From Candidatus Aenigmatarchaeota archaeon (GTDB lineage Archaea; Aenigmatarchaeota; Aenigmatarchaeia; GW2011-AR5): a stretch of 64,000 nucleotides of DNA. The notes below the pieces were generated by a model. The model was not told the DNA's origin and ran no database searches. It saw only the letters and a list, made by a program, of their open reading frames with translations. The DNA lies in the NCBI GenBank assembly GCA_016184005.1, contig JACPDL010000002.1, forward strand, positions 1 to 64,000, given 5' to 3'. Of the stretch, positions 1 through 64,000 are shown one piece after another; within the stretch, counting starts at the first letter, position 1, and each line of letters opens with the position of its first letter. The position numbers and the translations under genes were made by a program.

Positions 1-163
1 AGCTAAATCGATTCATACGGATTCGTTCCTGCAGGATGCACTAAACGTTCTAGCTTTGCTGGAACAGCATCCTGCATTTTATTATTGTCTGTTAAGAATT
101 AGCATCCACCGTCTGAAGACAGGTGGAATTCGTTTTTAAATACTACTTGAGAGTAGTAAATAT

Positions 164-589
164 ATGGTATTAATTATGAAGAACTTGTTAAAGAAATACG
201 GCGACATGCTCTATCTGGGTGGTGCTGGGGCTTCTCTTTTAGCTGCTGCACCTTTTGCAGCAAAATACGCAGACGTTTTCAAATCACTGCCTTGGCAGGA
301 ACTGACTTTGCCTGTGGCTGCCCCATGGACAATTATAGGAGCGGGCGAACTTGGACAGGTTATGAGGGATTGTGAAAACGATGCAACGCGAGGCGTAAAG
401 CCAAATGCAGCTGAAAACATAGGACGTGTTCTCAGAACATCAAATATTTTGGCCTATCCAATTGCTTTAGGCACAGGCGAAAACGCCCTTTATAGTCTGG
501 GTTTGACTGGCGCCCTGACAGTTGCAGGTCACTGTATTGAAGCAGGCGGCAAGTACTTCAGGAAAAGAAAAGCTACAAAAATTGCATAA
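164..589 (+). CDS. hypothetical small membrane protein
   Basis: ORF with hydrophobic segments; TATA-like TTTTTAAATA at 133-142 upstream. Confidence 0.6.
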   Translation: MVLIMKNLLKKYGDMLYLGGAGASLLAAAPFAAKYADVFKSLPWQELTLPVAAPWTIIGAGELGQVMRDCENDATRGVKPNAAENIGRVLRTSNILAYPIALGTGENALYSLGLTGALTVAGHCIEAGGKYFRKRKATKIA

Positions 590-599
590 AACATTTCTT

Positions 600-1100
600 C
601 TAGAACAGTCGTTCGAACAATTCAAAACCAAGCAAGCCGCCATAAGCAAGTACTAAGCCTAACATTATTTTACCTATAAGGACGGCAATGAAGAATTTCT
701 TAATATCGTATTTTACAGCTCCGCAGAAAATTCCTATTACATCATCAGGTAATGGCGTGAAAGCAAATATCATTATGAGGGCAAATCCCATATGATTATC
801 AAACCAATTCTTGAAAGTTTTTTTCCAGCCTTTCAATTCCTCTTTTTGTTTCTTTGTGCTTTTCTTGAATTTATTTCTCAAATGATAAATACCGTAGCCC
901 AGTCCATAACCTGTGAGCTCGCCTATGGCTGCCCCGGCGCCAGAGATGATGCCTACCCAGAACGGGTCAAATTGGGAACCAGCCGCTATAACAAGAGCAA
1001 AAGATGGAACGGGAAATATGATAGAAGCCGAACCTATCAGTGACGCCAGAAAAACTCCCAAGTAACCGAACGCATGAACGAGGCCTGCGATATCTATCAT
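600..1100 (-). CDS. DedA/VTT (SNARE-associated) family membrane protein
   Basis: FTPLPDDVIGIFCG and GAAIGELTGYGLGYG motifs, several TM segments. Confidence 0.75.
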   Translation of the reverse strand: MIDIAGLVHAFGYLGVFLASLIGSASIIFPVPSFALVIAAGSQFDPFWVGIISGAGAAIGELTGYGLGYGIYHLRNKFKKSTKKQKEELKGWKKTFKNWFDNHMGFALIMIFAFTPLPDDVIGIFCGAVKYDIKKFFIAVLIGKIMLGLVLAYGGLLGFELFERLF

Positions 1101-1109
1101 TGCATCACG

Positions 1110-1457
1110 TTATCCGTGTAGTTCTCTTGATAATTGGTTTAGAAGCGTCTTTGCCTTCAGCAGTTCTTGTTTGCCTTTTTCCGTGGGATAATATACTTTC
1201 TTTCTGCCATCCCTTTTAACAGCAACATACTTGCGGCTTTTGAGGATGTAAAGAACCTTGTAGCAAGTAACAGTCCCCGGCAGGAAGCCGAATTCTTTCT
1301 TGATTTCATTTCTCAAGACATAAGCGTGGCGCGGCTTTCTTGACAATAAGGCAAGTATCCATGGCCACAAAGTTTCGGTCGTAAGTGACTTCTTGATTCT
1401 CTCCATTTCAGGCGTTTCTGTTTCCGCCTGCTTTTCAATAGGCATTGCCATTACCAC
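1110..1457 (-). CDS. PadR-like winged-helix transcriptional regulator
   Basis: LLSRKPRHAYVLRNEIKKEFGFLPGTVTCYKVLYILKSRKYV...YYPTEKGKQEL. Confidence 0.75.
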   Translation of the reverse strand: MVMAMPIEKQAETETPEMERIKKSLTTETLWPWILALLSRKPRHAYVLRNEIKKEFGFLPGTVTCYKVLYILKSRKYVAVKRDGRKKVYYPTEKGKQELLKAKTLLNQLSRELHG

Positions 1458-1529
1458 ACATTGACGTTAGGTTTTTAATGTTTTACGAACATAAAATAGA
1501 CTACTTTACAGCCATAAAATAGTGGTATC

Positions 1530-2609
1530 ATGGCACAAATAAAGATCGCGATAGCGGGTACGGGCAACTGCGCTTCATTTCTTTTGCAGGCGGCAGAATT
1601 TTACAGAAATAACATGAATCACTCAATTCCGGGAGTCCTGTGGCCTACAATCGCTGGTTATCACGTTTCCGACATCGTGCCCGTAGCTGCTTTTGACGTG
1701 GATTCGCAAAAAGTAGGCAAAGACCTTAGCGAAGCTGTTTCTCATGCCGACACTATAAATACCGAGAGGATTGCAGAACTCCCGCATTACGGCGTTGAGG
1801 TCATGAAGGCGCCGGTTCTTGACGGCATAGGGTCCGTGCTTGGCAACTTTGTTGAAGTGGACAAGAAATCGCCTGTCGATGTAGCGAAAGAACTGGAACA
1901 AAGCGGCGCGGATATGCTCATAAGCTACCTGCCCGTGGGCAGCTATGAAGCCACAAGATATTTCGCTGACTGCGCTTTGAAAGCAGGATGCGGATTCATA
2001 AATTGCATTCCGGAATTCATTTCTTCAGACCCCGTATGGGCCCAGAAATTCAAGGATGCGGGGCTGCCAATAATAGGTGACGACATCAAAGGCCAGCTGG
2101 GCGCTTCGGTACTCAGCAGGACACTGGTGAAGCTGTTTGCCGACAGGGGCGGCAAGGTCGAAAGGATGTACCAGCTGAATTTCGGGGGGAACACAGATTT
2201 TATTAATCTTCTTGAGCGCTCGCGATTAAAGTACAAGAAGATAAGCAAGACAGAGACTGTTCAGAGCCAGCTGTTGTCGCGCCTGGAGGATGAAAACATC
2301 CATATAGGCCCAAGCGATTACGTGCCCTGGCTTAGAAGCAGGAAAATCGCGCATATCCGGATAGAAGGCAGGACATTCGGCAATGTTCCGATATATATCG
2401 ACGCGAAGCTTGACGTCGAGGATAAGTCTGTCTCAGCGGGCGTGGTCATCGATGCCATCCGCTGCTGCAAGCTTGCGCTTGACCGCGAAATTGGCGGGCC
2501 CTTGCTTTCGATATCTGCTTACACCATGAAAAGCCCTCCGCAGCAGTTTCCGGATGTCCTCGCAAAGCAGATGACCGAAGAATTCATCAGAGGCGAAAGA
2601 GAGCGATAG
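1530..2609 (+). CDS. ino1: myo-inositol-1-phosphate synthase
   Basis: N-terminal GTGNCASFLLQ; FINCIPEFISSDPVWAQKF, GDDIKGQLGASVLSRTL, NFGGNTDFINLLERSRLKYKKISKT typical of MIPS. Confidence 0.93.
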   Translation: MAQIKIAIAGTGNCASFLLQAAEFYRNNMNHSIPGVLWPTIAGYHVSDIVPVAAFDVDSQKVGKDLSEAVSHADTINTERIAELPHYGVEVMKAPVLDGIGSVLGNFVEVDKKSPVDVAKELEQSGADMLISYLPVGSYEATRYFADCALKAGCGFINCIPEFISSDPVWAQKFKDAGLPIIGDDIKGQLGASVLSRTLVKLFADRGGKVERMYQLNFGGNTDFINLLERSRLKYKKISKTETVQSQLLSRLEDENIHIGPSDYVPWLRSRKIAHIRIEGRTFGNVPIYIDAKLDVEDKSVSAGVVIDAIRCCKLALDREIGGPLLSISAYTMKSPPQQFPDVLAKQMTEEFIRGERER

Positions 2610-2611
2610 AG

Positions 2612-3214
2612 ATGCTCTTCAAAAGGCGGGAGAAATTCAATTCATTGAGCGTGAGAATAGGCATTATTTTCAGCAAACTGCCTCTTAGCCCCAACCAGTG
2701 GACTGTGCTGGCTTTCGTGCCTGCATTAATATCAGCTTATTTCTTGGTTAAGGAAGATTTCCTTCTTTCGGCCCTGCTCTTTTTAATTTCTGGTTTTGTT
2801 GATCTTATTGACGGCTCTGTTGCCCGCGTCACGGGAAGAGTGACAAAGCTTGGGGCATATCTTGACACCATTGCAGACCGCTACGTTGAAGCCATAATAA
2901 TCTTTGCATTGCTTTTTGTTGCATTGCCGCAGGTATATTTCCAGATTTACGTATGGTTATACGTTTACTTGTTCGGCAGCATGCTGACAACTTATGCAAA
3001 GGCTGCAGCAAAAGAGAAAGATCTGGTCGATGAAGAGATAAAAGGCGGCATCATGGAGCGTGCGGAACGATTGCTGATACTTGTTCTTGGCATAATCCTT
3101 GCAGCATACGGCAAGAGCTTCCTGTCTTACACCATAGTCCTGCTTGCCGTGCTCGCAAACATAAGCGCCCTGCAGAGGATTTATTACTCTGTTAAAACAG
3201 TAAAAGCAAAATAG
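2612..3214 (+). CDS. CDP-alcohol phosphatidyltransferase (probable archaetidylinositol phosphate synthase)
   Basis: DLIDGSVARVTGRVTKLGAYLDTIADRYVE matches DGxxAR...GxxxDxxxDR; directly follows ino1. Confidence 0.88.
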   Translation: MLFKRREKFNSLSVRIGIIFSKLPLSPNQWTVLAFVPALISAYFLVKEDFLLSALLFLISGFVDLIDGSVARVTGRVTKLGAYLDTIADRYVEAIIIFALLFVALPQVYFQIYVWLYVYLFGSMLTTYAKAAAKEKDLVDEEIKGGIMERAERLLILVLGIILAAYGKSFLSYTIVLLAVLANISALQRIYYSVKTVKAK

Positions 3215-3239
3215 CTACTTTTAAACAGCCTCACTATAA

Positions 3240-3590
3240 GTGTATCTCATGTACAAGCAAGTTATTGTTGTAAGAACTGATATAGAAATGAGTCGAGGTA
3301 AGCTTGCTTCTCAGGCTAGTCACGCTTCTGTTTCAGCATTGGAAAAGGCTGCGAAAACTATTGCTGCGGAGTGGAAAAAGGAAGGGCAAAAGAAAGTTGT
3401 GCTGAAAGTTGCAGATTTGCAGGAACTCGTGGAAATAAAGAGCAAATGCGATAAAGCAAAGATACCTAATGCCCTTATCAGCGATGCAGGCCACACGGAA
3501 ATTGAAGCCGGCACTATAACGGCGCTGGGCATAGGGCCCGATAAGGAAAGCAAGATAGACAAGGTCACGGGCCACCTGCGAATTCTTTGA
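3240..3590 (+). CDS. pth2: peptidyl-tRNA hydrolase Pth2
   Basis: YKQVIVVRTDIEMSRGKLASQASHASV and DAGHTEIEAGTITALGIGP; likely ATG at 3249. Confidence 0.93.
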   Translation: MYLMYKQVIVVRTDIEMSRGKLASQASHASVSALEKAAKTIAAEWKKEGQKKVVLKVADLQELVEIKSKCDKAKIPNALISDAGHTEIEAGTITALGIGPDKESKIDKVTGHLRIL

Positions 3591-3599
3591 GGCGCGGAC

Positions 3600-4559
3600 T
3601 TGTTTTCTATGCGCACCAAAAGCCTGATAGAAAAGCCTGAACACTTTGTAGTTCATGAGATCATAGATGACAAATTCACGAGACTATTTTCCAGAACATC
3701 AAAGGGCGTGCAAAAGATAGAAAAGAAATACACGCTGTATATCATGAAAAAGACCAGCACAACGACCCAAGCTGCGCTTGCAACGGTCGCAAAATATCTT
3801 GATACCAGCAGGGATTCCATTGGCTATGCCGGCCTTAAAGACAAGTTTGCTGTAACAACACAGCACATTACGCTCAAAGACGCAGATTTCGAGGAACTTG
3901 ATCTGGGAAACGTCCAGCTTTTCAAACTTGGGTATACAGACAAGCAGATATCGGTGGGCAGCCTCAAAGGAAATCATTTTGTCATAACGCTTAGGAGAAC
4001 CCGCGTCAAGGATCCCGGCAGTGCTGTAAGAAAGATAAGCCAGAAAGGCTTCCCGAATTTCTTTGGGGAACAGAGATTTGGCAACAGGTGCAACAACCAT
4101 ATAATCGGCGGGCTTCTGGTGAAAAGAAGCTTCACGGAAGCGCTAAAGCTGATAAATGAGAATGAGAAGAGCAAATTCAAGAAAATTGATGAAGTGGAAA
4201 AGAGAAGATTGAAATTCTTCATCCACGCTTACCAGTCATGGATTTTCAATACCGCGCTGGACGAATGCATCAAGAAAAAGCTTGCAGTGAAAAACCTCCG
4301 GATTGTTGGATGCAATACTGTATTGCACAACAGTGCAGCCGACAAACTCTTGTCTGAAATACTGGCCAAGCAGGGCGTGAAACCGCCTGATTTCATGATA
4401 CGCGAGCTAAAACTGTCCTGCAGCGGAACGCAAAGGGCCGCTTTTGTGAAAACGGAAATAACATTCAATATAATTGATGACTATATACAGCTCTACTTTA
4501 CACTTCCGAAAGGAAGCTATGCAACTGTTGTTCTGGCACAGCTGATTAAATCACCTTAG
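3600..4559 (+). CDS. truD: tRNA pseudouridine synthase TruD
   Basis: GYAGLKDKFAVTTQHITL, GNHFVITLRR, FPNFFGEQRFGN, HAYQSWIFNTAL. Confidence 0.92.
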   Translation: MFSMRTKSLIEKPEHFVVHEIIDDKFTRLFSRTSKGVQKIEKKYTLYIMKKTSTTTQAALATVAKYLDTSRDSIGYAGLKDKFAVTTQHITLKDADFEELDLGNVQLFKLGYTDKQISVGSLKGNHFVITLRRTRVKDPGSAVRKISQKGFPNFFGEQRFGNRCNNHIIGGLLVKRSFTEALKLINENEKSKFKKIDEVEKRRLKFFIHAYQSWIFNTALDECIKKKLAVKNLRIVGCNTVLHNSAADKLLSEILAKQGVKPPDFMIRELKLSCSGTQRAAFVKTEITFNIIDDYIQLYFTLPKGSYATVVLAQLIKSP

Positions 4560-4817
4560 TACCCTAACTATCAGGCATGAAAGAAGATACAAATAAGCCA
4601 GATGCACGATGAACGCAATCATGCCTTCTAATGGCTGCAAAGGCTCACCCCAGTAAAAGAGATAGTATATGGGAAAATTGAACAATAGTCCCAGGAAAGA
4701 GATATAATTGCTGAAGTAAAAAATAACTAATGCAACCATCTTCCATTTTGTCGGCCTGATGAAGTCTACAAAGGCTTGCTTTCTGCTAAACACCTTGTTG
4801 CGTTTGTTTCCTGGCAT
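4551..4817 (-). CDS. hypothetical membrane protein
   Basis: hydrophobic ORF overlapping the 3' end of the upstream thioredoxin-like gene. Confidence 0.5.
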   Translation of the reverse strand: MPGNKRNKVFSRKQAFVDFIRPTKWKMVALVIFYFSNYISFLGLLFNFPIYYLFYWGEPLQPLEGMIAFIVHLAYLYLLSCLIVRVLR

Positions 4818-5458
4818 ATGATATCTATAAGATTGTCTTTATTTATGAATCCTTGATAAACCTTGTCCCCCACTACAATTGAGGGCACTATAGTGACGTT
4901 GTGGCTTTTAACCAGCGTTTTGACTAATGGGTGGTCTATATCCTTGTCAAGAACGTATACGCTTGCTTTCTCCAGATAGTTTTCTTCCCTGAGTTCATCC
5001 AGAATTCTTCCTTGCTGCAGGCAGTCAGGGCATGGCACAGAATAGTAGAAAAGCACGGGCAAAATGCCTTCATCACAGTTTTCGTTTATCGAGGACCTGA
5101 GCACCCATGAACGTATTGACAGCGCGCCGTATTCTTTTTTTAGTTCAGTGAATTTCGAACCGCTTTCGCCTTTGCTTTCCAGGTCTATAAGTTCATTTGC
5201 AAGGCTGTGGAGCTTATTGCTTATTTCAATCGACAAAGAAGAGAGTATCGGGCAGCTTTCCTTGCCGCTCAAACTAAAGAGTATATATTCCTGCTGCGCA
5301 TTCTCTACGTCGTTTTTAAGGGAATTAATATTGGTCTCGACTGACGAAAGGAGGGATTTTTGCACATAGATCCCGGTAACTATTCCCAAGACGTATAAAA
5401 CGACAGATATAATGCCAACCACTATGTACAGGTTGCGCAGGTTTCTTTTCACGATCAA
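4766..5458 (-). CDS. membrane-anchored thioredoxin-like protein (CPDC)
   Basis: N-terminal TM, FYYSVPCPDCLQQGRILDEL, TIVPSIVVGDKVYQGF. Confidence 0.7.
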   Translation of the reverse strand: MIVKRNLRNLYIVVGIISVVLYVLGIVTGIYVQKSLLSSVETNINSLKNDVENAQQEYILFSLSGKESCPILSSLSIEISNKLHSLANELIDLESKGESGSKFTELKKEYGALSIRSWVLRSSINENCDEGILPVLFYYSVPCPDCLQQGRILDELREENYLEKASVYVLDKDIDHPLVKTLVKSHNVTIVPSIVVGDKVYQGFINKDNLIDIICQETNATRCLAESKPL

Positions 5459-5494
5459 TTATTAAGCGTTAAAGGATTAAACTGCATAGGGAAT

Positions 5495-6772
5495 TTGATG
5501 CTTTTAGAAATTTTCATTGCATTTACAACAGTAATACTTATTTTCCTTTACTCTTCATGGCTTATCATAGCTGCTTTGCCCGAGAAAAAGAACGTGTTAA
5601 AGAAGTATCCAAAGCTTTCGGTGATAATACCCGCTTACAATGAAGAAAAGAACATAAGAGAAACACTGCAAAGCGTTCTGTCGGCAGATTATCCTGATAG
5701 ATTTGAGATACTTGTGGTTGATGACGGCTCAAAAGACAGGACTGCAGAAATAGTGAGGGGTTTTGCAAAATCAACAAAATATTCATATGCAGCCGTTAAA
5801 CTCGTGAAAGGCATGCATCAGGGCAAGGCAAAGGCAGTAAACCTTGCCATGCGCCATGCCAAAGGCGATATACTTGCGATTTTAGATGCCGATACACTGA
5901 TAGAAAAAGACTCTTTGAAGAAACTTGTCGCGCCTTTCGGTGAAAGGAATGTTGGCGCAGTTGCAACAACCCTGCGCGTGAAGAAATCGCCCAATCCTTT
6001 AACGTGGTTCCAGCATTTTGAGTATGCAGTCTCTTCAAGCTGGCGCTATATAGTTGATAAAGTAAACGGCCTTTGCATAGTTCCGGGCTTCTGTGCTTTC
6101 AGGAAATCTGCCCTGGTAAAAGTGGGCGGCTTCAAAGGCGATACTGCAGTAGAAGACTATGACATATGCCTCCACCTTATGAAGGCCGGATATAGGATCA
6201 AGATGGCGCCTAAGGCAGTAGCAGTAACAAAGGTGCCGGAAACGTTTTCCGGGCTTGTTAAGCAGCGGATAAGATGGAACAGGGGAACAATACAAACACT
6301 CCGCATACATTCTGACCTGCTTCTGAAAAGGCATACAATCGGCCTTTACACCATGCCGACACAGATCTATTGGTTCCTGAATGCGATAATATATTTGCCC
6401 GTTGTGCTCTACCAGATAATCTCAGGCTACCTGCAGTATTTTGTATCTTATGGCAACACGATTTCTTTTGCGGCATTGGCGTATTTTTTGAAATGGTTCA
6501 CTGTTTTTGGCATGGTAGAATTCATATTCAATGTAAGCAATGGAATCTATGCAGCCAGCATGATAAACATACTGACAATAATAGTTTTTTCACTGAGCTT
6601 CATATTCGCATTATTCTCCATCATAAAATTCTCAGGATTCAATGTCTACAGCATCGCTTCGCTTCTCTTCTTCTTTCCTTACTATCTTGTCACGCTTGTT
6701 ATCTACCTTTTTTCAATGGCCTATGAGCTGGTGACTGGAGATCGCGGAGAGAAATGGGAAAAAAGCTTGTAA
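5495..6772 (+). CDS. family 2 glycosyltransferase, membrane-bound
   Basis: SVIIPAYNEEKNIRETLQSVL, VVDDGSKD, LDADTLIE, KQRIRWNRGTIQTL, C-terminal TMs. Confidence 0.9.
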   Translation: MMLLEIFIAFTTVILIFLYSSWLIIAALPEKKNVLKKYPKLSVIIPAYNEEKNIRETLQSVLSADYPDRFEILVVDDGSKDRTAEIVRGFAKSTKYSYAAVKLVKGMHQGKAKAVNLAMRHAKGDILAILDADTLIEKDSLKKLVAPFGERNVGAVATTLRVKKSPNPLTWFQHFEYAVSSSWRYIVDKVNGLCIVPGFCAFRKSALVKVGGFKGDTAVEDYDICLHLMKAGYRIKMAPKAVAVTKVPETFSGLVKQRIRWNRGTIQTLRIHSDLLLKRHTIGLYTMPTQIYWFLNAIIYLPVVLYQIISGYLQYFVSYGNTISFAALAYFLKWFTVFGMVEFIFNVSNGIYAASMINILTIIVFSLSFIFALFSIIKFSGFNVYSIASLLFFFPYYLVTLVIYLFSMAYELVTGDRGEKWEKSL

Positions 6773-6792
6773 TGTGAAATTTATTTATCATT

Positions 6793-8079
6793 TTATTTAT
6801 TATTTTTCCTTCTGAAGGCGTTCTTGAAGAATTCTATTATGAAACTGCTGCCCATCTTGGGTGTTCTTATCCAGCCTGCCCGCATGTTGAGTACAGAACG
6901 GGCAAAAGCAACGAAATTTGCGGCTGAGAGGACAATGCCGACCGTAAAAGCAGCTATGTAGAGCTTGAGAATATCCCTTGATTTTCCTGCACGACGAAGG
7001 CCTATTACACCCAGCGCCACGAATCCTGAAGATAACAACAGCATTTTCAGGAAATTTATTAAATCTGAAAGCAGGAACGGCTTTGGCGGGGTTATGATCC
7101 AGCCCAACTGGCCTGTGATAGCTGCTCCCAAGACAAACGGAGTGATTACGTAACCCGTTGTCATGAATATCATCATTGCCCTCTGCGAAGCTGTGAAACT
7201 TGGGCTAAACAGGATCTTTTTCCAGTGGTCCATAAACACGCGTGTCAGGCCGTAAGCCCAGCGCATCTGCTGCCTCAGGAAACTTCTGAGAGTAAAAGGC
7301 ACTTCGCCTGCAACTTCCAGATTTGATATGTACAGGTTTTTGTAGCCTTTTTCCATTATAAGCAGCGAGAGATCTGCGTCTTCTGTAACGCTTTTTTCAT
7401 TCCATCCGCCTACTGACAGCAAGACATCTTTTTTGATGGCTCCGCCAGTTCCGCAGAAAAAGACTGTCCTTGTTTTGTTCTGCAGTGGCATAATGCACTG
7501 ATGGTAGACTATCAGCAGTGCTGCAGCAAACTTTGATATAATATTCTGGTCATAGTTGACAAAACTCATGCGTGACTGAACAATGGCCAGTTCCCTGTCA
7601 AAAGTAAACGGCGTTACCAGCTTCCTCAGGAAATCTTTCTTTGGCACGAAATCAGAATCAAAAATGACTATAATGTCGCCCCTGCAGTGCTTAAGCGTAT
7701 TGTTCAATGCACCGGACTTGAAGCCCTTTCTGGTGGCTCGCCTTACGATACTCACATTTCTTTTTGCTTTAATAAAATCGTCCAAGATTGTGGGTGTAAT
7801 GCCGTCATTACTGTCGTCAGCAACGATTATATGATACTTGTTCTTTGGATAATTAAAATTCAGGCATTTTTTTATGCATCTAACAGCTACAGGGTCGTTA
7901 TACACCGGTATTTGTATGGTGACATTCGGCAATTGCCCGTCTTTGACATCCGGAAAGCTGTATCTTGGTGCTTTGACAAAAAAGGATGTAAATGCAAGCA
8001 TGTAGTAAAGCACAGAGAAGAAAATGACAGGCACAAGAAACGCATTGTACAATAACAGGTTGATAATGTATGCTTCCAT
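6793..8079 (-). CDS. family 2 glycosyltransferase, cellulose-synthase-like
   Basis: VTIQIPVYND, VADDSNDG, FDSDFVPKKDFL, TEDADLSLLIMEKGY, RQQMRWAYG (Q..RW). Confidence 0.9.
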   Translation of the reverse strand: MEAYIINLLLYNAFLVPVIFFSVLYYMLAFTSFFVKAPRYSFPDVKDGQLPNVTIQIPVYNDPVAVRCIKKCLNFNYPKNKYHIIVADDSNDGITPTILDDFIKAKRNVSIVRRATRKGFKSGALNNTLKHCRGDIIVIFDSDFVPKKDFLRKLVTPFTFDRELAIVQSRMSFVNYDQNIISKFAAALLIVYHQCIMPLQNKTRTVFFCGTGGAIKKDVLLSVGGWNEKSVTEDADLSLLIMEKGYKNLYISNLEVAGEVPFTLRSFLRQQMRWAYGLTRVFMDHWKKILFSPSFTASQRAMMIFMTTGYVITPFVLGAAITGQLGWIITPPKPFLLSDLINFLKMLLLSSGFVALGVIGLRRAGKSRDILKLYIAAFTVGIVLSAANFVAFARSVLNMRAGWIRTPKMGSSFIIEFFKNAFRRKNNK

Positions 8080-8139
8080 GCTATAATAATAAATCCAACT
8101 TATAAAAAGAATCTATAAGCGGTTTTGCTGCATATGTTT

Positions 8140-9555
8140 CTACCGGGCGTGGAAATATCTGCAGATATTGCCGAAGGCAATCTCGCACTTCGTGACATTC
8201 CTGCCCAGCGTTTCGTAATAGTCGGCAACCCTGTCCAGGAAAATAAGCCCGGATTTCTGCCGCGGCCTGCAGCCTTCGCCCTGAAGGATTATGTAGCCTT
8301 CGGTTTCTTCCATTATAGGATGCTGCCTGAGAAACGATCCATTGTGCAGATAATCCGGGGAGCTGATTCCCTTGGCCAGTATAACTGCATAGCCGCTATT
8401 CAGGGAGGCTTCAAGCTGCTCCTTTTCAGGATAAGGTTCGCTCGGCAGCCCGTAATAATTGAGCGGCACCCACACGTTTGACTTGGCCATGCATGTCATG
8501 TTTTTGCCGGCTAATTCCGTGTACAGCTGCGGGTTTTCCTGCTCGCGGATTGCAGATGGCATCAAGAGAAGGGACATGGCCGTGAGAAGGACGAATGAAT
8601 AAAGCAGGATCTTTTTGTATTCGTGGCCTTTCACTGAAATAGCCGAGAAATAAGCGGCGCCGATAGTTATCGGAAAGAGATATCTTGCCTCTTTCAGCGG
8701 TATGTTTGCATAAGAAACCACAGAAAGCGCGGCAACAAAAAGAATAAGATAATAGTTCTTATTCCTCCGCGAAGACAGGCCAATCAAAAATAACGGGAGG
8801 GTGAAATTAAACGCAAACAGCAGGTCCGTAACCAGAAATGGCGACGCAACGCCGTCTCTATTGCGCATGTTGACATTCAGCGCGTAAGAATCGATGAAGC
8901 CGATAAATGGGTTGCCTGTATTTGCATAACTGAAAATGAGCCACGGCATAGCCGCCAGCAGTGCCAGTAGCAGCGAAAAAACTATTTTCCTGGCTTTTTT
9001 CTGAAGAAGGAAGAGGATTATGAAATTGATATTGGTGTATCTTGCGAGGACGGACAGACCGTAGTAAATGCCCGAGCGCCTTTCATAGATATGTGCAAGA
9101 AAGAGCTGGAGCAGGGCCAGAGAGAGCAGTTCGCTCCCCATTTTCAGGGCAAATACGAGGACAAACATATTCATGGAAAAGACGTAGAATGCCGTTCTGT
9201 CTGCGTCAAACTTCCCAGAAAACTTCAGTGAAGAGTAGAGGTGAAGCAAGGATACAAAAATAATATAGACATATTCAGAAGCAAGGCCGAGAAAACTGAA
9301 CGCCAGAATTATCAGGGAAGGCAGCGGCTGCCTTATCCACTCGAAGTTAAAGCCATCGCCAAGAAGGTATCTTGCATTCAGCACGTAGCTGGAGAAGTCC
9401 CACGAGAAGCCAGTGGAGTGCTGGTAGATGAAAAAGGAAAGCGAGAACAGGAAGACTGCGCAGATTAGTTTGTTCTGGCGGATAAATCCGGTAAACCTGC
9501 TGATCTCCTTCAAGATACCACCAAATTTGTCCTTCAGAAGACTAACCAAGCACAA
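8140..9555 (-). CDS. polytopic membrane protein, possible GT-C glycosyltransferase
   Basis: about ten TM segments, SWDFSSYVLNARYLLGDGFNFEWIRQPLPS first-loop pattern; next to GT2 genes. Confidence 0.55.
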   Translation of the reverse strand: MCLVSLLKDKFGGILKEISRFTGFIRQNKLICAVFLFSLSFFIYQHSTGFSWDFSSYVLNARYLLGDGFNFEWIRQPLPSLIILAFSFLGLASEYVYIIFVSLLHLYSSLKFSGKFDADRTAFYVFSMNMFVLVFALKMGSELLSLALLQLFLAHIYERRSGIYYGLSVLARYTNINFIILFLLQKKARKIVFSLLLALLAAMPWLIFSYANTGNPFIGFIDSYALNVNMRNRDGVASPFLVTDLLFAFNFTLPLFLIGLSSRRNKNYYLILFVAALSVVSYANIPLKEARYLFPITIGAAYFSAISVKGHEYKKILLYSFVLLTAMSLLLMPSAIREQENPQLYTELAGKNMTCMAKSNVWVPLNYYGLPSEPYPEKEQLEASLNSGYAVILAKGISSPDYLHNGSFLRQHPIMEETEGYIILQGEGCRPRQKSGLIFLDRVADYYETLGRNVTKCEIAFGNICRYFHAR

Positions 9556-9620
9556 CTGCGAGCCCTTAGATTATTGCTGTATAGAAACGCTTAAATAGAT
9601 AAGTATACTAAGTATACTAG

Positions 9621-9875
9621 GTGTTAAAAGTGGACAAAACTATTAAAGTTGATGAGAACACGTACAGGATGCTGAACGAGTTGGTTGGAGAAATTCGTTC
9701 TGAGGAAAAAAGGCCTGTTTCTATAAACGAAGCACTTTCAAAGATCCTAAAAGAGAAAAAGAAAAAAAGAAATATCATGGATTTCGCTGGTTCTTGGAAT
9801 ATGAGCGACAAGGAAGCAGAAGAAATAAAACGCGACATCAAGAGGCACAGGAGATCATGGACGATAAGATATTGA
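9621..9875 (+). CDS. VapB-like antitoxin
   Basis: VDKTIKVDENTYRMLNELVGEIRSEEKRPVSINEALSKIL; overlaps the next PIN ORF. Confidence 0.75.
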   Translation: MLKVDKTIKVDENTYRMLNELVGEIRSEEKRPVSINEALSKILKEKKKKRNIMDFAGSWNMSDKEAEEIKRDIKRHRRSWTIRY

Positions 9876-10249
9876 TTGATACGGACATCCTGATAGATTT
9901 TCTTAGGGGAGACAAAAACACCATAGAGCTAATAAGGGGGATAAATACACAGAGACTTATTACAACTGATATAAACGCATTTGAGCTGTATCATGGCGCT
10001 TACAAGAGCAAAAATGAACGGACAAATCTTGCCGAGGTTGAAAATCTGCTAGATTCTCTGGAGTTGGTAAGTACAGACAGGGAATCTATGAAGAAAGCTG
10101 CGGAACTTATATCGGACCTTGATAGGAAAGGCAAAACAATAGATATGGCAGATCTTTTCATAGCTTCTTTGTGCATCGTTAATTCTGCGATGCTGTTAAC
10201 TCACAATAAAAAACATTTTGAGAGAATGGGCGTAAAATTGATTGAATAG
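9794..10249 (+). CDS. VapC-like PIN-domain ribonuclease (true start probably about 9858)
   Basis: ILIDTDILIDFLRGD, TTDINAFELYHGAY, DMADLFIASLCIVN. Confidence 0.85.
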   Translation: MEYERQGSRRNKTRHQEAQEIMDDKILIDTDILIDFLRGDKNTIELIRGINTQRLITTDINAFELYHGAYKSKNERTNLAEVENLLDSLELVSTDRESMKKAAELISDLDRKGKTIDMADLFIASLCIVNSAMLLTHNKKHFERMGVKLIE

Positions 10250-10321
10250 ATTAGACTACCAATCAACCACAATTCTCTTACGTTTGTCCTTGCATCAAGC
10301 CAAACCATCAGCCAAGCACAG

Positions 10322-10867
10322 CTACGAGCCTGGCTTATAGTCGAAAACAACCAGCACCAGCTTGTCGGCAGCAAGCGTCAGGTTCTTGTAATCAGTGCCC
10401 TGCAGGTAGATTGTATTGCCTTCTACTGTCACGGATGTCCCGTTGGCTCCGGTTGAGGGACCCTTAAGCCATAAAGAATTATTCAGTCCAGGTTTCAGTA
10501 TTTCTGTGCCTGTCCTGTCGTACCATTTGTCGCCTGTGAAATATAGCGGCTCGAAGGAGAATATCCTGCCCTCGTAAGCAAGATATGTCTGTATCTTTCC
10601 CAGGTTTGTGACTACAACAGTGAAGTAAGCATTATCCTGCTGGCTCGAGCCGTCAAAAACCAGCATGACTCTTTCGTTTTGCAGGAATATGTTCCTTATT
10701 GACTGCTCATCGTTGGCAAATACATTTGAAGCAGCCTTTATGTCATTGGCAAACGTATAGACCTGGCTGCCGTGGCCCGGAATAGTTATCTCTTTGATCT
10801 CTCTTGGCTGCTCAATGCACGCGGATACAAAGATTATTGAAAATAATAAGATAGCCAGAATTTTCAT
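10322..10867 (-). CDS. predicted lipoprotein
   Basis: MKILAILLFSIIFVSACIEQ lipobox. Confidence 0.6.
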   Translation of the reverse strand: MKILAILLFSIIFVSACIEQPREIKEITIPGHGSQVYTFANDIKAASNVFANDEQSIRNIFLQNERVMLVFDGSSQQDNAYFTVVVTNLGKIQTYLAYEGRIFSFEPLYFTGDKWYDRTGTEILKPGLNNSLWLKGPSTGANGTSVTVEGNTIYLQGTDYKNLTLAADKLVLVVFDYKPGS

Positions 10868-10906
10868 GTGATAATCTTCACAGGAGTTTTTTAATAGCTT
10901 GGCAAA

Positions 10907-10961
10907 ATTCTCAAAAAGCGCAGCTTTTTGGAATCTCGGAGAAGCTTCGCTTCTCCCAAGA
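10907..10961. repeat. twin mini-hairpin unit, copy 1
   Basis: ATTCTCAAAAAGC-GCA-GCTTTTTGGAATCTCGGAGAAGC-TTC-GCTTCTCCCAAGA. Confidence 0.8.
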
Positions 10962-10964
10962 TCT

Positions 10965-10993
10965 AATAGTGATATATAAATCTTTCGCCGGCT
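10965..10993. repeat. 29-bp direct repeat flanking HEPN/MNT, copy 1
   Basis: AATAGTGATATATAAATCTTTCGCCGGCT. Confidence 0.75.
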
Positions 10994-11005
10994 ATCCCCA
11001 ACTCT

Positions 11006-11575
11006 TCATTGCAATATCTGTAACTCTTTTGCCTTTTTGCCAATAATCTCAACCAGTTTTTCATCCAATTCGTTCAAGACAAGCTTCATCTTGCTTACAA
11101 ACTCTCTCGCATTCCTCATGACAACATCGGTTTCTTTGTAGTTTATAGAGATGCCGTACTGAACTGTCTCTCTTGCCCGCTTGATTTTCCACAGATAATC
11201 GATGTATTTTTCGCTTATTGTTATGGCTTCGATCTTGTCTTTTCTTTCCTTTAACTCATTGAATTTGCCTATCAAATCTTTGCTTATCTGTTCGCCAAAG
11301 AAATATTCCAGAACCGCTGCAGTCGTGGCGTGGTCTTTGCTTTCCAGCCCTATTTTTGTGAGCAATGACATGGCTGACTGGTACATGGCATAATATGCAG
11401 AAATGACTACCCAATCCTCATGCCCGAGTCTGCTCAAATCAGTCATAACTATCAGATTATGGTCTGCTTTTCTGATATGCCCTTCGCTTAACTGATTGTT
11501 TGGCTTTGATACTCTGAGACCTCTTTCTTCTTTGACCCTCTTCATCGACTTTACAATCATGTCTTTCGCTTTCAT
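11006..11575 (-). CDS. HEPN-domain protein
   Basis: LSRLGHEDWVVISAYYAMYQSAMSLL ... KRARETVQYGI; follows an MNT gene with 4-nt overlap. Confidence 0.75.
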   Translation of the reverse strand: MKAKDMIVKSMKRVKEERGLRVSKPNNQLSEGHIRKADHNLIVMTDLSRLGHEDWVVISAYYAMYQSAMSLLTKIGLESKDHATTAAVLEYFFGEQISKDLIGKFNELKERKDKIEAITISEKYIDYLWKIKRARETVQYGISINYKETDVVMRNAREFVSKMKLVLNELDEKLVEIIGKKAKELQILQ

Positions 11576-12198
11576 TTGAACACCAGATTCACAAATTTTT
11601 CTACGCCGTACAAAACATAATGGTCTTTTATAACTTCTTTGATCAGGGTCTTATCTTTCTGCCTTTTGAAATCCTCTAAAGTCATCACCACGGCATTAAG
11701 CTCTTTGCCATATTTTGCATATATTTCTTTTGTTATTTTATCTGTTCCGGCTTTTGTTCTGCTTATCAGCAGAATATCAATGTCGCTTTCTTTTGTCGCC
11801 GTGCCTTTGGTATATGAACCAAACAGAACAATCGAAATCGGAGTAATGGTTGATTCGGCAGATTTAACAAAATCCTCTAGTATTATTTTTAGCTCTTTGT
11901 TTGAATTGTAAAAATCATTTTTCTTTTCAATCTCACTTAGATTTACCAATGCGATTGTTTTTTCGGCGCCTAAATTTATAGAACAAAGATAAGATTTGCC
12001 TGCTTTTTCCTTGGTGATGACATCATCTTTGACTAATTTATTGACAGTTCTGTGGACGAACGAATAATACTCTTTTAGAGACTTGGCTATCTCATTTATA
12101 GTAAACTTTCGTTCCGTATTTCTTGCCAATAAATCAACAATTTTTAGTTCAAGCTTCATACTCAGGATACCACCTATCTTCAGATTCATGGTTAGCAA
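11572..12198 (-). CDS. MNT-type nucleotidyltransferase with N-terminal winged helix
   Basis: IVLFGSYTKGTATKESDIDILLIS (GSxxxGxxxxxSDID) after an HTH region. Confidence 0.82.
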   Translation of the reverse strand: MLTMNLKIGGILSMKLELKIVDLLARNTERKFTINEIAKSLKEYYSFVHRTVNKLVKDDVITKEKAGKSYLCSINLGAEKTIALVNLSEIEKKNDFYNSNKELKIILEDFVKSAESTITPISIVLFGSYTKGTATKESDIDILLISRTKAGTDKITKEIYAKYGKELNAVVMTLEDFKRQKDKTLIKEVIKDHYVLYGVEKFVNLVFK

Positions 12199-12430
12199 AG
12201 CTAACCTGAATCTCTAAGATAACTTATGTTATCTTAAGAGATGGTGGAGAAAACCAGTAAATCCACAAATATAAATGTGGTTTCCTGGTATCACAACCAT
12301 CGTTTAGTAATACCACATACCACCGTTTTCGTTCAAAAGACAAGTCTTTTGGCGACTTAGGAAAGCTTTGCTTTCCTCAAGTCAAACGATGGTTGTTGAT
12401 ATTATCACTATTTATGATAATATTATCACT

Positions 12431-12459
12431 ATTAGTGATATATAAGTCTTTCGCCGGCT
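12431..12459. repeat. 29-bp direct repeat flanking HEPN/MNT, copy 2
   Basis: ATTAGTGATATATAAGTCTTTCGCCGGCT, two mismatches to copy 1. Confidence 0.75.
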
Positions 12460-12661
12460 CGCCGCCGAAACCTCTTCGTCCGTCAGCCTTCGGCTGAACG
12501 TTGCATTCGGGATCGTTCCTAACGGAAGCGCATAACAGCTATTAAGCGGTTACTTTTCCTTGCAGGAAACTCCACCCATATTTTGCTGATGCAAAACATC
12601 GCTTAATCGCATACGTTATAGGTGACGTTTACTTTACAGCTCAGCAAAATCAGGCTTTGCT

Positions 12662-14083
12662 TCAGTTCGTATGCGATGCGTGATCGGTTTTTTTAGCGTG
12701 TTTTTTCATGAAGAATTTGTAGCCGAGCAAGATCACCGCAAGTATGACGACAATTAATATAACGCCGCCAACATCGGTTACCGGAGGCAGAACAAGAGGC
12801 GGCCGTTCTCCAGCTGGCGTTTCAGCAGGTTTTTCAGAAGGGGGCGCAGGACCTGCTCGAGTACACCCGCTTGTATCGAACCTGCACGCGGTGCATTTCA
12901 GTGTACCGCTTTCAAATCCTTTGCTGGCGCATGTCTGGCCTGCCAGCTGGAATTCGTCGCATTCCTCGCCTGTTTCAAGAACATTGTTGCCGCACACGGC
13001 AAAAACCGGCGGGGTTGCCGTTTTTGCGCCCGTGATTACAAATGTCGAGAATCCTGCAGTCTCCGCTTCGTAAAGCACGTCCGTGTCTGTTTCCGATACC
13101 TTCGTCGTGGGCAATTTAGTCCACGCAGTCCCGACAAGCCTGCTCAGTGCAACTGTATTCGGATCGATGCTGTTTGAAGTGAACCATGTCTTCGGCACCT
13201 TGAATTTTATCTTCGCCTTGCTGAGGGTTACGGTGCTCACCGTTATTTCCAGGTATTTGTAAACCTTGCCGGCATCCGACGAGATGGCAAGGCCCGTACC
13301 TGAAGGCTGCGAGACCTCTTTGACCTTGACTTCAATATTCGTGGCGTCTGTTTTCGACGTCAGCTCCACGAATGTCACGGGAAGCTTCGTTTCCGTAATC
13401 TTGACATCCAGCGGCGTATCGGCAGTTATCTTGTTCACCGTTTCGGTTGTTGAAGGCAGTGAAGGTCCTCCTCCGCCACCTCCGCCTCCCCCTCCGCCGC
13501 TGCTTGTGCTTGCGGCTGCTGTTGCAACGCAGCCGCTCGTGCAGGCGAAGCCTGAGCCGCATGCAGAGTCATCCGTTGAGCATGATTCTCCTGAATCGCA
13601 GAATGCATCGCCGCAGAACGTCGAAGCGCTTCTGCAAATAGAGTGCACGCAGAAGCCGCCAGTGCAGCCCACAGCGAACGTGCATGCTAAGGTGTTAGCA
13701 GATTTGTTGATGGAAAGGTTGAAATTAGTGGTAACAGTATCGCCAAGTGTTTGGTTTGTCGTATTTGTCCCGTTAGCTGCGATCAGGGCAATTCTGTTTA
13801 CCTTGAAAGAAACCACATCTCCAGAAGTTGCCTCGAATGAGATGACGTATTTGCCCGGGTCCAAGCCCGCAAGCTGGCCCTCACCTATCGTCACGGAGCT
13901 TATCGGATTTGTTGCATTGAAAGGTATAAAGGCTTCTATGATAGTGCCGTTAGGCGCCAGTGAGCCGTTGACATGGGCAATGCCCTTGAAGAAATATGGC
14001 GATGCCGCAAATGCAAGGTATGCGGAAAGAACTAAGGCAAATGTAAATGCCAGAAAAAATTTGCTTTTCACATTCGACCACAC
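12662..14083 (-). CDS. surface protein with PGF-pre-PGF domain, poly-Gly linker and C-terminal TM
   Basis: signal peptide; GGGGGGGGGGG; FVELTSKTDATNIEVKVKEV...YKYLEITV...WFTSNSIDPNTVALSRLVGTAWTKLPT; GGVILIVVILAVILLGYKFF. Confidence 0.7.
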   Translation of the reverse strand: MWSNVKSKFFLAFTFALVLSAYLAFAASPYFFKGIAHVNGSLAPNGTIIEAFIPFNATNPISSVTIGEGQLAGLDPGKYVISFEATSGDVVSFKVNRIALIAANGTNTTNQTLGDTVTTNFNLSINKSANTLACTFAVGCTGGFCVHSICRSASTFCGDAFCDSGESCSTDDSACGSGFACTSGCVATAAASTSSGGGGGGGGGGGPSLPSTTETVNKITADTPLDVKITETKLPVTFVELTSKTDATNIEVKVKEVSQPSGTGLAISSDAGKVYKYLEITVSTVTLSKAKIKFKVPKTWFTSNSIDPNTVALSRLVGTAWTKLPTTKVSETDTDVLYEAETAGFSTFVITGAKTATPPVFAVCGNNVLETGEECDEFQLAGQTCASKGFESGTLKCTACRFDTSGCTRAGPAPPSEKPAETPAGERPPLVLPPVTDVGGVILIVVILAVILLGYKFFMKKHAKKTDHASHTN

Positions 14084-14123
14084 CGTTTAATTTAATTATA
14101 ATTAGATAAAAATAAAAAAAGCA

Positions 14124-15602
14124 TCAAAGCTCAAACCTGTCGGTTGCTGTCATGTTTATCCAGTAAGGATTTACATTTGTGTTGTTGACGAATTGCAATG
14201 TTGAGCCACCAGGATCTGTCCTGTCAGCCAGCACCCAGCCTGTACTTGAACCATTTATATTGTATCTCATATATCTCCAGTTTGAACCCAAGCTTGATAG
14301 TATTGAAGATACATTGAAATTACCTGTAGCGGATGCGTTTCTTCCTGTACCTATTATGTCCGACTCTATTGGCATATCGAATGAATTCCATCCCGGCGTT
14401 AAAGGCGCGGTTTCATGTTTGGTTATGTTGTACCATCCTTTGTAAGTTATCTTGGTTGTATTCGAGTGCGTTTGTGTTATTGTTTCTGTGATATTTTCGT
14501 TTGATGTAGCACTTATTGAATTTATATCTGCTGTTGCATTGAGTGTGAGATTGAAATATACCGGTGGATCCCATCCTAATCTGGCTGTAGTATTAACGAC
14601 AACGAATAATGTATTAACGCCGCTTGTTGAAACATTGTACTGGAATCCTGCAAATGAATAAACGTTCGATACTGTCGAATCTAAAGCAGATCCCATTTGT
14701 GTATCGGTTCCTGAGTCGAATGCGCCGTTGCCGTTTGTGTCGTTCATCAATCTAACATTTACAATATGGTCATCTGTCAACCCGCTTGCAGCTGCTCGTA
14801 TAATCTTAATAACAGAGATGTTTACACCCTCGCCTGTTGCAGTGAAGTTCAACCTCACAAGGGCAACATTTGCTTCATTTGAAGGCAAACATCTTTTCGT
14901 ATTCACCGCACATTCAGGCGCATCGGATCCTTGGCCTCCTACGAGACTTACACCTGTAACACTAAGTCTTCCGAATATCAAAACCTGGCTGCCTTCTGCT
15001 GTTGTCAGTGTCTCTGTTATGTTGAATGCAGAACCAGAGCCAATAGTATTAACGTCACCGGTGCCGTTAATATTAAAGCGGAATGTCTTCCCTACAGCAT
15101 TGCCTGATGTATTGACAACAACAAACAGTGAATGCGCTGATGTTGTAATATTGAAGTTTATCCCTGCAAATACATATTGCCCGGCAGTTGTTGAATTCTG
15201 GGCTGTGGCTATTTGTGAATCACTTGTCAGATCGAATACACCATTCAGATTCGTGTCATTGTACAATCTGATATTAATTATATCTGTGTCATTTGAACTG
15301 CCGCTTCGTGTAATTTTTATAATGCTAATGTTCATTCCTTCGCCTGCTGCAGATAAGTTGTACCTCATTATCGACATATTTGAGGATCCGAATGCTATTG
15401 TTGTGTTTGCAACATGTGTGCCTGTCATTGCCAATGTTCCAAATATCTTTGTTGTGTTTGACTGTGTTGTTGTAAGTGTGATGTTCGTTGAGCCTGTTAA
15501 ATTCTCTCCAGATGCGCTGCCAATCAAACTGACGTCACCTCTTGCTACTAAGCTTAAATTGAATGTAAAACCTCCAATAGTTGTAGAACTGTTAGTCGAC
15601 AC
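14124..15602 (-). CDS. giant repeat surface protein, C-terminal piece (frame open to about 15768)
   Basis: same ~110-aa repeat (FNDT[DN]..G.F....D) as the two upstream pieces. Confidence 0.7.
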   Translation of the reverse strand: MSTNSSTTIGGFTFNLSLVARGDVSLIGSASGENLTGSTNITLTTTQSNTTKIFGTLAMTGTHVANTTIAFGSSNMSIMRYNLSAAGEGMNISIIKITRSGSSNDTDIINIRLYNDTNLNGVFDLTSDSQIATAQNSTTAGQYVFAGINFNITTSAHSLFVVVNTSGNAVGKTFRFNINGTGDVNTIGSGSAFNITETLTTAEGSQVLIFGRLSVTGVSLVGGQGSDAPECAVNTKRCLPSNEANVALVRLNFTATGEGVNISVIKIIRAAASGLTDDHIVNVRLMNDTNGNGAFDSGTDTQMGSALDSTVSNVYSFAGFQYNVSTSGVNTLFVVVNTTARLGWDPPVYFNLTLNATADINSISATSNENITETITQTHSNTTKITYKGWYNITKHETAPLTPGWNSFDMPIESDIIGTGRNASATGNFNVSSILSSLGSNWRYMRYNINGSSTGWVLADRTDPGGSTLQFVNNTNVNPYWINMTATDRFEL

Positions 15603-15618
15603 GACAAATAAGAGTGTT

Positions 15619-15759
15619 TTGTCACTGCCTGCTGGAATGTTGAGCTGGAAGCCTGTGAAGACATACTGGCCTGAAGGCGATGTTGTGTTAACCCCGACTG
15701 TTCCTAGTGATGTGTCGCCTGAATTGAATGTGCCGCTTAGATCAGTGTCGTTGAATAAT
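15619..15759. repeat. exact 141-bp repeat, copy 1
   Basis: TTGTCACTGCCTGCTGG...GTGTCGTTGAATAAT identical to 17514-17654. Confidence 0.92.
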
Positions 15760-17437
15760 CTGTTCCTGTTCTGGTAATATTGAGTACAGTAACATTGGCA
15801 CCTTCGCTGGTTGCTGTAATATTCAACTGCAATACGCTAAATCCGCCTGTGTTTATCTCAACGAAATCTGCATTCAATACCTTGCCTGTTAAGGTTACTG
15901 TGCCATAGATTAAGATTCTGTTTGATACAGGTGTTGTCAACGTTTCAGTTACATTATTTGCTGTTGTCTCGGTTATGGTATTTACATCGCTTGTTGTGTT
16001 GACATTAAACCTGAATGTCTTTCCGCCTGTTGCTGCTGCGCTTGAAGTATTAGTAACAACTATCAATGATTTTCTGCTACCCTGTGGGATGTTATACGTC
16101 AGTCCTGCAAATTCATACTGTCCAGCAGATGTTGTGTTAACAGCTGGCCCTATTTGAGTGTCGCCTGCGTTGAATGTACCTGAAAGGTCCGTGTCGTTGA
16201 ATAAGCGGACATTAGAAATATCGTTGTCTGTCGCTGACTCGTTGCGTGTAATTTTTATCACGCTTACGTTCATTCCTTCTCCGCCTGCTGTCAAGTTAAG
16301 CAGCATCACAGAAACGTTTGCAGTATTTATTACCCTTGTTGCAGGAGCAAGGCTGCTGCCTGTAATGCTAAGTGAGACTGTTTCTGCAGTATTCGATCCG
16401 GTACTTGTGAGTGTTATATTAGAAGAACCTGTGAGGTTTTCACCTGTAGTAGTACCAATCAAATTGGCAGCACCTGTGCCATTTAACGCAAGATTGAATG
16501 TGACATCATTTGTATTGTTTGTTGTTACCACTAAGAATAATGATTTACCAGCTACTGGAACATTGAAGCTAAGGCCGCTAAATACATACTGACTTGATGT
16601 TGTTGTGTTCAAGCCTACCGTTCCTAGTGCTCCGTCGCCTGCGTTGAATGTTCCGCTTAGGTCAGTGTCATTGTATAATGAAACATTGAATATATGGCCA
16701 TCTGATGCGTTGCCACCTCTTGTTACGTTGAGGACAGTTATGTTTACACCTTCACCCAAAGGTGTTATGTTGAATCGGATTACAGAAATGCCATCTGCGC
16801 TTATTGAAACAGCTGAATTGATAACATTTGAGCCTGTAAAGGTAACCTTGCCATGAATTGTTGTTGTTACTGATTCTGGTGTTGTAAGCGTAACATTTGC
16901 ATCTGCTGTCAGGTTTCTGCTTGATTCTGCACCTACCAGCTGGATATCTCCTGTTTTATTCAAACTAAGGCTGAATCGGGTGCCACCTGTTCCTGACGCA
17001 CCTGATGTATTCACTACCACAAACAGTGTGTTGATGCCTGATGTTGAAATATTATATTGGAAGTTTGTTATTACAAACTTTGCAGCTGCTGTTGTGGTAT
17101 TGAGAGCAGGACCTATCTGTGTATCGGCCGCCGCATCGAATGCACCATTGCCGTTTGTATCATTGAACAATCTTACATTTGTCAGGTTTGCTTCTGTTGC
17201 TGTTCCGTTTATTGTAACATTAATTAGTGATATATTGAAACCTTCGCCAGTTGCGCTGAAGTTCAGCTGCAGTATTGCTAGGTTAGCAGTATCAACAACA
17301 ATTGTTGCAGGTGAACGCGATGTTCCAGTTACTGTTAGTGTTCCATGTGATGTTGCATTGCCGGACATTGTTGTTGTTAACGTAATATTTGTGCTTGCAG
17401 TCAGATTTAGGCCGGATGCACCAGTTATGGCATTCAT
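15737..17437 (-). CDS. giant repeat surface protein, middle piece (frame open to about 17660)
   Basis: same repeat; ends out of frame as ...NITRTGTDYSTTLI* at the edge of an exact 141-bp repeat. Confidence 0.7.
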   Translation of the reverse strand: MNAITGASGLNLTASTNITLTTTMSGNATSHGTLTVTGTSRSPATIVVDTANLAILQLNFSATGEGFNISLINVTINGTATEANLTNVRLFNDTNGNGAFDAAADTQIGPALNTTTAAAKFVITNFQYNISTSGINTLFVVVNTSGASGTGGTRFSLSLNKTGDIQLVGAESSRNLTADANVTLTTPESVTTTIHGKVTFTGSNVINSAVSISADGISVIRFNITPLGEGVNITVLNVTRGGNASDGHIFNVSLYNDTDLSGTFNAGDGALGTVGLNTTTSSQYVFSGLSFNVPVAGKSLFLVVTTNNTNDVTFNLALNGTGAANLIGTTTGENLTGSSNITLTSTGSNTAETVSLSITGSSLAPATRVINTANVSVMLLNLTAGGEGMNVSVIKITRNESATDNDISNVRLFNDTDLSGTFNAGDTQIGPAVNTTSAGQYEFAGLTYNIPQGSRKSLIVVTNTSSAAATGGKTFRFNVNTTSDVNTITETTANNVTETLTTPVSNRILIYGTVTLTGKVLNADFVEINTGGFSVLQLNITATSEGANVTVLNITRTGTDYSTTLI

Positions 17438-17513
17438 ATCGCCTATTGCAAGTATGCCTGCGCCAAATGTGCGGCCACCTGTATTATTAACAGTGAGAAC
17501 AACAAACAGGCTC

Positions 17514-17654
17514 TTGTCACTGCCTGCTGGAATGTTGAGCTGGAAGCCTGTGAAGACATACTGGCCTGAAGGCGATGTTGTGTTAACCCCGACTGTTCCT
17601 AGTGATGTGTCGCCTGAATTGAATGTGCCGCTTAGATCAGTGTCGTTGAATAAT
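17514..17654. repeat. exact 141-bp repeat, copy 2
   Basis: identical to 15619-15759; the ORF breaks at the right-hand end of both copies. Confidence 0.92.
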
Positions 17655-20600
17655 AACTGCTTCGCCTGTTGCTGAAATATTGAGCCTGATTACACTTAAT
17701 CCGGCCTGATTAATTGCGACAGTTGATGGATTGAGAGACGTGCCTCTTACTATCATGCTGCCATGTATTTTTGTTTCGACAGACGAGGTTGTAGTTGTAA
17801 GGGTGATATTCGTTGAGCTTGTGAGGTTTTCTCCTGTTGTTGCACCTATAACGCTATAATCGCCTCTGTTGGCAAGACTGAAATTGAAGGTCTTATTACC
17901 TGCTGTTGATGAGTCATTTATTGTAATGACAACAAAGAGTGTTTTTCCTCCTGCTGTGAAATCGAAGCCCAGTCCTGCAAATACATACTTTCCTGATGCT
18001 GATGTATTTAACGGGTTTCCAATTCTTGTGTCGCCTGAGTTGAATGTGCCGCTTAGATCAGTGTCATTGAACAATGATACATTGTACACTTCTCCGTCAG
18101 CAACTGATCCAGTTCTTGTGAGATTCAACACACTAAGGTTCATGCCTTCTCCTGTTGATGTAAAGTTAAGCTGCAACACAGTCAATCCAGATGTATTGAC
18201 AACCTTGTTTGCAGGTGCTGTTGTCCTTCCTGTAACAGTTGTTACCCCATGTATTGTTGCCGTGTTTGATGTAGCAGTTGTCAGTGTTTCTGTAATATTT
18301 GCACCGGATGTTGTTCCTACTGCATTTATGTCAGAAGCAGACGCTAAGCTCAGGTTGAATGTGTTGCCTGCGGTTGAGTTTGTCGATACCACAACAAGCA
18401 AGGTGTAGTTTGCAACTGATGTGGTTGATATGTTGTAATTTATTCCAAGAAATTCATACTTGCTGCTTGCTGTAGTGTTCTGCGTTGTTCCTATTCTAAG
18501 ATCGCCTGCGTTGAACGTGCCTGAGAGGTCTGTATCGTTGAACAAGGTAACGTTGAATATATTTCCTTCAGCGGCTGTTCCGCCGCGTGTCAGCTTTATC
18601 ACAGAGATATTCATTCCTTCATTTGTTGATGTGAAATTTAATTGCAGAACAGAAATACCTGCCACATTAACCGCTCTTGTTGTCTGCAACAGGTTTGTGC
18701 CTGTTACTGACAGTGTTCCGCCTATTGTTGCTTGGCTTGAAGTGGTTGTTGTAAGAACTTCTGTCACGTTTGTTGCTGTAACAGCGCCAACAGCTTCTAT
18801 GTCGCCTGTGCCATTGATGCTCAGGTTGAATGTCTTTCCAGCAGCTCCTGCCGCTGTTGATGTATTAACAACTATAAAGACGCTGTTAACGCCGCTTGTT
18901 GTAATATTAAACTGGAAAGTTGTCGTAAATTTGAATGTACTCGCTGTTGTTGTATTAAGTTGTGGGCCTATTGTTGTATCGCTTGCTGAATCAAAAACGC
19001 CATTTCCGTTTGTGTCGTTGACAAGCCTTACATTCGTCAGGTTCGCCTCTGTGGCGCTTCCTATCACCGATATGTTGAATGTCGCTATGTTAAATCCTTC
19101 GCCAACTGAAGTAAAGTTCAACAGCATAACAGATGTCTCTGTTCCTATAGGCACTGTAGAGTTGACAAGGTTCGTGCCTGTTACAGTCAAGTTGCCGAAT
19201 ACTGTTGATGACGTTGAAGTAGTGCTTGTCAGATTTTCTGTAATATTTACTGCTGTTGTTGCACCGATTGCGTCAACATCTGTTGTTGTATTTATAGAGA
19301 AGTTAATTTGCCTGAGCACAGACGTTGCTGTAGTGCCAACTTGAATAACAGCAAACAAGCTTTGGTTTGCGCTTGTTGTTACATTGAACTGGAAACCTGT
19401 AAAAGTATATTGGCCACCTGTATTGTTTGCTGTTTGTGTTGAACCTATTTGTGTCGTGTCTGTTGTAGCTGAATATGTTCCACTAAGATCGGTATCGCTG
19501 AATAATTTAATATTTACTATTTCTGCTTCTCGTGCATTTACTCCTGCGCGTGTTAATTTTATAACTGATATGTTCATCTGCTCGCCGGATGCGGTGAAGT
19601 TATAACGGATTACAGAGACATTAACAGAATTGACAACAACTGTTGTTGCTATCTGGTTTGCTCCGCTTATGTTCAATAGTCCTGAAACTGTGACATTAGT
19701 GGTTGATGCGTTGAAGAATCCGTTTGAAGTTCCACGCACCTGCACAACGAATGTCTTGCTGCCGGTTGTTGTTGGCGCCTGGAAGTTTTTTACTGTTATA
19801 TTAAACTTTCCACCGACACCAAGATTACCTCCTGATCCAGGACCTGTACAGTTTATTGCATTTAACGCTGCTGTTACAGTCTTTGTCCAGCCACGATCAC
19901 ACGTCACATCACCGGCAGCAGGATCCGTATATGCGGAAGCCGTGTAATCTATCATGATGCTGTTTATAGTCTCGCCGCCTGTGTTCTCAACAGTGAAATT
20001 GTAATTATCAGAAGCTGTTATTTTCGTTGATGTGAAATCGAGTACAGCTGTGGCAGTTAAATCTGTGATCTGCGTTTCACCAACTGGATTAAGAGGCAAT
20101 CCGGTTGCTGTTACAGATATAGCTGATGAGCTTCCTGTAACAGGCACGTTTGCTGCTATGCTAATGTTTGCATCCAATAGATTGCCACCAGTTGCTGTTG
20201 AATTTATATCGTAAGCAAGTATCAATCTTGTGTCTGCAGTTGCAGTCACATTAAGCAATTGTGAAGTCCCACTACCAAAAATCAGAAGGCTGCTTGTCTT
20301 GGTTGCTGTGGCGATAAGGAAGTCGCCGGCGTTAATGCCTCCGCTCCTGTCTGTGTCATTGTACAATTTAGCAGCCGAAACATCGTCGTTATTGGTGTTG
20401 TTCATTGATACATTAATCTGTGTAATATTCATCTGCTCGCCAGCTGCCGTTAATGTGATGTTCAATATTGGGACATCAAGCTGGCCGTCGTTTGCTGTTG
20501 CAGGTGTGAGATCAGAGCCTGCAATGGTCAAAGTACCAAATATCATTGTCACGTTGCCGTTTGTAGTAGTCAGTGTGATGTTCGACGAGCCTGTTATGTT

Positions 20601-22997
20601 CACATTAGATGTAGCGCTGAACGCATTCAAGCTGCCTGTAGAATTCAAGCTCAGGTTGAAAGTAGCGCCGCCGGTGCTTGCTGAACCGTTTGTTGTAACA
20701 ACTACAAGCAATGACGAGCCTGCTGTTGTTACACTGTAGTTTATTCTCCTGAACAGATACGCACTTGCAGTTGTAGTATTAACTCCTACAGTCGCGCTTG
20801 TTTCTGTTCCGTTCAATATTGCTAAGTCGCCTGCGTTGAATGTTCCGCTTCTGTCTGTGTCGTTGTACAACGTTACATTAAATATGCCATCGTTATCCGT
20901 AGCTGTTCCTGTTCTTGTAATGTTAATCTGTGTGATGTTCATCTGCTCGCCTGTTGCTGTGAAGTTCAGCAGCAGCACTGCTACTCCAGCCGTGTTTATT
21001 GCTGTGGTATTGGAATTCAGGGCTTTGCCTACAATTGAAAGCGCACCGTGTATTGTTGTTGTTCCTGATTGTGCACTAGCGAACGACATATTTGCAGTAC
21101 CAGTGCTTGTAAGATTTTGTGCTGTTGTAGCACCGATAACATTTATGTCTCCTGAGTTATTCAAACCAAAGGAGACTGTTCTGCCTCCTATTGCTGCTGA
21201 TATGTTTGTTACAAGTATAAGCCTGTGTGGTATCGATCCGGTAGAAATATTGAACTGGAATCCTGTGAACGTGTATTGACCAGAAGATGAAGTGTTTAAT
21301 GCCGCACCAAGCTGTGTATCTGTGCCTGAATCAAAGGCAGCGTTGTTATTCGTGTCGTTGAACAACCGCACCAAAAGAACATCGGTGTCTGCGGCACTTC
21401 CTGATCTTGTAACATTGAAAACAGTTATGTTCATGCCTTCTCCTGTTGCGTTCAGTTCAAAGTAAGCCATGACAAGATTAGCTGTATTCACTGCTTTTGA
21501 TGTAGGAGCAAGATTATAGCCAGTTACTTGGAGGCTGCCGTGAATTGTCGCCTGTGCAGACTGAAGGGTTGAGACATTCACTTCAGTCACATTTGCGCCA
21601 GAAGATGTACCGATTGAATTGACATCAGAAGTTGCATTTATGTTGAAATTGAATGTTCTGCCTGCTGTTGCAGATGTATTTAAGTCAACAACAAGGAACA
21701 GCGTGTCATTATTCGTCACGCGATAATCAATACCCGCAAAGAGATATTGTCCGTTTGTAGTTGTTGTAGAGGCATTGAAAACAGGTGTATCCGTAGAATC
21801 CAGCACATTATTCTTGTCCGTGTCATTTACAAGCCTTACTGTCTTGAAATCAACATCAGTTGCGGTCCCTGCACGTGTGACTTTTATTACGCTTACATTG
21901 AATGCCTCCCCAACCGTAGTGAAAGCGTATCTGATCACTGTTATGTTCGTGCGGTTAACCACCACGTTTACAGGCGTCATTGAGGTTGCTGTTATATTTA
22001 TCGTTCCACTTACAACAACATTGGGGCTGCTTTCATTTGCAATCGTGTACGTGCCGTTTGCGAGAGAACCATTTACAATTATAGTGAACCTTCTTGTTTG
22101 AGCTATCGCCGATGCGCCCCAGTTATTTATGACTATGTTTGTAGACTGACCCTTTTCAAGCTCGCTTCCAGTCCCAGCAGGCTTTAAACATCTAATAATA
22201 TTATTTGCCGAGTCATTTGCCAAATTCCAAGCAACTCCTGTTGTTGCCGGAATTTTCGGACATGTGACATTTGCTTCGCCTGTATCTGTGAATCCTGAAC
22301 CCGTATAACCTATCCTAATTTCATCTATGCTATCGAAATTGACTCCATCGGTTGCGTTGTTTGTTATAGTGAAGTTGTAGCTTCTCTGCTCATCTATACG
22401 CGATGTCGTGTCGTTCACGCTTGCTGATGCCTGAAGCTCGAGAAGTGTAATTTGCAAAAGGGAGCTGTTTGAAATGAAACTTGTAGTGGCTGTAGTATTG
22501 TATTGAATTGATACATTGAATGTTGGCGTTCCAGGGCTGTTTCTTGCAGTCAGGCCGAGGACGCGCAGTTGAACAACACCTGTCAGTGTTGCGTTCGCTT
22601 GCGTGGTGTTGCCCGTGGCGTTACAGGCAAGAAGCCCGCTCAGAGGCGAGATATTAATCCATGTATCAGTGCCGCTGTTAGGACACCTCAGGTTTTGTGC
22701 TGTTATGTTCACAAAACCGGCTTCAGAGATGTTGACGTATATTGTCCTAATATCCGTGTTCTGCCCACCGCCGACGCTCGTCAGGTTTATCGTCAGGTTC
22801 AGGTCAATGCCTGTCTGGTTTGTATCAAAGGTGGCGTTGCCAAATACTACGTTGTTCGAGCTTAAGGAAACGGTGGCGAAGCCTAGAACATAGTAAGCCG
22901 TGAATACGAGCGCAAAGACTGCTGCGAATATCAAGCCTGCCTGTATGAGACCTTTCAGTCCTTTCATTCCTTTGAGACCTTTCTGGCTTTTGTCCAT
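17637..22997 (-). CDS. giant repeat surface protein, N-terminal piece (signal/TM plus many repeats)
   Basis: LIQAGLIFAAVFALVFTAYYVLG; eight FNDTD-type repeats; ends out of frame as ...ISATGEAVIIQRH*. Confidence 0.8.
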   Translation of the reverse strand: MDKSQKGLKGMKGLKGLIQAGLIFAAVFALVFTAYYVLGFATVSLSSNNVVFGNATFDTNQTGIDLNLTINLTSVGGGQNTDIRTIYVNISEAGFVNITAQNLRCPNSGTDTWINISPLSGLLACNATGNTTQANATLTGVVQLRVLGLTARNSPGTPTFNVSIQYNTTATTSFISNSSLLQITLLELQASASVNDTTSRIDEQRSYNFTITNNATDGVNFDSIDEIRIGYTGSGFTDTGEANVTCPKIPATTGVAWNLANDSANNIIRCLKPAGTGSELEKGQSTNIVINNWGASAIAQTRRFTIIVNGSLANGTYTIANESSPNVVVSGTINITATSMTPVNVVVNRTNITVIRYAFTTVGEAFNVSVIKVTRAGTATDVDFKTVRLVNDTDKNNVLDSTDTPVFNASTTTTNGQYLFAGIDYRVTNNDTLFLVVDLNTSATAGRTFNFNINATSDVNSIGTSSGANVTEVNVSTLQSAQATIHGSLQVTGYNLAPTSKAVNTANLVMAYFELNATGEGMNITVFNVTRSGSAADTDVLLVRLFNDTNNNAAFDSGTDTQLGAALNTSSSGQYTFTGFQFNISTGSIPHRLILVTNISAAIGGRTVSFGLNNSGDINVIGATTAQNLTSTGTANMSFASAQSGTTTIHGALSIVGKALNSNTTAINTAGVAVLLLNFTATGEQMNITQINITRTGTATDNDGIFNVTLYNDTDRSGTFNAGDLAILNGTETSATVGVNTTTASAYLFRRINYSVTTAGSSLLVVVTTNGSASTGGATFNLSLNSTGSLNAFSATSNVNITGSSNITLTTTNGNVTMIFGTLTIAGSDLTPATANDGQLDVPILNITLTAAGEQMNITQINVSMNNTNNDDVSAAKLYNDTDRSGGINAGDFLIATATKTSSLLIFGSGTSQLLNVTATADTRLILAYDINSTATGGNLLDANISIAANVPVTGSSSAISVTATGLPLNPVGETQITDLTATAVLDFTSTKITASDNYNFTVENTGGETINSIMIDYTASAYTDPAAGDVTCDRGWTKTVTAALNAINCTGPGSGGNLGVGGKFNITVKNFQAPTTTGSKTFVVQVRGTSNGFFNASTTNVTVSGLLNISGANQIATTVVVNSVNVSVIRYNFTASGEQMNISVIKLTRAGVNAREAEIVNIKLFSDTDLSGTYSATTDTTQIGSTQTANNTGGQYTFTGFQFNVTTSANQSLFAVIQVGTTATSVLRQINFSINTTTDVDAIGATTAVNITENLTSTTSTSSTVFGNLTVTGTNLVNSTVPIGTETSVMLLNFTSVGEGFNIATFNISVIGSATEANLTNVRLVNDTNGNGVFDSASDTTIGPQLNTTTASTFKFTTTFQFNITTSGVNSVFIVVNTSTAAGAAGKTFNLSINGTGDIEAVGAVTATNVTEVLTTTTSSQATIGGTLSVTGTNLLQTTRAVNVAGISVLQLNFTSTNEGMNISVIKLTRGGTAAEGNIFNVTLFNDTDLSGTFNAGDLRIGTTQNTTASSKYEFLGINYNISTTSVANYTLLVVVSTNSTAGNTFNLSLASASDINAVGTTSGANITETLTTATSNTATIHGVTTVTGRTTAPANKVVNTSGLTVLQLNFTSTGEGMNLSVLNLTRTGSVADGEVYNVSLFNDTDLSGTFNSGDTRIGNPLNTSASGKYVFAGLGFDFTAGGKTLFVVITINDSSTAGNKTFNFSLANRGDYSVIGATTGENLTSSTNITLTTTTSSVETKIHGSMIVRGTSLNPSTVAINQAGLSVIRLNISATGEAVIIQRH

Positions 22998-23015
22998 TCT
23001 TTATCCTTCCGGATT

Positions 23016-23225
23016 CTAGTCGTTTGTCTGCTTGATTGTTCTGTAGATGATGGAGCGCCCCACGCGGGTTTTCTCGAGCTTTCCCTGGTTCATGAGCGCT
23101 TCCAGATAGCCGATAGCTACCTCCCTGCGCATGTTGAGCTTTTTTGCAACCTGAGAAGTAGACATCAGATCCTTGCTGAGAATGTCAATGATCTTTTCCT
23201 CAACCACATTCTTTCCCCTTATCAT
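23016..23225 (-). CDS. small winged-helix DNA-binding protein
   Basis: EEKIIDILSKDLMSTSQVAKKLNMRREVAIGYLEALMNQGKLEK. Confidence 0.65.
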   Translation of the reverse strand: MIRGKNVVEEKIIDILSKDLMSTSQVAKKLNMRREVAIGYLEALMNQGKLEKTRVGRSIIYRTIKQTND

Positions 23226-23413
23226 TGCAAATACTTTTGTTCTGCGTGATATTTAAGCGTAATGTGCATGTAATTTTGCAACCTTATGGTGAAGAAAGTG
23301 ACCGCACCATGACCGCATAATGGCGGCAATTTCATAAAAGTTCATATATTTCGCTGGATGCGCTCCCAACAACCAACAAAATGTTCAAACGGCAGCGAAG
23401 ATTGGGTGTTGCG

Positions 23414-23896
23414 CTACTTTATAGGCTCGAGCTCTGCTTCTATAAAATCAGGACTAAACAGCCAGAAAAGCCTCTCAATCTTGAGCGGGAACCTGTCAGC
23501 AAGCGGCTGGAAAAGTTTGTTTGCTAAAATAAGCCTCCGCTTGGTACAGTTGAATTTTGGATAGCCTATGTGCTGCGGCTGCCAGAACTGGTTAAAGGTG
23601 GTGTAAGTGAAGCCCTTCATGTGGTCGGGGGTGGAATAAAGGTTTGGATTCAAAGCGTGGGGGACAACTATCTTTAGTCTTCCTTTCTTTCTCAGAACGC
23701 TGTGGAATTCCTTCATGGCCTGCAGTGTATCTGCTATATGCTCCAAAACATTTTCTGTCAATATCTCGTCAAATGAATTTTCTTTAAAGGGTAGCGCCTT
23801 TGCATCTCCGACTACATCAGGCTTGGCGTCTTTTTCTATGTCCAAGTGGATGTAGCCCTCTCTTCTGCTGTCAAAGCAACCGATTTTCAGCTTCAT
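23414..23896 (-). CDS. class I SAM-dependent methyltransferase
   Basis: VGDAKALPFKENSFDEILTENVLEHIAD...RLKIVVPH; resembles 30309..30857. Confidence 0.8.
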   Translation of the reverse strand: MKLKIGCFDSRREGYIHLDIEKDAKPDVVGDAKALPFKENSFDEILTENVLEHIADTLQAMKEFHSVLRKKGRLKIVVPHALNPNLYSTPDHMKGFTYTTFNQFWQPQHIGYPKFNCTKRRLILANKLFQPLADRFPLKIERLFWLFSPDFIEAELEPIK

Positions 23897-24135
23897 ACAA
23901 CCATCTCAACGCCTATTGATCCGCCGTATATTTTGTTATTGCCGCAGCCTATTTCGAGAATCATAAACACGCCTCATTTGCAGCACAAGGGCTTATCAGA
24001 ATTTATGCAGAATCCTTTAATACCCTAATTGCGCGAAAAATTTGATTTAGAAAGTGGTTCACTTGATGGTTTCACGCAGATTGTGAAAGGGAAAAAAATA
24101 AGAGAAAAAGAAAAAAAAGAAAAAATTGTTTTCTT

Positions 24136-26865
24136 TTAGACTGCGGCTGTTGTCTTTACTCCGTTCTTCAGAACAACACGAGCTCCCATGAGGTCGCTTG
24201 AGTGTGCACCGAAGTCCTGCAGCCAGCCTGTGGCTACTCTTGTGTCGCCAGCAGAGTGTCCTGCTACAACAAGGGCTGCTTTTCCAGTTGTGAAGGCGCT
24301 TGCTACATAATCGAGCAATGCTGTTCCTACACCCTGTGCCCTGTACCAGTCTGTGTTCCTTGTCTTGCCGGCTGTCGCCAGTTCGGCTACAAGGGTGTTG
24401 ACTGCCGGGCCGCCGACTAGCACGAGGTTCTTTGTGCTCTTGTCAGCCGAAGTAACTTCGCTGTCGAGCTTGCCCAGTGCTGTCTTTATCGGAGTTGCTG
24501 ACTTTATCGTACCGCCTGCTGCGCCTGTGCTTGTGGAGACAGTTGCGTCCTTTTCTAGTACAAACACATTGGCGTACACCTGATCATCTGGATACCATGC
24601 CCAAGCCCTGTTCTGGTCTTTTGTGTTGACTTCGACATACGTGCCCCAGAAGTCAGCGAATTGCACCAGGTCGCTGTTTGCATCGGATGTGGCACCTGTG
24701 TAACCCGTATCACCTTTCTGTTCCCTGTACGAGAACATAGGCGGGTTGACTACTGATGTTTCCTCGTTGCCGCTTCTTGTCTCTGTAACGCCCGTAAACA
24801 GCACAGTGTTGATGTCACTGTTGTCATCCTGCTCTTCTACAAGCAAGACCGTTGCGTTGCCGTCAACAACAGAAGCGCTTCTCGCCATGGATATCGTTAT
24901 CGTGTCCACGTCTGTGTTGAGGATGCGGTATTGTCCCCACCCGTTTGCTGTCTTGCCCAGCCGGAAGAATCTTGTTGTGTCTTCACCGATTATTCCGATT
25001 GTGCCGTTCAGCGCGGATGCGTCGCCCCTCTCGGTTGTCGCTGCTGTTATTGTCAGGCCGTTGCCTGTGCTGCCTGTTGTTGTGTCGTTCCATGACAGGG
25101 TTACTGCTCCCGTAGGAAGCTGTATCTTTGTGCCGTTCGCGAAGTTTCTCTGGGATATAGATGGTCCCAGGGTTACTGCTTCCCCGAACGAAACAAACCC
25201 GCCACTCTTTGTCTTTAGTCTCGGGAACACTGACAGGAAATTGCCTGTGTTGTTGTAAGCTGCACCGTCTCCCCATGTTACGATCAAATTCGGGTTGTCT
25301 GTGTTGTTGACCAGTAACTGGAAGAAGTACTGCTGGCCGTCTATGACCTTTGTCACTCGCGTGTTGCCGACCTCAATGAACTTCACTTCAATTGCCTTCC
25401 CAGACATGACATCCCTGATCTCTGCCTTTGCATCTGCCGTCCCCAGTGAGGACAGTGACGTTAGCTCGAAGATCCTTGAGAAGTCGCCCGCGTCAACAAC
25501 GAAGTAGTGGTTTCTCTGGACCGGCTGGCCTTCAACAACAACGATTCTGTCTGCATTGTCGTCCTGCAGAAAGACACTTGTTTGCGTAGAGCTGTTTATG
25601 TGCCCCCATTTTACGGTTCCTTGGTCGCCCCTGTCGCTTGTGAACACAAGGTTGAGGTCTTTTGTGCCTGATGGCGTCAGTTCAAGTTTGTCTCTGGCGT
25701 CGCTCTTTGCATCCACTGATAGCGACGAGAATGCAAGATTGAAGGTCTTCCATACGGGGTTGTCAAATGTTCCGCCAACCTTCAGGAAGTCTTTTCTTGA
25801 ATCCTGGCCTACATAGTAGATGTCGATGCCTGTCAGCTTGCCGCCGGATACTGTAATCACTCCGAGTGTTCCATCGATTGTCTTTTCTGATTCGCCGCCT
25901 GTTTTCGTCTTCACTTGCGTTGCGTTTGTTATAATCAGCCTTCTTGCTCCTAGAAGAAGCGATGAAGAGCTGACTGTTCCTTCCTTGCTTGTGAAGAACA
26001 CGTCGTCCACGAAAACCTCAAGCCCGCCGACAGTTGCTGATTTGCCCTTGTCGATGGACTTCGAATCCGTTCCAACCTGTACTCCTACAGTATCAGCGTC
26101 TGATACTACAAGAAGTTTTACGCTGTACGCTATGTTGTCTATTGTTATTTCTACTGTTTCTCCTTCTGCCATTGTTCTCGTATCCGAGCCGCCAAACAGT
26201 TCTACAACAGGTGTTGCTGCTACTGCTGTCGTGCCAGAGGCGAATGTGTACTTGTTTCCGAAGAGGTTTATCTTCTCGCCGACTACTGTTGTTGAATTCA
26301 CTTCGTCGTTGAACACTACCCTGCTTCTCACAAAGTAAGATGTTGTGGTAGCTGATGTGCCCAATTCGCCGAAGAAGTAAGTCGGGTCTGGAAGGTCTCC
26401 AGAAACCTTGTTGTAGGTCATGTTGAAGTCGTCCGAGAAGTCGATGAACTGGTCGAAGTCGTATGTAGTTCCTGCATCGCTGTCGGATACAGTTCCTGAC
26501 TTAAGCAAAGTCGGGAGATCTGTGTCGGACATGGATGTCCTTAGACCAGTCTTCTTCAGGTTGTTGTCCAAGTATACCTTCTCGTTCGCTGTGTGCACTG
26601 ACCTGCCTTCGCCTGATACGGTTGCTATTCCAACTGAACCAGGCACTGGTACATTTGTCGTAACCTCTCCACCGAGACGTGCTGCTACGTCCACTGCACC
26701 AACAACGTCGCTAGGAGCTGCTAGTGCGCCGACAATTACAAGTACGTCTGCGCCGTCGGATGTAACAAATGGCGATGGATAATTCTCGAGCTGCGCTAGT
26801 GCTATCGTAGAGCCTGCCATAAGGAAGCTCAACGAGCCTGCAGCTACTATTTTTTTCCATTGCAT
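24136..26865 (-). CDS. S-layer protein (archaeal S_layer_N / S_layer_C type)
   Basis: signal peptide, FVTSDGADVLVIVGALAAPSDVVGAVDVAARLG, C-terminal KNLVLVGGPAVNTLVAEL...ALVVAGHSAGDTRVATGWLQDF. Confidence 0.85.
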   Translation of the reverse strand: MQWKKIVAAGSLSFLMAGSTIALAQLENYPSPFVTSDGADVLVIVGALAAPSDVVGAVDVAARLGGEVTTNVPVPGSVGIATVSGEGRSVHTANEKVYLDNNLKKTGLRTSMSDTDLPTLLKSGTVSDSDAGTTYDFDQFIDFSDDFNMTYNKVSGDLPDPTYFFGELGTSATTTSYFVRSRVVFNDEVNSTTVVGEKINLFGNKYTFASGTTAVAATPVVELFGGSDTRTMAEGETVEITIDNIAYSVKLLVVSDADTVGVQVGTDSKSIDKGKSATVGGLEVFVDDVFFTSKEGTVSSSSLLLGARRLIITNATQVKTKTGGESEKTIDGTLGVITVSGGKLTGIDIYYVGQDSRKDFLKVGGTFDNPVWKTFNLAFSSLSVDAKSDARDKLELTPSGTKDLNLVFTSDRGDQGTVKWGHINSSTQTSVFLQDDNADRIVVVEGQPVQRNHYFVVDAGDFSRIFELTSLSSLGTADAKAEIRDVMSGKAIEVKFIEVGNTRVTKVIDGQQYFFQLLVNNTDNPNLIVTWGDGAAYNNTGNFLSVFPRLKTKSGGFVSFGEAVTLGPSISQRNFANGTKIQLPTGAVTLSWNDTTTGSTGNGLTITAATTERGDASALNGTIGIIGEDTTRFFRLGKTANGWGQYRILNTDVDTITISMARSASVVDGNATVLLVEEQDDNSDINTVLFTGVTETRSGNEETSVVNPPMFSYREQKGDTGYTGATSDANSDLVQFADFWGTYVEVNTKDQNRAWAWYPDDQVYANVFVLEKDATVSTSTGAAGGTIKSATPIKTALGKLDSEVTSADKSTKNLVLVGGPAVNTLVAELATAGKTRNTDWYRAQGVGTALLDYVASAFTTGKAALVVAGHSAGDTRVATGWLQDFGAHSSDLMGARVVLKNGVKTTAAV

Positions 26866-26893
26866 TTTCGTTTTCCTCCATGTATAATTTCTT

Positions 26894-27016
26894 CAGAGAA
26901 GTTCTGCAACTTCTCTGAGATCCCAAAGAAGTCTTTGACTTCTTTGAGGATTTACAGCAGCATTCTTTCGAATGCTGCGTTCTGGTTTGTCCGGATCAAA
27001 CCGAGATTCGGTTTGA
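26894..27016. repeat. array of four mini-hairpins upstream of the S-layer gene
   Basis: CAGAGAAGTT-ctgc-AACTTCTCTG; CAAAGAAGTC-ttt-GACTTCTTTG; GCAGCATTC-tttc-GAATGCTGC; TCAAACCGA-gat-TCGGTTTGA. Confidence 0.88.
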
Positions 27017-27291
27017 GCATAAAATAGATAAACTGCGTTTCTCAAGACCCTTCCCAAAAGAAAGGCTTCTAGAGAGGCGCATCTACCACTTTTTATGTTC
27101 TATCTAATTGACCATGCTATATATATAAGACTGACTTGAAACAGTTGCAACCGTTTCACTCGACCGTGTACTTGATATATAGTAACATTTACACAGACTA
27201 TAAATGGAATATAACAGTTTACAAGCTTCTATTTAGCCTTATAAAGTACTAAAACATTCTTTCTAAACTGTACTGTTAACAATGTGTATTT

Positions 27292-28203
27292 CTACTCTTT
27301 AGCCGGCTTTTCGGCTGTTTTTTTGGCCTTTTTCAGCCTTATGATATTTGTCCTGCCTTTGCGCGTCTTTTCGACAAGCCCGCGTTCAGACAGGTCTTTG
27401 ATGATTCTTGATACTTTAGGCTTGCTGAAATCAAGATCTTTTATTAGCTTCCTCTGGTCGACATCCTTGTTTTCCTTGAGCAGAATCTCCATCACCTTCC
27501 TTTCATTTACCGTAAGAATAGGAAGCACGTCTTTCATGCTTGGCTTTCTCAGAAACATGAAGTATGTTACAGCCATGATTGCCAGAAGAATAAGCAAAAC
27601 AGGCACAACAGGCATCTCGCTTATGCTGACCTGCTCGTAAACCAGTGAGATATCATACGTTTCACCAAGCTTTGGCTCGTTTGCTATCCACTCTACAAAT
27701 ATTCGCCTGCCGTCCGTGTTTTCCCTGCCCCACGACGGCTCAAATCTCGGGAGGCCCGTGCCTTCAAGGCGGGTCTTTTCGACGAGTGCCGTGCCTAATG
27801 AAAGGCGCACCGTAACGGAGAACTTGTTTGTAAGCTGCGTAAGGGAGAATTTCTGGCTGAAAATAAGCAGGTCTCTCAGCTGTCTTGAGGCATCAATAGA
27901 CCTGAATTTGTACGTCATCCTGGATGCTTTGACATCATCGCAAAGGATTGATGTTCCTACGTCCTCTACCACAGAACACTGGACAGGCATGTCGTCAGCG
28001 AGCACCTGGACATTCTGGATCCTGGATAGCAGGAAATAATCGCTTTTCGTTATGCTTTCATTATACCGGAGCACCACGGTCCAGTCGGCGCTTCTGTCGT
28101 CGTTCAGCGATATGTCGGTTGTCCACTCCGAGAGATCGGCGAAAGCCAGTGCAGGCAGTAAAAGAAAGGCCAGAAGCCACTTAGTCATAAGTATAATCTG
28201 CAT
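27292..28203 (-). CDS. membrane-anchored winged-helix regulator with extracytoplasmic domain
   Basis: signal peptide, central TM, C-terminal LTVNERKVMEILLKENKDVDQRKLIKDLDFSKPKVSRIIKDLSERGLVEKTRKGRTNII. Confidence 0.75.
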   Translation of the reverse strand: MQIILMTKWLLAFLLLPALAFADLSEWTTDISLNDDRSADWTVVLRYNESITKSDYFLLSRIQNVQVLADDMPVQCSVVEDVGTSILCDDVKASRMTYKFRSIDASRQLRDLLIFSQKFSLTQLTNKFSVTVRLSLGTALVEKTRLEGTGLPRFEPSWGRENTDGRRIFVEWIANEPKLGETYDISLVYEQVSISEMPVVPVLLILLAIMAVTYFMFLRKPSMKDVLPILTVNERKVMEILLKENKDVDQRKLIKDLDFSKPKVSRIIKDLSERGLVEKTRKGRTNIIRLKKAKKTAEKPAKE

Positions 28204-28218
28204 CTAGAATTTAAATGC

Positions 28219-28707
28219 TCACTTTCTCTCTGGAGATATTATTATGCCGCCTGCGCCGGCTGCTGCAAACTGGTGGACAACGCCTGCGAGAAGATTTGCA
28301 AGGTTTTGAACTTCATCGAGCGCTATCTCTTTCCTGTCAGGCCCCAGGATTTCAACTGCTGAAGGGCCGTATACAAGCACTATGTTTACAAGCGTGAACA
28401 TGTCCTTTGCAAAGAGTTTCACTTCTACTACCTGGGAATAAGCCTCTTTCACGCCTTTCATGGGGTTTTCGACTTTTTCGATGTCCCCGAACTTCTTTTC
28501 ATAGACAAGCACGCTCTTCAGGCTTTCAAGCTTCTGTATATGCGTTTCAAGCGCGTTCTTTACCACATCTTTCTCAATACCAAGGGCTTCTATCATGAAA
28601 ATGACTTCTAGCCACTTCTCTTTCCTCTTGTCTTTTATTTCCTCGGTTGTCATAGGAGCGCCTATCTGTATAAGACTTGAAGAAACCTTTATATGCGATG
28701 CGAACAA
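28219..28707 (-). CDS. hypothetical protein (true start probably MTTEE, about 28650)
   Basis: ORF; N terminus otherwise overlaps a divergent gene. Confidence 0.5.
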   Translation of the reverse strand: MFASHIKVSSSLIQIGAPMTTEEIKDKRKEKWLEVIFMIEALGIEKDVVKNALETHIQKLESLKSVLVYEKKFGDIEKVENPMKGVKEAYSQVVEVKLFAKDMFTLVNIVLVYGPSAVEILGPDRKEIALDEVQNLANLLAGVVHQFAAAGAGGIIISPERK

Positions 28708-29282
28708 GTAACTTTATGCTTCTTGAGGTAGTCAAGTCTCCGGCAAAAGCCCTTGCCGGTGCAAAGAAGAAAGGCGAACAGCATACCATCAAGCTGCTTC
28801 TTATAAATTCTCTTCTGATTGCCGCAGCATTCGGGCTTTTCCTTGTGAGATTCTCCAGCCTTTCCACGGCATTTGCAAATATCGCACTCATTGCGGCTTC
28901 AACCGGGTTTCTTCTCTCACTCGTCCTTTCGGTGTTCTTTGCCTACATCCTCCAGATCGTCGTAAACACGCTTGGAGGCAACGGTAAATACATGGACGGC
29001 CTTGCGGCCATGGTTTACAGCCTGACTGCACTTGCCCTTGGCCTGTTTGTATCTTCGCTGTTGTTTTTCATACCTTCTCTTGGTCCAATGATAGCGTTGC
29101 TTATACTGTCTGTTACATCAGCACTCAGCATGGCAACCCTTTACAGGGCCATCAAGGAGCTGTTCAGGACGGATATGATAGTTGCTTTCGTCTCGGTATC
29201 GGTCCTTATACTTTCCGTTGTAATAGCTGTTTACGGCACAGGCGCGCTGGCTGTTGCAAACATGTTCATGATGGGTGTGTAA
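28677..29282 (+). CDS. Yip1-like membrane protein (start probably 28713)
   Basis: LLEVVKSPAKALAGAKKKGEQHTIKLLLINSLL then five TM segments. Confidence 0.6.
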   Translation: MKKPLYAMRTSNFMLLEVVKSPAKALAGAKKKGEQHTIKLLLINSLLIAAAFGLFLVRFSSLSTAFANIALIAASTGFLLSLVLSVFFAYILQIVVNTLGGNGKYMDGLAAMVYSLTALALGLFVSSLLFFIPSLGPMIALLILSVTSALSMATLYRAIKELFRTDMIVAFVSVSVLILSVVIAVYGTGALAVANMFMMGV

Positions 29283-29585
29283 ATGAACCGGGCTTTTAAT
29301 GCTGTTTTCGTATTGCTTGGCATCATATCAATTCTCGGTGCCGTTTTCCTTATTTACGGCATGTCTATATTCGAGGGCAACCTTGATGAGGTGCTTGCCC
29401 AGTCGGCTTCAGGAGCAGTGCCTCTGGATCCGCAAAGCGTCCAGCAGATAGCAGCACAGGCCAAAAGCGTGTTGCTCTTGGGAAAGATCTGGGCTGTTGT
29501 TGTGATTATCGCTTCCCTGGGCCTTATCTACTACTTGATTGGCGACATGCGCAGGCAGCGAAGCATCGTCGCCAGGAAGAAATAA
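29283..29585 (+). CDS. small two-TM membrane protein
   Basis: ORF starts directly after the Yip1-like gene. Confidence 0.55.
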   Translation: MNRAFNAVFVLLGIISILGAVFLIYGMSIFEGNLDEVLAQSASGAVPLDPQSVQQIAAQAKSVLLLGKIWAVVVIIASLGLIYYLIGDMRRQRSIVARKK

Positions 29586-29718
29586 GCCCCTTTCTTTTCA
29601 AAAAAGAAAGGCCAAGTCAGCAAGCTACCTCCGGTAGCTTATTCGTACGGGTTCAAAGAAAATTTATTTATTATTTCTGTCAATATAACCCTCTATTAAC
29701 AACTTTCTTGTAATCTTC

Positions 29719-30124
29719 ATGATATGCTCTTAATACTCCCACGACTAATTCGAGGAAAGCAATAGCTTTCCTGAATTTCTCAAAGGACTTTTCTGAAGTC
29801 CTTTGCAGAAAAGTCGTGGGTTTCTGAGAGCATCTTCGAAGAGCAAAGCTCTTCGAGACCTTGCAGAACTTTGTTCTGCAAGGTGTCATCCCAACATTGT
29901 TTGTGTAATACATGGTGAAACAAGTTTCACCTGTACAGGAAGAACTCCGTTCTTCCTCGTATCTGCTGTCTAATCCTAAATCAAGCAAAGCTTGATTTGG
30001 ATTCATTAGAAAATCTATGAGATTTTCTATGCACCGAAATAGCTTTGCTGTTTCGAGTGTCTCAAAGGATTTTGAAGAAATCCTTTGCAGAAAAGACAGC
30101 AGTTTTAAACAATGTTGCGGATAA
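29719..30124. repeat. structured element, 'filled' copy (about 121-nt core plus four hairpin insertions)
   Basis: core matches 55251-55372; inserts about 29748-29810, 29834-29884, 29911-29961, 29973-30092. Confidence 0.85.
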
Positions 30125-30170
30125 GAATCAATTCTAATTAATGTATAACTAAACTTTAGGATATTTTCAA

Positions 30171-30308
30171 GCCACCGTAGCTCAGTTGGTAGAGCGGCAG
30201 TTTCGTAAGAGGAGAAAACTACGTTTCTCCTTCTAACCTCTTCCTTTTGCAGAAAGGAAATGGAAAAGAAATAACTGCAGGCCAAGGGTTCGACTCCCTT
30301 CGGTGGCT
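30171..30308 (+). tRNA. tRNA-Thr(CGT) with 65-nt intron at 37/38
   Basis: GCCACCG/CGGTGGC acceptor, D-arm GCTC-AGTTGGTA-GAGC, anticodon stem GCAGT/ACTGC, loop TTCGTA[intron 30208-30272]A, T-arm AAGGG-TTCGACT-CCCTT, U73. Confidence 0.92.
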
Positions 30309-30857
30309 CTATTTCTTCTTCAGCACGAAATCAACTTCTGCAATGCCGCCGAACTTGTATGCCAGAAAGCGCTCGGAGAACCAGTGATTCCTGTTGAGCA
30401 GCCAGTTCCAGAACATGCAGAAAGGCTTGAGAAGAAAGCTCATGCTTTTGAAATTGTCTGGATCGTCCCATACAAGCTTCACAGAAACTGCTTCAAATAA
30501 GCCTCTCGTGTCTTCGAGGACGCTCCATATAGAGAACCCGTGCCAGTGGACATGCACTGCGTAGCCGCGGGTGAAATAAGGCACGTTCAAAACCAGAAGG
30601 CCGTCGGGCTTCAGTATCCGGTGCAGCTCGCGCAGGACTTTGTCGGGCTCTTTCAGGTGTTCCAGCACGTGATTACAGTAGATTTCGTCAACAGAATTTG
30701 CCTTGAAAGGATATGGGATTTTGTCCAGATCAACGTTTTTGTCCACCCTTGCATCAGGGTATTCGGAAAGATTGTCGACGTTGATCCATCTTATTTGCTC
30801 AACGGATTCTCTATAATCTTTCCCTGAACCTAGATTGACTACTGTTCTTTTTTCCAT
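30309..30857 (-). CDS. class I SAM-dependent methyltransferase
   Basis: NLGSGKDYRE, IPYPFKANSVDEIYCNHVLEHLKEPDKVLRELHRILKPDGLLVLNVPY. Confidence 0.85.
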   Translation of the reverse strand: MEKRTVVNLGSGKDYRESVEQIRWINVDNLSEYPDARVDKNVDLDKIPYPFKANSVDEIYCNHVLEHLKEPDKVLRELHRILKPDGLLVLNVPYFTRGYAVHVHWHGFSIWSVLEDTRGLFEAVSVKLVWDDPDNFKSMSFLLKPFCMFWNWLLNRNHWFSERFLAYKFGGIAEVDFVLKKK

Positions 30858-30949
30858 GAAATACTGACACCTGGAACGCTATTTAGAACCAGTCGTTTCC
30901 GAGCATTTAAATCCTTTATCTGGAACAGTATCAGTCAGGTGTTTTTGGA

Positions 30950-31240
30950 ATGAAAGAAGTTTTCCTGGTCTCAAGCGAGAACAAGAACAAGGCAGAGATG
31001 GAATTAAAGAAAGACGACCTTGTAAGCAGGGGCAGCATCACGATAAGGACTGCCGGCTCTCTTGGTATAGAAGAAGACGGCTATTTCATAGTTGTTGACG
31101 TATCAGAAGGAGCATTGGAACGTGCAGAGGAAATAATGAAGGAACTGGGAAAGAAGTACAAAAACGGAAAGAAAGTACTGGAAAAGATAGAAGAGCAGGA
31201 AGACTCTGCAACGGAAGGCTTCGGCAACATATTGGGTTGA
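30950..31240 (+). CDS. hypothetical protein
   Basis: ORF with TATA-like GCATTTAAATCC upstream. Confidence 0.5.
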   Translation: MKEVFLVSSENKNKAEMELKKDDLVSRGSITIRTAGSLGIEEDGYFIVVDVSEGALERAEEIMKELGKKYKNGKKVLEKIEEQEDSATEGFGNILG

Positions 31241-31257
31241 TTCTATGATTTTTCCGG

Positions 31258-31812
31258 GTGGTTTTCATGAATGAAGGAATGCGTCTGGACAGGCTACAGC
31301 AAAGCGAGCTTGATGACTTCGAGGAGTTCAGGAAGCAGGCTTTTAATTACACATACTACTGCCCAAGATGCATCAGAAGTTTCGACAACGCCGGGGCTTT
31401 ACAGGGCTGCAAGTTCTGCAACGGGCCAGTAATGGAGATCTGGTCAAAGCCCTCGGAAAAAACTGTAGAGAAAAACTACAGATATTTCTGCACAAAATGT
31501 GAAAAGAACTACGTGGCAAATGCAATGCCCGAAGTCTGCGAAATATGCGGCTCAAAATTCATCCATGCCTACGAATGGAAGCGCATAAAAAGGGATATTC
31601 TCAGAACAAGGTTCAAAAAATTCTCGAGAAGGCTGAAAACCCTGGAGAGAATACAGATTCCAAAACAAAAAGACGCCACTGGCAGTGAAACGGAAAAGGC
31701 CGGTATTGGGAATACAAAAAGGGGGAAATTCTCGCTGAAAGATCTCAAGATTAATTACCCGATTCCAAAAATAAGATTCAGAAGGAACGAGGAAGAGCTT
31801 CCAACCAGATAA
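31258..31812 (+). CDS. zinc-ribbon protein
   Basis: YYCPRCIRSF...CKFCNG; YFCTKCEKNYVANAMPEVCEICG. Confidence 0.65.
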   Translation: MVFMNEGMRLDRLQQSELDDFEEFRKQAFNYTYYCPRCIRSFDNAGALQGCKFCNGPVMEIWSKPSEKTVEKNYRYFCTKCEKNYVANAMPEVCEICGSKFIHAYEWKRIKRDILRTRFKKFSRRLKTLERIQIPKQKDATGSETEKAGIGNTKRGKFSLKDLKINYPIPKIRFRRNEEELPTR

Positions 31813-31920
31813 GTCGAGAACCTAGGTTCTCTTCCTTGCTCAGAGAAGCATAGCTTCTCTGGCACCTCGGAGAACTTCGTTCTCCCAAGGTATGAGCCTT
31901 CTCTCCTAAATAATATATTA

Positions 31921-32658
31921 TTATTGAAATAATGATTCTGCATCTCTTAACGACCTGAAAGATGCTATGAGCTGTTCAGTATCGGCGCCGTTTTCTTTCA
32001 GCAGGTCAAAAAACCCTATCTTGCCGCTTTTTTCGAATCTTCTTAATGCAAGCTCTCTCGGAGAGATTACAGGATCTATTATTCTCTTTTCTGCAAGCTC
32101 CTTTATTTTTGTCGCGATGAAATAGTTTATGAAATCATTCTGCACGGCAACATCAAAAGAATTTCCGTAATATGCTTTCATTTTCGCTGCAAATTCCTTT
32201 GCATTTTCTGCATCATAAGCTTTTTCTCCGAAATTTGAGTTGCACAAAGTTTTTACAAATGTTGGTTTCCGATTAAACTTGAATTCAAAAACGCCTGATC
32301 TTATCAATGGAAACATCCTGCAGACATGGGGCCTGTTTTCATAGACAGTGCATTCGCCGGGCCTGTAAAACACGCAAGAGCCGTGATTGAGATGCCATGA
32401 GACAATTACAGCTCTTTGCGATTTTTTGTCAAAGAAGAACTGCAACGGCTCTATAATTGCATTGATGTTCCTTTCATCGGCTATTCTTTGCAGTTGCTCG
32501 GTTTCCCACTGCCACAAAGGAAGGCCTATCTCGCTGTCATCAGGCACGCGGAAAATAACCTTTTGCTCTCTTGATTCGGTGCCCAGCTTCCTTATGTTCG
32601 TGCAGCACGCGCCGCACCGGCAGCATTCAAATCTTTCATCAGCAACAGGCAATTGCAT
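31921..32658 (-). CDS. YkgJ-family cysteine cluster protein
   Basis: FECCRCGACCTNIRK; CVFYRPGECTVYENRPHVCRMFPL. Confidence 0.82.
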   Translation of the reverse strand: MQLPVADERFECCRCGACCTNIRKLGTESREQKVIFRVPDDSEIGLPLWQWETEQLQRIADERNINAIIEPLQFFFDKKSQRAVIVSWHLNHGSCVFYRPGECTVYENRPHVCRMFPLIRSGVFEFKFNRKPTFVKTLCNSNFGEKAYDAENAKEFAAKMKAYYGNSFDVAVQNDFINYFIATKIKELAEKRIIDPVISPRELALRRFEKSGKIGFFDLLKENGADTEQLIASFRSLRDAESLFQ

Positions 32659-32660
32659 AA

Positions 32661-32776
32661 TGCACCAGCCGGGATTTGAACCCGGGTCATGAGCTTTTTC
32701 TGAAATATGGGATACGACACGTTCGAACGTGGGGTATTTGGGAAGCTCAGGTCCTACCAGGCTAGACTACTAGTGC
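32661..32776 (-). tRNA. tRNA-Gly(CCC) with 43-nt intron at 37/38
   Basis: GCACTAG/CTGGTGC, GTCTAGCCTGGTAGGAC, TGAGC-TTCCCA[intron 32696-32738]A-GCTCA, CCGGG-TTCAAAT-CCCGG, A73; mature 73 nt. Confidence 0.88.
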
Positions 32777-32817
32777 GCATTTAAAAATTCTGATCAATTC
32801 TTTAAAGAGTTATAGAA

Positions 32818-32966
32818 GGGCTCGTAGTCTAGTGGCTATTTACAACCATAAATGACGTCGCTTTGACGTAGCGAAGATCGGCGGTTCGAAAAGCCCTTTG
32901 CACACGATAAACGTGCAAAGCGCTTGCGGAAAGCAAGCAAAGGCTGCGAAATTCCGCTCGAGCCCA
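32818..32966 (+). tRNA. tRNA-Val(GAC) with a 14-nt D-loop insertion and a 62-nt T-loop intron
   Basis: GGGCTCG/CGAGCCC, anticodon stem TCGCT-TTGACGT-AGCGA, T-stem GGCGG/CCGCT interrupted after TTCGA; mature 73 nt. Confidence 0.85.
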
Positions 32967-32987
32967 TTTCCCACAATTTTAAATACT

Positions 32988-33014
32988 TTCCCATTTAATA
33001 ATAAAAAGTGGGAA
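32988..33014. promoter_or_regulatory. near-palindrome before an AbrB-like antitoxin gene, candidate autoregulatory operator
   Basis: TTCCCATTT...AAGTGGGAA just before the ATG. Confidence 0.4.
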
Positions 33015-33015
33015 T

Positions 33016-33303
33016 ATGACGCAAACAATTGCTTGCGATGAAAGAGGACGAATTCTTCTCGCAAAAGACGTAAGAGAAAAATATGGTAATGAATTCGTTA
33101 TAGTGAAAGCTCCAGGCGAACTTGTTTTGCTCCCAATACCTAAAAACCCTCTCAAAGCACTACGTGAAGAAGGGAAAAAAATTCCTCAAGGAGTTTCTGT
33201 TTCTGAAATGAAAAAGAAAGCACGAGATCTGGCATTAAAAGAAATTCTTGAAGAAGCAAAAGAACTGGAAAACCCTGTAAAGAAAAGCCGTAGGAAGAAG
33301 TAA
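33016..33303 (+). CDS. AbrB/SpoVT-type VapB antitoxin
   Basis: IACDERGRILLAKDVREKYGNEFVIVKAPGELVLLPIP. Confidence 0.8.
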   Translation: MTQTIACDERGRILLAKDVREKYGNEFVIVKAPGELVLLPIPKNPLKALREEGKKIPQGVSVSEMKKKARDLALKEILEEAKELENPVKKSRRKK

Positions 33304-33304
33304 A

Positions 33305-33670
33305 ATGCCGTATGCTGACAGCGATTTTTTCTTGGCTCTGCTCAAAGAAAGCGACTGGCTTAGTCAGAAAGCTGAAAAGATTCTAAAACAATACAAAGGT
33401 CAGATATGGACCTCTCATTGGTCTCTTGTTGAGATCTTGTTAGTGTCTGATGAATATTTTTTAGATCCTGAAATAATAATTAATTCAATACGGCAGATTG
33501 CTGAAATAAAGGGAGACGCAGATATTATTCTGGCCGCTGCGCATCTGATGAAAAAAAGAGGTATGAGAACATTTGACGCGCTTCATGCAGTTTCATGCAA
33601 CAGCGATAAAATAATAAGTTCTGATTCAATATTTGATACATTTCTCGAAAGAATCAGACTAGAAAAGTAA
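33305..33670 (+). CDS. PIN-domain VapC toxin
   Basis: YADSDFFLALLKESDWL...RGMRTFDALHAVSCNSDKIISSDSIFD. Confidence 0.82.
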   Translation: MPYADSDFFLALLKESDWLSQKAEKILKQYKGQIWTSHWSLVEILLVSDEYFLDPEIIINSIRQIAEIKGDADIILAAAHLMKKRGMRTFDALHAVSCNSDKIISSDSIFDTFLERIRLEK

Positions 33671-33673
33671 TTT

Positions 33674-34237
33674 TTAATCCTTCTCCGTGTACACCTTTGT
33701 CTCGTCAGCGCCCTGTTGCTTGTTATATTTCACGTCCGCTCTCTCTCCATAGGCCTTTTCGGCTGGCGACGAGAGCATGTGGAAGGCAAGCTTGGCTACG
33801 CGCTGGCCCGGATAGAGCGCCACGGGCATCTTGCCGATGTTTGTTATTTCAAGGACGAATATTCCTTCCCAGCCGGGGTTTATGGAAGCCGACGTCGCAT
33901 GGACGACCACGCCTACGCGGCCCAGGCTGGAGCGGCCGTCTACGACGCCCATCAGGTCGTTCGGCATCTTTATGTATTCCTTTATGGTGCCAAGCACAAA
34001 TTCACCCGGATGTATGATGAAAGGATCCTCGTCTTTGATTGTTATTTTCTCGGTGTAATTGTCTGTCTTCTGTTTTGTATCTATGTAAGGCGTAGAAGCA
34101 ATCTTGAATATCCTGAACTCGTTGCCCAGGCGCAGATCCACCCATGCGGGCTGTATCTGAATGTCTTCGTCAATTGGCTTGACAACGATCTTTCCTTCTT
34201 TTATAAATTTCCTGATTTCATGGTCTGGGAGAATCAT
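33674..34237 (-). CDS. dcd: dCTP deaminase
   Basis: IQPAWVDLRLGNEFRIF, VDGRSSLGRVGVVVHATSASINPGWEG, LYPGQRVAKLAF. Confidence 0.93.
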   Translation of the reverse strand: MILPDHEIRKFIKEGKIVVKPIDEDIQIQPAWVDLRLGNEFRIFKIASTPYIDTKQKTDNYTEKITIKDEDPFIIHPGEFVLGTIKEYIKMPNDLMGVVDGRSSLGRVGVVVHATSASINPGWEGIFVLEITNIGKMPVALYPGQRVAKLAFHMLSSPAEKAYGERADVKYNKQQGADETKVYTEKD

Positions 34238-34285
34238 TGGAACGCACTTTAGGAAAATTCACCGACGAAACTTTATAAGCGTTCC

Positions 34286-35557
34286 ATGAAAGCTGTAATG
34301 ATGTTTTTCGCTGATTTTCACATTCACAGTTCCTATTCCAGAGCAACATCGAAGGACCTGAATCTTGAAACGCTCACACAATACGCGAAAATCAAAGGAC
34401 TGGACATACTTGGCAGCGGAGATTTCCTGCATCCCAAGTGGCAGAAAGAGTTAAAAAATAAATTTTCAGAAGAAAACGGGGTTTACACATACAACGGCAT
34501 TAATTTCATTTTATCCTGCGAGATATCCCTGGTCTACATGCAGGATAAAAAGCAAAGGCGCGTGCACCACATATTGCTTGCGCCGAATTTTGAGGTACTT
34601 CAGCAGATAACAGAATGGTTCCTGAGAAAAGGTCGCGTTGATTATGATGGCCGCCCTATCTTTGGTTTCTCATCGATAGAACTGGCAGAATCTATGATGC
34701 AGATATCAAACGATATTGAAATAATTCCCGCACACGCATGGACGCCCTGGTACGGCATATTTGGCTCTATGTCGGGCTTTGATTCAGTTGAAGAGTGCTT
34801 TGGCGACAAGGCGCGGCATATTCATGCAGTAGAAACAGGATTAAGTTCAACCCCTGAGATGAATTGGAGGATATCAGGCCTTGACAAATACACGCTTGTC
34901 TCGTTCTCTGATTGTCATTCCGCATTTCCTTGGAGATTGGGCAGGGAATGCTGCATGTTTGATTTGAAAGATGCATCGTACAAAGAAATTATGGATGCGA
35001 TAAGAAACAAGGAAAGCGAAAAACTGAAAATGACCATAGAATTCTTTCCGGAAGAAGGCAAATACCATTTTGATGGCCACAGGAACTGCAACTTTTCATG
35101 CGAGCCCAAGGAAACAAACAAGCTTAAGGGCCTCTGCCCTGTATGCAGAAGGAACCTTACTGTGGGCGTGCTTAACAGGGTAGAACAGCTTGCCGACAGG
35201 GAAAAGGGCTTTGTTCCCGAGCACGCGCCGCCTTTCAAGTCATTGATACCGTTAAGCGAGCTGATCGCCCTGGCAAACAAAACGACGCCTTATGCGACGA
35301 AGACATGGGAAGTCTACAACAAGTTAATCGCTGCACATGGCGATGAATTCAAAGTCCTGTTAGAAACGGGGAAGGAAAGATTGGCTGATACTGCAGGTGA
35401 AAATGTGGCAGATATAATAATCAGAAACAGGAGCGGAGAAATAAAGATAATTCCGGGCTATGATGGTGTTTACGGCAGGCCTGTGTTGAACGGCGATGGC
35501 GCAATCAAACAGCCAGTTCCTAGAAAACAAAAGAGCTTGGATCAGTTTTTCCCTTGA
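34286..35557 (+). CDS. PHP-family endonuclease Q-like protein
   Basis: FADFHIHSSYSRATSKDLNLETL, PAHAWTPWYGIFGS, GLCPVCRRNLTVGVLNRVEQLADRE. Confidence 0.85.
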   Translation: MKAVMMFFADFHIHSSYSRATSKDLNLETLTQYAKIKGLDILGSGDFLHPKWQKELKNKFSEENGVYTYNGINFILSCEISLVYMQDKKQRRVHHILLAPNFEVLQQITEWFLRKGRVDYDGRPIFGFSSIELAESMMQISNDIEIIPAHAWTPWYGIFGSMSGFDSVEECFGDKARHIHAVETGLSSTPEMNWRISGLDKYTLVSFSDCHSAFPWRLGRECCMFDLKDASYKEIMDAIRNKESEKLKMTIEFFPEEGKYHFDGHRNCNFSCEPKETNKLKGLCPVCRRNLTVGVLNRVEQLADREKGFVPEHAPPFKSLIPLSELIALANKTTPYATKTWEVYNKLIAAHGDEFKVLLETGKERLADTAGENVADIIIRNRSGEIKIIPGYDGVYGRPVLNGDGAIKQPVPRKQKSLDQFFP

Positions 35558-35634
35558 ATGTTGTCACTGATAGATAGTGAAATATAGAAAAGCTTAAATA
35601 CGGGCAAACTATAGTATTCTAGAGGTGTGATAAA

Positions 35635-35886
35635 ATGGAACATGTATATACAGTAAGAAGACCTTTACCTACTGAAATGAGAACTCCCGGTAGACAAGAA
35701 GCTGTTGTAGCTGTTTACAAGTTGGGACCTAAAGACTTTCACGTTTTAGGTGATACCAATCCAAGAGGTCTGGGTTTCAATGGAATGCCAGTAAGTTCAC
35801 GTTGGGAAACTTTGCAAGATGCTAAGAAAGCAGCAGCTATTATGGCAAGCGAAGTGTCTCTTTGGCAAACAGAAAAATATAACTAA
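35635..35886 (+). CDS. hypothetical protein
   Basis: ORF with TATA-like GCTTAAATA at 35592. Confidence 0.5.
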   Translation: MEHVYTVRRPLPTEMRTPGRQEAVVAVYKLGPKDFHVLGDTNPRGLGFNGMPVSSRWETLQDAKKAAAIMASEVSLWQTEKYN

Positions 35887-35931
35887 ATTGTTATTCTTTT
35901 TCCTAATTTAAATTTTTCTTTTATCTCATTA

Positions 35932-37215
35932 CTAGAACGTAGGCGTGTTGCCTTCAACGCCCTTCACTGTTATTGTTGTTTCTTTGTCGACGTTGTAAAG
36001 GTAGTAAAGGTCGAATGTCATCAGTATTTCGCCGAAAGGCCTGCTTGTCCAGGCCTGCCTGTCTATGGCAAGGGTGCAGCCGAAAGGCGCTTTCTTGTCA
36101 GATCTCAGGCGCAAAATTTCTGAATTGCCTCCCAGCAATAGCTGCTGGTTGCCTGTCGTAAAGACACTTGGTGTAACAAATACAGGTGATGCTATCTGAC
36201 CTCTGTTCAATGCAGCCGAGACACCGTTTCCTAGACAATCATCAAACTGTACTCCAGATCCGGAAAGTGTTACTGCGCCAAGAACAAATCCGCCCTGCTT
36301 TCCTGTCTGACCAGGTGCTCCTGTAAATTCTGCAGGGGTTGGTATGCCGTTGCCAACATTTTGCAGCTCTATAATATATGTGGCTCTCTCTATCGGATTC
36401 TGGCTTATTGCAACAGGATCTGTATTAACAATAATAGGGCTTGTTGCCCTTGTTACTGCTACTTTGATAGGAGCACCTCCAAGCGGGTGTTCTACTTTAA
36501 AAGTAGCGTCAACAGGTTTGCCCAAGTTTATCCTTGACTCGTATTCGTTCTTAGTCATGACAGGAATCGTTATTGACGCTGTTGTTTTGTAAACATAAGT
36601 TACCCTAACTGCAGGATGAAATTCTGTCCTTAGCCCTTCAGGCAGGACCGGAGGTACAAGCGTCCAGTCTGCCGTGAATGATTGTCCTGGCCTGTTTCTC
36701 TCCTTGTCTGGTGGTGCTAGTTCTTCCTGGAATTTGAAGACTTGTTGCAATTTCGCATCGTTCTTGAAAAGGTTCTTGTTGCATATTGCTTCTTTGCTGA
36801 GATCTGAGAATATGTTACCTATGAATCCTGAAAGTGATAATCCTCCAGCTCCTTTAGCTACGGAAACGCAGAAGTTCTTTCCTATGCACAGGTTGCCGAA
36901 GAACGAGCCCGAAGAAGAGAAGCCGATTGCATTGAAGTCAGATATGCCTTGCAATGAAAGTGTATCGCCCGTTGTGGTCCTCCAACTGTCAACATTTAGC
37001 AACTGTGCACGCACGCACGAAGCGGTTGTGCCTCCTACATTCTGAATATCAGCAAAGAATGAGACGAGGTCTGTTTGTTCTACGATGGCTCTGTCTGCTG
37101 AAAATTCATTGATCTTTAATCCGTTGTTGGGATCTATGGTTGTTGTGCCACCCACGCATGCAGATACAAATACCATGGCGAGCAATGAAAGCAGCAAAGG
37201 GGCAAATTTCTTCAT
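35932..37215 (-). CDS. lipoprotein, KNEF/NTDP paralog family
   Basis: VSACVGG lipobox; VTYVYKTTASITIPVMTKNEYESR, IIVNTDP, WTSRPFGEILMTFDLYYLY. Confidence 0.75.
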   Translation of the reverse strand: MKKFAPLLLSLLAMVFVSACVGGTTTIDPNNGLKINEFSADRAIVEQTDLVSFFADIQNVGGTTASCVRAQLLNVDSWRTTTGDTLSLQGISDFNAIGFSSSGSFFGNLCIGKNFCVSVAKGAGGLSLSGFIGNIFSDLSKEAICNKNLFKNDAKLQQVFKFQEELAPPDKERNRPGQSFTADWTLVPPVLPEGLRTEFHPAVRVTYVYKTTASITIPVMTKNEYESRINLGKPVDATFKVEHPLGGAPIKVAVTRATSPIIVNTDPVAISQNPIERATYIIELQNVGNGIPTPAEFTGAPGQTGKQGGFVLGAVTLSGSGVQFDDCLGNGVSAALNRGQIASPVFVTPSVFTTGNQQLLLGGNSEILRLRSDKKAPFGCTLAIDRQAWTSRPFGEILMTFDLYYLYNVDKETTITVKGVEGNTPTF

Positions 37216-37267
37216 TTTGAATGCACTTGGATAAATTAAGTCTTTGGCGATATAAATAGTTTAACTT

Positions 37268-38302
37268 CTATGCTCGTAACCCTTTAACCGATACTTTAGT
37301 TTCTTTTTCTATGAAATAAAGATAGCTCAAATCAAAAGTTATGGTTACTGTGCCAAAAGGTCTTGAAATCCATTGGTTTCTTGCAAGTCCTAATGTACAG
37401 GAAAAGGTTGCTGATTCACCATTCCTAAGAACTACGCCATTGTCGTTTTCAGGAAGAGTGATCACATAAGAGGACGATTCATAAGTTTGCTGGGAAGGTC
37501 TTTGTAATAACGGTTGTTCTAGTGCAGTTCCTGTATTAATGCAGTCCACGGGTGTTATGCCGCCTGAAAACCTGACAGTGCCTTTCACAAGGCCGTTGAT
37601 ATTGTTGGTAAAGGGGATGCCGTCTCCGGTGTTTCTGAGAGTAATAGTATAGACAGCCGTTTCTTTGTCGTTGAGTCTTGTAATGTCTGGATCCGTGTTA
37701 ACAACAATCTGCGACGGGCCTGAGATCAAGACCTTTATGGGCCCGTTAGTGCTAGTTGCTTCCAAGGATTTCAGGTCCTGCGATTGCCTGAATTCATTTT
37801 TTGTATATATCGGTATATTTAGTGCAGCGGATGTGGAATATTCATAAGTTGCGCGGCCAAGCAAGCGGAAATCCTTTATAATACCTTCAGGAATAAAAGG
37901 CGCCTGCAATGTCCAGCCTACAACCCGAAATTCTCCCGGCCTGTTCAGGCTGGCGTCCGGAGGCGCAAGTGTCGTGTAAAAGTAAGGGGTGTTGCCTGCT
38001 TTATCTACAGGGGTGAACGAAAACTCTGGCAGGGGCTGGCCAATCTTTGCGATTGCCGGCGCATTCTCACGCTGCTGCTGGTCGAAGGCTGTAGAAATAA
38101 GCTCAAGTTTTACCGACTTGGCTGTGCGGCCCCCTACATTTTCCAGTTCCATATATGCGTGAAATATATCGCCGCTGTCAACGCTGCTTGGATCTGCAAA
38201 GAATTTGTTTATCGTTATGCCATTATTTTCATCTGTGCGCAGATCCCGGGTAACGCAGCCTGCAAGAAACACCATTAGCATTACAGTTAATAGAATTCTC
38301 AT
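37268..38302 (-). CDS. lipoprotein, KNEF/NTDP paralog family
   Basis: AGCVTRD lipobox; ATYEYSTSAALNIPIYTKNEFRQ, IVVNTDP, WISRPFGTVTITFDLSYLY. Confidence 0.75.
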   Translation of the reverse strand: MRILLTVMLMVFLAGCVTRDLRTDENNGITINKFFADPSSVDSGDIFHAYMELENVGGRTAKSVKLELISTAFDQQQRENAPAIAKIGQPLPEFSFTPVDKAGNTPYFYTTLAPPDASLNRPGEFRVVGWTLQAPFIPEGIIKDFRLLGRATYEYSTSAALNIPIYTKNEFRQSQDLKSLEATSTNGPIKVLISGPSQIVVNTDPDITRLNDKETAVYTITLRNTGDGIPFTNNINGLVKGTVRFSGGITPVDCINTGTALEQPLLQRPSQQTYESSSYVITLPENDNGVVLRNGESATFSCTLGLARNQWISRPFGTVTITFDLSYLYFIEKETKVSVKGLRA

Positions 38303-39267
38303 TTGACCACCTTTAGCTGGGACTGTGCCCGCACTTCGTAATTATATAGAAGCGGCACTAAAACCTGATAGTCAACGAGCTGTTGCGCATTCTCAGGCAA
38401 TTTAAGCTCGCATGCTATGCGGGGAAAAACTTTTCCTGAGGGATATATTGTCTTGAAGTCCCTGCAACAAAGGATGTCGCTGCAGTAAGTCTCTTCAGAA
38501 CCGGTTTTCTGGAATATCTCAGACTGCTTTTGCAATAGAGCCAAGAGCAGGTCTGTTGCCTGAAGCGCATTCTTGAATTCCCCGAAACGGAGATTCTTTT
38601 GTTCGATAGGCATGAAATTTTCGCCGAATGTTATCTTGTCAACAAAGCCGTTGCCGATATTTCTTATGGTGAAGTAAACAAAATACTGCCTGCCTTTTCT
38701 CGCAACTATCGGCATGTCGTCGCTGAATTCTATATCCATCTGCATGTTCCTGTCCCTGTACGTGTACACGCGCGGCCTCGTGTTTATGTTTCCTGCAAGC
38801 TTTTCACGCGTGTATATTTCTTCATTCATTATATCCAGCGTCTGCACTGCTGTAAGCACGCTCTGGAACTTCGCGCGGGCATTAATTGTTTCGCTTTGCG
38901 TTTTCTGGATAATTGGCATAGCCTGGACGGTGCAGCTCAAGGCCGTTATCTGGTCGGGCAGCAATTGCGGTATTGAGAGCTTGCATTCGTTGCTTTTCCG
39001 GAGATTGCCCGTATCGAAAATTTCGAGAATGATATTTCTTATCGGCGCAACATCTTTATTCTGGGCGTCGAGATATAGTGTTGTTTTGCTGCCTGCAAAA
39101 ATTTCAGAAGGCGAAGATGACAAAGAAACTCCAAGGCCTTCCTGCACCCGTATTGGCTGCTGCCCCTGCAATGCGCCAATCGGGTTGAAACCAGGGCTGA
39201 AAGGATTGAGCTGGCTCACGCATGCGGACAAAAAAACAACTGAGAGCAGCAAAAAAATATATTTCAT
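38299..39267 (-). CDS. lipoprotein, divergent member of the same family
   Basis: LSACVSQ lipobox; overlaps the downstream gene by 4 nt; NEEIYTRE, NIGNGFVDKI. Confidence 0.7.
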   Translation of the reverse strand: MKYIFLLLSVVFLSACVSQLNPFSPGFNPIGALQGQQPIRVQEGLGVSLSSSPSEIFAGSKTTLYLDAQNKDVAPIRNIILEIFDTGNLRKSNECKLSIPQLLPDQITALSCTVQAMPIIQKTQSETINARAKFQSVLTAVQTLDIMNEEIYTREKLAGNINTRPRVYTYRDRNMQMDIEFSDDMPIVARKGRQYFVYFTIRNIGNGFVDKITFGENFMPIEQKNLRFGEFKNALQATDLLLALLQKQSEIFQKTGSEETYCSDILCCRDFKTIYPSGKVFPRIACELKLPENAQQLVDYQVLVPLLYNYEVRAQSQLKVVK

Positions 39268-39280
39268 TTAAGCACCACGT

Positions 39281-40687
39281 TCATTTCTCGAAAGGCCTGA
39301 TGGTGATCGGGAATGAGCTGCGCAGCTCATAGTCATAATCGACGTACGCATTTATCAAATACGTCTTGAAAGGCTCAGAAATATCAACGATCCTGCTTAT
39401 CTGGAAGCGCAATGTCGTTCTTGTCTCATCGCGGAAAAGCTGTATGGGCTTCACGTTGGTGCATTTCACTTTGTTTGTTTCTACTCTGCATTCAAATCGC
39501 GGCCCTTCTGTAGATGCTGATTGCGACTGTACTGGCAAATCAACTGCGAATGGGTTAATAATTTCTGTCTGTTGAGATCGACTTTGCTCACAAGTGCCTT
39601 GCGAAGGAAAAGAAGATACAATTATATCTGAACCAAGGCATGATTGTACTGGATCTTTTGGTTCATTGCAATAATAGTAAACTCCTGCTTCACCAGTTGA
39701 TTTACACAAAAACCATTCAATAGTTCCTTCTATATTATTTTCTGTTGCCCTGCCTGTTACGAGGTTGCCTCTTACTGCAAAAGCCATGCCGACACCGAAT
39801 ATAGGCACATCGTCATATCTGCCTTGTATCTGGAATTCTTTGCCGTCAACAATTAACTTCGAGTTTCCTGCAAACAACTCAAGCGGGAATTCTATGACAA
39901 GCTTGCGCGTTTCTATCTGTGAACCAACTATGTTGCCTTTGCCTTTGTTTTTCACGTTGAATATGAATGTGCCCGAGAAGCCTGAGAGCAGGTAAGGCGT
40001 TCCGAAGAGCTGCACGTCAATCTGCACGGGCCCTGAGCCATGGGTTACTTGCTCCGTAAGGCCGATAGAGCGCCCCTGCCTCTGGCTAATCTCTATTTCC
40101 TTCTGGTTGACAACAGGAATCGTGTAAAGCAGGTTGCCCTTGAATTTGTAGGTTGCTTTGTAGCTCAATTCCGTATCTGTTTTTATGCGCGCTATCTCGC
40201 TCTCTGTGGGCGCAAGCAGCTGGAAGTTTATGGACCGCTGCTCGCCCGGGAATATTTCACAAGGCCTGCTTTTGCGGCATATGTCAGGCTGGCACTTGCT
40301 GCCCTGATTACACAGCGGCGATTTTGGCCCCAGATCCTGGTCATATGCCTTGAACAATGGCGCATTGAAGAGTTCTACGTACACGCTTCTGGCTGATTCT
40401 GCCTTGTCCACGTTTTCCAGAATAAAAGTGAACAGCACCGGCTGGTCAGGAAGCGCGGGCGATCTGGGTATGCTGGTTGCATCCTTTATCAGAACCACGT
40501 CCTTCAGGCCTTCTTCGCTGATTTTCCTGCTGATGCTCAGCACGTCTCCGCCGAAGATGCCTGACAACTCGACGCATCCAGAAACGAGGAGTATTGCGAT
40601 TATAGACAGCGACACGTACTTCATCCGATCACTGATAATAAATTGCCAGCGGCCAGATATAAACGTTAAGAATGTTAAATTCAACAC
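39281..40687 (-). CDS. lipoprotein, same family (start probably MKYVSLSIIAI, about 40624)
   Basis: LVSGCVEL lipobox; ATYKFKGNLLYTIPVVNQKEIEI, VKNKGKGNIVGSQ. Confidence 0.7.
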   Translation of the reverse strand: MLNLTFLTFISGRWQFIISDRMKYVSLSIIAILLVSGCVELSGIFGGDVLSISRKISEEGLKDVVLIKDATSIPRSPALPDQPVLFTFILENVDKAESARSVYVELFNAPLFKAYDQDLGPKSPLCNQGSKCQPDICRKSRPCEIFPGEQRSINFQLLAPTESEIARIKTDTELSYKATYKFKGNLLYTIPVVNQKEIEISQRQGRSIGLTEQVTHGSGPVQIDVQLFGTPYLLSGFSGTFIFNVKNKGKGNIVGSQIETRKLVIEFPLELFAGNSKLIVDGKEFQIQGRYDDVPIFGVGMAFAVRGNLVTGRATENNIEGTIEWFLCKSTGEAGVYYYCNEPKDPVQSCLGSDIIVSSFPSQGTCEQSRSQQTEIINPFAVDLPVQSQSASTEGPRFECRVETNKVKCTNVKPIQLFRDETRTTLRFQISRIVDISEPFKTYLINAYVDYDYELRSSFPITIRPFEK

Positions 40688-40752
40688 CTGAAAGCAAGTT
40701 AAAAAAATAGAAAGCTTAAATATTATGTTTCGTATCTATAGATAGTGATTGT

Positions 40753-40872
40753 ATGAAAGATATGGCACAATGGAAAAATGTCAGCAAATATATAAAAGAA
40801 GCCAGGAAAGACAGGGAATTCATGAAAGACTTGAAGAAATTTATAGCGATTTCTACTGGAAAATCAAAGTAG
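40753..40872 (+). CDS. 39-aa charged micro-protein, convergent with PIN gene
   Basis: MKDMAQWKNVSKYIKEARKDREFMKDLKKFIAISTGKSK*; TATA-like GCTTAAATA upstream. Confidence 0.45.
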   Translation: MKDMAQWKNVSKYIKEARKDREFMKDLKKFIAISTGKSK

Positions 40873-41364
40873 TTTTCTTTTGAATTCACTATAGCCTATG
40901 AAGTTAGGCGTGATAAGATTGTGTTCTTTATTTACTGAATAATAAGCTTTCTTTGCTGCATTTGACAGCATTGTTCTGTTGTCATCTGAAACCACAATAT
41001 CAAGCTTGCTGATAGTTGCTTCTGCCACGATTATCATATCGTTCATTATACTTTTCCAAGAAACAGAACCACCATTTTTCCTATAATTTTTATAATAAAG
41101 AACAGCTAATGTTTGCGCAAGCGGTTTTATTTCCAATTCTCTGCCCTTAGTTAAAGCATCGTAGAGCCTAATTAATGCCAATCTTAAATCATACCTGTCT
41201 TTTGAATGTTTTGGCGCGTCTCTTATTTCCTTCCTAATTATTCTGATTCCGTAAATTGTCATATCGTGCTTATGTATATTCGCCTTCTCTACTAGATTAT
41301 CTTCGATACGATCTTCTATTATCTTTCCATATATGCTTGTATCAAGAATAATTCTCAATGTCAT
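40864..41364 (-). CDS. PIN-domain protein
   Basis: RIILDTSIYGKIIED...MNDMIIVAEATISKLDIVVSDD. Confidence 0.7.
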   Translation of the reverse strand: MTLRIILDTSIYGKIIEDRIEDNLVEKANIHKHDMTIYGIRIIRKEIRDAPKHSKDRYDLRLALIRLYDALTKGRELEIKPLAQTLAVLYYKNYRKNGGSVSWKSIMNDMIIVAEATISKLDIVVSDDNRTMLSNAAKKAYYSVNKEHNLITPNFIGYSEFKRKLL

Positions 41365-41447
41365 ACATTTAATTACTGATTATTCTAATTTATTCTTTAG
41401 GGTACGGCAACATAGAGAATATAAAGATTCTATAAAGAACTGATAGC

Positions 41448-42311
41448 ATGGTGGAGTTTTTCCAGGCCTACTTTCTGGATCCTATAAGATTCAATACGGG
41501 CTACAACATTGTCAATACGGCTGCTTACGCGATTATTTTCGTCGCCCTTGTTTTCGTTACATACAGGCTGCTGAAGCTGCTCAAGATAAAGGTCGACAAG
41601 AACTTCTTCATTGCAATCGCGCCGTACATAGCGCTGGGAAGCATACTGCGCGCATGGGAGGACCTGATAGAAACCACGCAGGCAATACCGGAGATATTTT
41701 CCCGCTTCGTGCTGATCGATGCCTATGGAACAGCCAGAAACCTGCTTCTGATAACGCCGCTGATATACATATTCATGTTTGTTTTGGCGCTATCGGCGCT
41801 GCTTCTTTCAAAATTGCTGGAGAGGCGTGCAAAAATACCTTACCACAAGACATGGCTTGCGATCGGCGCTGTGATGTGCCTGCTTGGCGCAAGCCAGCTG
41901 CAGCTGAACAATGCGTTTGCACTATTTGCGATGCTGGGCATATTTGGCGTCTGGGCGCTTGTGATCGCAGGCTCGCGAGTTGCCTTCAGTGAATTTGCAG
42001 TGGTCAAGAAAACGCTGACGAAGGAGAATACGCTGCTGATACTTGTTCATATGTTCGACGCAACAACAACGTTTGTCGCGCTGCAGTTCTTCCCTTATTT
42101 CGAGCAGCACGTGCTTGCAGGCTTTTTTATCAGCATACTGGGCCCAATCGGGATATACGCCCTGAAGCTGCCTGTCGTAACGGCTGTCCTGCACTATATT
42201 GACAAAGAGCTTCCCGAAGGGGAGAAAAGAAACTTCATAAAGATAGCGATACTGATCCTGGGCTTGGGCCCCGGACTGAGAAATTTCCTGCGGCTGGTCA
42301 TGGGCGTATAG
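41448..42311 (+). CDS. DUF63-family membrane protein
   Basis: FLDPIRFNTGYNIVNTAAYAI, YIALGSILRAWEDL, LVHMFDATTTFVALQFFPYFEQHVLAGF. Confidence 0.82.
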   Translation: MVEFFQAYFLDPIRFNTGYNIVNTAAYAIIFVALVFVTYRLLKLLKIKVDKNFFIAIAPYIALGSILRAWEDLIETTQAIPEIFSRFVLIDAYGTARNLLLITPLIYIFMFVLALSALLLSKLLERRAKIPYHKTWLAIGAVMCLLGASQLQLNNAFALFAMLGIFGVWALVIAGSRVAFSEFAVVKKTLTKENTLLILVHMFDATTTFVALQFFPYFEQHVLAGFFISILGPIGIYALKLPVVTAVLHYIDKELPEGEKRNFIKIAILILGLGPGLRNFLRLVMGV

Positions 42312-42339
42312 CTTATAAGCTTGCCTGCAAACTATTTTT

Positions 42340-43500
42340 ATGCAGCAGAGCCAGAATGAGCATTGGCGCGGGCGCGTTAAGCCCGGACCTTCCTTCTTCA
42401 GCAAGATGCTCCCTTATGCCGCAGGTGCAGCGATTGGCGCAACACTTACAGCTGCTCTCCTGTGGGGTACGTACAACGCAGGCAGGACAAAGGGCTATTC
42501 TTATGCACTGGATAGCCAGCAACAGGCCACGCAACAGGAAAATGTGCAGCAGAAAAAAGAGCAGCAAGGCATTCGGCAACAGACTTATACTCAATCACCA
42601 ACCACGGCAGCAAAGGAAATTTATGCAAAGATGACAATTGATGAGATGAAAAGCTATCCTATAGCTGACGACTGGAAGCCTGTGTCTGGTGTGCACATAA
42701 AAATGCCAACCGGCGAAACAGTTGTTATTAGTACTAGAAGTAAGAGAGAAACTGCTGATAAATCTTATGGAACTGTAATGTATCTTTTTGATAAAAACGG
42801 AAAAATTGATTACGACCAAGCAAGAACAGTAGGCACTGTTTCTGATAATGCAAGGCAATGGGTACATTATCTTTACGAAGGTAGACCGGAAGATTTTCAC
42901 AGGAAAGTGATCGAATTTGCAGGCGATGGAACCATTGCTAACCTTGCTATCTATAAAACGCTTGCAGATCTGGAAAATAGGGCTGTAGCGCAGGCTGTTG
43001 CGTCTGTAGAACTAGCAAAATTTATACAAAATCCTGTACCGTACCTTGGAATCAAATTTGTGCAGGAATTTGCAAGGGAGTGGGAAAAAGAAAAATATAA
43101 TGGAATAACGTCAGATAATAAGGGAAACCACTGGCTGGATATCGGGGGTGGCAACCAGCGCGCTTTTGCAACGCGTGAAGAAGCCTTGGCGTACAAGCAA
43201 GAATTGAAAGCGCGCGAAAACGCGCCTACTCCTATTTACACATTCACAGAGCGCAAGAGTTATCCGGGTGGGGAAAGCGAGAAAAGGACAACCGTAATAG
43301 GTCCTCCGAAGACACCAGCTCAATGGGAAACGGAAAGAAGTGTTCAGCAGGATCCCATAGCAAGAAGAGCCGAAGATGCTTACCACAAGGCAGGAGCCCT
43401 CAAGGGAGATGTGGAAAGGGCAACGGGCGAAGCCGTGAGGGGCCTGCAGGAAAGCTTGGGTAAGATTTTCCGGCCGCCGGAAGGCCAAAGGCGCAGATGA
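42340..43500 (+). CDS. membrane-anchored hypothetical protein
   Basis: MLPYAAGAAIGATLTAALLWG anchor. Confidence 0.6.
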   Translation: MQQSQNEHWRGRVKPGPSFFSKMLPYAAGAAIGATLTAALLWGTYNAGRTKGYSYALDSQQQATQQENVQQKKEQQGIRQQTYTQSPTTAAKEIYAKMTIDEMKSYPIADDWKPVSGVHIKMPTGETVVISTRSKRETADKSYGTVMYLFDKNGKIDYDQARTVGTVSDNARQWVHYLYEGRPEDFHRKVIEFAGDGTIANLAIYKTLADLENRAVAQAVASVELAKFIQNPVPYLGIKFVQEFAREWEKEKYNGITSDNKGNHWLDIGGGNQRAFATREEALAYKQELKARENAPTPIYTFTERKSYPGGESEKRTTVIGPPKTPAQWETERSVQQDPIARRAEDAYHKAGALKGDVERATGEAVRGLQESLGKIFRPPEGQRRR

Positions 43501-43630
43501 AATACATGCTGAGGGGCAGAGAAGCACAAGGGAAGAATCAAGGTCTAAGCCACCGGATTGGGGAAAAGTTATCGGCGATGTTTTTAAAGAAAAAATGATT
43601 TTATAGCTTATTCTTTTTATGAATGCTTGG

Positions 43631-44623
43631 TTATTTCGTTTCTTCAAATTTTTTCTTTTCGAGATACTGTATATGTTTTATTGCTTCTCTTCTCGAGTCG
43701 AAACCTCTATAAACCGCATTGTCAAAAGCGACACTATAACCTTTTCCAGCATCGTAGCCGATAAGATGATCATCTTTTAGCCTCATGTGATGTATAAGTC
43801 TTTCTGCAAATTCTGCTCGAAGATATCTATTCAAGGAGGATGGGTTCACTAGCATTTGATCAACAAATGTCCTCTGTTCCATTCCGAACAATTCCCTGTA
43901 AAGAGATTCAGCATTAGGCGATTCTACAAGCAATTCGTTAAGAGCGATGCCAAATGCAAGTAAGTCAGAATTATGCTGTAACTGTCTTATTGTGCGGGAA
44001 TCGCCGTGTGAAATGGCCGGAACCAGTTTGGTCTTTATATCTTCAATAACTTTAAGCGGTGAATCGCGGTAATAATCTTTAGTATCAGTGTCGAAATATG
44101 TTTCTGGGATTTTTTGTAGTCGTAACGATAATACAGCTATTGATCTTGTCGGCCCTGTGGGGTTACCTTCTGGAGTAAGGCCCCTTCCATTTTTTACTAT
44201 TATTTCTTTTACACCATCGCCGTCCACATCATTAAAATAAAAATCGTTACCTTCTACATATCCAATTACAACATTTCCGGGTTCGTTGCCAAAGCTCCTT
44301 TTTAAGATTTGCATCTTTTTCTTGCTGCCATCTGAATAAATTGCAGCTATAACATCTCTATCGAAGGTCGTTTCGTATGCACAAAGATCTTTCGCGTCCA
44401 CGGCTACGTATGTATGTTTTTCTTTTTCCGTTGGCTTTAGATGAGGATAATCGTTTCTGCAAATTGAACTTGAAACATGGCCTGTATCATAACCCTTGTT
44501 GGGTTTATCAACAGAAACAGTCGTGACGGCTTTTTCTTTCTCTGCCTTATTTGAATCGTAGCAGCCCCATGCAAGAGCTGTGCCTATCATCAAACCAACA
44601 ACATATCTGCGGAAAGCGGACAT
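43631..44623 (-). CDS. membrane-anchored hypothetical protein
   Basis: RRYVVGLMIGTALAWGCYDSN anchor; YFNDVDGDGVKEIIVKNG. Confidence 0.6.
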   Translation of the reverse strand: MSAFRRYVVGLMIGTALAWGCYDSNKAEKEKAVTTVSVDKPNKGYDTGHVSSSICRNDYPHLKPTEKEKHTYVAVDAKDLCAYETTFDRDVIAAIYSDGSKKKMQILKRSFGNEPGNVVIGYVEGNDFYFNDVDGDGVKEIIVKNGRGLTPEGNPTGPTRSIAVLSLRLQKIPETYFDTDTKDYYRDSPLKVIEDIKTKLVPAISHGDSRTIRQLQHNSDLLAFGIALNELLVESPNAESLYRELFGMEQRTFVDQMLVNPSSLNRYLRAEFAERLIHHMRLKDDHLIGYDAGKGYSVAFDNAVYRGFDSRREAIKHIQYLEKKKFEETK

Positions 44624-44660
44624 AAATACAATTTCAAAGAAAAGGGTTTAAAATACATTC

Positions 44661-45839
44661 TTATGGTGTTTTTATTAGCTTTCTGCAAATTTTGCCGTTT
44701 GACCTAGATTCAGTTTCTTTACTAAAAGGCAACCTCCATAAGCGGATATTGTCACTCCCACCGGAAAGGGCGTATAATCCGTCAGGAGAAAATGCTATAC
44801 TGTAGACATGCGAAGCAAGCGAGTGTGAAAATTGAATTGTTTCCTTGCCGCTTTCAACATCCCAGAGACGGATAGTCATATATCCAGCAGAAATCGCATA
44901 GCAGTCATCAGGTGAAAAAGCAACACTGTAAATATTAGAATTGTGCCTAAGGCGGTGGACTTCTTCTCCGGTCGCCAGATCCCACAGGCGGGCTACTTCA
45001 TCCGAACCTCCTGAAAGGCCGTACTTTTCATCATGGGAGAAAGCAACGCTAAAAACACTATCCCAATGCCTGAATCTGCGCAATGCTTTTCCGGTTTTGA
45101 CATCCCAATGGTAAACAAATCTGTCGCTGCTGCCAGAAAGCGCTGTTTTTCCATCAGGCGCGAATGCTACTGTGTTAACTTCTTCCTCACCATGCCCAAT
45201 AAATGGCTGAATCTCTTTCCCGGTTGCTGCGTCCCACAAGCTAAGTTTTCCACTTGAACCGCCTGTAAGAACGTGCCGGTTGTCATGCGATAGTGCACCT
45301 GTTTCTCCTCTAAAGCGGCGGATTTCTTCCTTGCTCTTGACGTCCCATAAACGGACAGTCCCATCTTGACTACCTGATATAACAAACTTACCGTCTTTTG
45401 AAAACGCCAAGGTTGTAACTGGGGTTCTTTTTGTATAATTGTGACCGACAAAGCGGTCAATTTCTTTCCAAGTTTCTATATCTCGCAAGTAGATGTCACC
45501 CTGGCTTGCAAAAATGGCATAGTTACCGTCTGGTGAAATTGCCACACTTAAACTTCCTAATCCTTCTTCAAAACGGCGCATCTCGCCCACTTTGATCCTG
45601 GGCTGATAAGATGACTCATCTTTGGTTTTCTCTTCTATCTGAGGCTTTTTCTGCAATTGATAAGCGGGCTGTTTAACAGTTTCTTGTTTCTTGAATGGAT
45701 AAATATTTTTTTGTGAAACTAATGATTGCGGCGGCTGCGAGGAAGTGCTTTGTTTTGTTGGTATGCTGTTGTAACCCAACACCACAGCTGCGCCTACAGC
45801 CATACCGGCAAGATAAGGAAGTACCCGCCTGAACTGCAT
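44661..45839 (-). CDS. membrane-anchored WD40 beta-propeller protein
   Basis: RRVLPYLAGMAVGAAVVLGYNS anchor; repeated SVAFSPDGxYALSGGSDxxxRLWD. Confidence 0.85.
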   Translation of the reverse strand: MQFRRVLPYLAGMAVGAAVVLGYNSIPTKQSTSSQPPQSLVSQKNIYPFKKQETVKQPAYQLQKKPQIEEKTKDESSYQPRIKVGEMRRFEEGLGSLSVAISPDGNYAIFASQGDIYLRDIETWKEIDRFVGHNYTKRTPVTTLAFSKDGKFVISGSQDGTVRLWDVKSKEEIRRFRGETGALSHDNRHVLTGGSSGKLSLWDAATGKEIQPFIGHGEEEVNTVAFAPDGKTALSGSSDRFVYHWDVKTGKALRRFRHWDSVFSVAFSHDEKYGLSGGSDEVARLWDLATGEEVHRLRHNSNIYSVAFSPDDCYAISAGYMTIRLWDVESGKETIQFSHSLASHVYSIAFSPDGLYALSGGSDNIRLWRLPFSKETESRSNGKICRKLIKTP

Positions 45840-45922
45840 ACAATAGCTCTGCAGATAACATTCTTATGCTTACCCGTTTGGCTTTCAAGCACCGTTAAGC
45901 TTTAAAACCTTTCCATATTATG

Positions 45923-45936
45923 TCACTTATAAGTGA
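45923..45936. promoter_or_regulatory. perfect palindrome TCACTTATAAGTGA about 20 bp after a TATA-like box
   Basis: TTTAAAA at about 45900, palindrome, then ATG at 45942. Confidence 0.45.
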
Positions 45937-47297
45937 TAAAAATGGGAATCAGAGCAAGGCCTGGGAGCCGCGATCCGGAATCGCAGGCGAGAGAAGTTTA
46001 CTTCGGAAAAGGAGAATCCGGACGAGCCGAGCTTATTCTAGAAATGGCAGGCTACGATGGACAAAGAATAACCACATTACTTCAGAAATGGTATAGAGAA
46101 GAGGCTGAAAAATCTTCGGCAGAAAGGCCCATATTAGGCGGCTCCAACGGCGGAAAAAATAATGGACCGGATGAGGGGGATCGGCCTGGAAGCCGGGCAC
46201 TGAAACGTATCCGTGATGCGCTTTTCTTTGGTATAACAGATTCCTTGCCGCCATTGGGAGTAAGCTGGCCACGGAAGCTGTCCCCGCGAATCAATCTGCT
46301 GCCGACAAAAGCCCAACTTAAATCATATCGAAAAGCAAGAAAAGCGCACGCAAAAGGCAACATTCTGGAAGCCGATCAAATACTATCTGAAGGCGGCTAT
46401 TGTATTACAACATCGGATGAATTATTTGAATCATGGAGCAGATGGAATCAGAAAAGGCCTGTAACAGAAAGAACAGGATTGGCAGCATACGAAAAAGAAC
46501 TAACAGATGAAACAGAATCAGGGCCGGAAGTTAGAGCCGATAGGCGTTTCAGGTATGTTACTCGATTAATAGGTTCTGGCTTATTGGTTGCTGGAGCTCT
46601 AATTGCTGCAGGTTCAATAAGTTATCAATATGTTATTGAGCCATACTTCAGCCAGCAAGTTTCAGTGCAAAGGCCAGCACAAACTGCACAGCAAAAACCT
46701 GAAGCAAAACCAGCTGCGCCGAAAAGAGAACCGGGTGCGTCCGCTGCGCCTGCACAGCAAAAACCGGGTTTTCATGGTCCTATTGCCCCGCCAGCAGCAC
46801 AGCCCGGAACAACTGAACCACCTAGAGCAAGGGTGCAAGAACCTGCAGCGCCGGTATCTGCGCCGGAAAGGCCGCCAACACCTGCGCAGGGAGCAACTCA
46901 GCCTGCGCCGTCACAGAAAGTATTTTTTTATAGAGATGAATATGGAGCAAGAAGGGAACTTCCTGTTTACGGTTCAAGATGGACTATTGATAAAGTAAGT
47001 GCAGGCAACGAAGGGGAAAATCGTGCTTGGTTGTTACTGGAAACGTTTTACGATGTGAATCGTGATGGCTATAGTGATAATTTTGAACCACAATTGCCGA
47101 TAGAGTTGGAACGTTATTCACAGCAAGAAGCTGAAGAAATGAGAGATAAGATAGGCCAGTGCAAAGGCCAGAATGAAGCAGTATATGTCATGCTTGGCAG
47201 ATCTGTTTATCCTCAAACAGACAGAAACCACAACGTCTTGGGAATAAAGGTTCCCAGAGAATATGTGAAATTTCTTTCGCGGGGCTGTTTGGATTAA
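45933..47297 (+). CDS. membrane protein with two copies of a GY/W repeat and a Pro/Ala/Gln linker (ATG probably 45942)
   Basis: QAREVYFGKGESGRAELILEMAGYDGQRITTLLQKWYREE; RKARKAHAKGNILEADQILSEGGY; one TM. Confidence 0.65.
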   Translation: MIKMGIRARPGSRDPESQAREVYFGKGESGRAELILEMAGYDGQRITTLLQKWYREEAEKSSAERPILGGSNGGKNNGPDEGDRPGSRALKRIRDALFFGITDSLPPLGVSWPRKLSPRINLLPTKAQLKSYRKARKAHAKGNILEADQILSEGGYCITTSDELFESWSRWNQKRPVTERTGLAAYEKELTDETESGPEVRADRRFRYVTRLIGSGLLVAGALIAAGSISYQYVIEPYFSQQVSVQRPAQTAQQKPEAKPAAPKREPGASAAPAQQKPGFHGPIAPPAAQPGTTEPPRARVQEPAAPVSAPERPPTPAQGATQPAPSQKVFFYRDEYGARRELPVYGSRWTIDKVSAGNEGENRAWLLLETFYDVNRDGYSDNFEPQLPIELERYSQQEAEEMRDKIGQCKGQNEAVYVMLGRSVYPQTDRNHNVLGIKVPREYVKFLSRGCLD

Positions 47298-47306
47298 AGG
47301 CAATTC

Positions 47307-48056
47307 TTATGCTTCCGTTCTTTCTGTACCGTAAAGTTCACTTAGCAACCGGGCTACTCTTTCCTGTCTTGCTTGTTTGTCTTTTTCTATCTCATGGCGG
47401 TAAGCTTCGACTGCAAAACCTACATTATCGAAATAAAACGGGGCTGCTCCTTCAGGCAAAACAGCCTCTACGGCTGCATGCATAACTAATTTGGCAGTTC
47501 CAGAAACTGATTCTTTCAAACGGGCGGACAATGGCTTGTCTTCCAGAAAGACATCAAACCAGTAATGCTTCAGGTAGCCGCTTCTGGCGCCTGTATAGAG
47601 CATCAAGCCGAGATCGACAGGATCGAGGTTTTGCTTTGTTACCCATTTAAACGGCCTCATAACCCATGATCCTGCTATCCATCTTACAGTATTCTTGTAA
47701 AAAGGGAAGAATTCCGCCAGATCGGCGGCTAACATAGCATCTGTATAAAGCTCATCGCGCTCGATCAGGCGATTAAGCTCGTTATCAGGAAAATCTGCAC
47801 CGAAAGAGATGTCAGCATAGGCGTGAAAAATGACTTTTTTTGCTGCCCTGTACGCCTTTACAACATCCCCCTTAAGGAGTTCGTCTTTCGCATAGTTCAT
47901 GCCTGCAAGATAGCGAACTTTTTCTTCAGGATTGATGCTTGTGCTCCGAACATAATTGATAAGGCTGTCAGTTATCTGCGCTGCTTTGGATATCATTCCC
48001 TTTCGCGTAGAGGCATAGCTGGCTAGTCTGGTTAGTACGGTTCCAAAGGGGGGCAT
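47307..48056 (-). CDS. hypothetical protein
   Basis: ORF in coding-dense block. Confidence 0.55.
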   Translation of the reverse strand: MPPFGTVLTRLASYASTRKGMISKAAQITDSLINYVRSTSINPEEKVRYLAGMNYAKDELLKGDVVKAYRAAKKVIFHAYADISFGADFPDNELNRLIERDELYTDAMLAADLAEFFPFYKNTVRWIAGSWVMRPFKWVTKQNLDPVDLGLMLYTGARSGYLKHYWFDVFLEDKPLSARLKESVSGTAKLVMHAAVEAVLPEGAAPFYFDNVGFAVEAYRHEIEKDKQARQERVARLLSELYGTERTEA

Positions 48057-48151
48057 TCTTACACCTGATATTTTTGTTCAAAGTCAATTCGCTTTAATAT
48101 GTTACTACTCGATAGTAAGATTTAAAAGCTTTTGCATTGTAATGTCTATGC

Positions 48152-49171
48152 ATGGCAAACGGCGATCAGGCATGGCATGAACAGCCAGAAGAGCCAGAAC
48201 AACATGGACAGCAAGCGGCTCCAGCAGGGCCTGGACAGCAAGCGGCTCCAGCAGGGCCTGAACAAGATAGAGAAGAACCGATAGGCAGACGTCTGGGCAG
48301 ATGGGCCTCTTATGGGCTTTATGGCCTTGGCGGCGCTGTTACAGGACTGTCTGCTTTTGATTATGCAATTACTAACTGGCGAGTAGACTCGCTGCCTCAT
48401 CTTGTCGGCAATGTAGCTTTAGGTACTGGTTTCTATTTGATTGGTCGTGGTGTGTCTAATCTTAGTCAAGAAGAAGAACCTCGAATAAGAGAAGAAGACG
48501 CACTAAGACGATTCGTTGAAGAAATTGAACACGGTCCGGTAGAACTTCCAGATGGCAGGAGAATTGTTATTCAACAGCCAGAAGGGCCTGCAAATCAAGA
48601 ACAGGAAAACAGGGGTGTCATTAGAAGAACATGGGACAGGACTGCCGATGGTTATAGAAGGTTATCTTCAAGAGGGGCAACAGGATATTTTGCACTTGGG
48701 TTTGCTGCATGGCTTGCAGCAGCAGGTGCTTACACTGCTATAAAGCCGTGGAAGTATGTTCGCGATGAGGCTGCTCCTGCTGCAGTTTCGTATACAAAAG
48801 AGGAAGCAATTCCCAGGGCTGCAGATTTCGGAAAGAAGATCTATTATGGTTCAACAGGATTGAAAAGACCTGACATGTGGGGAGAGTCTTGCAAGTACAT
48901 TGGCGAACCTGATGAAAATCACAAAGCTGTCATGGAAGGGCTCTTTCCTGAGACCCCCGACAGGTATGTGCCTGTTGAACTGGACTGCAGGCCGGAAAGG
49001 GTTTTTGCAGGGCTCGAATATCCAGACCCGGCGAAACAAGGTACAGCTTACGCAAACTTCGCGAAAGGAGCAATTTCAGAGGTCAATCTTTCTGATTCCA
49101 GGCCGGGCGTTCATACTCTTGGCGGCAAAAGATACATCTGGTCACCAGTCAACTTTCATAGGGAGAAATAA
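48152..49171 (+). CDS. membrane protein with 9-aa tandem repeat
   Basis: QQAAPAGPGQQAAPAGPEQ; two TM segments. Confidence 0.6.
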   Translation: MANGDQAWHEQPEEPEQHGQQAAPAGPGQQAAPAGPEQDREEPIGRRLGRWASYGLYGLGGAVTGLSAFDYAITNWRVDSLPHLVGNVALGTGFYLIGRGVSNLSQEEEPRIREEDALRRFVEEIEHGPVELPDGRRIVIQQPEGPANQEQENRGVIRRTWDRTADGYRRLSSRGATGYFALGFAAWLAAAGAYTAIKPWKYVRDEAAPAAVSYTKEEAIPRAADFGKKIYYGSTGLKRPDMWGESCKYIGEPDENHKAVMEGLFPETPDRYVPVELDCRPERVFAGLEYPDPAKQGTAYANFAKGAISEVNLSDSRPGVHTLGGKRYIWSPVNFHREK

Positions 49172-49173
49172 TC

Positions 49174-49770
49174 ATGGCAGAAACTGATAGAAGAGGGATT
49201 ATAAGGAGAATAGGAAGGGGTATTGTAAAATACGGCATATTGGCCGGAGCACTTGCAGGAGCAGTCTATCTTGCAGGCGGCAAGCAAGGTATGGCACACG
49301 GCTTTTACAGGGCTCGGGATTACGTTGCTGAAAAAACAAGCGAACCCATGACCACGCATGACAGGCAGTTCAGAATAACGAAGTATGCAATAGATAAACA
49401 GGATCCAACTAAACTCGCTTTGTTGACGGATTTCAAAGGTGACCCACTAAAACCTCTTAGCTACGGCAGGCCTGTAAGATTTACAGTTGAAGATGATTCA
49501 GAATCCATAAAGCGCCTCAAAAGAGATATAGAAGATGGTTTGAATCAGGGATATGCAGTTTTCATTAGCAGAGGCTCGCCTACACGACAACAAGGTCTGC
49601 AGGGCAAAGATGTTGCAGTAGATAAATATAATGGCGAAGAGCAATGGTTTGTAAAAGGCGCAGACCTCGTGAAGCTTCACAAATACGACATAACAACAGA
49701 CGTGCCTGAAGAACCAAAAGAAAAGCCGTTCAGACCTGTTAGAGCAAATAATCTGCAAACGCGGCCATGA
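49174..49770 (+). CDS. membrane-anchored hypothetical protein
   Basis: GILAGALAGAVYLAGGK anchor; starts directly after the previous gene. Confidence 0.6.
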   Translation: MAETDRRGIIRRIGRGIVKYGILAGALAGAVYLAGGKQGMAHGFYRARDYVAEKTSEPMTTHDRQFRITKYAIDKQDPTKLALLTDFKGDPLKPLSYGRPVRFTVEDDSESIKRLKRDIEDGLNQGYAVFISRGSPTRQQGLQGKDVAVDKYNGEEQWFVKGADLVKLHKYDITTDVPEEPKEKPFRPVRANNLQTRP

Positions 49771-49775
49771 TAATT

Positions 49776-52700
49776 TTATTTATTCTTTAATTCGTTATAT
49801 TTGTTTCTGCAATGCTCATTTGCATAAGCGGCGCCTAGTTTATCATCATCCAAGCAGCATAAGTTGAATCCGAGTTCTGGATCTCTACATTCAAGAGGTA
49901 TTCTTTCAGTATTTTCTATACTTCCTCCATACGCAGGGTTGCATTCGCTTGTGCTCTTGCAGGCACCTTCTCCTATTGTGCATGTTCCTCGGGCTAAAAG
50001 CTTGTTCGAGCAGTAATCAGGCCCGCCGAAAGAAGTTGTTGCGGCTTGCTGGGCCTGTTGTGCTTGGTTGAAGCACGATACCCACTTAGGATACCATTTG
50101 TCGAGCACTGCAGTAGTGTAACCTGCGTTTTTTTCTTTACAAGAGGTTCCTCCGTTATAGCCGCCGATGCCTTCTGTAATGCCACCGCATCTTTCTATTT
50201 CATTAGTAAGATGTATGGCTCCTGCTTTAATGGCTTTTTCTGGCAGGAATCTTTCATCGCTTGATTTCGAGCATGCAGTAGGCGTGCAGCTGTTGCAGGC
50301 AGAAACTTTGATCTGACACAAATCTATGTTGCACTCCTCGAAATTATAGACAGGCACACTTAAACCAAGGCTTCTTGCTGTTTTTGGAATAAATTGCACA
50401 ATGCCTGCAGAGCCACAAGGACTTACAGCATCCTTGTTCCATTCTGATTCTTGTGAAATAAGCGCAGCGAGCAGGGCTTCAGCATTATAGCCGCGTGAGG
50501 ATGCTGCTGTCTTTAATCCACTACTATCAACAGCACTTGTTATTACATCTTTGTACTGGTTATATTTGTTAATGTAATCGTTTGATAGTCCTGAAACACT
50601 ACAAGTTATAGCTCCAGTTGGTGTCGTGCCAGGTGTTGTTGTCTTTGCTACGCATCTGCCGTCGTATGATCGATCCTTAACTGTAGTTTGCAGATCAGTT
50701 CCTGGAATGCCTACAGGTGTTGTTTTATCAGAAGGTATCCACGTGCAACCAAGGCTGCATCTTTGCGAAGCTTCTGTTTCGCAATCGTATTTTTGCGTGA
50801 ATGTGCTGCAGGACTTTTCGAAGCAGGCGCGGCACAAGCCTGTATCAGCTATAATGCCTGAACCCGGCGGTCTTTGAGATGTGTCAAGCCAGCATTGGCC
50901 AGATTGTGGTTTTGTGCTGTAGCATGTGCTTCTTGTGCACGAACTTAATATTCCTATTTGTGTGCCGCATTGGCTGCATTTTGTATCGCTTGGATTGGCA
51001 GCGATGCCAATGAAACCCGTTATTGGCACGGACTGCTCCTTGATGATCCTGAATTCATATGTTGGCAGCTCGGCTGTTATCAATCCAGTCTGCACGCCTG
51101 TAGCTGCTAAACTGCTGTCAGGAACGGGCTGGAAGCTGCACAATACTGAAAATATGCTGCTGAGCGCATACTGCCTTATCTCCTGGTTGTTCTGCATGAC
51201 GTATACCAATGCCTCTTCGCGCGAGGGGTCGAAATCGACATTAATTTGATTGGGCATAGGTATTTTGCCTGGATTCTGCAGTTTTATGCCGCCAGCACCA
51301 CAATCTAAGCCTCTGCCGATTACTTTCTGCATCCGGATTATGATCACATCCTTTAGCTGGCGAAGGAATATTCTTCCGTCGTCGCGCGCATTTGAAACAG
51401 AGACAAGCAGCAGGGCGCGCTTGCCGGATTCCAGAGGCTGCGGGCCGACATTCAGTGACAGCTGCGCCGGAGATACCTTGCCCACTGCAACAACCTGGCG
51501 AAACACGTCTTCTTTTTCTGCGAAGCGCCTTTGGAATTCATTCTTGCTCATCACTGAAACAAGCAGTGAGGAGTTGGTCGAGTACTCGTAGCTCAGGTTT
51601 ATGTAAACAACGCCAAGCCTTGACTCAGCTTGTCTGTCTTTCTCGTACTTTGCCCTGAGACCGCGAATCTCAATTCTTCCCGCTTCGCCCGGCATGAGGT
51701 AAGCTTCGCCGTTTCTTTTATCTAGTGAAGTTATTTGGGCTTTTTTGCCGTCAGTGAATTCGCAGTATGAATTACATTTTACATTTTCGATGTCATTTTC
51801 GTCTGCAATTTTTATGTTGCGGGCAGGCAAGTCGCCGTCATTCTTGACAACCAAGAACATAGCGAACTCAGCGCCTTGCGGCACGGCCTGCGGCAGCAGG
51901 TTTATGCTTGTTATTTCCAGCGCGCGCGGTATAGCCATCGGCCTTTCGGGCCGCACATTGGTTGTCTGCTGCTTTGCGTACCAGGCAGTAGGATTGGTAA
52001 CCAGCAGCGATATGTCGCTCACCGCATTCGTTCCGGCGCGCCATGCAACAAGCACGGGCGTGCGGACCTGATTAATTGCTCCCTCGTACATGGCCTTGTA
52101 GGGCCCCAGCGCCACCCAGCCGAAGATCAGAACTATTACAGACATTTTCAGAACTATTGGAAAGCCGCCTGTCTGGTAGAACTGGAAGATGCCGAAGAAT
52201 ATGAACAGGAAAGCAAACAGCATGTAGTAATAGAATGTATCAAGATACAGCCCTGGCTGGCCGATCAATGCGAAAAGGAATATCGTGATACCCTGGGCTA
52301 TCAATGCCCCGGAAACCATGCTATCCAGGTGATCCAACGCATACTTGTTCGACTCGAAATTCATGACCCAGTTTATTGCGGCGCCTGCAAGCGGAATTAT
52401 GTAAAGGAACAAACTGGCGTTCAGTGCATATGTTGGTATTATGAAGAATGAAATGAATCCGGCCATCACGACAAATGTCATGATCAATCCGAGAATCATC
52501 GGCCCCCATATGAAATCCCAGATGTTGTAGAGCATCTGATACCAAATATTGCGCAGCGTACTACTTTTCATTGATAATCGTGTCATCGCACCTGCAATGC
52601 CACGCAATCGGGCTCTACCAGTGCGTGCATATTGTTCAGCAAAAGCTGCCGCTTCTCCTTTAAGTTCAGCTTTTATGTATTCTTGTGCTTCTGTGAAGTC

Positions 52701-54152
52701 TCGTCCTATCTTATATCTGTAAATTTGTTTTGCCGCTATCTGTTCTGCCGCTGGCTCAAGTCTTTTTTGTATAGTATCTCTCAAAGATTCCAATTCAGAT
52801 GTCAAAAGCTTGTTCATTTGTGCTTCTGCATTCGAAAATCTCTCAAAAGTTTCGCGCAATTCACTTTTTTCACTATCACGCCTGTATTTCCCTAGCACAT
52901 CCTCTAGAAGTTGGTTTGTGCCACCCATTCCAAGAGGCATTTTAAAGCCCCGGCGTATTGTGTAACGGAAAAATCTTCCATAAGCAGAAATGCTTTTTAA
53001 CGCCTTTTTTTTTGCTGCAAAATAATCTTTCCTTGTGGCTACTAGCCTTTCCTTTGCTGCCTTTATTCTGTCTTGATATTCGTTAAGCAAACCTTCTGCG
53101 TAGAGTCGTCCAATACTATTCAGTTCAGCTTTACCCCTATTCACGGCCATCGTAACCCGAGGTAGATTCTTTTGGCCTAATCTTCCTGCTGCTTTTAGCT
53201 CCATTCTTCCTGCGCCGAAAGTAGAGCTTTTTTTTGGCATCCATCCAGGCGTTAAACTGGAACGTGGTTTTAGAAATTCTGCCTCACTTGTAGTTTCTTC
53301 AAAAACTGCTACTGCTCTCGTACTAACTTCAATATCAAATTCGTAAATTGTGTTAGGAGTATCATCAAATTTTTCATTGCCTGCAAAAAACACCCATGCT
53401 TTGAATTTATAGAATTTGTTTCCGTCGCGATGTTTTTCTGGAGCTTCTAATTTAATTGGAGATCCAAGATCGAATCGCTCTCTATAGGAAGTTTCTTTTT
53501 CTGCATCATTTATTTTAAACTTAATCTTTTGCGGCGGATATGAAACAACTGTCAAAATAGGTCTGCTAGGATCATTCGCACTGCCACCGCCTATTGGTGT
53601 AGCCATTCTATCTGGCGGAGATCTTCTTCTTTCTCTTTCCTGATGCCAATTGTACATTCCACGCTCGATTTGCTGTTCTGAATAACCGGCGTTTCGCAAA
53701 ATTTTCACAGCTTCACCATCATTTCCTTGAGCATATGCTTGTCTTGCTTGTTCTACAGGATTAGTTTCAGGAGTTGGTTCAGGTGAAGCAGCATTAGCAT
53801 CACGAGGTCTTCTTGGCGGTGGCAAGTCGTCTATAGCTAATTGTTGCAGTCCTTCCATTAGTATTTTGGGTCTGGATCTGAGCCAGTCTCTTATTGGCTG
53901 TCGTTGGATTTCTGGTGGCAGTAAATTAACTCTAAAACGCGGATTAGGTTTACGAGATAATTTTGCCTCTTCAATTTCCTTGGCTCTCGCGAATGATATT
54001 GGTTCTCCGGTTTTTTTTCTTGCTTCCGATCTCCAGTCTTTCCAAATACTAGCTATATCTTGGTCTGGATAACCTAATCTTTTCAATATTATTCCGGACT
54101 CTGTTTGATCTCCATTCATGAAAGCATCTTTCGCTTCTAGAAAACTAGTCAC
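49776..54152 (-). CDS. 1458-aa protein: GY/W repeats, polytopic TM core, lipoprotein-like domain, C-terminal lytic transglycosylase (SLT) domain
   Basis: EQARQAYAQGNDGEAVKILRNAGY; TM block; LSYEYSTNSSLLVSVMSKNEFQRR; LLAALISQESEWNKDAVSPCGSAGIVQFIPKTARSLGL...GGYNGG. Confidence 0.8.
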   Translation of the reverse strand: MTSFLEAKDAFMNGDQTESGIILKRLGYPDQDIASIWKDWRSEARKKTGEPISFARAKEIEEAKLSRKPNPRFRVNLLPPEIQRQPIRDWLRSRPKILMEGLQQLAIDDLPPPRRPRDANAASPEPTPETNPVEQARQAYAQGNDGEAVKILRNAGYSEQQIERGMYNWHQERERRRSPPDRMATPIGGGSANDPSRPILTVVSYPPQKIKFKINDAEKETSYRERFDLGSPIKLEAPEKHRDGNKFYKFKAWVFFAGNEKFDDTPNTIYEFDIEVSTRAVAVFEETTSEAEFLKPRSSLTPGWMPKKSSTFGAGRMELKAAGRLGQKNLPRVTMAVNRGKAELNSIGRLYAEGLLNEYQDRIKAAKERLVATRKDYFAAKKKALKSISAYGRFFRYTIRRGFKMPLGMGGTNQLLEDVLGKYRRDSEKSELRETFERFSNAEAQMNKLLTSELESLRDTIQKRLEPAAEQIAAKQIYRYKIGRDFTEAQEYIKAELKGEAAAFAEQYARTGRARLRGIAGAMTRLSMKSSTLRNIWYQMLYNIWDFIWGPMILGLIMTFVVMAGFISFFIIPTYALNASLFLYIIPLAGAAINWVMNFESNKYALDHLDSMVSGALIAQGITIFLFALIGQPGLYLDTFYYYMLFAFLFIFFGIFQFYQTGGFPIVLKMSVIVLIFGWVALGPYKAMYEGAINQVRTPVLVAWRAGTNAVSDISLLVTNPTAWYAKQQTTNVRPERPMAIPRALEITSINLLPQAVPQGAEFAMFLVVKNDGDLPARNIKIADENDIENVKCNSYCEFTDGKKAQITSLDKRNGEAYLMPGEAGRIEIRGLRAKYEKDRQAESRLGVVYINLSYEYSTNSSLLVSVMSKNEFQRRFAEKEDVFRQVVAVGKVSPAQLSLNVGPQPLESGKRALLLVSVSNARDDGRIFLRQLKDVIIIRMQKVIGRGLDCGAGGIKLQNPGKIPMPNQINVDFDPSREEALVYVMQNNQEIRQYALSSIFSVLCSFQPVPDSSLAATGVQTGLITAELPTYEFRIIKEQSVPITGFIGIAANPSDTKCSQCGTQIGILSSCTRSTCYSTKPQSGQCWLDTSQRPPGSGIIADTGLCRACFEKSCSTFTQKYDCETEASQRCSLGCTWIPSDKTTPVGIPGTDLQTTVKDRSYDGRCVAKTTTPGTTPTGAITCSVSGLSNDYINKYNQYKDVITSAVDSSGLKTAASSRGYNAEALLAALISQESEWNKDAVSPCGSAGIVQFIPKTARSLGLSVPVYNFEECNIDLCQIKVSACNSCTPTACSKSSDERFLPEKAIKAGAIHLTNEIERCGGITEGIGGYNGGTSCKEKNAGYTTAVLDKWYPKWVSCFNQAQQAQQAATTSFGGPDYCSNKLLARGTCTIGEGACKSTSECNPAYGGSIENTERIPLECRDPELGFNLCCLDDDKLGAAYANEHCRNKYNELKNK

Positions 54153-54240
54153 AGAATCTGCCTCCTCTTTCTATCATCATTTTGTCACCGAGTCTTTCAG
54201 CTAATAATTAAACTATGGCTCGGAGCGCCATAAAAAGATT

Positions 54241-54504
54241 TTAACGGTTTGCAGATCGATGTACTTTGCCGGCAGGCTTTACTGGATGGCCGTACAGGCG
54301 TTTGTAATAGTAATAATGCCTCTCAGTTGCAGGCAGCTCTTTGATGAGGACATTTAGCTCGCCCTCCAGTGACAGCAGTTCACTTTTTGTTTCCTTTATG
54401 CCCAGTTTGCCTAAAGAATGCAGTGTCTTTACTTTGTGAAGCTTGCTTTCAATCTGCCGGATTTTGTTATAGGTATCCTTGATGTCATTGATGTCCTTCA
54501 GCAT
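54241..54504 (-). CDS. small coiled-coil protein
   Basis: ORF, charged heptads. Confidence 0.45.
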   Translation of the reverse strand: MLKDINDIKDTYNKIRQIESKLHKVKTLHSLGKLGIKETKSELLSLEGELNVLIKELPATERHYYYYKRLYGHPVKPAGKVHRSANR

Positions 54505-54535
54505 GATAGTAATTAGGAAAAGTGGGATAAATACT

Positions 54536-55006
54536 TTACTTATTGAATGGATTTATTGCCGTTATTGATGTTTCTTTGAAGTCTTTCACATTTTCTGTAT
54601 AGATTTTTGTGATGTCGTGCTCCAATGCTGTTGAAACTATCAATGAATCCCATATAGACATTTTTTTGCTTCTGGATAAAGCAATTGCTTTTTTAACAGT
54701 TTCATGATTATAATTTATTTTAACCCAGTTGACCGAATCTATGATTCCTGAAACAATTGTCTCAGCTTCTTCGACAAGAAAAGGTATTTTCAACTTTTTT
54801 GTCAGTACAAAGAAAAGTTCTGCAAGGACTTGATTTGAAACAGCTAATTTTATTTCTCCTTTGAATGCCTTTTCTACTAGAGATTTACAGATTTCGTGTT
54901 TCCTTTTATCAAATATGTCAAAGCCATAGACAATAATATTTGTATCGGCAAGAATGATGTTATCTTCCATGAAGTTCATCTCTGGACTTGTAAAGAAGAC
55001 CACCAC
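54536..55006 (-). CDS. PIN-domain VapC toxin
   Basis: ILADTNIIVYGFDIFDKRKHEICKSLVEKAF...SIWDSLIVSTALEHDITKIYTEN. Confidence 0.85.
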   Translation of the reverse strand: MVVFFTSPEMNFMEDNIILADTNIIVYGFDIFDKRKHEICKSLVEKAFKGEIKLAVSNQVLAELFFVLTKKLKIPFLVEEAETIVSGIIDSVNWVKINYNHETVKKAIALSRSKKMSIWDSLIVSTALEHDITKIYTENVKDFKETSITAINPFNK

Positions 55007-55202
55007 TATTGTGGCCCTTTTCCAAGAGATCTATTGTCTTTTTCACATTATTGCTTTCAGTTTTAAGCCATGTTTGCATGGCTTCTGTTAGAGCTTCCCC
55101 AAGATAGCCTTTTCTTTTGCCATATTTTGTACTTGCAGTCGTTCTGAACTTTTTTTCGACATCATCGTCTACATTCACAGTTATAGTTCCCATGGAATCC
55201 AC
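54960..55202 (-). CDS. VapB-like antitoxin (ATG about 55193)
   Basis: GTITVNVDDDVEKKFRTTASTKYGKRKGYLGEALTEAMQTWL; overlaps the vapC ORF. Confidence 0.75.
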   Translation of the reverse strand: MDSMGTITVNVDDDVEKKFRTTASTKYGKRKGYLGEALTEAMQTWLKTESNNVKKTIDLLEKGHNSGGLLYKSRDELHGR

Positions 55203-55250
55203 TTAACTATTTAGATAAGTATATATTTAAATGTTGTAGTATATAAATAT

Positions 55251-55372
55251 ATGATATGCTCTTAATAATCCCACGACTAAAGTCGTGGGTTTCTGAGAGC
55301 ATGTCATCCCAACATTGTTTATGTAATATCTGCTGTCTAAAGACAGCAGTTTTAAGCAATGTTGCGGATAAT
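55251..55372. repeat. structured element, 'empty' copy; two hairpins CCCACGACT-AA-AGTCGTGGG and CTGCTGTCT-AA-AGACAGCAG
   Basis: matches the core of 29719-30124; both tip loops intact. Confidence 0.85.
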
Positions 55373-55376
55373 ACTA

Positions 55377-56213
55377 TCAAGGATCCATTGCAAAGACTGA
55401 CAACGGCCTGTAACTTACTGTTCTTTGCTGTTCCTCAGCTTTCTGTGGTTCTCCAGAGAAAACGACTACACGGGCTGTACCCGAGAATCTGGAATTCTTA
55501 TTCGGTATGATTTCCAGCTTATTTTCTCCAAGCCTGATAACAGTCTGATTCAATTTTATGGACTGCAGGTCTTTTGCAAAGCCTGAAAAGACCTCTTTGT
55601 CATTCAGCTCCACTTTCATGCTGCCAATGTTCTTGTCCATTACTAATTCTACACGGGCTTCGTCAAATTCCTGATCTGAACTCAATAGGAAAGCCGATTC
55701 TTTCTTGCCGAAGTAAAGGCTCCTCAATTCCAGCCTGACATTTTTCACATTGTATTCATTTGCTGCCCATATCTTCCACAAAGAAGACCACGGCCTTACC
55801 TGAATATTCATCTTGTCACTAAGCATTTCTCCGGGAACATCAACAGTATAGTCGCCGATAGCATAATTGCCCTGCACCACCCTCTTGCCGTTTACCATTA
55901 TCTCCAGAGGCGCAAGGTTGTTTGAGCTGGCAACAGAGAAGCTTATTGTCATGTTCTGTGCGCCTTGGGTTTCCACATGCCTGGTTATTTCGTTGCTCCC
56001 GAAAAACAGGCCGTTGTAAAGCTTCTTGCTGCCAAGGCTGGCTTCCTGTACTTTGCTAACATAAGCTGCATCAAACTGCGTTTCAAATATAGTCGTATTT
56101 GTCCTTCTTTCCTCTTCCCCTGCGGGACCAATATTGAATACCATAAGCAAGCCGAAAAGCAAGAGGAAAAGTCCGACTAACAGGAACACCAGAAACTCGT
56201 CTACATCGCCCAT
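55377..56213 (-). CDS. membrane-anchored hypothetical protein
   Basis: FLVFLLVGLFLLLFGLLMVFNIG anchor. Confidence 0.6.
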   Translation of the reverse strand: MGDVDEFLVFLLVGLFLLLFGLLMVFNIGPAGEEERRTNTTIFETQFDAAYVSKVQEASLGSKKLYNGLFFGSNEITRHVETQGAQNMTISFSVASSNNLAPLEIMVNGKRVVQGNYAIGDYTVDVPGEMLSDKMNIQVRPWSSLWKIWAANEYNVKNVRLELRSLYFGKKESAFLLSSDQEFDEARVELVMDKNIGSMKVELNDKEVFSGFAKDLQSIKLNQTVIRLGENKLEIIPNKNSRFSGTARVVVFSGEPQKAEEQQRTVSYRPLSVFAMDP

Positions 56214-56378
56214 ATATTTGTCACTAACAAGTAATTATAATAGAAAGGTTTTTAAGGGTTGTGATTGGGCTGTTTTTAAGAAGTGCGAGAGGGCGGATTG
56301 CTGCAGAGAAGCAAAAGCTTCTCTGAGCTCTCAGCGAGCTCCGCTCAGCTGCAGACGAACCGGGGTTTGAATCTTAAA

Positions 56379-56601
56379 TGCGAGAGGGCGGATTCGAACC
56401 GCCGAACGGACTAACCGACAAGATTACCCCGTTTTATGTGTTTTTTGATTGACCTTTCTTTTGAAAGAAAGGTCACTTGAGTTTCGCAATCATCTTGTTT
56501 TTCATGACTCAAGATAGCACTTGCGCCTTTTTCTGTAATCCTTTCCGTTAACGCTTTTCGCGTGAGTCGAAAAGGGTTAGACCAGGCTTGGCTACTCTCG
56601 C
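56379..56601 (-). tRNA. tRNA-Leu(CAA) with three introns (D-loop, 30/31, 37/38)
   Basis: mature model GCGAGAG-TA-GCC-AAGCCTGGTC..-GGC-G-CAAGA-CTCAAGA-TCTTG-T-CGGTTAGTCCG-TTC-GGCGG-TTCGAAT-CCGCC-CTCTCGC-A; introns about 56528-56575, 56483-56519, 56425-56475. Confidence 0.85.
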
Positions 56602-56792
56602 AAGAGGAGAAGAAACCTTAGGTTTCTCTCCTTCTAACCTCATTTCCTAATCAAAAATATTAATAGAATAAGCTTTCTTTGCTAGAAAGCTTTCAGCTTT
56701 CTAGCAACTCAAGAAGCTTGTGCTTCTTCGAGTTTTCCAAGGTTTTTCATCATAGTTAGAAGCAAAGTGCTTGTTTAATTCCAGAAAAAGCT

Positions 56793-57233
56793 TTACGACA
56801 ATTCTTGCATCTCTTTCTTGAGCATTGCTATCTGGCGCTGCAGGTCTCCAAGCGAGTCTCCGATGTGGGTCATCTCTGTTTCTGTTTCCTTTGCTTCAAC
56901 CATGAAGCCCCTGGGCCGCAAAAGCTCTGAATCCATTTCGTATATGTTCTTTTCCAGCCTTGCAACGCTGTTGCGGAGAATCTTCAGGGCATCCGAGCGC
57001 ACCGTCTCTGCCTCGTGTATGACGCCGTATAATTGTTTAATTGAGCCAACAAAGCCCTTCATCTCGCTAAGAGTAGTTATGATGTCCCTGTATTTCTCTA
57101 CCTTGACAAAAAGAGGGGCTTCCTTGTGTTCTTCAATAAACGAAGGCAATTCTTCATGATCAGTTTCAGGGGGCTCTATCATTGCCTGCTTTATTTCCCT
57201 GATATCGTCTCTTTCCTTCTTTTTGAAAAACAT
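56793..57233 (-). CDS. coiled-coil protein
   Basis: ORF, predicted helical/charged. Confidence 0.5.
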   Translation of the reverse strand: MFFKKKERDDIREIKQAMIEPPETDHEELPSFIEEHKEAPLFVKVEKYRDIITTLSEMKGFVGSIKQLYGVIHEAETVRSDALKILRNSVARLEKNIYEMDSELLRPRGFMVEAKETETEMTHIGDSLGDLQRQIAMLKKEMQELS

Positions 57234-57356
57234 GATATAAACACAATCTGTGGATTTGTTTATACAGGCATACCACGACTATGACCGCTGTTTGAAAACA
57301 GTGGTATGCCATGTATCAGATTAACTTTGGCGCCGCCGGTTTAAATATTAGGTGTA

Positions 57357-57494
57357 TGCGGTAGTCGGGACTTTCGTTGCCTCTACTTGCTTTTTTCCGC
57401 TTTTTCCGCAAGCGCTTTTGTGTTAACAAAAGGGCTTTTCGAACCCGAGTCTCGTCCGTGGCAGGGACGTGTCCTACCGCTAGACTACTACCGC
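57357..57494 (-). tRNA. tRNA-Gly(GCC) with 67-nt T-loop intron
   Basis: GCGGTAG/CTACCGC, GTCTAGCGGTAGGAC, CGTCC-CTGCCAC-GGACG, TCGGG-TTCGA[intron 57372-57438]GT-CCCGA, A73. Confidence 0.88.
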
Positions 57495-57534
57495 ATTCTT
57501 AGATATTTTTTTAGATAATGTTATTAAAGCCTAT

Positions 57535-57590
57535 ATTCTCAAAAAGCGTAGCTTTTTGGAATTCTCGGAGAAGCTTCGCTTCTCCCAAGA
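57535..57590. repeat. twin mini-hairpin unit, copy 2
   Basis: ATTCTCAAAAAGC-GTA-GCTTTTTGGAATTCTCGGAGAAGC-TTC-GCTTCTCCCAAGA; one loop change and one extra T versus copy 1. Confidence 0.8.
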
Positions 57591-57657
57591 GAACCCGGAA
57601 AGAGAAATCGAACAGTAATCGTTTTAATAAAAATAAACAAGGGAAAATAAAAAACTC

Positions 57658-58293
57658 TTAAACTTTCACTTTCTTTGCCCATCTTTTTGATAGATCTGAG
57701 ACAGTATCTTTCAGACCAAGACCAAGAGCAATTGCCATGCCCAAGCCAACAGAAGCTATGACTACCAGCAAGATGTTGTTTACAAGCGTTGCTGATACGC
57801 CAAGTATAGGCAATGCCAATGCAACTGCCACGTACATTACCAAGAAGAATAATGTCTTGGCAGTAAGCGTAGCCCATACCTTATTAAGCTGCTTCATGTG
57901 GTGCTTTATGTACTCAGCAAGGACGTAACCAGCAATGAGAATTGCTGCTGCTCCTATCACTCGCGGGATGAATGCATTGATCTCTGCAACCCACAGCGAC
58001 ATGGCTGGAATGCCCAATATCTCCATGGAAGTTGCTACCGTTATGAAACCAAGATAAATCCACCATTTAGCAATAACTGAAAAGATATTGCTAAGACTTA
58101 CCGCAGGTTTGTCTGTTTCTGAAACGTAGTAGTCCAGACGTATCTTATCAAGCACATTTTTTACAGCCCTTCCTAATATCTTGCCTACAACCAAGCCTAT
58201 TACAAGCAGGATTATGGCTGCCAACAAGTTAGGCAGAAGTGCTGTAGCGTTTGCTGTCAGCTGGGAAAGTACGTCGACAACTTGAAAAGCCAT
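57658..58293 (-). CDS. small-conductance mechanosensitive channel-like membrane protein
   Basis: LLPNLLAAIILLVIGLVVGKILGRAVKNVLDKIRLDYYVSE; GLGMAIALGLGLKDTVSDLSKRW. Confidence 0.7.
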   Translation of the reverse strand: MAFQVVDVLSQLTANATALLPNLLAAIILLVIGLVVGKILGRAVKNVLDKIRLDYYVSETDKPAVSLSNIFSVIAKWWIYLGFITVATSMEILGIPAMSLWVAEINAFIPRVIGAAAILIAGYVLAEYIKHHMKQLNKVWATLTAKTLFFLVMYVAVALALPILGVSATLVNNILLVVIASVGLGMAIALGLGLKDTVSDLSKRWAKKVKV

Positions 58294-58386
58294 TCTTTCA
58301 CCTTTATAGTCTTTGTTGGAACCCGTTAATAAAGGTTTCCATGGCGAATGAATTACGCTTGAAGCACAAAGAAGTAGTTAATTGCA

Positions 58387-58977
58387 TTACTTTTCTTGTT
58401 TTTTATCAGCTTTTCTAAAATAGCTCTTCCAAACTTTTCTTCCAAGATTTCTTTCTGTTCTGTCTAACATTGTTCCCTGCCCGCGAGTGCCCCAGAATCT
58501 TGCGGCACGGCTGGCTGCATAACCTAATCCCAATACCGCTAATGCTGCAGCTGCAGTTTCTACAGGCTGATCAACTGCATTATGAGAAAAGTTCTGGACT
58601 GCACGCCAGACGCCATTATAATCTATACCGGCTGCAACACCGTAGAGTTGCCTTGCACCCGTATCACCCTGAACAAGTGCTTTATAGGTCCTGTCGAAAT
58701 CAAAGCCCGTGACGCCGTCCCAGATTCCTTGTGTGCTCTGTGTTACTTTAGTTACGCCATCTCCAAAATTCGCCAGATTCTTTATATCGCGATATATTCT
58801 AGGAGCATAGGTTACTGCATCCGGAACCGCTGTTATCCCGTCTCCTAGTTTTTCAAAATAACCTTTACCAGAGCCAACAACAACTCCGGCAACGCCTGCT
58901 TTGCCTGCCAGTTTTAACCCTATTTCCAATGGTTTGTAAGCGGCAAAACGCCCTAGCTCTCTGTTCATAATTGTCAC
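58387..58977 (-). CDS. hypothetical protein
   Basis: ORF; TATA-like GCTTATAAGG upstream. Confidence 0.5.
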   Translation of the reverse strand: MTIMNRELGRFAAYKPLEIGLKLAGKAGVAGVVVGSGKGYFEKLGDGITAVPDAVTYAPRIYRDIKNLANFGDGVTKVTQSTQGIWDGVTGFDFDRTYKALVQGDTGARQLYGVAAGIDYNGVWRAVQNFSHNAVDQPVETAAAALAVLGLGYAASRAARFWGTRGQGTMLDRTERNLGRKVWKSYFRKADKKQEK

Positions 58978-59347
58978 TGTCTAATAGTAACAATAAGTGT
59001 CCTTATAAGCGTTTCTATAGTTTGATGACTATATAGTAATGAATATGTGCAACGCAATGCTTCACTCACTCAATAAGAACTTTCCACATCAATCCAACTC
59101 CGCAAATTTGCCTGATTTGGCTATTTTGTGCTGTGTTTCTACAAAATAGCCATTCTTCAGTGCTCCTTCGCAGAATTTGACGAGTCTTTCGATCAGCGAA
59201 TCGTATATATCTTCCATTTTTCCCAAACCTTTGAGTTTGCCCCTGTCTTGCTTGCTATCTGAATTGATGTTTTAGTCGTATAATTTTATAGTCAAGCAAT
59301 AATTACATACTAAACGCCGTTTTCGGCGGTTCCCTTGAATAAAAAAG

Positions 59348-59509
59348 CGCCGGCGGCAGGATTTGAACCTGCGCGCGCATCCGCGACAAGAAGTACCAGA
59401 GTACTTCATATCACTCACGGCGCTCTAGCTCTCAAGGATCGTCGTCATCTCAAGCCTTATCGGATCTTGAGCTAACCCTAGCGCATTTGCCAGATTCTGC
59501 CACGCCGGC
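59348..59509 (-). tRNA. tRNA-Ser(TGA) with introns at 30/31 and in the variable arm
   Basis: GCCGGCG/CGCCGGC, GCA-GAATCTGGCAAA-TGC, CTAG[40-nt intron 59438-59477]C-CTTGAGA-GCTAG, 52-nt variable region, GCAGG-TTCAAAT-CCTGC, G73. Confidence 0.8.
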
Positions 59510-59530
59510 TTCATTAAAGATTGGCGATTA

Positions 59531-60142
59531 ATGTTTTATAAACATAATTTTTACTTTATTGCTATGATCATCATCAAGCATCGTGTGAATACGGTAAAAG
59601 ACCTGAAGGAAACGCCTGAGGAGTTTGGCGTGGAAGTGGATATCCGTACATGGGGCAAGGACCTCATATTGCATCATGATCCGTTTGTGGAAGGGGAAAA
59701 GCTCGAGGATTTTCTGAGCAATTATAATCATAAGTTTATAATATTGGAGTCAAAAGTCGAAAGGATAGAAAATAGGGTTATCGATTTAGCAAAGCAATAC
59801 GGGATAAAAGATTACTTCCTTCTGAGCGTGAATCCGCCGTTCATGTGGAAGCTGATGAATGAGAATTTCAAGAAAATGAATGTGCGCTTTTCTGAGCTGG
59901 AAAGCGCGGAGACGTGCCTGCTCTGGAAGGACAAAGTAGACTGGGTATGGGTAGACACATGGACCAAGCTTCCGCTGGACAGGAAAAGCTACGATATCTT
60001 GAAGAAGCACTTCAAGATATGTCTGGTTTCTCCAGAGATACTAAACCGTCCACAGGATATTGCAAAATACAGAAAGTTCTTTTCAGACAATAAAATGGAA
60101 ATTGACGCCGCGTGCACCGATGACTGCGAGGCGTGGAAATGA
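59531..60142 (+). CDS. glycerophosphodiester phosphodiesterase-like protein
   Basis: IIIKHRVNTVKDLKETPEEFGVEVDIRTWGKDLILHHDPF. Confidence 0.72.
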   Translation: MFYKHNFYFIAMIIIKHRVNTVKDLKETPEEFGVEVDIRTWGKDLILHHDPFVEGEKLEDFLSNYNHKFIILESKVERIENRVIDLAKQYGIKDYFLLSVNPPFMWKLMNENFKKMNVRFSELESAETCLLWKDKVDWVWVDTWTKLPLDRKSYDILKKHFKICLVSPEILNRPQDIAKYRKFFSDNKMEIDAACTDDCEAWK

Positions 60143-61051
60143 TTAACCTAAATCAACAACATCTTTCCAGAAATTAACTGATTCTTTCAGGTCGCGAATG
60201 ACATTGCTGTCGTAAGGCAATCTTTCCCTGAAAGAAGGCTCCATGTAAAGGGTCATTTCCCTTGCGCCAGAGCTGTCTATTGCTTCCAATACTTTATCGG
60301 GTGTAATCATACCATCCTTGTTGAACTCGGCTGTGAAAGGCTTTCCTGAGGATACATTTCCTCTTATCCGCTGCTTCAACTGCAAAACAGGCGCTTCCCT
60401 GCCGAAAGCCCTTATCCATCCATAGGGGTCGCCGTCTTTTGGATTTCCTGAATGGGCGTTGCCTTGGTCCGTATCCAGGCAAAGCAGAACAGGAATAGCG
60501 GGATCTTTTCTCTTGAAAACATCTAAAATTCTTCTTGTTTCTGTTATTGTTTCTGCAAGCTCGCGGGGTATGGACATATGCTCGAATGTCAGGCATTGCA
60601 GTCCTGCCTTTTTCGAGTGCTCTGCCCATTTCAGCCAGTTATTAATTATTCTGTTGAAAATTAAATCCTTCCTTTTTTCAAAGTCATTAACACTGTATAT
60701 TCCAAGCCTGCTCCCGGTGCTTACTGCTCCTATGTCTGCGGATATCTCACTGAATCTCTGGAGCCACCACAGCCAGTAATCGCTTATTTCTTTGTCAGGA
60801 TGGCCCGAATACATCCAGCGCTGGCTCGTGAACGTATGAAGAATCTCTATGCCAAATTCACTGCAGCTTGCATTTATCCTTTCCACTTGCTCATCTATGA
60901 CTTCTTCTGGGAAATTCGGTTGTAACAAATCAGAGCAGAATTGGGCGTGCTTCAGGCCTAATTCCTCTGAAAGCAGCCTGGCCCATTCTTCGGGCCGAGG
61001 CCATCTATTTACGGCAAAGCCCAGATGAACGCCGAAATTTATTTTAGCCAT
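60143..61051 (-). CDS. xylose isomerase-like TIM barrel protein
   Basis: FGVHLGFAVNRWPRPEEWARLL, LTFEHMSIPRELAETITETRRIL, LCLDTDQGNAHSGNPKDGDPYGWI. Confidence 0.72.
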   Translation of the reverse strand: MAKINFGVHLGFAVNRWPRPEEWARLLSEELGLKHAQFCSDLLQPNFPEEVIDEQVERINASCSEFGIEILHTFTSQRWMYSGHPDKEISDYWLWWLQRFSEISADIGAVSTGSRLGIYSVNDFEKRKDLIFNRIINNWLKWAEHSKKAGLQCLTFEHMSIPRELAETITETRRILDVFKRKDPAIPVLLCLDTDQGNAHSGNPKDGDPYGWIRAFGREAPVLQLKQRIRGNVSSGKPFTAEFNKDGMITPDKVLEAIDSSGAREMTLYMEPSFRERLPYDSNVIRDLKESVNFWKDVVDLG

Positions 61052-62158
61052 TTGTCAATCACCATAAACGTCTATATGAAAGCCTTCAGCTTTTTAAGAG
61101 TTGTCTGTTTCTATAAAACAATGAAAGCAGCACTTCTCGAAGCCCCAAAGATAATCAAAGTAAAAGATATTGATACACCTAAAGTCGTGGAAGGCACCGT
61201 TCTTTTGCGCGTCAAGGCATGCGGCATCTGCGGCTCCGACCTGAAGTTTTTCAATTACGGCGACCGCGTGAAAGAGTTTCCTGCAATATTAGGCCACGAG
61301 ATTGCAGGTGAGGTTGCTGAGGTCGGAAAAGGCGTTGACAATTTCAAAGTTGGCGGCCGGCTGGCTTTGGGAAACGAAATCCCGTGCAAAAACTGCTATG
61401 CGTGCAAAAAGGGCCTGGAAAATGTCTGCGAAAATGTGTTGTCTGTTGGTACCACAGTCCCTGGAGGCCTGAGCGAATACATGCTCCTTACAGAAGGAAT
61501 GATACAAAGGGGACCAATAAATGAAATTCCTGATCATCTCTCGTTCGATGAAGCTGCTCTTTCTGAACCACTGGGCTGCGTTGTAAATGGCCTTGAGTTT
61601 GCAAAAATGGAGGAAGGAAAAAATATTCTTATCATAGGAACCGGACCAATTGGCTGCATGGCTATTAATCTTGCACAACTTCTTGGGGCAACAAAGATTG
61701 TTGCAGTTGATAAAAATGAAAAAAGACTGAAAATGGCTCATGTTTTTGATGCTGATGAATATATTTATGCTGAAAAAGATTTTCTTGCAGAGGCATTGAA
61801 ATTAACAAACGGCAAAGGATACGATGTAGTAATTTCAGCTTGCAGCGATACCCGTGCACACGAGCAGGCGATACAGGCAACAGCGAAAGGAGGATTCGTG
61901 AATCTATTTGGCGGGGTGGCGAAAGGTCTTCCTGATGTTGTTTCTTTCCCTAGCAATTTTATGCATTACAGAGAAATTTCTGTTGGAGGCTCATTTTCAA
62001 TGACTAGTAAGCATCACAAAAAGGCACTGGAATACTTGGCAAGCGGAAAGATAAGGACAAAGCAGTTGGTAACGCACAAGTTCAAGCTTGATGAAATAGA
62101 GAAAGCTTTTGGCGCTGTACAGAACCAGGAAGGTTTGAAGGTCATCATAAATCCTTAA
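61025..62158 (+). CDS. zinc-dependent medium-chain dehydrogenase (start probably 61121)
   Basis: MKAALLEAPKIIKVKDID; VKACGICGSDLKFF, GHEIAGEVAEVGKGVDNFKVG, CKNCYACKKGLENVC, NILIIGTGPIGCMAI. Confidence 0.9.
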   Translation: MNAEIYFSHLSITINVYMKAFSFLRVVCFYKTMKAALLEAPKIIKVKDIDTPKVVEGTVLLRVKACGICGSDLKFFNYGDRVKEFPAILGHEIAGEVAEVGKGVDNFKVGGRLALGNEIPCKNCYACKKGLENVCENVLSVGTTVPGGLSEYMLLTEGMIQRGPINEIPDHLSFDEAALSEPLGCVVNGLEFAKMEEGKNILIIGTGPIGCMAINLAQLLGATKIVAVDKNEKRLKMAHVFDADEYIYAEKDFLAEALKLTNGKGYDVVISACSDTRAHEQAIQATAKGGFVNLFGGVAKGLPDVVSFPSNFMHYREISVGGSFSMTSKHHKKALEYLASGKIRTKQLVTHKFKLDEIEKAFGAVQNQEGLKVIINP

Positions 62159-62183
62159 ATAAGCTGGATAGAAGCTGGATAAA

Positions 62184-62825
62184 ATGGACGAAAACGAAGA
62201 AATGCCGTCAGTTGCCGGAGAGCAGGGGCAAGACTATAACGAGATAGTGAATGTAGTAATCAGCGAGCCAGATTTTCATTCTTTTAGAAATGCAATAAAC
62301 CAGGAGATAGGAGAAGTCCTTGGGCATGTGGACGGAAAAGAAGTCGAAAGGCTTGTTGACGAGATTCTGGGTGCTGAAAAGGTATTTTTCATCGCCGTCG
62401 GCCGCGTGTTCCTGTCTCTGCAGTGCTTTGCCAAAAGGCTGGCACATTTAGGCATAGAATCTCATGTTGTCGGTTCTGTAAATGAGAAAGCCATAACAGA
62501 CAAGGACTTGCTTGTTGCTGCAAGCGGTTCAGGCGAAAGCATTATGCCGGTCGAAATAGCAAAAAAAGCGAGAAAATTCAATGCGCGCATAGGATTAATC
62601 ACGTCTGCCCGTGAATCTACACTGAAAAATATCGCTGATTTTGCTGTGCATCTGCCAAGCCCCACAAAAAACGACCCTGATTACGGCGTGAAATCTGTCC
62701 AGCCAATGAGCACGCTTTTCGACCAGGCATTGCACATATTCGGCGACGTAGTTGCAATGATAATCCAGAATAAGCAAGGCTTGGCCAAGGAAGAATTATG
62801 GATGTATCACGCGAACCTGGAATGA
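62184..62825 (+). CDS. SIS-domain sugar-phosphate isomerase (hexulose-6-phosphate isomerase-like)
   Basis: KVFFIAVGRVFLSLQCFAKRLAHLGIESHVVGS...DLLVAASGSGES. Confidence 0.8.
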   Translation: MDENEEMPSVAGEQGQDYNEIVNVVISEPDFHSFRNAINQEIGEVLGHVDGKEVERLVDEILGAEKVFFIAVGRVFLSLQCFAKRLAHLGIESHVVGSVNEKAITDKDLLVAASGSGESIMPVEIAKKARKFNARIGLITSARESTLKNIADFAVHLPSPTKNDPDYGVKSVQPMSTLFDQALHIFGDVVAMIIQNKQGLAKEELWMYHANLE

Positions 62826-62848
62826 TTATAAAACCGTTCTGATTCTCA

Positions 62849-63550
62849 GTGATTCTTATGCAACCAATAGTTTCAATAGTAGTTCCATGTTACAACGAGG
62901 AAAGGAACCTGCCATTGCTCGTTTCCAGGTTCGAGAAAGTACTGCAAGACGTGGATGCAGAGCTGATTCTTGTAAACAACGGCTCAACAGACAACTCGCA
63001 GCAGGTGCTTGAAAAGATAGAAAAAGAGTATAATTTTGTAAGAATTGCGGTTGTTCCGAAGAATATAGGCTACGGCCACGGCATCATGACGGGGCTGAAA
63101 ACAGCAAAAGGCGGTGTGCTGGCATGGACGCATGCCGATATGCAATGCGACCCTGAAGATGTTTCAAGGGCTTATGATATATACAAGCAATCGGGTGAAA
63201 AAACTTTAGTCAAGGGCAACAGACAAGGAAGATTCTCTTTGCTGACAAAAAGTTTTCATGCGATGGCTGCAATACTCTTCTTCAGGCGTTTTGACGACAT
63301 AAATGGCCAGCCGAAGATGTTTCCCAGGGGCCTTATGGATGAAATGAAAAAGGCACCCAGTGGTTTTCAGCTTGATTTCTATGTGCAATACATAGCAAAG
63401 AAAGAAGGCTACAAGGTTGCGAGCATACCCGTTAGATTTGGCGTAAGGAAATTTGGCTATTCCAAGTGGGCAACAGGCATGAAGCCAAGGGTTAAGAACG
63501 TTGCCAGGTTCCTAGGTTACATGCTGAAATTAAGGTTTGTTGGTGAGTGA
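62849..63550 (+). CDS. family 2 glycosyltransferase (dolichol-phosphate-mannose synthase-like)
   Basis: VSIVVPCYNEERNLPLLVSRFEKVL, LVNNGSTDNSQ, WTHADMQCDPED. Confidence 0.88.
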   Translation: MILMQPIVSIVVPCYNEERNLPLLVSRFEKVLQDVDAELILVNNGSTDNSQQVLEKIEKEYNFVRIAVVPKNIGYGHGIMTGLKTAKGGVLAWTHADMQCDPEDVSRAYDIYKQSGEKTLVKGNRQGRFSLLTKSFHAMAAILFFRRFDDINGQPKMFPRGLMDEMKKAPSGFQLDFYVQYIAKKEGYKVASIPVRFGVRKFGYSKWATGMKPRVKNVARFLGYMLKLRFVGE

Positions 63551-64000
63551 ATGAAAATAATTGTTCCGATGGCAGGGCCTGACGAAAGCTTCCAGCAGGA
63601 ATTCGGAAAGATAAAGCCGCTGGTGGAGATAGATGGCAGAGCGATGATTGGGCATATTGCATCAATGTTTCCTCAGGATAGCAATATGGTTTTCTTGTGC
63701 AGGAAGCAGGATTTGCAGAAAGGCCTGGATAAAGCATTGGAAAAGACCGGCAAGAAATCCATGACGATAGTGCCAATAGAAAGGCCGACAAAAGACATTA
63801 TAGACACGCTCTCTTTTGCCGATGAGTTTGTGCACGATGATGAAGAAATAGTCATAGTGCATGCTGATTCATACCAGAAATTTGATTTCAATGACTTTGT
63901 CGCCAATGCAAGAAATTATGATGGGGCAATGACTGTCTTCAGTGGATTCAGTCCTGCAGACCCAAACACAGCCAACTTTGGCAGGATCAGTGTTACAGGT
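63551..64000 (+). CDS. sugar-phosphate nucleotidyltransferase, partial at window edge
   Basis: MKIIVPMAGPDESFQQEFGKIKPLVEIDGRAMIGHI...EEIVIVHADSYQKFDF, open to end. Confidence 0.75.
   Translation, partial: MKIIVPMAGPDESFQQEFGKIKPLVEIDGRAMIGHIASMFPQDSNMVFLCRKQDLQKGLDKALEKTGKKSMTIVPIERPTKDIIDTLSFADEFVHDDEEIVIVHADSYQKFDFNDFVANARNYDGAMTVFSGFSPADPNTANFGRISVTG

Follow-up and report, generated by a model that had tools for sequence, protein, structure and literature searches.

The segment at positions 29719-30124 of the window (the whole stretch of 64,000 nucleotides analysed here) is, as far as can be judged from its sequence, a copy of a non-autonomous, transposase-free element of the IS200/IS605 type (a palindrome-associated transposable element, or PATE) that carries four inserts composed of hairpins. 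We consider it probable that the PATE acts as host to smaller mobile double-hairpin units, which land in loops, nest in one another and are partly lost. The identity of the PATE, the structure of the units, their recurrence in several hosts and the occurrence of empty and filled orthologues are matters of sequence comparison; how the elements move is inferred.

The window belongs to the genome of a Ca. Aenigmatarchaeota DPANN archaeon (G000), about half of which was read, as stretches. The sister genome, G001, is approximately 93% identical to it over 123 kb, and a protein search identified a close relative, at 89% identity, in Ca. Aenigmatarchaeota isolate RIFCSPHIGHO2_01_FULL_AR5_44_11. The window contains 34 perfect hairpins (stem ≥8, loop 3-8), as compared with 3-9 in Markov sequence, and about 8 of these fall in element 29719-30124. 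In 464 kb of the genome, there are 2.55 hairpins (stem ≥8, loop 3-5) per kb outside the ORFs vs approximately 0.06 per kb in Markov sequence, an over-representation of about forty times in non-coding DNA. Elsewhere in the window, the region 14590-21670 is marked by a very long reading frame (17637-22997) and its neighbours, which consist of repeated segments, on the minus strand; the product is probably a surface protein.

A sequence-only reading had proposed that the core of 29719-30124 aligns with a second copy and is interrupted by four blocks of about 63, 51, 51 and 120 nt. Alignment bears this out. The inserts measure exactly 63, 51, 51 and 120 nt, and removal of these 285 nt leaves a core of 121 nt that is near-identical to 55251-55371. 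The seams lie after core positions 28, 51, 76 and 88, and all four blocks consist of hairpins, as had been described. Their placement in the two tips and the internal loop also stands; the block assigned to the spacer between the hairpins falls instead within hairpin 1, 5 nt into its 3′ arm. The empty copy folds with an energy of -62.6 kcal/mol (z -11.8) and the filled copy with -194.8 kcal/mol (z -19.4), a value reached by none of 100 shuffles.

Insert 1 (29747-29809, 63 nt) occupies the tip-1 loop and is a double hairpin of the type designated tau, AGGAAAGC..GCTTTCCT followed by CAAAGGACTT..AAGTCCTTTG; the tau covariance model (R2), in the training set of which this sequence is included, matches it at 29747-29811 with 84.2 bits. 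Insert 2 (29833-29883, 51 nt), a double hairpin beginning TCGAAGAGC in its first half and ACCTTGCAGAAC in its second, has the seam GAGAGCAT^GTCAT and recurs at the identical seam in another copy (L074:6035). Insert 3 (29909-29959, 51 nt), in the internal loop 5′ of tip 2, is of the alpha type (TACATGG..CCTGTACAGG..CCTCGTA); it scores 71.0 bits with the alpha model (R1), again as a training sequence, and has homologues in the same slot in G001, G014 and G030. Insert 4 (29972-30091, 120 nt), in the tip-2 loop, is a 64-nt double hairpin of the tau type, in two halves (29972-30002 and 30059-30091), at the junction of which another double hairpin, of 56 nt (30003-30030 and 30031-30058), is nested. 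The outer 64-nt unit occurs alone at L078, L080, L082, L087 and L090, and also in G001 (L207:8792). Inserts 1, 3 and 4 thus have their seams in loops, and the tip-loop inserts are situated at CTA^AAG, as claimed, with a seam ambiguity of at most 2 nt. The blocks can be retained as cassettes, with the amendment that the unit is the double hairpin rather than the mini-hairpin, and that tip 2 holds one unit within another.

A search of the genome with the 122-nt core, which had been suggested as a check, brought to light about 30 more copies, complete or partial, which fall into at least three subfamilies, and copies were found in relatives as well. Most are empty, and more than 20 have intact 4-nt tip loops without a scar. 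About a dozen are filled, with the same modules in the same slots in differing combinations.

The basic insert unit consists of two abutting hairpins, about 51-64 nt overall. In the three families recognized, the frame is conserved and the stems change freely with compensation. The alpha frame is TACA-hairpin-TGTACA-hairpin-TGTA, with stems that are unrelated between places; the tau frame is AATTC-hairpin-GAATTTCTC-hairpin-GCAGAA; and the beta frame is CTCAGAG..-GGCATC-... Model R1 detected members outside its training set in G014, G030 and G004 (E values from 1e-5 to 5e-11), so that the alpha family reaches other genera and another family of the order. Model R2 gave a match in G004 (E 7e-9); low-scoring tau matches are generic double hairpins and were excluded from the count. 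Tau units are located in PATE tips, in one tRNA intron, in one 23S rRNA intron and in intergenic DNA, an example of the last being 12183-12241 of the window (plus strand; R2 E=1.6e-9, outside the training set). The sequence-only reading had conceded that its insertion model would fail if the inserts never occurred elsewhere; the insert families do recur, in introns of tRNA genes, in insertions of the 23S and 16S rRNA genes and in intergenic arrays.

Two elements of the window are missing from G001: a 54-nt double hairpin at 56679-56732, both flanks of which are 100% identical, and a 78-nt two-hairpin element at 57236-57313 that is a weak alpha match (R1 E=0.0055), with flanks 96-100% identical. 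Intergenic arrays exist with 1, 2, 4 and 6 hairpins, the larger forms having additional pairs in the middle. One such array, element II, is present in its two-hairpin form at 10912-10956 and 57540-57585 (both plus strand), and in 4- and 6-hairpin forms at L087:502, L079:13994 and L079:1166; L088:10699 and 17708 also belong to this element, the linkers of which (GAATCTC, AAGATCTC) are conserved, and which is variously present or absent between the sister genomes. A further repeat, which contains GGTTGAT-AAGGA with GAGAACC-ta-GGTTCTC (L076:3250, L084:8671, L090:7400, L085:10287 and L091:9704), has beta-type double hairpins at one fixed point.

It was of particular value that the same loop could be found empty in one genome and filled in another. 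In G000 (L082:14846) the apical loop of the tRNA intron hairpin CCTTTCTTTC^AAAAAGAAAGG holds a tau unit, and in G001 this hairpin is empty; another tRNA-gene intron hairpin (L082:15159) is empty in G000 and beta-filled in G001. The 23S rRNA introns give a similar picture: at ACAACGCGTA G000 has a tau unit where G004 is empty, and at CAATTAAATA G004 has a beta unit where G000 is empty. Among the PATEs, a single subfamily C copy of G001 carries a unique alpha insert of 51 nt (R1 E=4e-8), and the copies near-identical to it are empty. The claim that palindromic cassettes insert into loops is supported by these orthologous pairs, and extends to intron hairpins. The two window copies, described there as direct pre/post evidence, are by themselves no direct proof of direction.

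That the tRNA and rRNA insertions are spliced introns is an inference. In the window, Rfam finds four tRNAs, three of them interrupted, and ARAGORN found none; tRNA genes with long hairpin-containing introns lie at 30171-30308, 32661-32776 and 59348-59509. Since only 14 tRNAs were found in the whole genome with Rfam at E 0.001, many of its tRNA genes are probably heavily interrupted. The 23S rRNA (L087:1922-5832, 3911 nt) and 16S rRNA (L087:7898-9640, 1743 nt) each have several insertions, and one of those in the 23S rRNA, of 575 nt, looks like an intron with a reading frame.

The hairpins could in principle have arisen in situ, by template switching or tandem duplication at palindromes, with no mobile unit involved. 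Growth of this kind does occur: in two G001 copies (L139 and L142) a PATE tip hairpin has been tandemly duplicated, a different growth route for such elements, and the insert at 56679 has AGCTTTCT in common with its left flank. The recurrence of identical family frames in unrelated hosts and genera speaks against an in-situ origin, and the insert stems are mostly unlike the host tips. We regard this alternative as unlikely, but do not discard it.

Mobile units might also move as RNA, an excised or free hairpin RNA being spliced into RNA loops by the tRNA endonuclease and ligase and then copied to DNA. The presumed tRNA and rRNA introns among the hosts and the absence of target duplication are consistent with this, and an RNA route was proposed for elements of Allomyces on account of the same lack of duplication (PMC2800124). 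Whether the PATEs are transcribed is unknown, and there is rather little probability to assign to this route. For the small units, neither an enzyme nor a signature of duplication was detected. A TA target duplication was considered for the alpha units and dropped; TA is present at several alpha seams and absent from the element II seam. Interpretation of the alpha units as IS605 elements, by application of the guide rule by eye, also failed, since the rule is satisfied at the left end in a single context and at the right end in none.

The sequence-only reading recognized that insertion would be refuted if the long form were ancestral and the short one the result of deletions. Precise loss of hairpins, by replication slippage across palindromes, would produce such a pattern, and partial losses are real: L091 lacks part of the first hairpin in tip 1, L078 lacks one inner hairpin and L092:9627 lacks half of the last. 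Alpha units are also present in the same slot across three genera and two families. In the tree of the cores, filled states are scattered rather than clustered, so both gain and loss occur, and the direction of each event is uncertain. With equal costs, parsimony favours an empty root at each slot, with a margin of one or two steps; when gain is made three times as costly as loss, three of the four slots favour a filled root. The copy tree favours an empty ancestor only mildly. Set against loss as the general explanation are the more than 20 scar-free tip loops, the predominance of empty copies in other genera, the intron hairpins filled in opposite genomes by different families and the uniquely filled G001 copy among near-identical empties. 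An ancestral long form is accordingly given a low probability. The clean loops of the empty copies and the opposite fillings of the intron loops point to insertion as the principal process, accompanied by loss and perhaps by exchange between PATE copies, which is possible.

Four of the five PATE seams are in loops, as are all three intron-hairpin seams examined in detail; 35% of PATE seams are open anyway, so the PATE figure is weak when taken alone, and the preference for loops may reflect survival only. Four of the five PATE slots are so placed that an insert disturbs neither the guides nor the cleavage sites nor the feet of the hairpins. The fifth, that of insert 2, lies within the basal helix of hairpin 1 and divides it, and any functional effect is inferred from this position. 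Identical filled forms at separate loci imply, on sequence evidence alone, that filled PATEs still moved.

Assignment of the host to the IS200/IS605 group, which had been suggested as a resemblance, rests on its insertion sites and guides. Clean empty sites in G001 are known for four other copies: GAA^ATAA three times and CAA^ATGA once, without target duplication. On the other strand, the PATE lies 3′ of TTAT (three sites) or TCAT (one). Right ends are TCAT in subfamily A and TGAT in subfamilies B and C. A subterminal hairpin is found near each end, both in the same orientation, with a guide 5′ of the hairpin base. Guide and cleavage site in IS608 pair according to a position-by-position rule. 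The IS608 cleavage sites TTAC and TCAA correspond to the guides AAAG and GAAT, respectively, which lie immediately 5′ of the hairpins (PMC5934647). When applied to the PATE, the same rule predicts AAAA for TTAT, GAAA for TCAT and CAAA for TGAT, and these are the sequences found 5′ of the PATE hairpins. At the right end, the covarying guide/cleavage base is complementary in 29 of 29 distinct copies from ten genomes (19 G..C, 10 C..G), although these copies are not independent. At the left end the guide/target base is mostly T-A; compensated pairs were seen by eye in G014 and G018 copies, C-G in L156 and L170 and G-C in L171, and two G000 copies at TCAT are exceptions that retain AAAA.

The filled window copy (29719-30124, minus strand), the ends of which are common to the approximately 30 copies, can be read accordingly: target TTAT at 30124-30121, element at 30120-29719 and right-end cleavage site TCAT at 29722-29719. 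The left guide, AAAA (30103-30106, minus strand), lies directly 5′ of the tip-2 hairpin base and pairs with the target; the right guide, GAAA (29821-29824, minus strand), lies directly 5′ of the tip-1 hairpin base and pairs with the cleavage site. The empty copy of the same subfamily (55251-55371, minus strand) has its TTAT flank at 55371-55368, TCAT at 55254-55251 and guides at 55290-55293 and 55350-55353. It is missing from the orthologous G001 locus, where the flanks match poorly; an orthologue of the filled copy was looked for in G001 and not found. No match to phage records was obtained.

As the sequence-only reading stated, neither TnpA nor TnpB is encoded in the window: a domain search detected no Y1 and no TnpB domain there. 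Its proposal to look for a Y1 transposase was only partly rewarded. In G000, fragments of Y1 lie at the ends of three contigs, which is what a repeat that interrupts assembly would be expected to produce, and no TnpB was found in that genome. Full Y1 genes are present in G001, G008, G017 and G018; none was detectable in G004 or G014, although both contain PATEs. No autonomous element with the exact ends of the PATE was found, and a Y1 element of G018 (TTAT..TGAT) was rejected as partner because its guides do not fit. The contig-end fragments of G000 (C3:117685-117783, C4:548760-548858 and C2:6-98) are copies of one Y1 insertion sequence, the right-end hairpin of which, CCACCGTATTTATACGGTGG, is like the tip of PATE subfamily C, and the guide/cleavage pair of which (GAAT/TCAA) fits the IS608 rule. 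In G040, IS605-type tip hairpins occur at many contig ends (close to those of C4, C5, C9, C20 and C34), and the genome of this relative has about 19 TnpB-like genes.

The REPIN/RAYT category (two inverted REP hairpins tagged GTAG or CGTC) does not apply to the core, because its tips have the same orientation, its guides on the aligned strand are TTTT and TTTC/TTTG, and its ends are ATSA...ATAA. The alternative of a two-hairpin ncRNA is not needed: a structured, immobile non-coding RNA gene would account for the strong fold and the compensatory changes between subfamilies, but hardly for precise presence and absence at orthologous loci, a target tetranucleotide and guide/cleavage covariation, and Rfam at gathering scores found nothing but tRNAs in the window and, at permissive thresholds, only chance-level matches to the core, so that this reading deserves almost no credence.

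PATEs were described in Haloquadratum walsbyi as IS605-related, transposase-free elements (PMC3119063). Those elements and the core have in common subterminal palindromes, an adjoining short target oligonucleotide, a length too short for a transposase and many copies, and they lack terminal inverted repeats and target duplication. The core differs in being only about 121 nt long, with a long two-tier hairpin at each end, in belonging to a different phylum, and in that guide/cleavage covariation could be demonstrated from sequence. Unlike IS608, with which it shares the pairing rule (TTAC/AAAG and TCAA/GAAT there; TTAT/AAAA, TCAT/GAAA and TGAT/CAAA here), the PATE contains no internal TnpA or TnpB.

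For the units, the closest precedents are SMR-A of Haloquadratum and the double-hairpin elements of mitochondria. SMR-A, of about 110 bp, inserts within PATE palindromes by an unknown route and without target duplication (PMC3119063). Both are small and transposase-free, and both are found in near-terminal PATE palindromes. SMR-A has inverted terminal repeats and is commonly more than 95% alike per type, whereas the units are double hairpins of 51-64 nt with stems that diverge within families; by size, terminal repeats and identity they cannot be classified as SMR-A. Unlike SMR-A, they nest in one another and lie also within presumed tRNA and rRNA introns. Double-hairpin or repetitive hairpin-forming elements are known from the mitochondria of Allomyces and sponges (PMC2800124). 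These too have paired or multiple hairpins, occur in intergenic DNA and rRNA genes, lack duplications and vary between relatives, a resemblance of kind that does not imply homology. The archaeal units have empty and filled orthologues and are inserted in apical loops of a transposon and introns; in the sponge elements the stems are conserved and the loops vary, whereas in the units the stems vary with compensation. A search of open papers for archaeal double hairpins or DPANN hairpin insertions revealed nothing closer. What seems to be new, in so far as open papers can show, is the size and form of the units, their freely changing stems in conserved frames, their nesting, the occurrence of common families in a transposon and in introns of tRNA and rRNA genes, and the before/after pairs at orthologous loci.

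Under the preferred explanation, a Y1 (HUH) TnpA supplied in trans, inferred to be a protein like the lineage's own, would mobilize the PATE in the form of single-stranded DNA. Insertion would take place 3′ of TTAT or TCAT without target duplication, and the ends would be recognized through base pairing of tetranucleotide guides and cleavage sites. The inserts would represent a second, smaller mobile unit of two abutting hairpins, in dispersed families with rapidly compensating stems. Their landing sites are envisaged as hairpin junctions and loops, both apical and internal, within structured non-coding DNA (PATEs, introns of tRNA and rRNA genes, and intergenic arrays); the units would also nest in one another and later be lost in part. 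Because they do not disrupt the guides, the cleavage sites or the feet of the hairpins in four of the five slots, they may leave filled PATEs mobile, with identical filled copies at several loci as the outcome. That the units insert while the host palindrome is single-stranded, during replication or excision, through an unidentified enzyme, is a tentative inference. The wider proposition is a real possibility, though still short of an even chance: that double hairpins of about 50-60 nt form a transposase-free, loop-targeting class of mobile element in DPANN archaea, jumping among transposon ends and tRNA and rRNA introns and nesting recursively, by an undescribed route involving single-stranded DNA or RNA.

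How tiny hairpin repeats spread has long been an open question in mitochondria and haloarchaea, in part for want of before/after pairs. This lineage supplies many: a given loop may be empty in one sister genome and filled in the other, loops of one kind hold units of different families, and units are nested. Whether loops attract insertion or merely tolerate it becomes directly testable, and the units illustrate one way in which the introns of archaeal tRNA and rRNA genes become longer.

What the first reader, a model, noticed from the sequence alone, without database searches (positions are those of the whole stretch)
30207..30242. Hairpin module inside the tRNA-Thr intron recurs directly beside tRNA-Leu
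Thr intron begins AAGAGGAGAAAAC-TAC-GTTTCTCCTTCTAACCTCTT. At 56602-56641, abutting the 5' end of tRNA-Leu, is AAGAGGAGAAGAAACC-TTA-GGTTTCTCTCCTTCTAACCTC. The flanks (AAGAGGAGAA...TCTCCTTCTAACCTC) match while stem and loop vary in a paired way. The same module as an intron and as a spacer hairpin links tRNA introns to the mini-hairpin family.
Basis: seen in the sequence. Interest (0 to 1): 0.78.

Follow-up and report, generated by a model that had tools for sequence, protein, structure and literature searches.

The report
Archaeal hairpin repeat doubling as tRNA intron
A short hairpin sequence scattered through the genome of a tiny archaeon, often fused to the ends of genes, also forms the introns of several of its transfer-RNA genes, which suggests that small mobile palindromes can create tRNA introns.

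Summary
The tRNA-Thr(CGU) intron (30207-30242) and the sequence abutting a type-II tRNA (56602-56641) are two copies of an interspersed repeat with about 20 recognisable copies in this 0.92-Mb genome (Candidatus Aenigmatarchaeota lineage). The unit is a roughly 45-nt hairpin, TAAGAGGAGA-hp-TCTCC-Y-TCTA-MCCTC, with a one-base bulge and a pyrimidine-rich tail; its outer stem covaries across 37 copies from nine genomes. Inverted heads-out doublets were seen only in tRNA introns; singlets lie elsewhere. Copies begin at or next to the splice junction in Thr, two Ala and D-loop introns, and in a tRNA-Arg of a Micrarchaeota-labelled contig. Of 25 intergenic copies, 12 abut a stop codon and two an ATG. 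Five of 14 copies compared are missing from a sister species, one with a clean empty site; at one site the sister has a different hairpin family after the same stop codon. Best reading: a REP/REPIN-like, trans-mobilised palindromic repeat favouring TA(A) sites that has colonised, and probably created, tRNA introns. The mobilising enzyme is unidentified. No RNA data were available.

The parts
30171..30309 (+). tRNA-Thr(CGU) gene interrupted at 37/38
   Evidence: ARAGORN and Rfam RF00005, 56.7 bits
30208..30272 (+). 65-nt intron of tRNA-Thr, opening with the module
   Evidence: ARAGORN intron position; splicing itself not shown
30207..30242 (+). Copy of the hairpin repeat (family 1) inside the Thr intron
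   Evidence: Pattern hit, R1 65.6 bits at 30206-30256
30241..30259 (+). Second hairpin TTCCTTTTGCAGAAAGGAA, corresponding to the spacer hairpin between the two units of full doublets
   Evidence: Direct reading; compare Ala(GGC) and G011 Thr introns
56602..56641 (+). Copy of the hairpin repeat of the right-half type, abutting the 5' end of the minus-strand tRNA; conserved at the same place in sister genome G001
   Evidence: Pattern hit; G001 locus L038; R1 21.8 bits
56378..56601 (-). Interrupted type-II (Leu-like) tRNA gene, isotype unresolved
   Evidence: ARAGORN 56378-56602; gene also present in G001
55251..55372 (.). 122-bp two-hairpin MITE, absent from the orthologous G001 site; context for the mobile hairpins, not part of family 1
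29719..30124 (.). Copy of the same MITE just upstream of tRNA-Thr, carrying four insertions made only of mini-hairpins; context, not part of family 1
   Evidence: Alignment to 55251-55372

Best explanation
The module is a non-autonomous palindromic mobile repeat that works like a bacterial REP/REPIN. The unit is a roughly 45-nt imperfect hairpin with a one-base bulge and an unpaired conserved tail; two units in inverted heads-out orientation form a roughly 95-nt doublet, and singlets are probably remnants. Copies sit next to TA(A)-like sites and survive where they do little harm: directly after stop codons, directly before start codons, at a tRNA 5' end, and inside tRNA genes at the anticodon loop (37/38) and the D-loop. 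In tRNAs the copy begins at or next to the 5' splice junction and is presumably removed by the splicing endonuclease EndA, so the element behaves as an intron and has probably created some of these introns. Shown: multiple copies, covarying structure, doublets and singlets, abutment to stop codons and splice junctions, presence/absence between sister species, an EndA gene. Inferred: active transposition, insertion rather than deletion as the direction of change, TA(A) as target, splicing, and the mobilising enzyme (a trans-acting HUH/Y1 transposase is the leading candidate).
For: Four exact genomic copies, no control hit; 26 model hits in the genome and hits in eight relatives. Stem covariation over 37 copies. 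Doublets in Ala(GGC), G011 Thr, G004 and G001 D-loop introns that fold far better than shuffles where tested (z -5.4 and -4.8). Stop-codon abutment in 12 of 25 intergenic copies and ATG abutment in two; at C2:21502 and C5:117187 the same stop exists in the sister without this element. Missing in G001: C4:10787 with clean flanks and C4:8116, C4:520520, C5:117187, C2:21502 replaced by family 2. The same tRNA-Thr(CGU) site holds family 1 in G000 and G011 and family 2 in G004. EndA present; Y1_Tnp at three contig ends. REPs likewise supply stop codons, form dimers and have 1-bp bulges.
Against: No transposase is physically linked to the repeat, and the hairpin at the one Y1 gene end read is unrelated. 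Direction of the presence/absence changes was not polarised by an outgroup; C4:10787 could be a deletion between short repeats in G001. Nine of 14 compared copies are shared with G001 in some form, so much of the distribution is vertical. No tetranucleotide tag is conserved. A strict bulge-helix-bulge was not found at every junction; the Ala precursor shows only one 3-nt bulge.
Confidence: 0.68

Rival explanations
1. Introns came first: the doublet is a tRNA intron that spread between tRNA genes by intron transposition, as in Thermoproteales, and the intergenic singlets are off-target landings, perhaps through the excised RNA.
For: Doublets, the more complete form, were seen only in tRNA introns. 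Intron transposition is inferred for Thermoproteales.
Against: Most copies are outside tRNA genes and in one orientation relative to stop codons; no reverse transcriptase or reverse-splicing signature was sought or seen.
Confidence: 0.17
2. The repeats are functional RNA or DNA signals, such as 3'-end hairpins or terminators directly after stop codons, kept by selection and copied by recombination; the intron copies borrow the same hairpin.
For: Exact abutment to stop codons in the same orientation and a pyrimidine-rich tail after the hairpin; compensatory stem changes.
Against: Copies also lie in reverse before ATGs and in tRNA introns; the sister species lacks several or has another hairpin family there.
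Confidence: 0.12
3. Chance similarity or a local duplication of one sequence.
For: Only two copies lie in the 64-kb window.
Against: Copies on several contigs and in several genera, 0 in 12.8 Mb of simulated DNA.
Confidence: 0.01

Closest known systems
REP/REPIN elements (GTAG and CGTC repetitive extragenic palindromes), mobilised by RAYT Y1 transposases
   Same: Short imperfect hairpins with one-base bulges and small loops, inverted doublets and singlets, subfamilies with compensatory stem changes, termini that supply stop codons
   Different: About 20 copies, no conserved GTAG or CGTC tag, no linked RAYT found, and copies inside tRNA genes as introns, which the REP papers read do not report
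tRNA intron transposition in Thermoproteales (Fujishima et al. 2010, described in PMC4090602)
   Different: Here the intron sequence also exists as an intergenic repeat, which offers a DNA-level source; the Thermoproteales mechanism is called unknown
tRNA-Thr intron gain through a mobile element in Caldiarchaeum (PMC3293823)
   Same: A mobile element proposed as the cause of a tRNA intron
   Different: That element is 1.8 kb and coding; this one is 45-95 nt and non-coding
Rickettsia palindromic elements and other prokaryotic MITEs (PMC10969869)
   Same: Short palindromes spread by trans-acting enzymes, also within genes
   Different: Those sit in protein genes; the review does not mention tRNA genes or introns

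Membership tests
REP/REPIN | Short imperfect palindrome repeated in extragenic space | tested here: met
REP/REPIN | Conserved GTAG or CGTC tag at one end | tested here: not met
   The tail reads GGGTAG, GGTTAG, GGGTAC, GGGTAA or GGGTCA in different copies (reverse strand)
REP/REPIN | Inverted doublets as the mobile unit | tested here: inconclusive
   Doublets exist in tRNA introns, but intergenic copies are singlets and mobility of doublets was not shown
REP/REPIN | Linked RAYT (Y1 transposase) | tested here: inconclusive
   Y1_Tnp C-terminal fragments at three contig ends, cut off by the assembly, no link to the repeat
Archaeal tRNA (BHB) introns | Interrupts a tRNA gene at a position where removal restores the tRNA | tested here: met
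   Thr and Ala(CGC) called by ARAGORN at 37/38; Ala(GGC), Arg and D-loop cases read by eye
Archaeal tRNA (BHB) introns | Bulge-helix-bulge at the junctions | tested here: inconclusive
   The Ala(GGC) fold shows a 3-nt bulge at the 5' junction only; the Thr fold shows none clearly
Archaeal tRNA (BHB) introns | Excision by EndA in the cell | not testable with these tools
   EndA gene present in all five genomes tested; no RNA data

The most novel reading that the evidence does not exclude
An archaeal 'introner': a palindromic element whose insertion at TA(A) sites directly makes a spliceable tRNA intron, giving a DNA-level mechanism for archaeal tRNA intron gain.
Probability: 0.4. Interest if true: 0.87.

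Novelty: new variant of a known kind. Interest (0 to 1): 0.72.

Why it matters
How archaeal tRNA genes gain introns is an open question: intron transposition has been inferred without a mechanism. Here the same element occurs both as a mobile-looking spacer repeat and as tRNA introns, in a lineage where genomes with and without given copies can be compared site by site. That makes the question directly testable.

Tried and rejected
Split, trans-spliced tRNA halves (suggested by the opposite orientations of the copies): rejected because complementary copies lie at unrelated places and pairing would join different tRNAs. Chance: rejected. Viral vector: neither this module nor family 2 matches IMG/VR contigs. 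Known RNA family: Rfam finds only tRNAs in the window. The first MAFFT alignment A1 misaligned the loops and was replaced. The end of the Y1 gene as source of the element: its hairpin is unrelated. R1 hits that cover only model positions 6 to about 26 are other mini-hairpins, not members. ARAGORN without intron options found no tRNA in the window.

Full report
What is there. The window is contig C3, bases 1-64000, of a 919-kb, 94%-complete genome in five contigs. The Thr intron copy (30207-30242) and the copy at 56602-56641 are as quoted. The second tRNA lies on the minus strand, so in its transcript the module is a reversed 5' leader.

A repeat family, not a pair. The exact pattern has four genomic hits and none in the control; a looser one has 15 matches at 13 places. 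A covariance model gives 26 hits at E<=0.01 in G000, 13 in G001, 11 in G004, 15 in G011, 3 in G013, 2 in G002, 1 in G008, marginal hits in G005 (2) and G031 (1), and none in the other 31 genomes searched. On inspection about 20 of the 26 are true members. One further copy lies in a tRNA-Arg(UCU) intron on a contig labelled Micrarchaeota UBA95; a misbinned contig is not excluded.

Structure. The unit is TAAGAGGAGA, a variable small-loop hairpin, TCTCC, one bulged pyrimidine, TCTA, then a conserved pyrimidine-rich tail. Across 37 copies from nine genomes (loops removed by hand and replaced by a fixed spacer) the outer stem is 98.9% paired, three of five pairs have changes on both sides, and 16 cells are double-changed against 2.1 in shuffles; slid controls are lower. 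Copies share ancestry, so cells are not independent events, and repair of DNA palindromes could give the same pattern without any RNA function.

Doublets. In tRNA-Ala(GGC) of G000, tRNA-Thr of G011 and D-loop introns of G004 and G001, two units face each other around a TTCCTTCTGAAGGAA-like spacer. The Ala and G004 doublets fold far better than shuffles, z -5.4 and -4.8. At one D-loop site G000 keeps a half where G001 has the doublet.

Where copies sit. In one search, 12 of 25 intergenic copies (two of them orthologous to each other) abut the stop codon of an open frame within 3 nt, and two abut an ATG on the other strand. Because the element begins TAA, an open frame could simply run into it; but at C2:21502 and C5:117187 the sister species has the same stop without this element.

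Presence and absence. Against syntenic G001 (mostly about 85-97% identical): C4:10787 is missing with nearly identical flanks and C4:8116 is missing; C4:520520 is missing; C5:117187 lacks the hairpin after the same TAA; at C2:21502 G001 carries a different hairpin family (family 2, CAAATCCCTTTCTT...) after the same TAA. Shared in some form: the Leu-side copy, C4:378634, C4:252600, C4:233744, C4:8763, C3:96674, C2:52233, C4:425199 and C2:19735. The direction of change was not polarised. tRNA-Thr(CGU) holds family 1 in G000 and G011 but family 2 in G004, and tRNA-Thr(UGU) in G005 has a 21-nt intron beginning AGAGGAGAAAC.

Nested insertions. A 122-bp MITE at 55251-55372 is absent from G001 and present in G001 at a place where the window is empty; its copy at 29719-30124 carries four insertions made only of mini-hairpins. 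A TACA-hp-TGTACA-hp-TGTA cassette interrupts the C4:425199 copy, with TA on both sides. Perfect hairpins with stems of 8 bp or more number 36 in the window against 3 in one local shuffle.

Mechanism. The closest working model is REP/REPIN: singlets, inverted doublets, bulged hairpins, termini that supply stop codons, trans-mobilisation by a Y1 transposase. Y1 fragments lie at three contig ends, which suggests a multicopy element that broke the assembly, but no link to this repeat was shown. EndA is present. That the tRNA copies are spliced is inferred from their position in otherwise complete tRNA genes. As a REP the family fails the tag test, so I say it works like a REP/REPIN, not that it is one.

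Noticed in passing
window 29719-30124 and 55251-55372; G001 L127:13386-13507: A 122-bp two-hairpin MITE with reciprocal presence/absence between sister species; one copy is filled with four mini-hairpin insertions, which gives exact insertion boundaries.
   Followed up: partly
G000 C2:7078, C2:53812, C3:80966, C3:94665, C4:200913 and others: A second hairpin family (AATCCCTTTCTT..AAGAAAGGTCTTTG..CCCAAAGAA) also occurs as tRNA introns (Pro, His, Thr-UGU), next to tRNA 3' ends, before ATGs and after a stop codon; 11 exact copies here and copies in seven relatives.
   Followed up: partly
G000, 14 RF00005 hits: Only 14 tRNAs are found by Rfam in a 94%-complete genome and nearly all of these are interrupted, some in the D-loop; many other tRNAs are probably missed because of introns.
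   Followed up: partly
G000 C2:6-98, C3:117685-117783, C4:548760-548858: C-terminal pieces of a Y1 (IS200/IS605-type) transposase at three contig ends, as if a multicopy element broke the assembly.
   Followed up: partly
L139:4661-4720 (G000 C4:10787): The inserted copy leaves the original ATG in frame with the next one, a possible 20-residue N-terminal extension of a pilin-like protein.
   Followed up: no
L171 and L154 (tRNA-Thr-UGU): The region before the tRNA-Thr(UGU) D-arm is expanded by tandem AGAACTGGTAA-like repeats.
   Followed up: no
window 56300-56380 and L010:1450-1500: A similar hairpin-rich sequence (AAGATTTGAACCCC... on the minus strand) lies just downstream of both the type-II tRNA and tRNA-Glu.
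   Followed up: no

What the first reader, a model, noticed from the sequence alone, without database searches (positions are those of the whole stretch)
35932..54152. Five paralogous extracytoplasmic domains: four lipoproteins plus one in a 1458-aa membrane protein
A shared signature recurs: VTYVYKTTASITIPVMTKNEYESR, ATYEYSTSAALNIPIYTKNEFRQ, ATYKFKGNLLYTIPVVNQKEIEI, LSYEYSTNSSLLVSVMSKNEFQRR, and a weaker form with NEEIYTRE. Four copies are in tandem with lipoboxes; the fifth follows a polytopic TM block. Tandem paralogs and a large membrane hub suggest a hetero-oligomeric envelope machine (secretion, attachment or pilus-like) that I cannot match to a named system.
Basis: partly seen in the sequence, partly recalled or inferred. 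Interest (0 to 1): 0.7.

Follow-up and report, generated by a model that had tools for sequence, protein, structure and literature searches.

The report
Archaeal surface complex with wall-cutting heads
A tiny archaeon that appears to make no peptidoglycan carries a conserved set of related surface proteins built around one membrane protein whose outer tip is an interchangeable bacterial-cell-wall-cutting enzyme, which suggests that these archaea touch, and may breach, bacterial cells.

Summary
Four tandem lipoproteins and the extracytoplasmic part of the 1458-aa membrane protein are full-length homologues: profile-profile probabilities are 95-100%, and three unrelated families from the same loci stay below 8%. 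Each carries the same pair of Ig-like domains. The genome is a 919-kb Aenigmatarchaeota MAG.

The order TM-Ig protein, hub, DUF63 protein, lipoproteins D-C-B(-A), PHP protein recurs across very divergent families of the class. I found hub plus at least two lipoproteins in one locus in 21 other genomes from six families.

In relatives the same hub carries other peptidoglycan-cutting cassettes: SLT+M23, glucosaminidase+M23, glucosaminidase+VanY, SLT+amidase, or M23 alone. A sister species with a 94-100% identical hub core has a different transglycosylase. The genome has an S-layer protein and no detectable Mur ligase, so the substrate is probably bacterial.

Best reading: a class-wide envelope complex that, in this lineage, displays a swappable peptidoglycan-hydrolase head for contact with bacterial cells. 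Complex formation, enzyme activity and target are inferred. No secretion ATPase lies in the cluster, so a VirB/Trb-type secretion system is not supported.

The parts
35932..37215 (-). Lipoprotein A (427 aa), two Ig-like domains
   Evidence: lipobox VSAC; homologous to B, C, D and hub
37268..38302 (-). Lipoprotein B (344 aa), two Ig-like domains, each ending in a strand of about 25 residues
   Evidence: AlphaFold2 model pLDDT 80, pTM 0.74; lipobox LAGC
38299..39267 (-). Lipoprotein C (322 aa), the divergent copy
   Evidence: hhalign 99.5-99.7% to A, B, D and 94.9% to hub; lipobox LSAC
39281..40687 (-). Lipoprotein D (468 aa as listed; start probably 21 codons later)
   Evidence: hhalign 98.1% to hub ectodomain, 99.5-99.7% to A, B, C; lipobox VSGC
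41448..42311 (+). DUF63 polytopic membrane protein, conserved beside hub and lipoproteins on the opposite strand
   Evidence: Pfam DUF63 3e-62; hub+DUF63 in 27 surveyed loci, eight families
49776..54152 (-). Hub membrane protein (1458 aa)
52548..54152 (-). Hub N-terminal region (residues 1-535), Lys/Arg-rich, no TM segment, predicted cytoplasmic; variable between relatives
   Evidence: hydropathy; charge count; N-terminal divergence from sister species
51993..52502 (-). Hub membrane block (residues about 551-720), five predicted TM segments, followed by conserved motif (L/M)xTxPTxWYxxQQxxNVxPE
50967..51950 (-). Hub Ig-like pair (residues about 735-1062) homologous to the lipoproteins
   Evidence: hhalign; AlphaFold2 model
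50583..50981 (-). Hub Cys-rich linker (residues about 1058-1190)
   Evidence: sequence; conserved in most long hubs
50109..50507 (-). SLT (GH23-type lytic transglycosylase) head, residues 1216-1348; putative catalytic Glu1235, GIVQ and YNGG motifs present
   Evidence: Pfam PF01464 1.6e-16; genome scan; motif check
49779..50021 (-). Hub C-terminal Cys-rich module (residues 1378-1458), recurrent in hubs with different heads
   Evidence: BLAST between hubs
55377..56213 (-). TM-Ig protein (278 aa), one N-terminal TM segment and a beta-rich exterior; cluster member
   Evidence: syntenic homologues; not homologous to the two-Ig family
56793..57233 (-). Small predicted cytoplasmic coiled-coil protein (146 aa), conserved next to the TM-Ig protein in family f1
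34286..35557 (+). PHP/EndoQ-like protein marking the left border; probably an unrelated housekeeping neighbour
   Evidence: TIGR00375 match below its cut-off; syntenic

Best explanation
The cluster encodes one envelope complex, conserved across the class Aenigmatarchaeia. The hub sits in the membrane with its N-terminal half inside and an outward-facing pair of Ig-like domains. Three or four lipoproteins with the same two-domain build sit round it, lipid-anchored to the same membrane, probably packing through the shared long C-terminal strands of each domain. DUF63 and the TM-Ig protein are membrane partners. In this lineage the hub extends outwards through a Cys-rich stalk to a peptidoglycan-hydrolase head. 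The head is held on the archaeal surface and acts only on contact, on the wall of an adjacent bacterium, to grip it or open a local hole (episymbiosis, predation or nutrient access). Heads are exchanged on a constant platform, presumably to follow different bacterial walls. Shown here: homology, conserved gene order, lipoboxes, domain composition, intact active-site motifs, head exchange. Inferred: physical complex, orientation, enzymatic activity, bacterial target, biological role.
For: 1) Homology of all five by profile-profile comparison with clean negative controls; the same two-Ig arrangement in both predicted structures. 2) Conserved gene order: hub plus at least two lipoproteins in one locus in 21 other genomes of six families, hub plus DUF63 in 27 loci of eight families, even where the hub core is only 22-30% identical. 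Hub-type matches in 91 of 156 genomes of the class, some of which may be lipoproteins only. 3) Fused enzyme domains almost all belong to peptidoglycan-cleaving families and cut different bonds: SLT, SLT+M23, glucosaminidase+M23, glucosaminidase+VanY, SLT+Amidase_2 and M23 alone, in families f1, f3, f4, f6 and f19. Catalytic motifs are intact where checked: ES/GxxQ/YNGx; HxxxD with HLHF; SxHxxGxxxD. 4) Head exchange: window hub and sister species L082 are 90-100% identical over nearly all of residues 300-1050, but the heads are different transglycosylases; the sister's is closest to L084 (41%). 5) No Mur ligase found in this genome; controls positive, including two archaea. It has an S-layer protein instead. 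6) Archaeal peptidoglycan hydrolases can kill bacteria (PMC12352652); large transglycosylase proteins are reported in other DPANN lineages (PMC8204110, PMC9723730).
Against: Several families keep hub, DUF63 and/or lipoproteins without any recognised hydrolase head (f2 and genus g7 of f1; f9 and f15 hubs are short or were not scanned), so the core must have another function and the head is an addition. No interaction, expression or activity data exist. Genomes are MAGs; this one is about 94% complete. Mur-ligase-like proteins occur in 24 of 156 genomes of the class, including two or three with hub heads. No recognised wall-binding domain is present in the window hub. One head is an esterase-type domain beside a divergent transglycosylase (L084).
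Confidence: 0.55

Rival explanations
1. The core is a housekeeping envelope scaffold (S-layer anchoring, pilus base or cell-shape complex). Peptidoglycan-hydrolase heads are opportunistic cargo with little bearing on what the complex does.
For: Core and lipoproteins are class-wide, including lineages without heads. In f14 genomes hub and DUF63 lie directly beside a pilin-ATPase-TadC operon.
Against: Heads occur in five families and are almost all peptidoglycan-specific. In the window genome the pilus operon is not adjacent.
Confidence: 0.22
2. Attachment only: the heads bind glycan strands of bacterial walls as lectin-like anchors and do not cut.
For: The hub is membrane-tethered; Ig-like stalk and Cys-rich modules suit an adhesin. 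The paper on DPANN fam00969 proposed attachment (PMC8204110).
Against: Catalytic motifs of SLT, M23 and VanY heads are intact where checked; pairs of enzymes cutting different bonds (M23 with SLT or glucosaminidase, VanY with glucosaminidase) are hard to explain by binding alone.
Confidence: 0.12
3. A type IV secretion or conjugation channel: hub as VirB6 fused to VirB1, lipoproteins as VirB7/9-like parts.
For: Polytopic hub fused to a transglycosylase plus lipoproteins recalls VirB6, VirB1 and VirB7.
Against: No VirB4/VirB11/VirD4-type ATPase among the scanned cluster genes; no significant Pfam, NCBIfam or PHROG match to T4SS parts; Ig-like fold rather than a VirB-type match.
Confidence: 0.06
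4. Self-remodelling: the hydrolase acts on the archaeon's own wall polymer.
For: Some members of the class encode Mur-ligase-like enzymes.
Against: None found in this genome, which has an S-layer protein; pseudomurein lacks muramic acid (established knowledge), so SLT and amidase would not fit it.
Confidence: 0.05

Closest known systems
Large murein-like lytic transglycosylase proteins of Pacearchaeota and Woesearchaeota (fam00969; PMC8204110, PMC9723730)
   Same: DPANN archaea, very large extracellular proteins with an SLT/GH23-type domain, proposed contact with bacteria
   Different: Those reports name Woesearchaeota and Pacearchaeota; no conserved cluster, paralogous lipoproteins or swappable heads are described in the text read. 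Homology of the non-enzymatic parts could not be tested here.
Archaeal antibacterial peptidoglycan hydrolases (PMC12352652)
   Same: Peptidoglycan-hydrolase domains in archaea that lack peptidoglycan; domain shuffling and patchy distribution
   Different: Those were selected as proteins with a catalytic plus a wall-binding domain, some secreted; here the enzyme is fused to a conserved polytopic membrane hub in a fixed gene cluster, with no recognised wall-binding domain.
VirB1/VirB6 of type IV secretion systems and phage lytic tail proteins (PHROG 2013, 669)
   Same: A transglycosylase carried by a larger envelope-crossing assembly; closest PHROG matches of the head are endolysins and lytic tail proteins
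   Different: Only the enzyme domain matches; no ATPase or tail genes in the cluster
Generic tandem Ig-like folds (transglutaminase C-terminal domains, integrin, alpha-2-macroglobulin, RbmA)
   Same: Fold of each domain (VIA-align Z up to 10 over about 110 residues)
   Different: No sequence relationship; a shared common fold only

Membership tests
SLT/GH23 lytic transglycosylase (hub head) | Pfam PF01464 above its cut-off | tested here: met
   60.4 bits against cut-off 21.3
SLT/GH23 lytic transglycosylase (hub head) | Catalytic Glu in ES motif, GxxQ and YNxG motifs | tested here: met
   ISQESEW (Glu1235), AGIVQF, YNGG
SLT/GH23 lytic transglycosylase (hub head) | Cleaves peptidoglycan | not testable with these tools
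   needs enzyme assay
[quoted passage not shown]
   only SLT found in the window hub by Pfam
Woesearchaeota/Pacearchaeota fam00969 | Sequence homology outside the enzyme domain | not tested
   no member sequence could be reached; genome searches covered one class only
Prokaryotic lipoproteins (A-D) | N-terminal hydrophobic segment with lipobox Cys | tested here: met
   VSAC, LAGC, LSAC, VSGC; Cys invariant in A/B alignment
Type IV secretion / conjugation (VirB, Trb) | VirB4-type ATPase in the gene cluster | tested here: not met
   none among the cluster proteins scanned
Type IV secretion / conjugation (VirB, Trb) | VirB6/VirB7 family match of hub or lipoproteins | tested here: not met
   no significant NCBIfam or Pfam match; LvhB7 E 0.13 over 22 residues only
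Type IV pilus / archaellum-like machine | Pilin, T2SSE ATPase and TadC genes in the same cluster | tested here: not met
   in this genome the operon is elsewhere on the contig (L190); adjacent only in f14 and near in one f8 genome
Known Ig-like fold family | Specific structural match beyond the common fold | tested here: inconclusive
   many tied tandem-Ig hits, Z 10 or less

The most novel reading that the evidence does not exclude
A class-wide, previously undescribed archaeal contact apparatus (hub, DUF63, TM-Ig protein, ring of paralogous two-Ig lipoproteins) that presents swappable peptidoglycan hydrolases to open bacterial cells, making Aenigmatarchaeota epibionts or predators of bacteria.
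Probability: 0.35. Interest if true: 0.9.

Novelty: new variant of a known kind. Interest (0 to 1): 0.72.

Why it matters
All cultivated DPANN archaea are described as ectosymbionts of archaeal hosts (abstract of PMC11291902), and which partners the uncultivated lineages use is largely open. A constant membrane platform carrying exchangeable enzymes that nearly all cut peptidoglycan points to bacteria as the contacted cells for this class. It gives concrete, expressible proteins with which to test that. It also gives a candidate role to five protein families, including DUF63, that have none.

Tried and rejected
Pfam, NCBIfam and PHROG scans of A-D: no family. PDB sequence search with the SLT head and with hub and lipoprotein profiles: no useful match; only designed Ig proteins and one chance hit. 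Foldseek and VIA-align: only generic tandem-Ig rows; STT3/AglB C-terminal domains, RbmA, integrins and transglutaminases seen as common-fold hits. The TM bundle gave no listed match; it was not searched alone. IMG/VR scan for the hub core: none, so no sign of a viral origin. T4SS reading rejected for lack of an ATPase and of family matches. Phylum-wide search reached the same 156 genomes as the class, so other DPANN phyla could not be sampled. DUF63 literature search returned one paper, on a TrmB regulator, not read further.

Full report
What was claimed and what is there. The finding names five ORFs between 35932 and 54152. All five exist at those coordinates with the quoted motifs. Four have lipoboxes. 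The fifth has about five TM segments at residues 553-682 followed by the motif region. The genome is a 919-kb, five-contig MAG. Named relatives with 31-94% identical hub cores are nearly all Candidatus Aenigmatarchaeota MAGs, and include GW2011_AR5.

Is the similarity real? Pairwise comparison supports A/B strongly (E 4e-49), A/D (2e-6), and A or B with the hub (about 5e-4); C is marginal. I built orthologue alignments of each family from the neighbourhoods of relatives and compared profiles. A, B, C and D match one another at 99.5-100% probability across both domains. The hub ectodomain matches each at 94.9-98.1%. Three unrelated families from the same loci, used as negative controls, stay below 8%. 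The hub has the same arrangement after its helical membrane block (pLDDT 75). Structural searches return only common tandem-Ig folds. The fold is therefore generic, but the sequence family is specific.

Gene neighbourhood. The order coiled-coil protein, TM-Ig protein, hub, variable genes, DUF63 (opposite strand), D, C, B, A, PHP/EndoQ-like protein (opposite strand) is kept in family f1. A shorter version (hub, DUF63, two or three lipoproteins, mostly with the TM-Ig and PHP proteins) is kept in distant families f2, f6, f8 and f9, and without adjacent DUF63 in f15. In the surveyed loci, hub plus at least two lipoproteins occur together in 21 other genomes of six families, and hub plus DUF63 in 27 loci of eight families. 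One clear exception is G021, where hub and lipoproteins lie on different contigs. In f14 and f19 the hub often keeps DUF63 or the TM-Ig protein, but the lipoproteins lie elsewhere. A profile of the hub core matches 91 of 156 genomes of the class; some weak hits there are lipoproteins themselves.

The missed clue. The window hub carries an SLT domain at residues 1216-1348 (Pfam 1.6e-16) with the ES, GxxQ and YNGG motifs intact. Hubs of relatives carry SLT, SLT plus M23 (L063/L090, L085), glucosaminidase plus M23 (L089), glucosaminidase plus VanY (L094), SLT plus Amidase_2 (L074), M23 alone (L171), or SLT in the distant family f19 (L162-L165). Divergent transglycosylase-like heads occur in L082, L084, L087 and L098; L084 adds an esterase-type domain. 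Almost every enzyme domain found on the hubs belongs to a peptidoglycan-cleaving family, and together they cut glycan, amide and peptide bonds. M23 and VanY metal-binding motifs are intact in the cases checked. Some relatives have no recognised head (L064, L069, L092, L097).

Head exchange. The window hub and that of sister species L082 are 90-100% identical over nearly all of residues 300-1050. Beyond about residue 1150 identity collapses: the window has an SLT head followed by the Cys-rich C-terminal module, whereas L082 has the module first and then a different transglycosylase closest to L084 of another genus (41%). A close relative of the window head also occurs in a separate, predicted secreted protein in G017 (L169, 40% identity). 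A constant platform with swapped enzymes resembles the domain shuffling described for archaeal and bacterial hydrolases (PMC12352652).

Target. No Mur ligase was found in this genome (controls positive in 12 of 14, including Methanocaldococcus and Haloferax). An S-layer protein is encoded in the window at 24136-26865. Mur-ligase-like proteins occur in 24 of 156 genomes of the class, so self-action is not excluded for every member. M23 domains occur in 56 of 156 and SLT in 46 of 156 genomes. With pseudomurein lacking muramic acid (established knowledge), the likeliest substrate is bacterial peptidoglycan.

Mechanism proposed. The hub has an odd number of predicted TM segments, a basic N-terminal half without a signal peptide and a Cys-rich C-terminal part, which fits N-in, C-out (inference). 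Lipoproteins of the same two-Ig build would surround it. The head would be held at a fixed reach from the archaeal surface and would act on contact. Because headless versions exist, the ancestral function of the core is something else, perhaps adhesion or envelope scaffolding, and the heads arm it. Physical association, orientation, activity and biological role are all inferred.

Relation to known things. Large transglycosylase proteins in Pacearchaeota and Woesearchaeota were proposed to attach to bacterial walls (PMC8204110) or to serve predation (PMC9723730), and archaeal hydrolases were shown to kill bacteria (PMC12352652). I found no description of this cluster or of swappable heads on a conserved hub; the literature held is partial. 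PMC8204110 mentions an Aenigmarchaeota-specific module (128) with no functional prediction, which may include these families; that could not be checked. T4SS membership fails on the ATPase and on family matches. A pilus link is suggested only by adjacency in f14 and, more loosely, in one f8 genome.

Verdict. Observation confirmed; interpretation partly supported and redirected. I file it as a new variant of a known kind (DPANN surface peptidoglycan hydrolases), with a reasonable chance that the complex is categorically new.

Noticed in passing
42340-49770: Between DUF63 and the hub lies a variable set of genes, several coding for proteins with one N-terminal TM segment (386, 330, 392 aa WD40, 339, 198 aa); relatives have largely different genes in the same slot.
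   Followed up: partly
45933-47297: The 454-aa protein shares the short N-terminal helical motif of the hub (33% over 66 residues, E 7.8e-4).
   Followed up: no
44661-45839: WD40 beta-propeller protein with an N-terminal TM segment, unusual in a small archaeal genome.
   Followed up: no
L161 7411-11389 and L160 8205-12941: In f14 genomes single-TM proteins with SLT and M23 domains form a separate tandem set; in L161 it lies near a TadC/T2SSE-like operon. Possibly a second wall-cutting system in the class.
   Followed up: partly
L166 2512-8265, L172 2245-7910, L173 10631-16330, L175 2-1780: A pilin, pilin, T2SSE, TadC, TadC operon directly abuts DUF63 and the hub in f14 (L175 is a short contig showing only TadC, DUF63 and hub).
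   Followed up: partly
L094 7589-13546 / L168 3511-9468: The hub is split into two ORFs inside the TM block (924 and 1034 aa), from a frame break or real fission; one genome.
   Followed up: no
L070 2179-16732: G021 (f4) has an expanded array of about seven lipoprotein paralogues on a contig without the hub.
   Followed up: no
24136-26865: S-layer protein (S_layer_C, 5.6e-22), evidence for an S-layer rather than murein envelope.
   Followed up: yes
14124-22997: Giant repetitive secreted-type proteins with roughly 110-residue repeats, apparently one gene split into three ORFs by stops or frameshifts.
   Followed up: no

Follow-up and report, generated by a model that had tools for sequence, protein, structure and literature searches.

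A tRNA-Ser(UGA) gene of Aenigmatarchaeota with putative introns in both the anticodon stem and the variable arm

Introduction

Several crenarchaeal tRNA genes contain introns that are located in the anticodon stem, outside of position 37/38, e.g., those encoding tRNA-Trp in A. pernix and tRNA-Leu(CAG) in S. tokodaii, and cleavage has been shown for S. tokodaii tRNA-Leu(CAG) (PMC4307357). An intron of the variable arm is known in the tRNA-Lys of A. pernix (PMC4307357), and archaeal tRNA genes with multiple introns have also been described (PMC4033280, PMC3218864). For Caldiarchaeum subterraneum, introns in the D, V and T arms have been reported, as well as single genes with multiple introns (PMC3293823). 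The existence of anticodon-stem introns, of variable-arm introns and of several introns in one gene is already established in these archaea (PMC4307357, PMC4033280, PMC3293823, PMC3218864). Some archaeal endonucleases are known to cut relaxed BHB motifs, and lysine-bearing loops near the active site of the endonuclease go together with relaxed BHB cleavage (PMC12397907, PMC6379350).

Here, we describe a gene from a 919 kb Aenigmatarchaeota genome that very probably encodes a functional tRNA-Ser(UGA) and carries two archaeal BHB-type introns, both at non-canonical positions. A comparison of its splicing endonuclease with those of named genomes places the lineage in this group. Like the non-canonical BHB introns of crenarchaeal groups such as Thermoproteales, Aeropyrum and Sulfolobus, these putative introns are short and lie outside of position 37/38, at anticodon-stem and variable-arm sites. 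In contrast to the crenarchaeal examples, they occur in a DPANN lineage, with both kinds in a single class II tRNA-Ser gene, and the Ser genes of several families share the variable-arm site. The V-arm introns and the multiple introns in one gene reported for C. subterraneum are similar features of a different lineage. We found no description of the tRNA introns of Aenigmatarchaeota in the open-access literature; the novelty of the present case may lie in the lineage, in the recurrent variable-arm site of tRNA-Ser and in an unusual splicing endonuclease.

Structure of the tRNA-Ser(UGA) gene

The gene occupies positions 59348-59509 on the minus strand of the window (the whole stretch of DNA analysed here, 64,000 nucleotides of contig 3 of the host genome). 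The Rfam model RF00005 matches exactly these coordinates with 36.2 bits, and no tRNA was detected in the window by ARAGORN. The gene exceeds a chance match, since its score with a Ser model was 66.2 bits, the training set of this model having included the gene's own spliced form. Below, base i of the precursor corresponds to window base 59510 - i. Two relatives were especially useful for comparison: GW2011_AR5 (G022), from the same family as the host, whose Ser(UGA) gene is L106, and the other genome of the host's genus (G001), which matches RIFCSPHIGHO2_01_FULL_AR5_44_11 and whose Ser(UGA) ortholog is L058.

Three exons can be predicted, all on the minus strand. Exon 1 (59478..59509, 32 nt), delimited by the Rfam match and by alignment with the uninterrupted Ser(UGA) gene of G022, corresponds to the 5′ strand of the acceptor stem, the D arm and positions 26-30. 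Exon 2 (59415..59437, 23 nt) encompasses position 31, the loop CTTGAGA with the anticodon TGA (59432-59434), the 3′ strand of the anticodon stem and the initial 10 nt of the variable region; the identical sequence CTTGAGAGCTAG is present without interruption in L106. Exon 3 (59348..59378, 31 nt), recognized by reading of the sequence and by alignment, includes the 3′ strand of the variable stem, GCGC, followed by GC, the T arm, the 3′ strand of the acceptor stem and G73.

The putative intron of the anticodon stem

The first-pass annotation of this DNA had claimed that the removal of 40 nt after CTAG produces the anticodon arm CTAGC-CTTGAGA-GCTAG with anticodon TGA. All these elements are indeed present on the minus strand, in the order CTAG, 40 nt and CCTTGAGAGCTAG. 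The putative intron 1 (59438..59477, precursor bases 33-72) would thus be inserted between tRNA positions 30 and 31. It is missing in the G022 ortholog, in which the same anticodon arm runs without any break (CTAGCCTTGAGAGCTAG). The Ser(UGA) genes of G007 and G020 are also uninterrupted in the anticodon arm, and their variable regions measure 16 nt.

A BHB motif can be drawn at the exact boundaries of this intron, with bulges AG↓G and AU↓C and a central helix CGCU/GACG in which three of the four pairs form, together with a weak outer helix. Its inner helix begins with G34-C66, at the base expected from BHB geometry, and the score at the exact boundaries was reached by only 13 of 20,000 shuffles of the intron. 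Introns at 30/31 are also present in the Ser(CGA) genes of G022, G009 and G024, and introns at 29/30 in four more Ser genes, all with the same BHB register; in most of them the central helix is better than in the present gene. The site and the length that had been proposed for intron 1 are therefore supported exactly, by the uninterrupted ortholog, by the BHB register at the predicted bases and by the similar organization of Ser genes in the family. Alternative 17-nt anticodon arms, assembled by hand with fewer or more bases on the 5′ side, had three to four stem pairs instead of five. In the opposite BHB orientation, with the 5′ part of the intron and exon 2 as central helix, no pairing was obtained.

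The putative intron of the variable arm

The 52-nt variable region, which separates position 43 from the T stem, includes the hairpin GAAGTAC-tctg-GTACTTC, as had been noted in the first-pass annotation. Uninterrupted variable regions in the Ser genes of relatives measure 14-17 nt, with 16 nt in L106 (AGTGCCTTTGGCACAT), and the host's own Ser(GGA) and Ser(GCT) genes have variable regions of 15 and 17 nt, respectively. Because of this narrow range, the 52-nt region can be considered to hold about 36 extra nucleotides. Seven other Ser genes of the class, with UGA, GCT, CGA and GGA anticodons, also contain inserts in the variable arm, which differ from one another in length and sequence. In these seven genes, 15-18 nt (mostly 16) remain after removal according to the best or near-best BHB, and the cut is located just 5′ of the variable stem's 3′ strand, the same place as here.

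The BHB motif of the variable arm is the best one among all cut pairs in the whole precursor, with four of four central pairs and a 4-nt 5′ bulge, and its score was equalled by 4 of 3,000 shuffles of the variable region. Two to three registers are nearly equal: cuts after bases 95 and 131 (removing 36 nt and leaving 16) and after bases 96 and 130 (removing 34 nt and leaving 18) obtained the same score. We favour the 95/131 cut because the BHBs of the seven other Ser genes leave mostly 16 nt and are cut at the same place. The second intron would most likely correspond to the 36-nt segment 59379..59414 on the minus strand, containing the hairpin, with the 34-nt segment 59380-59413 as an alternative. 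The intron that had been suspected in the variable arm is thus supported by the 14-17 nt arms of orthologs and paralogs, by the BHB-type motif and by Ser introns located at the same place in the class.

The predicted mature tRNA and its processing

Removal of the 40 and 36 nt produces an 86-nt class II tRNA with G73, identical in length to the G022 ortholog. Aligned with 10 Ser tRNAs of relatives, this product corresponds to a restored standard tRNA, and it folds with acceptor, anticodon, variable and T stems, the variable arm comprising 4 bp in 16 nt. The anticodon UGA, the long variable arm and G73 fit a class II tRNA-Ser, and the first assignment to Ser, based on the anticodon TGA and on G73, stands. 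The four pairs of the variable stem hold in the host's Ser(UGA) and in two Ser tRNAs of a relative from the same order, with both sides changed at three of these pairs, in a structure that had been fitted to those same three sequences. The gene does not encode a tRNA-Sec, which is excluded by the anticodon (UGA and not UCA), the 7-bp acceptor stem and the 3-bp D stem.

In the processing pathway that we propose, the whole precursor would be transcribed as one molecule and EndA would cut at 30/31 and towards the 3′ end of the loop in the variable arm, with the 5′ boundary of the second intron placed at its most likely base. The RtcB ligase would then join the exons, with predicted junctions of CTAG to CCTTGAGA and of GTGA to GCGC (or GTGAG to TGCGC), to give the 86-nt class II tRNA with its 4-bp, 16-nt variable arm.

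The strict hBHBh′ motif, which describes only the canonical subclass (a 4-bp helix, two 3-nt bulges and both flanking helices), is formed at neither site; relaxed BHB motifs beyond chance are found at both, in the same register as in relatives. The first-pass annotation had suggested folding of the precursor as a check. Relaxed motifs can be formed at 30/31 and in the variable arm, but free-energy prediction does not prefer them: the most stable structure predicted for the precursor differs from the BHB form (-71.8 versus about -51 kcal/mol for the cloverleaf with both motifs). These energies do not exclude splicing, because some archaeal endonucleases cut relaxed motifs, yet they provide no positive support for it.

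Conservation and alternative interpretations

The comparison establishes the predicted exon structure, the lack of both putative introns in the close ortholog and the recurrence of both sites in relatives. The ortholog of the same genus, L058, has the same length and differs by two substitutions, one in each intron, and all 86 exon bases are unchanged, whereas matched flanking segments are 86-94% identical between the two genomes. This conservation argues against a decaying tRNA pseudogene with insertions, an interpretation suggested by the fact that ordinary tRNA finders miss the gene or give it a low score. We consider it highly improbable, since in addition every helix pairs, most tRNA genes of the genome are interrupted likewise, and the search of the host genome (of which about 6% is missing) gave no second Ser(UGA) gene. 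The Ser(UGA) gene is probably essential.

Another scenario is that the 30/31 intron alone is removed and that the mature tRNA keeps the 52-nt variable arm with its long hairpin. Taken alone, this hairpin has a very high predicted stability (-25.3 kcal/mol, z = -4.0), and this minimum-energy pairing differs from the BHB form of the arm, which reaches -18.6 kcal/mol. However, one of the L058 substitutions breaks the C-G pair that closes the tetraloop, so the tip of the hairpin is not conserved; moreover, a retained arm would depart from the 14-17 nt of the host's Ser(GGA) and Ser(GCT) and of the Ser(UGA) of relatives, and the inserts of the seven other Ser genes, although variable, can be reduced to about 16 nt with a BHB. 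Retention of the arm thus appears very unlikely. A variant of the two-intron interpretation, in which the boundaries would be different, deserves somewhat more credit, although we still regard it as the less probable version: the variable-arm intron could be the 34-nt one, leaving 18 nt, as permitted by the tie between the two cut pairs, or the anticodon-arm intron could be shifted. On the other hand, five anticodon-stem pairs and the loop CTTGAGA are obtained only by the 40-nt excision at 30/31, which matches the ortholog, and it is the removal of 36 nt that yields the 16 nt present in orthologs and in spliced relatives. We thus retain two introns of 40 and 36 nt as the preferred interpretation.

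The splicing enzymes EndA and RtcB

Both enzymes of the proposed pathway are encoded in the host genome. RtcB is represented by a single uninterrupted protein (PF01139 match, 577.9 bits). In G001, the RtcB encoded at G001:C38:9867-12665 lies in one frame of 990 aa, in two parts separated by about 1.4 kb, resembling an intein insertion. A single EndA was detected, 202 aa in length (gene at G000:C3:114081-114527), with PF01974 and PF02778 domains; it was matched by both PF01974 and TIGR00324. Searches with these two models, at E values up to 10, revealed nothing convincing as a beta or second subunit.

The third catalytic residue of the M. jannaschii EndA is numbered Lys156, as we take it from the usual numbering and from the chain length. 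The residue of the host EndA that aligns to it without gap is Ala, and in the related sequences of this lineage Lys never occurs at this position, Ala being usual and Ser or Thr present in a few; Aenigmatarchaeota EndA sequences with Ala (sometimes Ser or Thr) at this position are encoded at L030:1198-1806 (+), G000:C3:114234-114512 and about 80 related loci (L139-L229). According to a review, all four archaeal endonuclease types conserve Tyr, His and Lys (PMC6379350). The splicing endonuclease of this lineage appears, from these alignments, to have lost its third catalytic residue, which we consider as a lead and not as a result about the tRNA. For the proposed cutting by EndA, this apparent loss weighs on the negative side.

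The loop between the catalytic Tyr and His of the host EndA is rich in lysine (VQLKKGPKSAKEHTKW) and matches in length the corresponding loop of the N. equitans catalytic subunit (VIPKKGKRSEREHSKW); it is strongly conserved in Aenigmatarchaeota EndA, typically as VxLKKGPK. The enzymes of N. equitans, (alpha-beta)2, and of ARMAN-2, epsilon2, have broad specificity, which the N. equitans enzyme shares with others that bear lysine in loops close to the active site (PMC6379350). Unlike these, the host has one EndA gene, no detected beta subunit and Ala at the Lys156 position. It is conceivable, although we find it unlikely, that a single EndA with a Lys-to-Ala change and a lysine-rich loop is responsible for splicing relaxed-BHB introns in unusually large number, among them those at the recurrent variable-arm site of tRNA-Ser, a lysine of the loop replacing the lost one. 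Cutting of relaxed motifs by an EndA devoid of the usual catalytic Lys can now be tested.

Other interrupted tRNA genes

Only 14 tRNAs score above the Rfam cut-off in the host genome, and nearly all of them are interrupted. A tRNA-Leu(CAA) gene at 56379-56601 of the window, on the minus strand, was missed by Rfam even at E = 10 and was recognized by a scan for T arm and acceptor stem combined with reading of the sequence by hand. It would contain three introns, in the D loop, at 30/31 and at 37/38. In its 30/31 insert, a perfect central helix (CGCA/TGCG) is accompanied by the bulges AG↓T and AA↓A, in agreement with the earlier remark that the 30/31 site is shared with tRNA-Leu. Because standard tRNA finders miss such genes, the tRNA sets of Aenigmatarchaeota look incomplete; careful splicing combined with comparison to relatives recovers genes that the finders miss. 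The present case suggests that the DPANN Aenigmatarchaeota are exceptionally rich in such introns, perhaps to a degree comparable with Thermoproteales.

Introns of about 67-97 nt are also present in the T loop, at one site after GGTTCRA, in Gly(GCC), Ser(GCT), Ser(GGA) and other tRNA genes (window 57357-57494 (-), L237, L015 and L236). Those of the Gly and Ser(GCT) genes have AAAGCCCTTT...AAAGCGCTTGCGGAAA in common, as if copied between genes. The Gly(GCC) gene of the same-genus genome lacks the T-loop intron but carries an insert near the variable region. The Ser(GGA) gene (L236, reverse complement, near G000:C5:27767) has an apparent insert directly 3′ of the acceptor stem (GCCGAGAT-aatgaaactatctcgta-CGCG), which is missing in its same-genus counterpart L235; L236 additionally contains 29/30 and T-loop introns.
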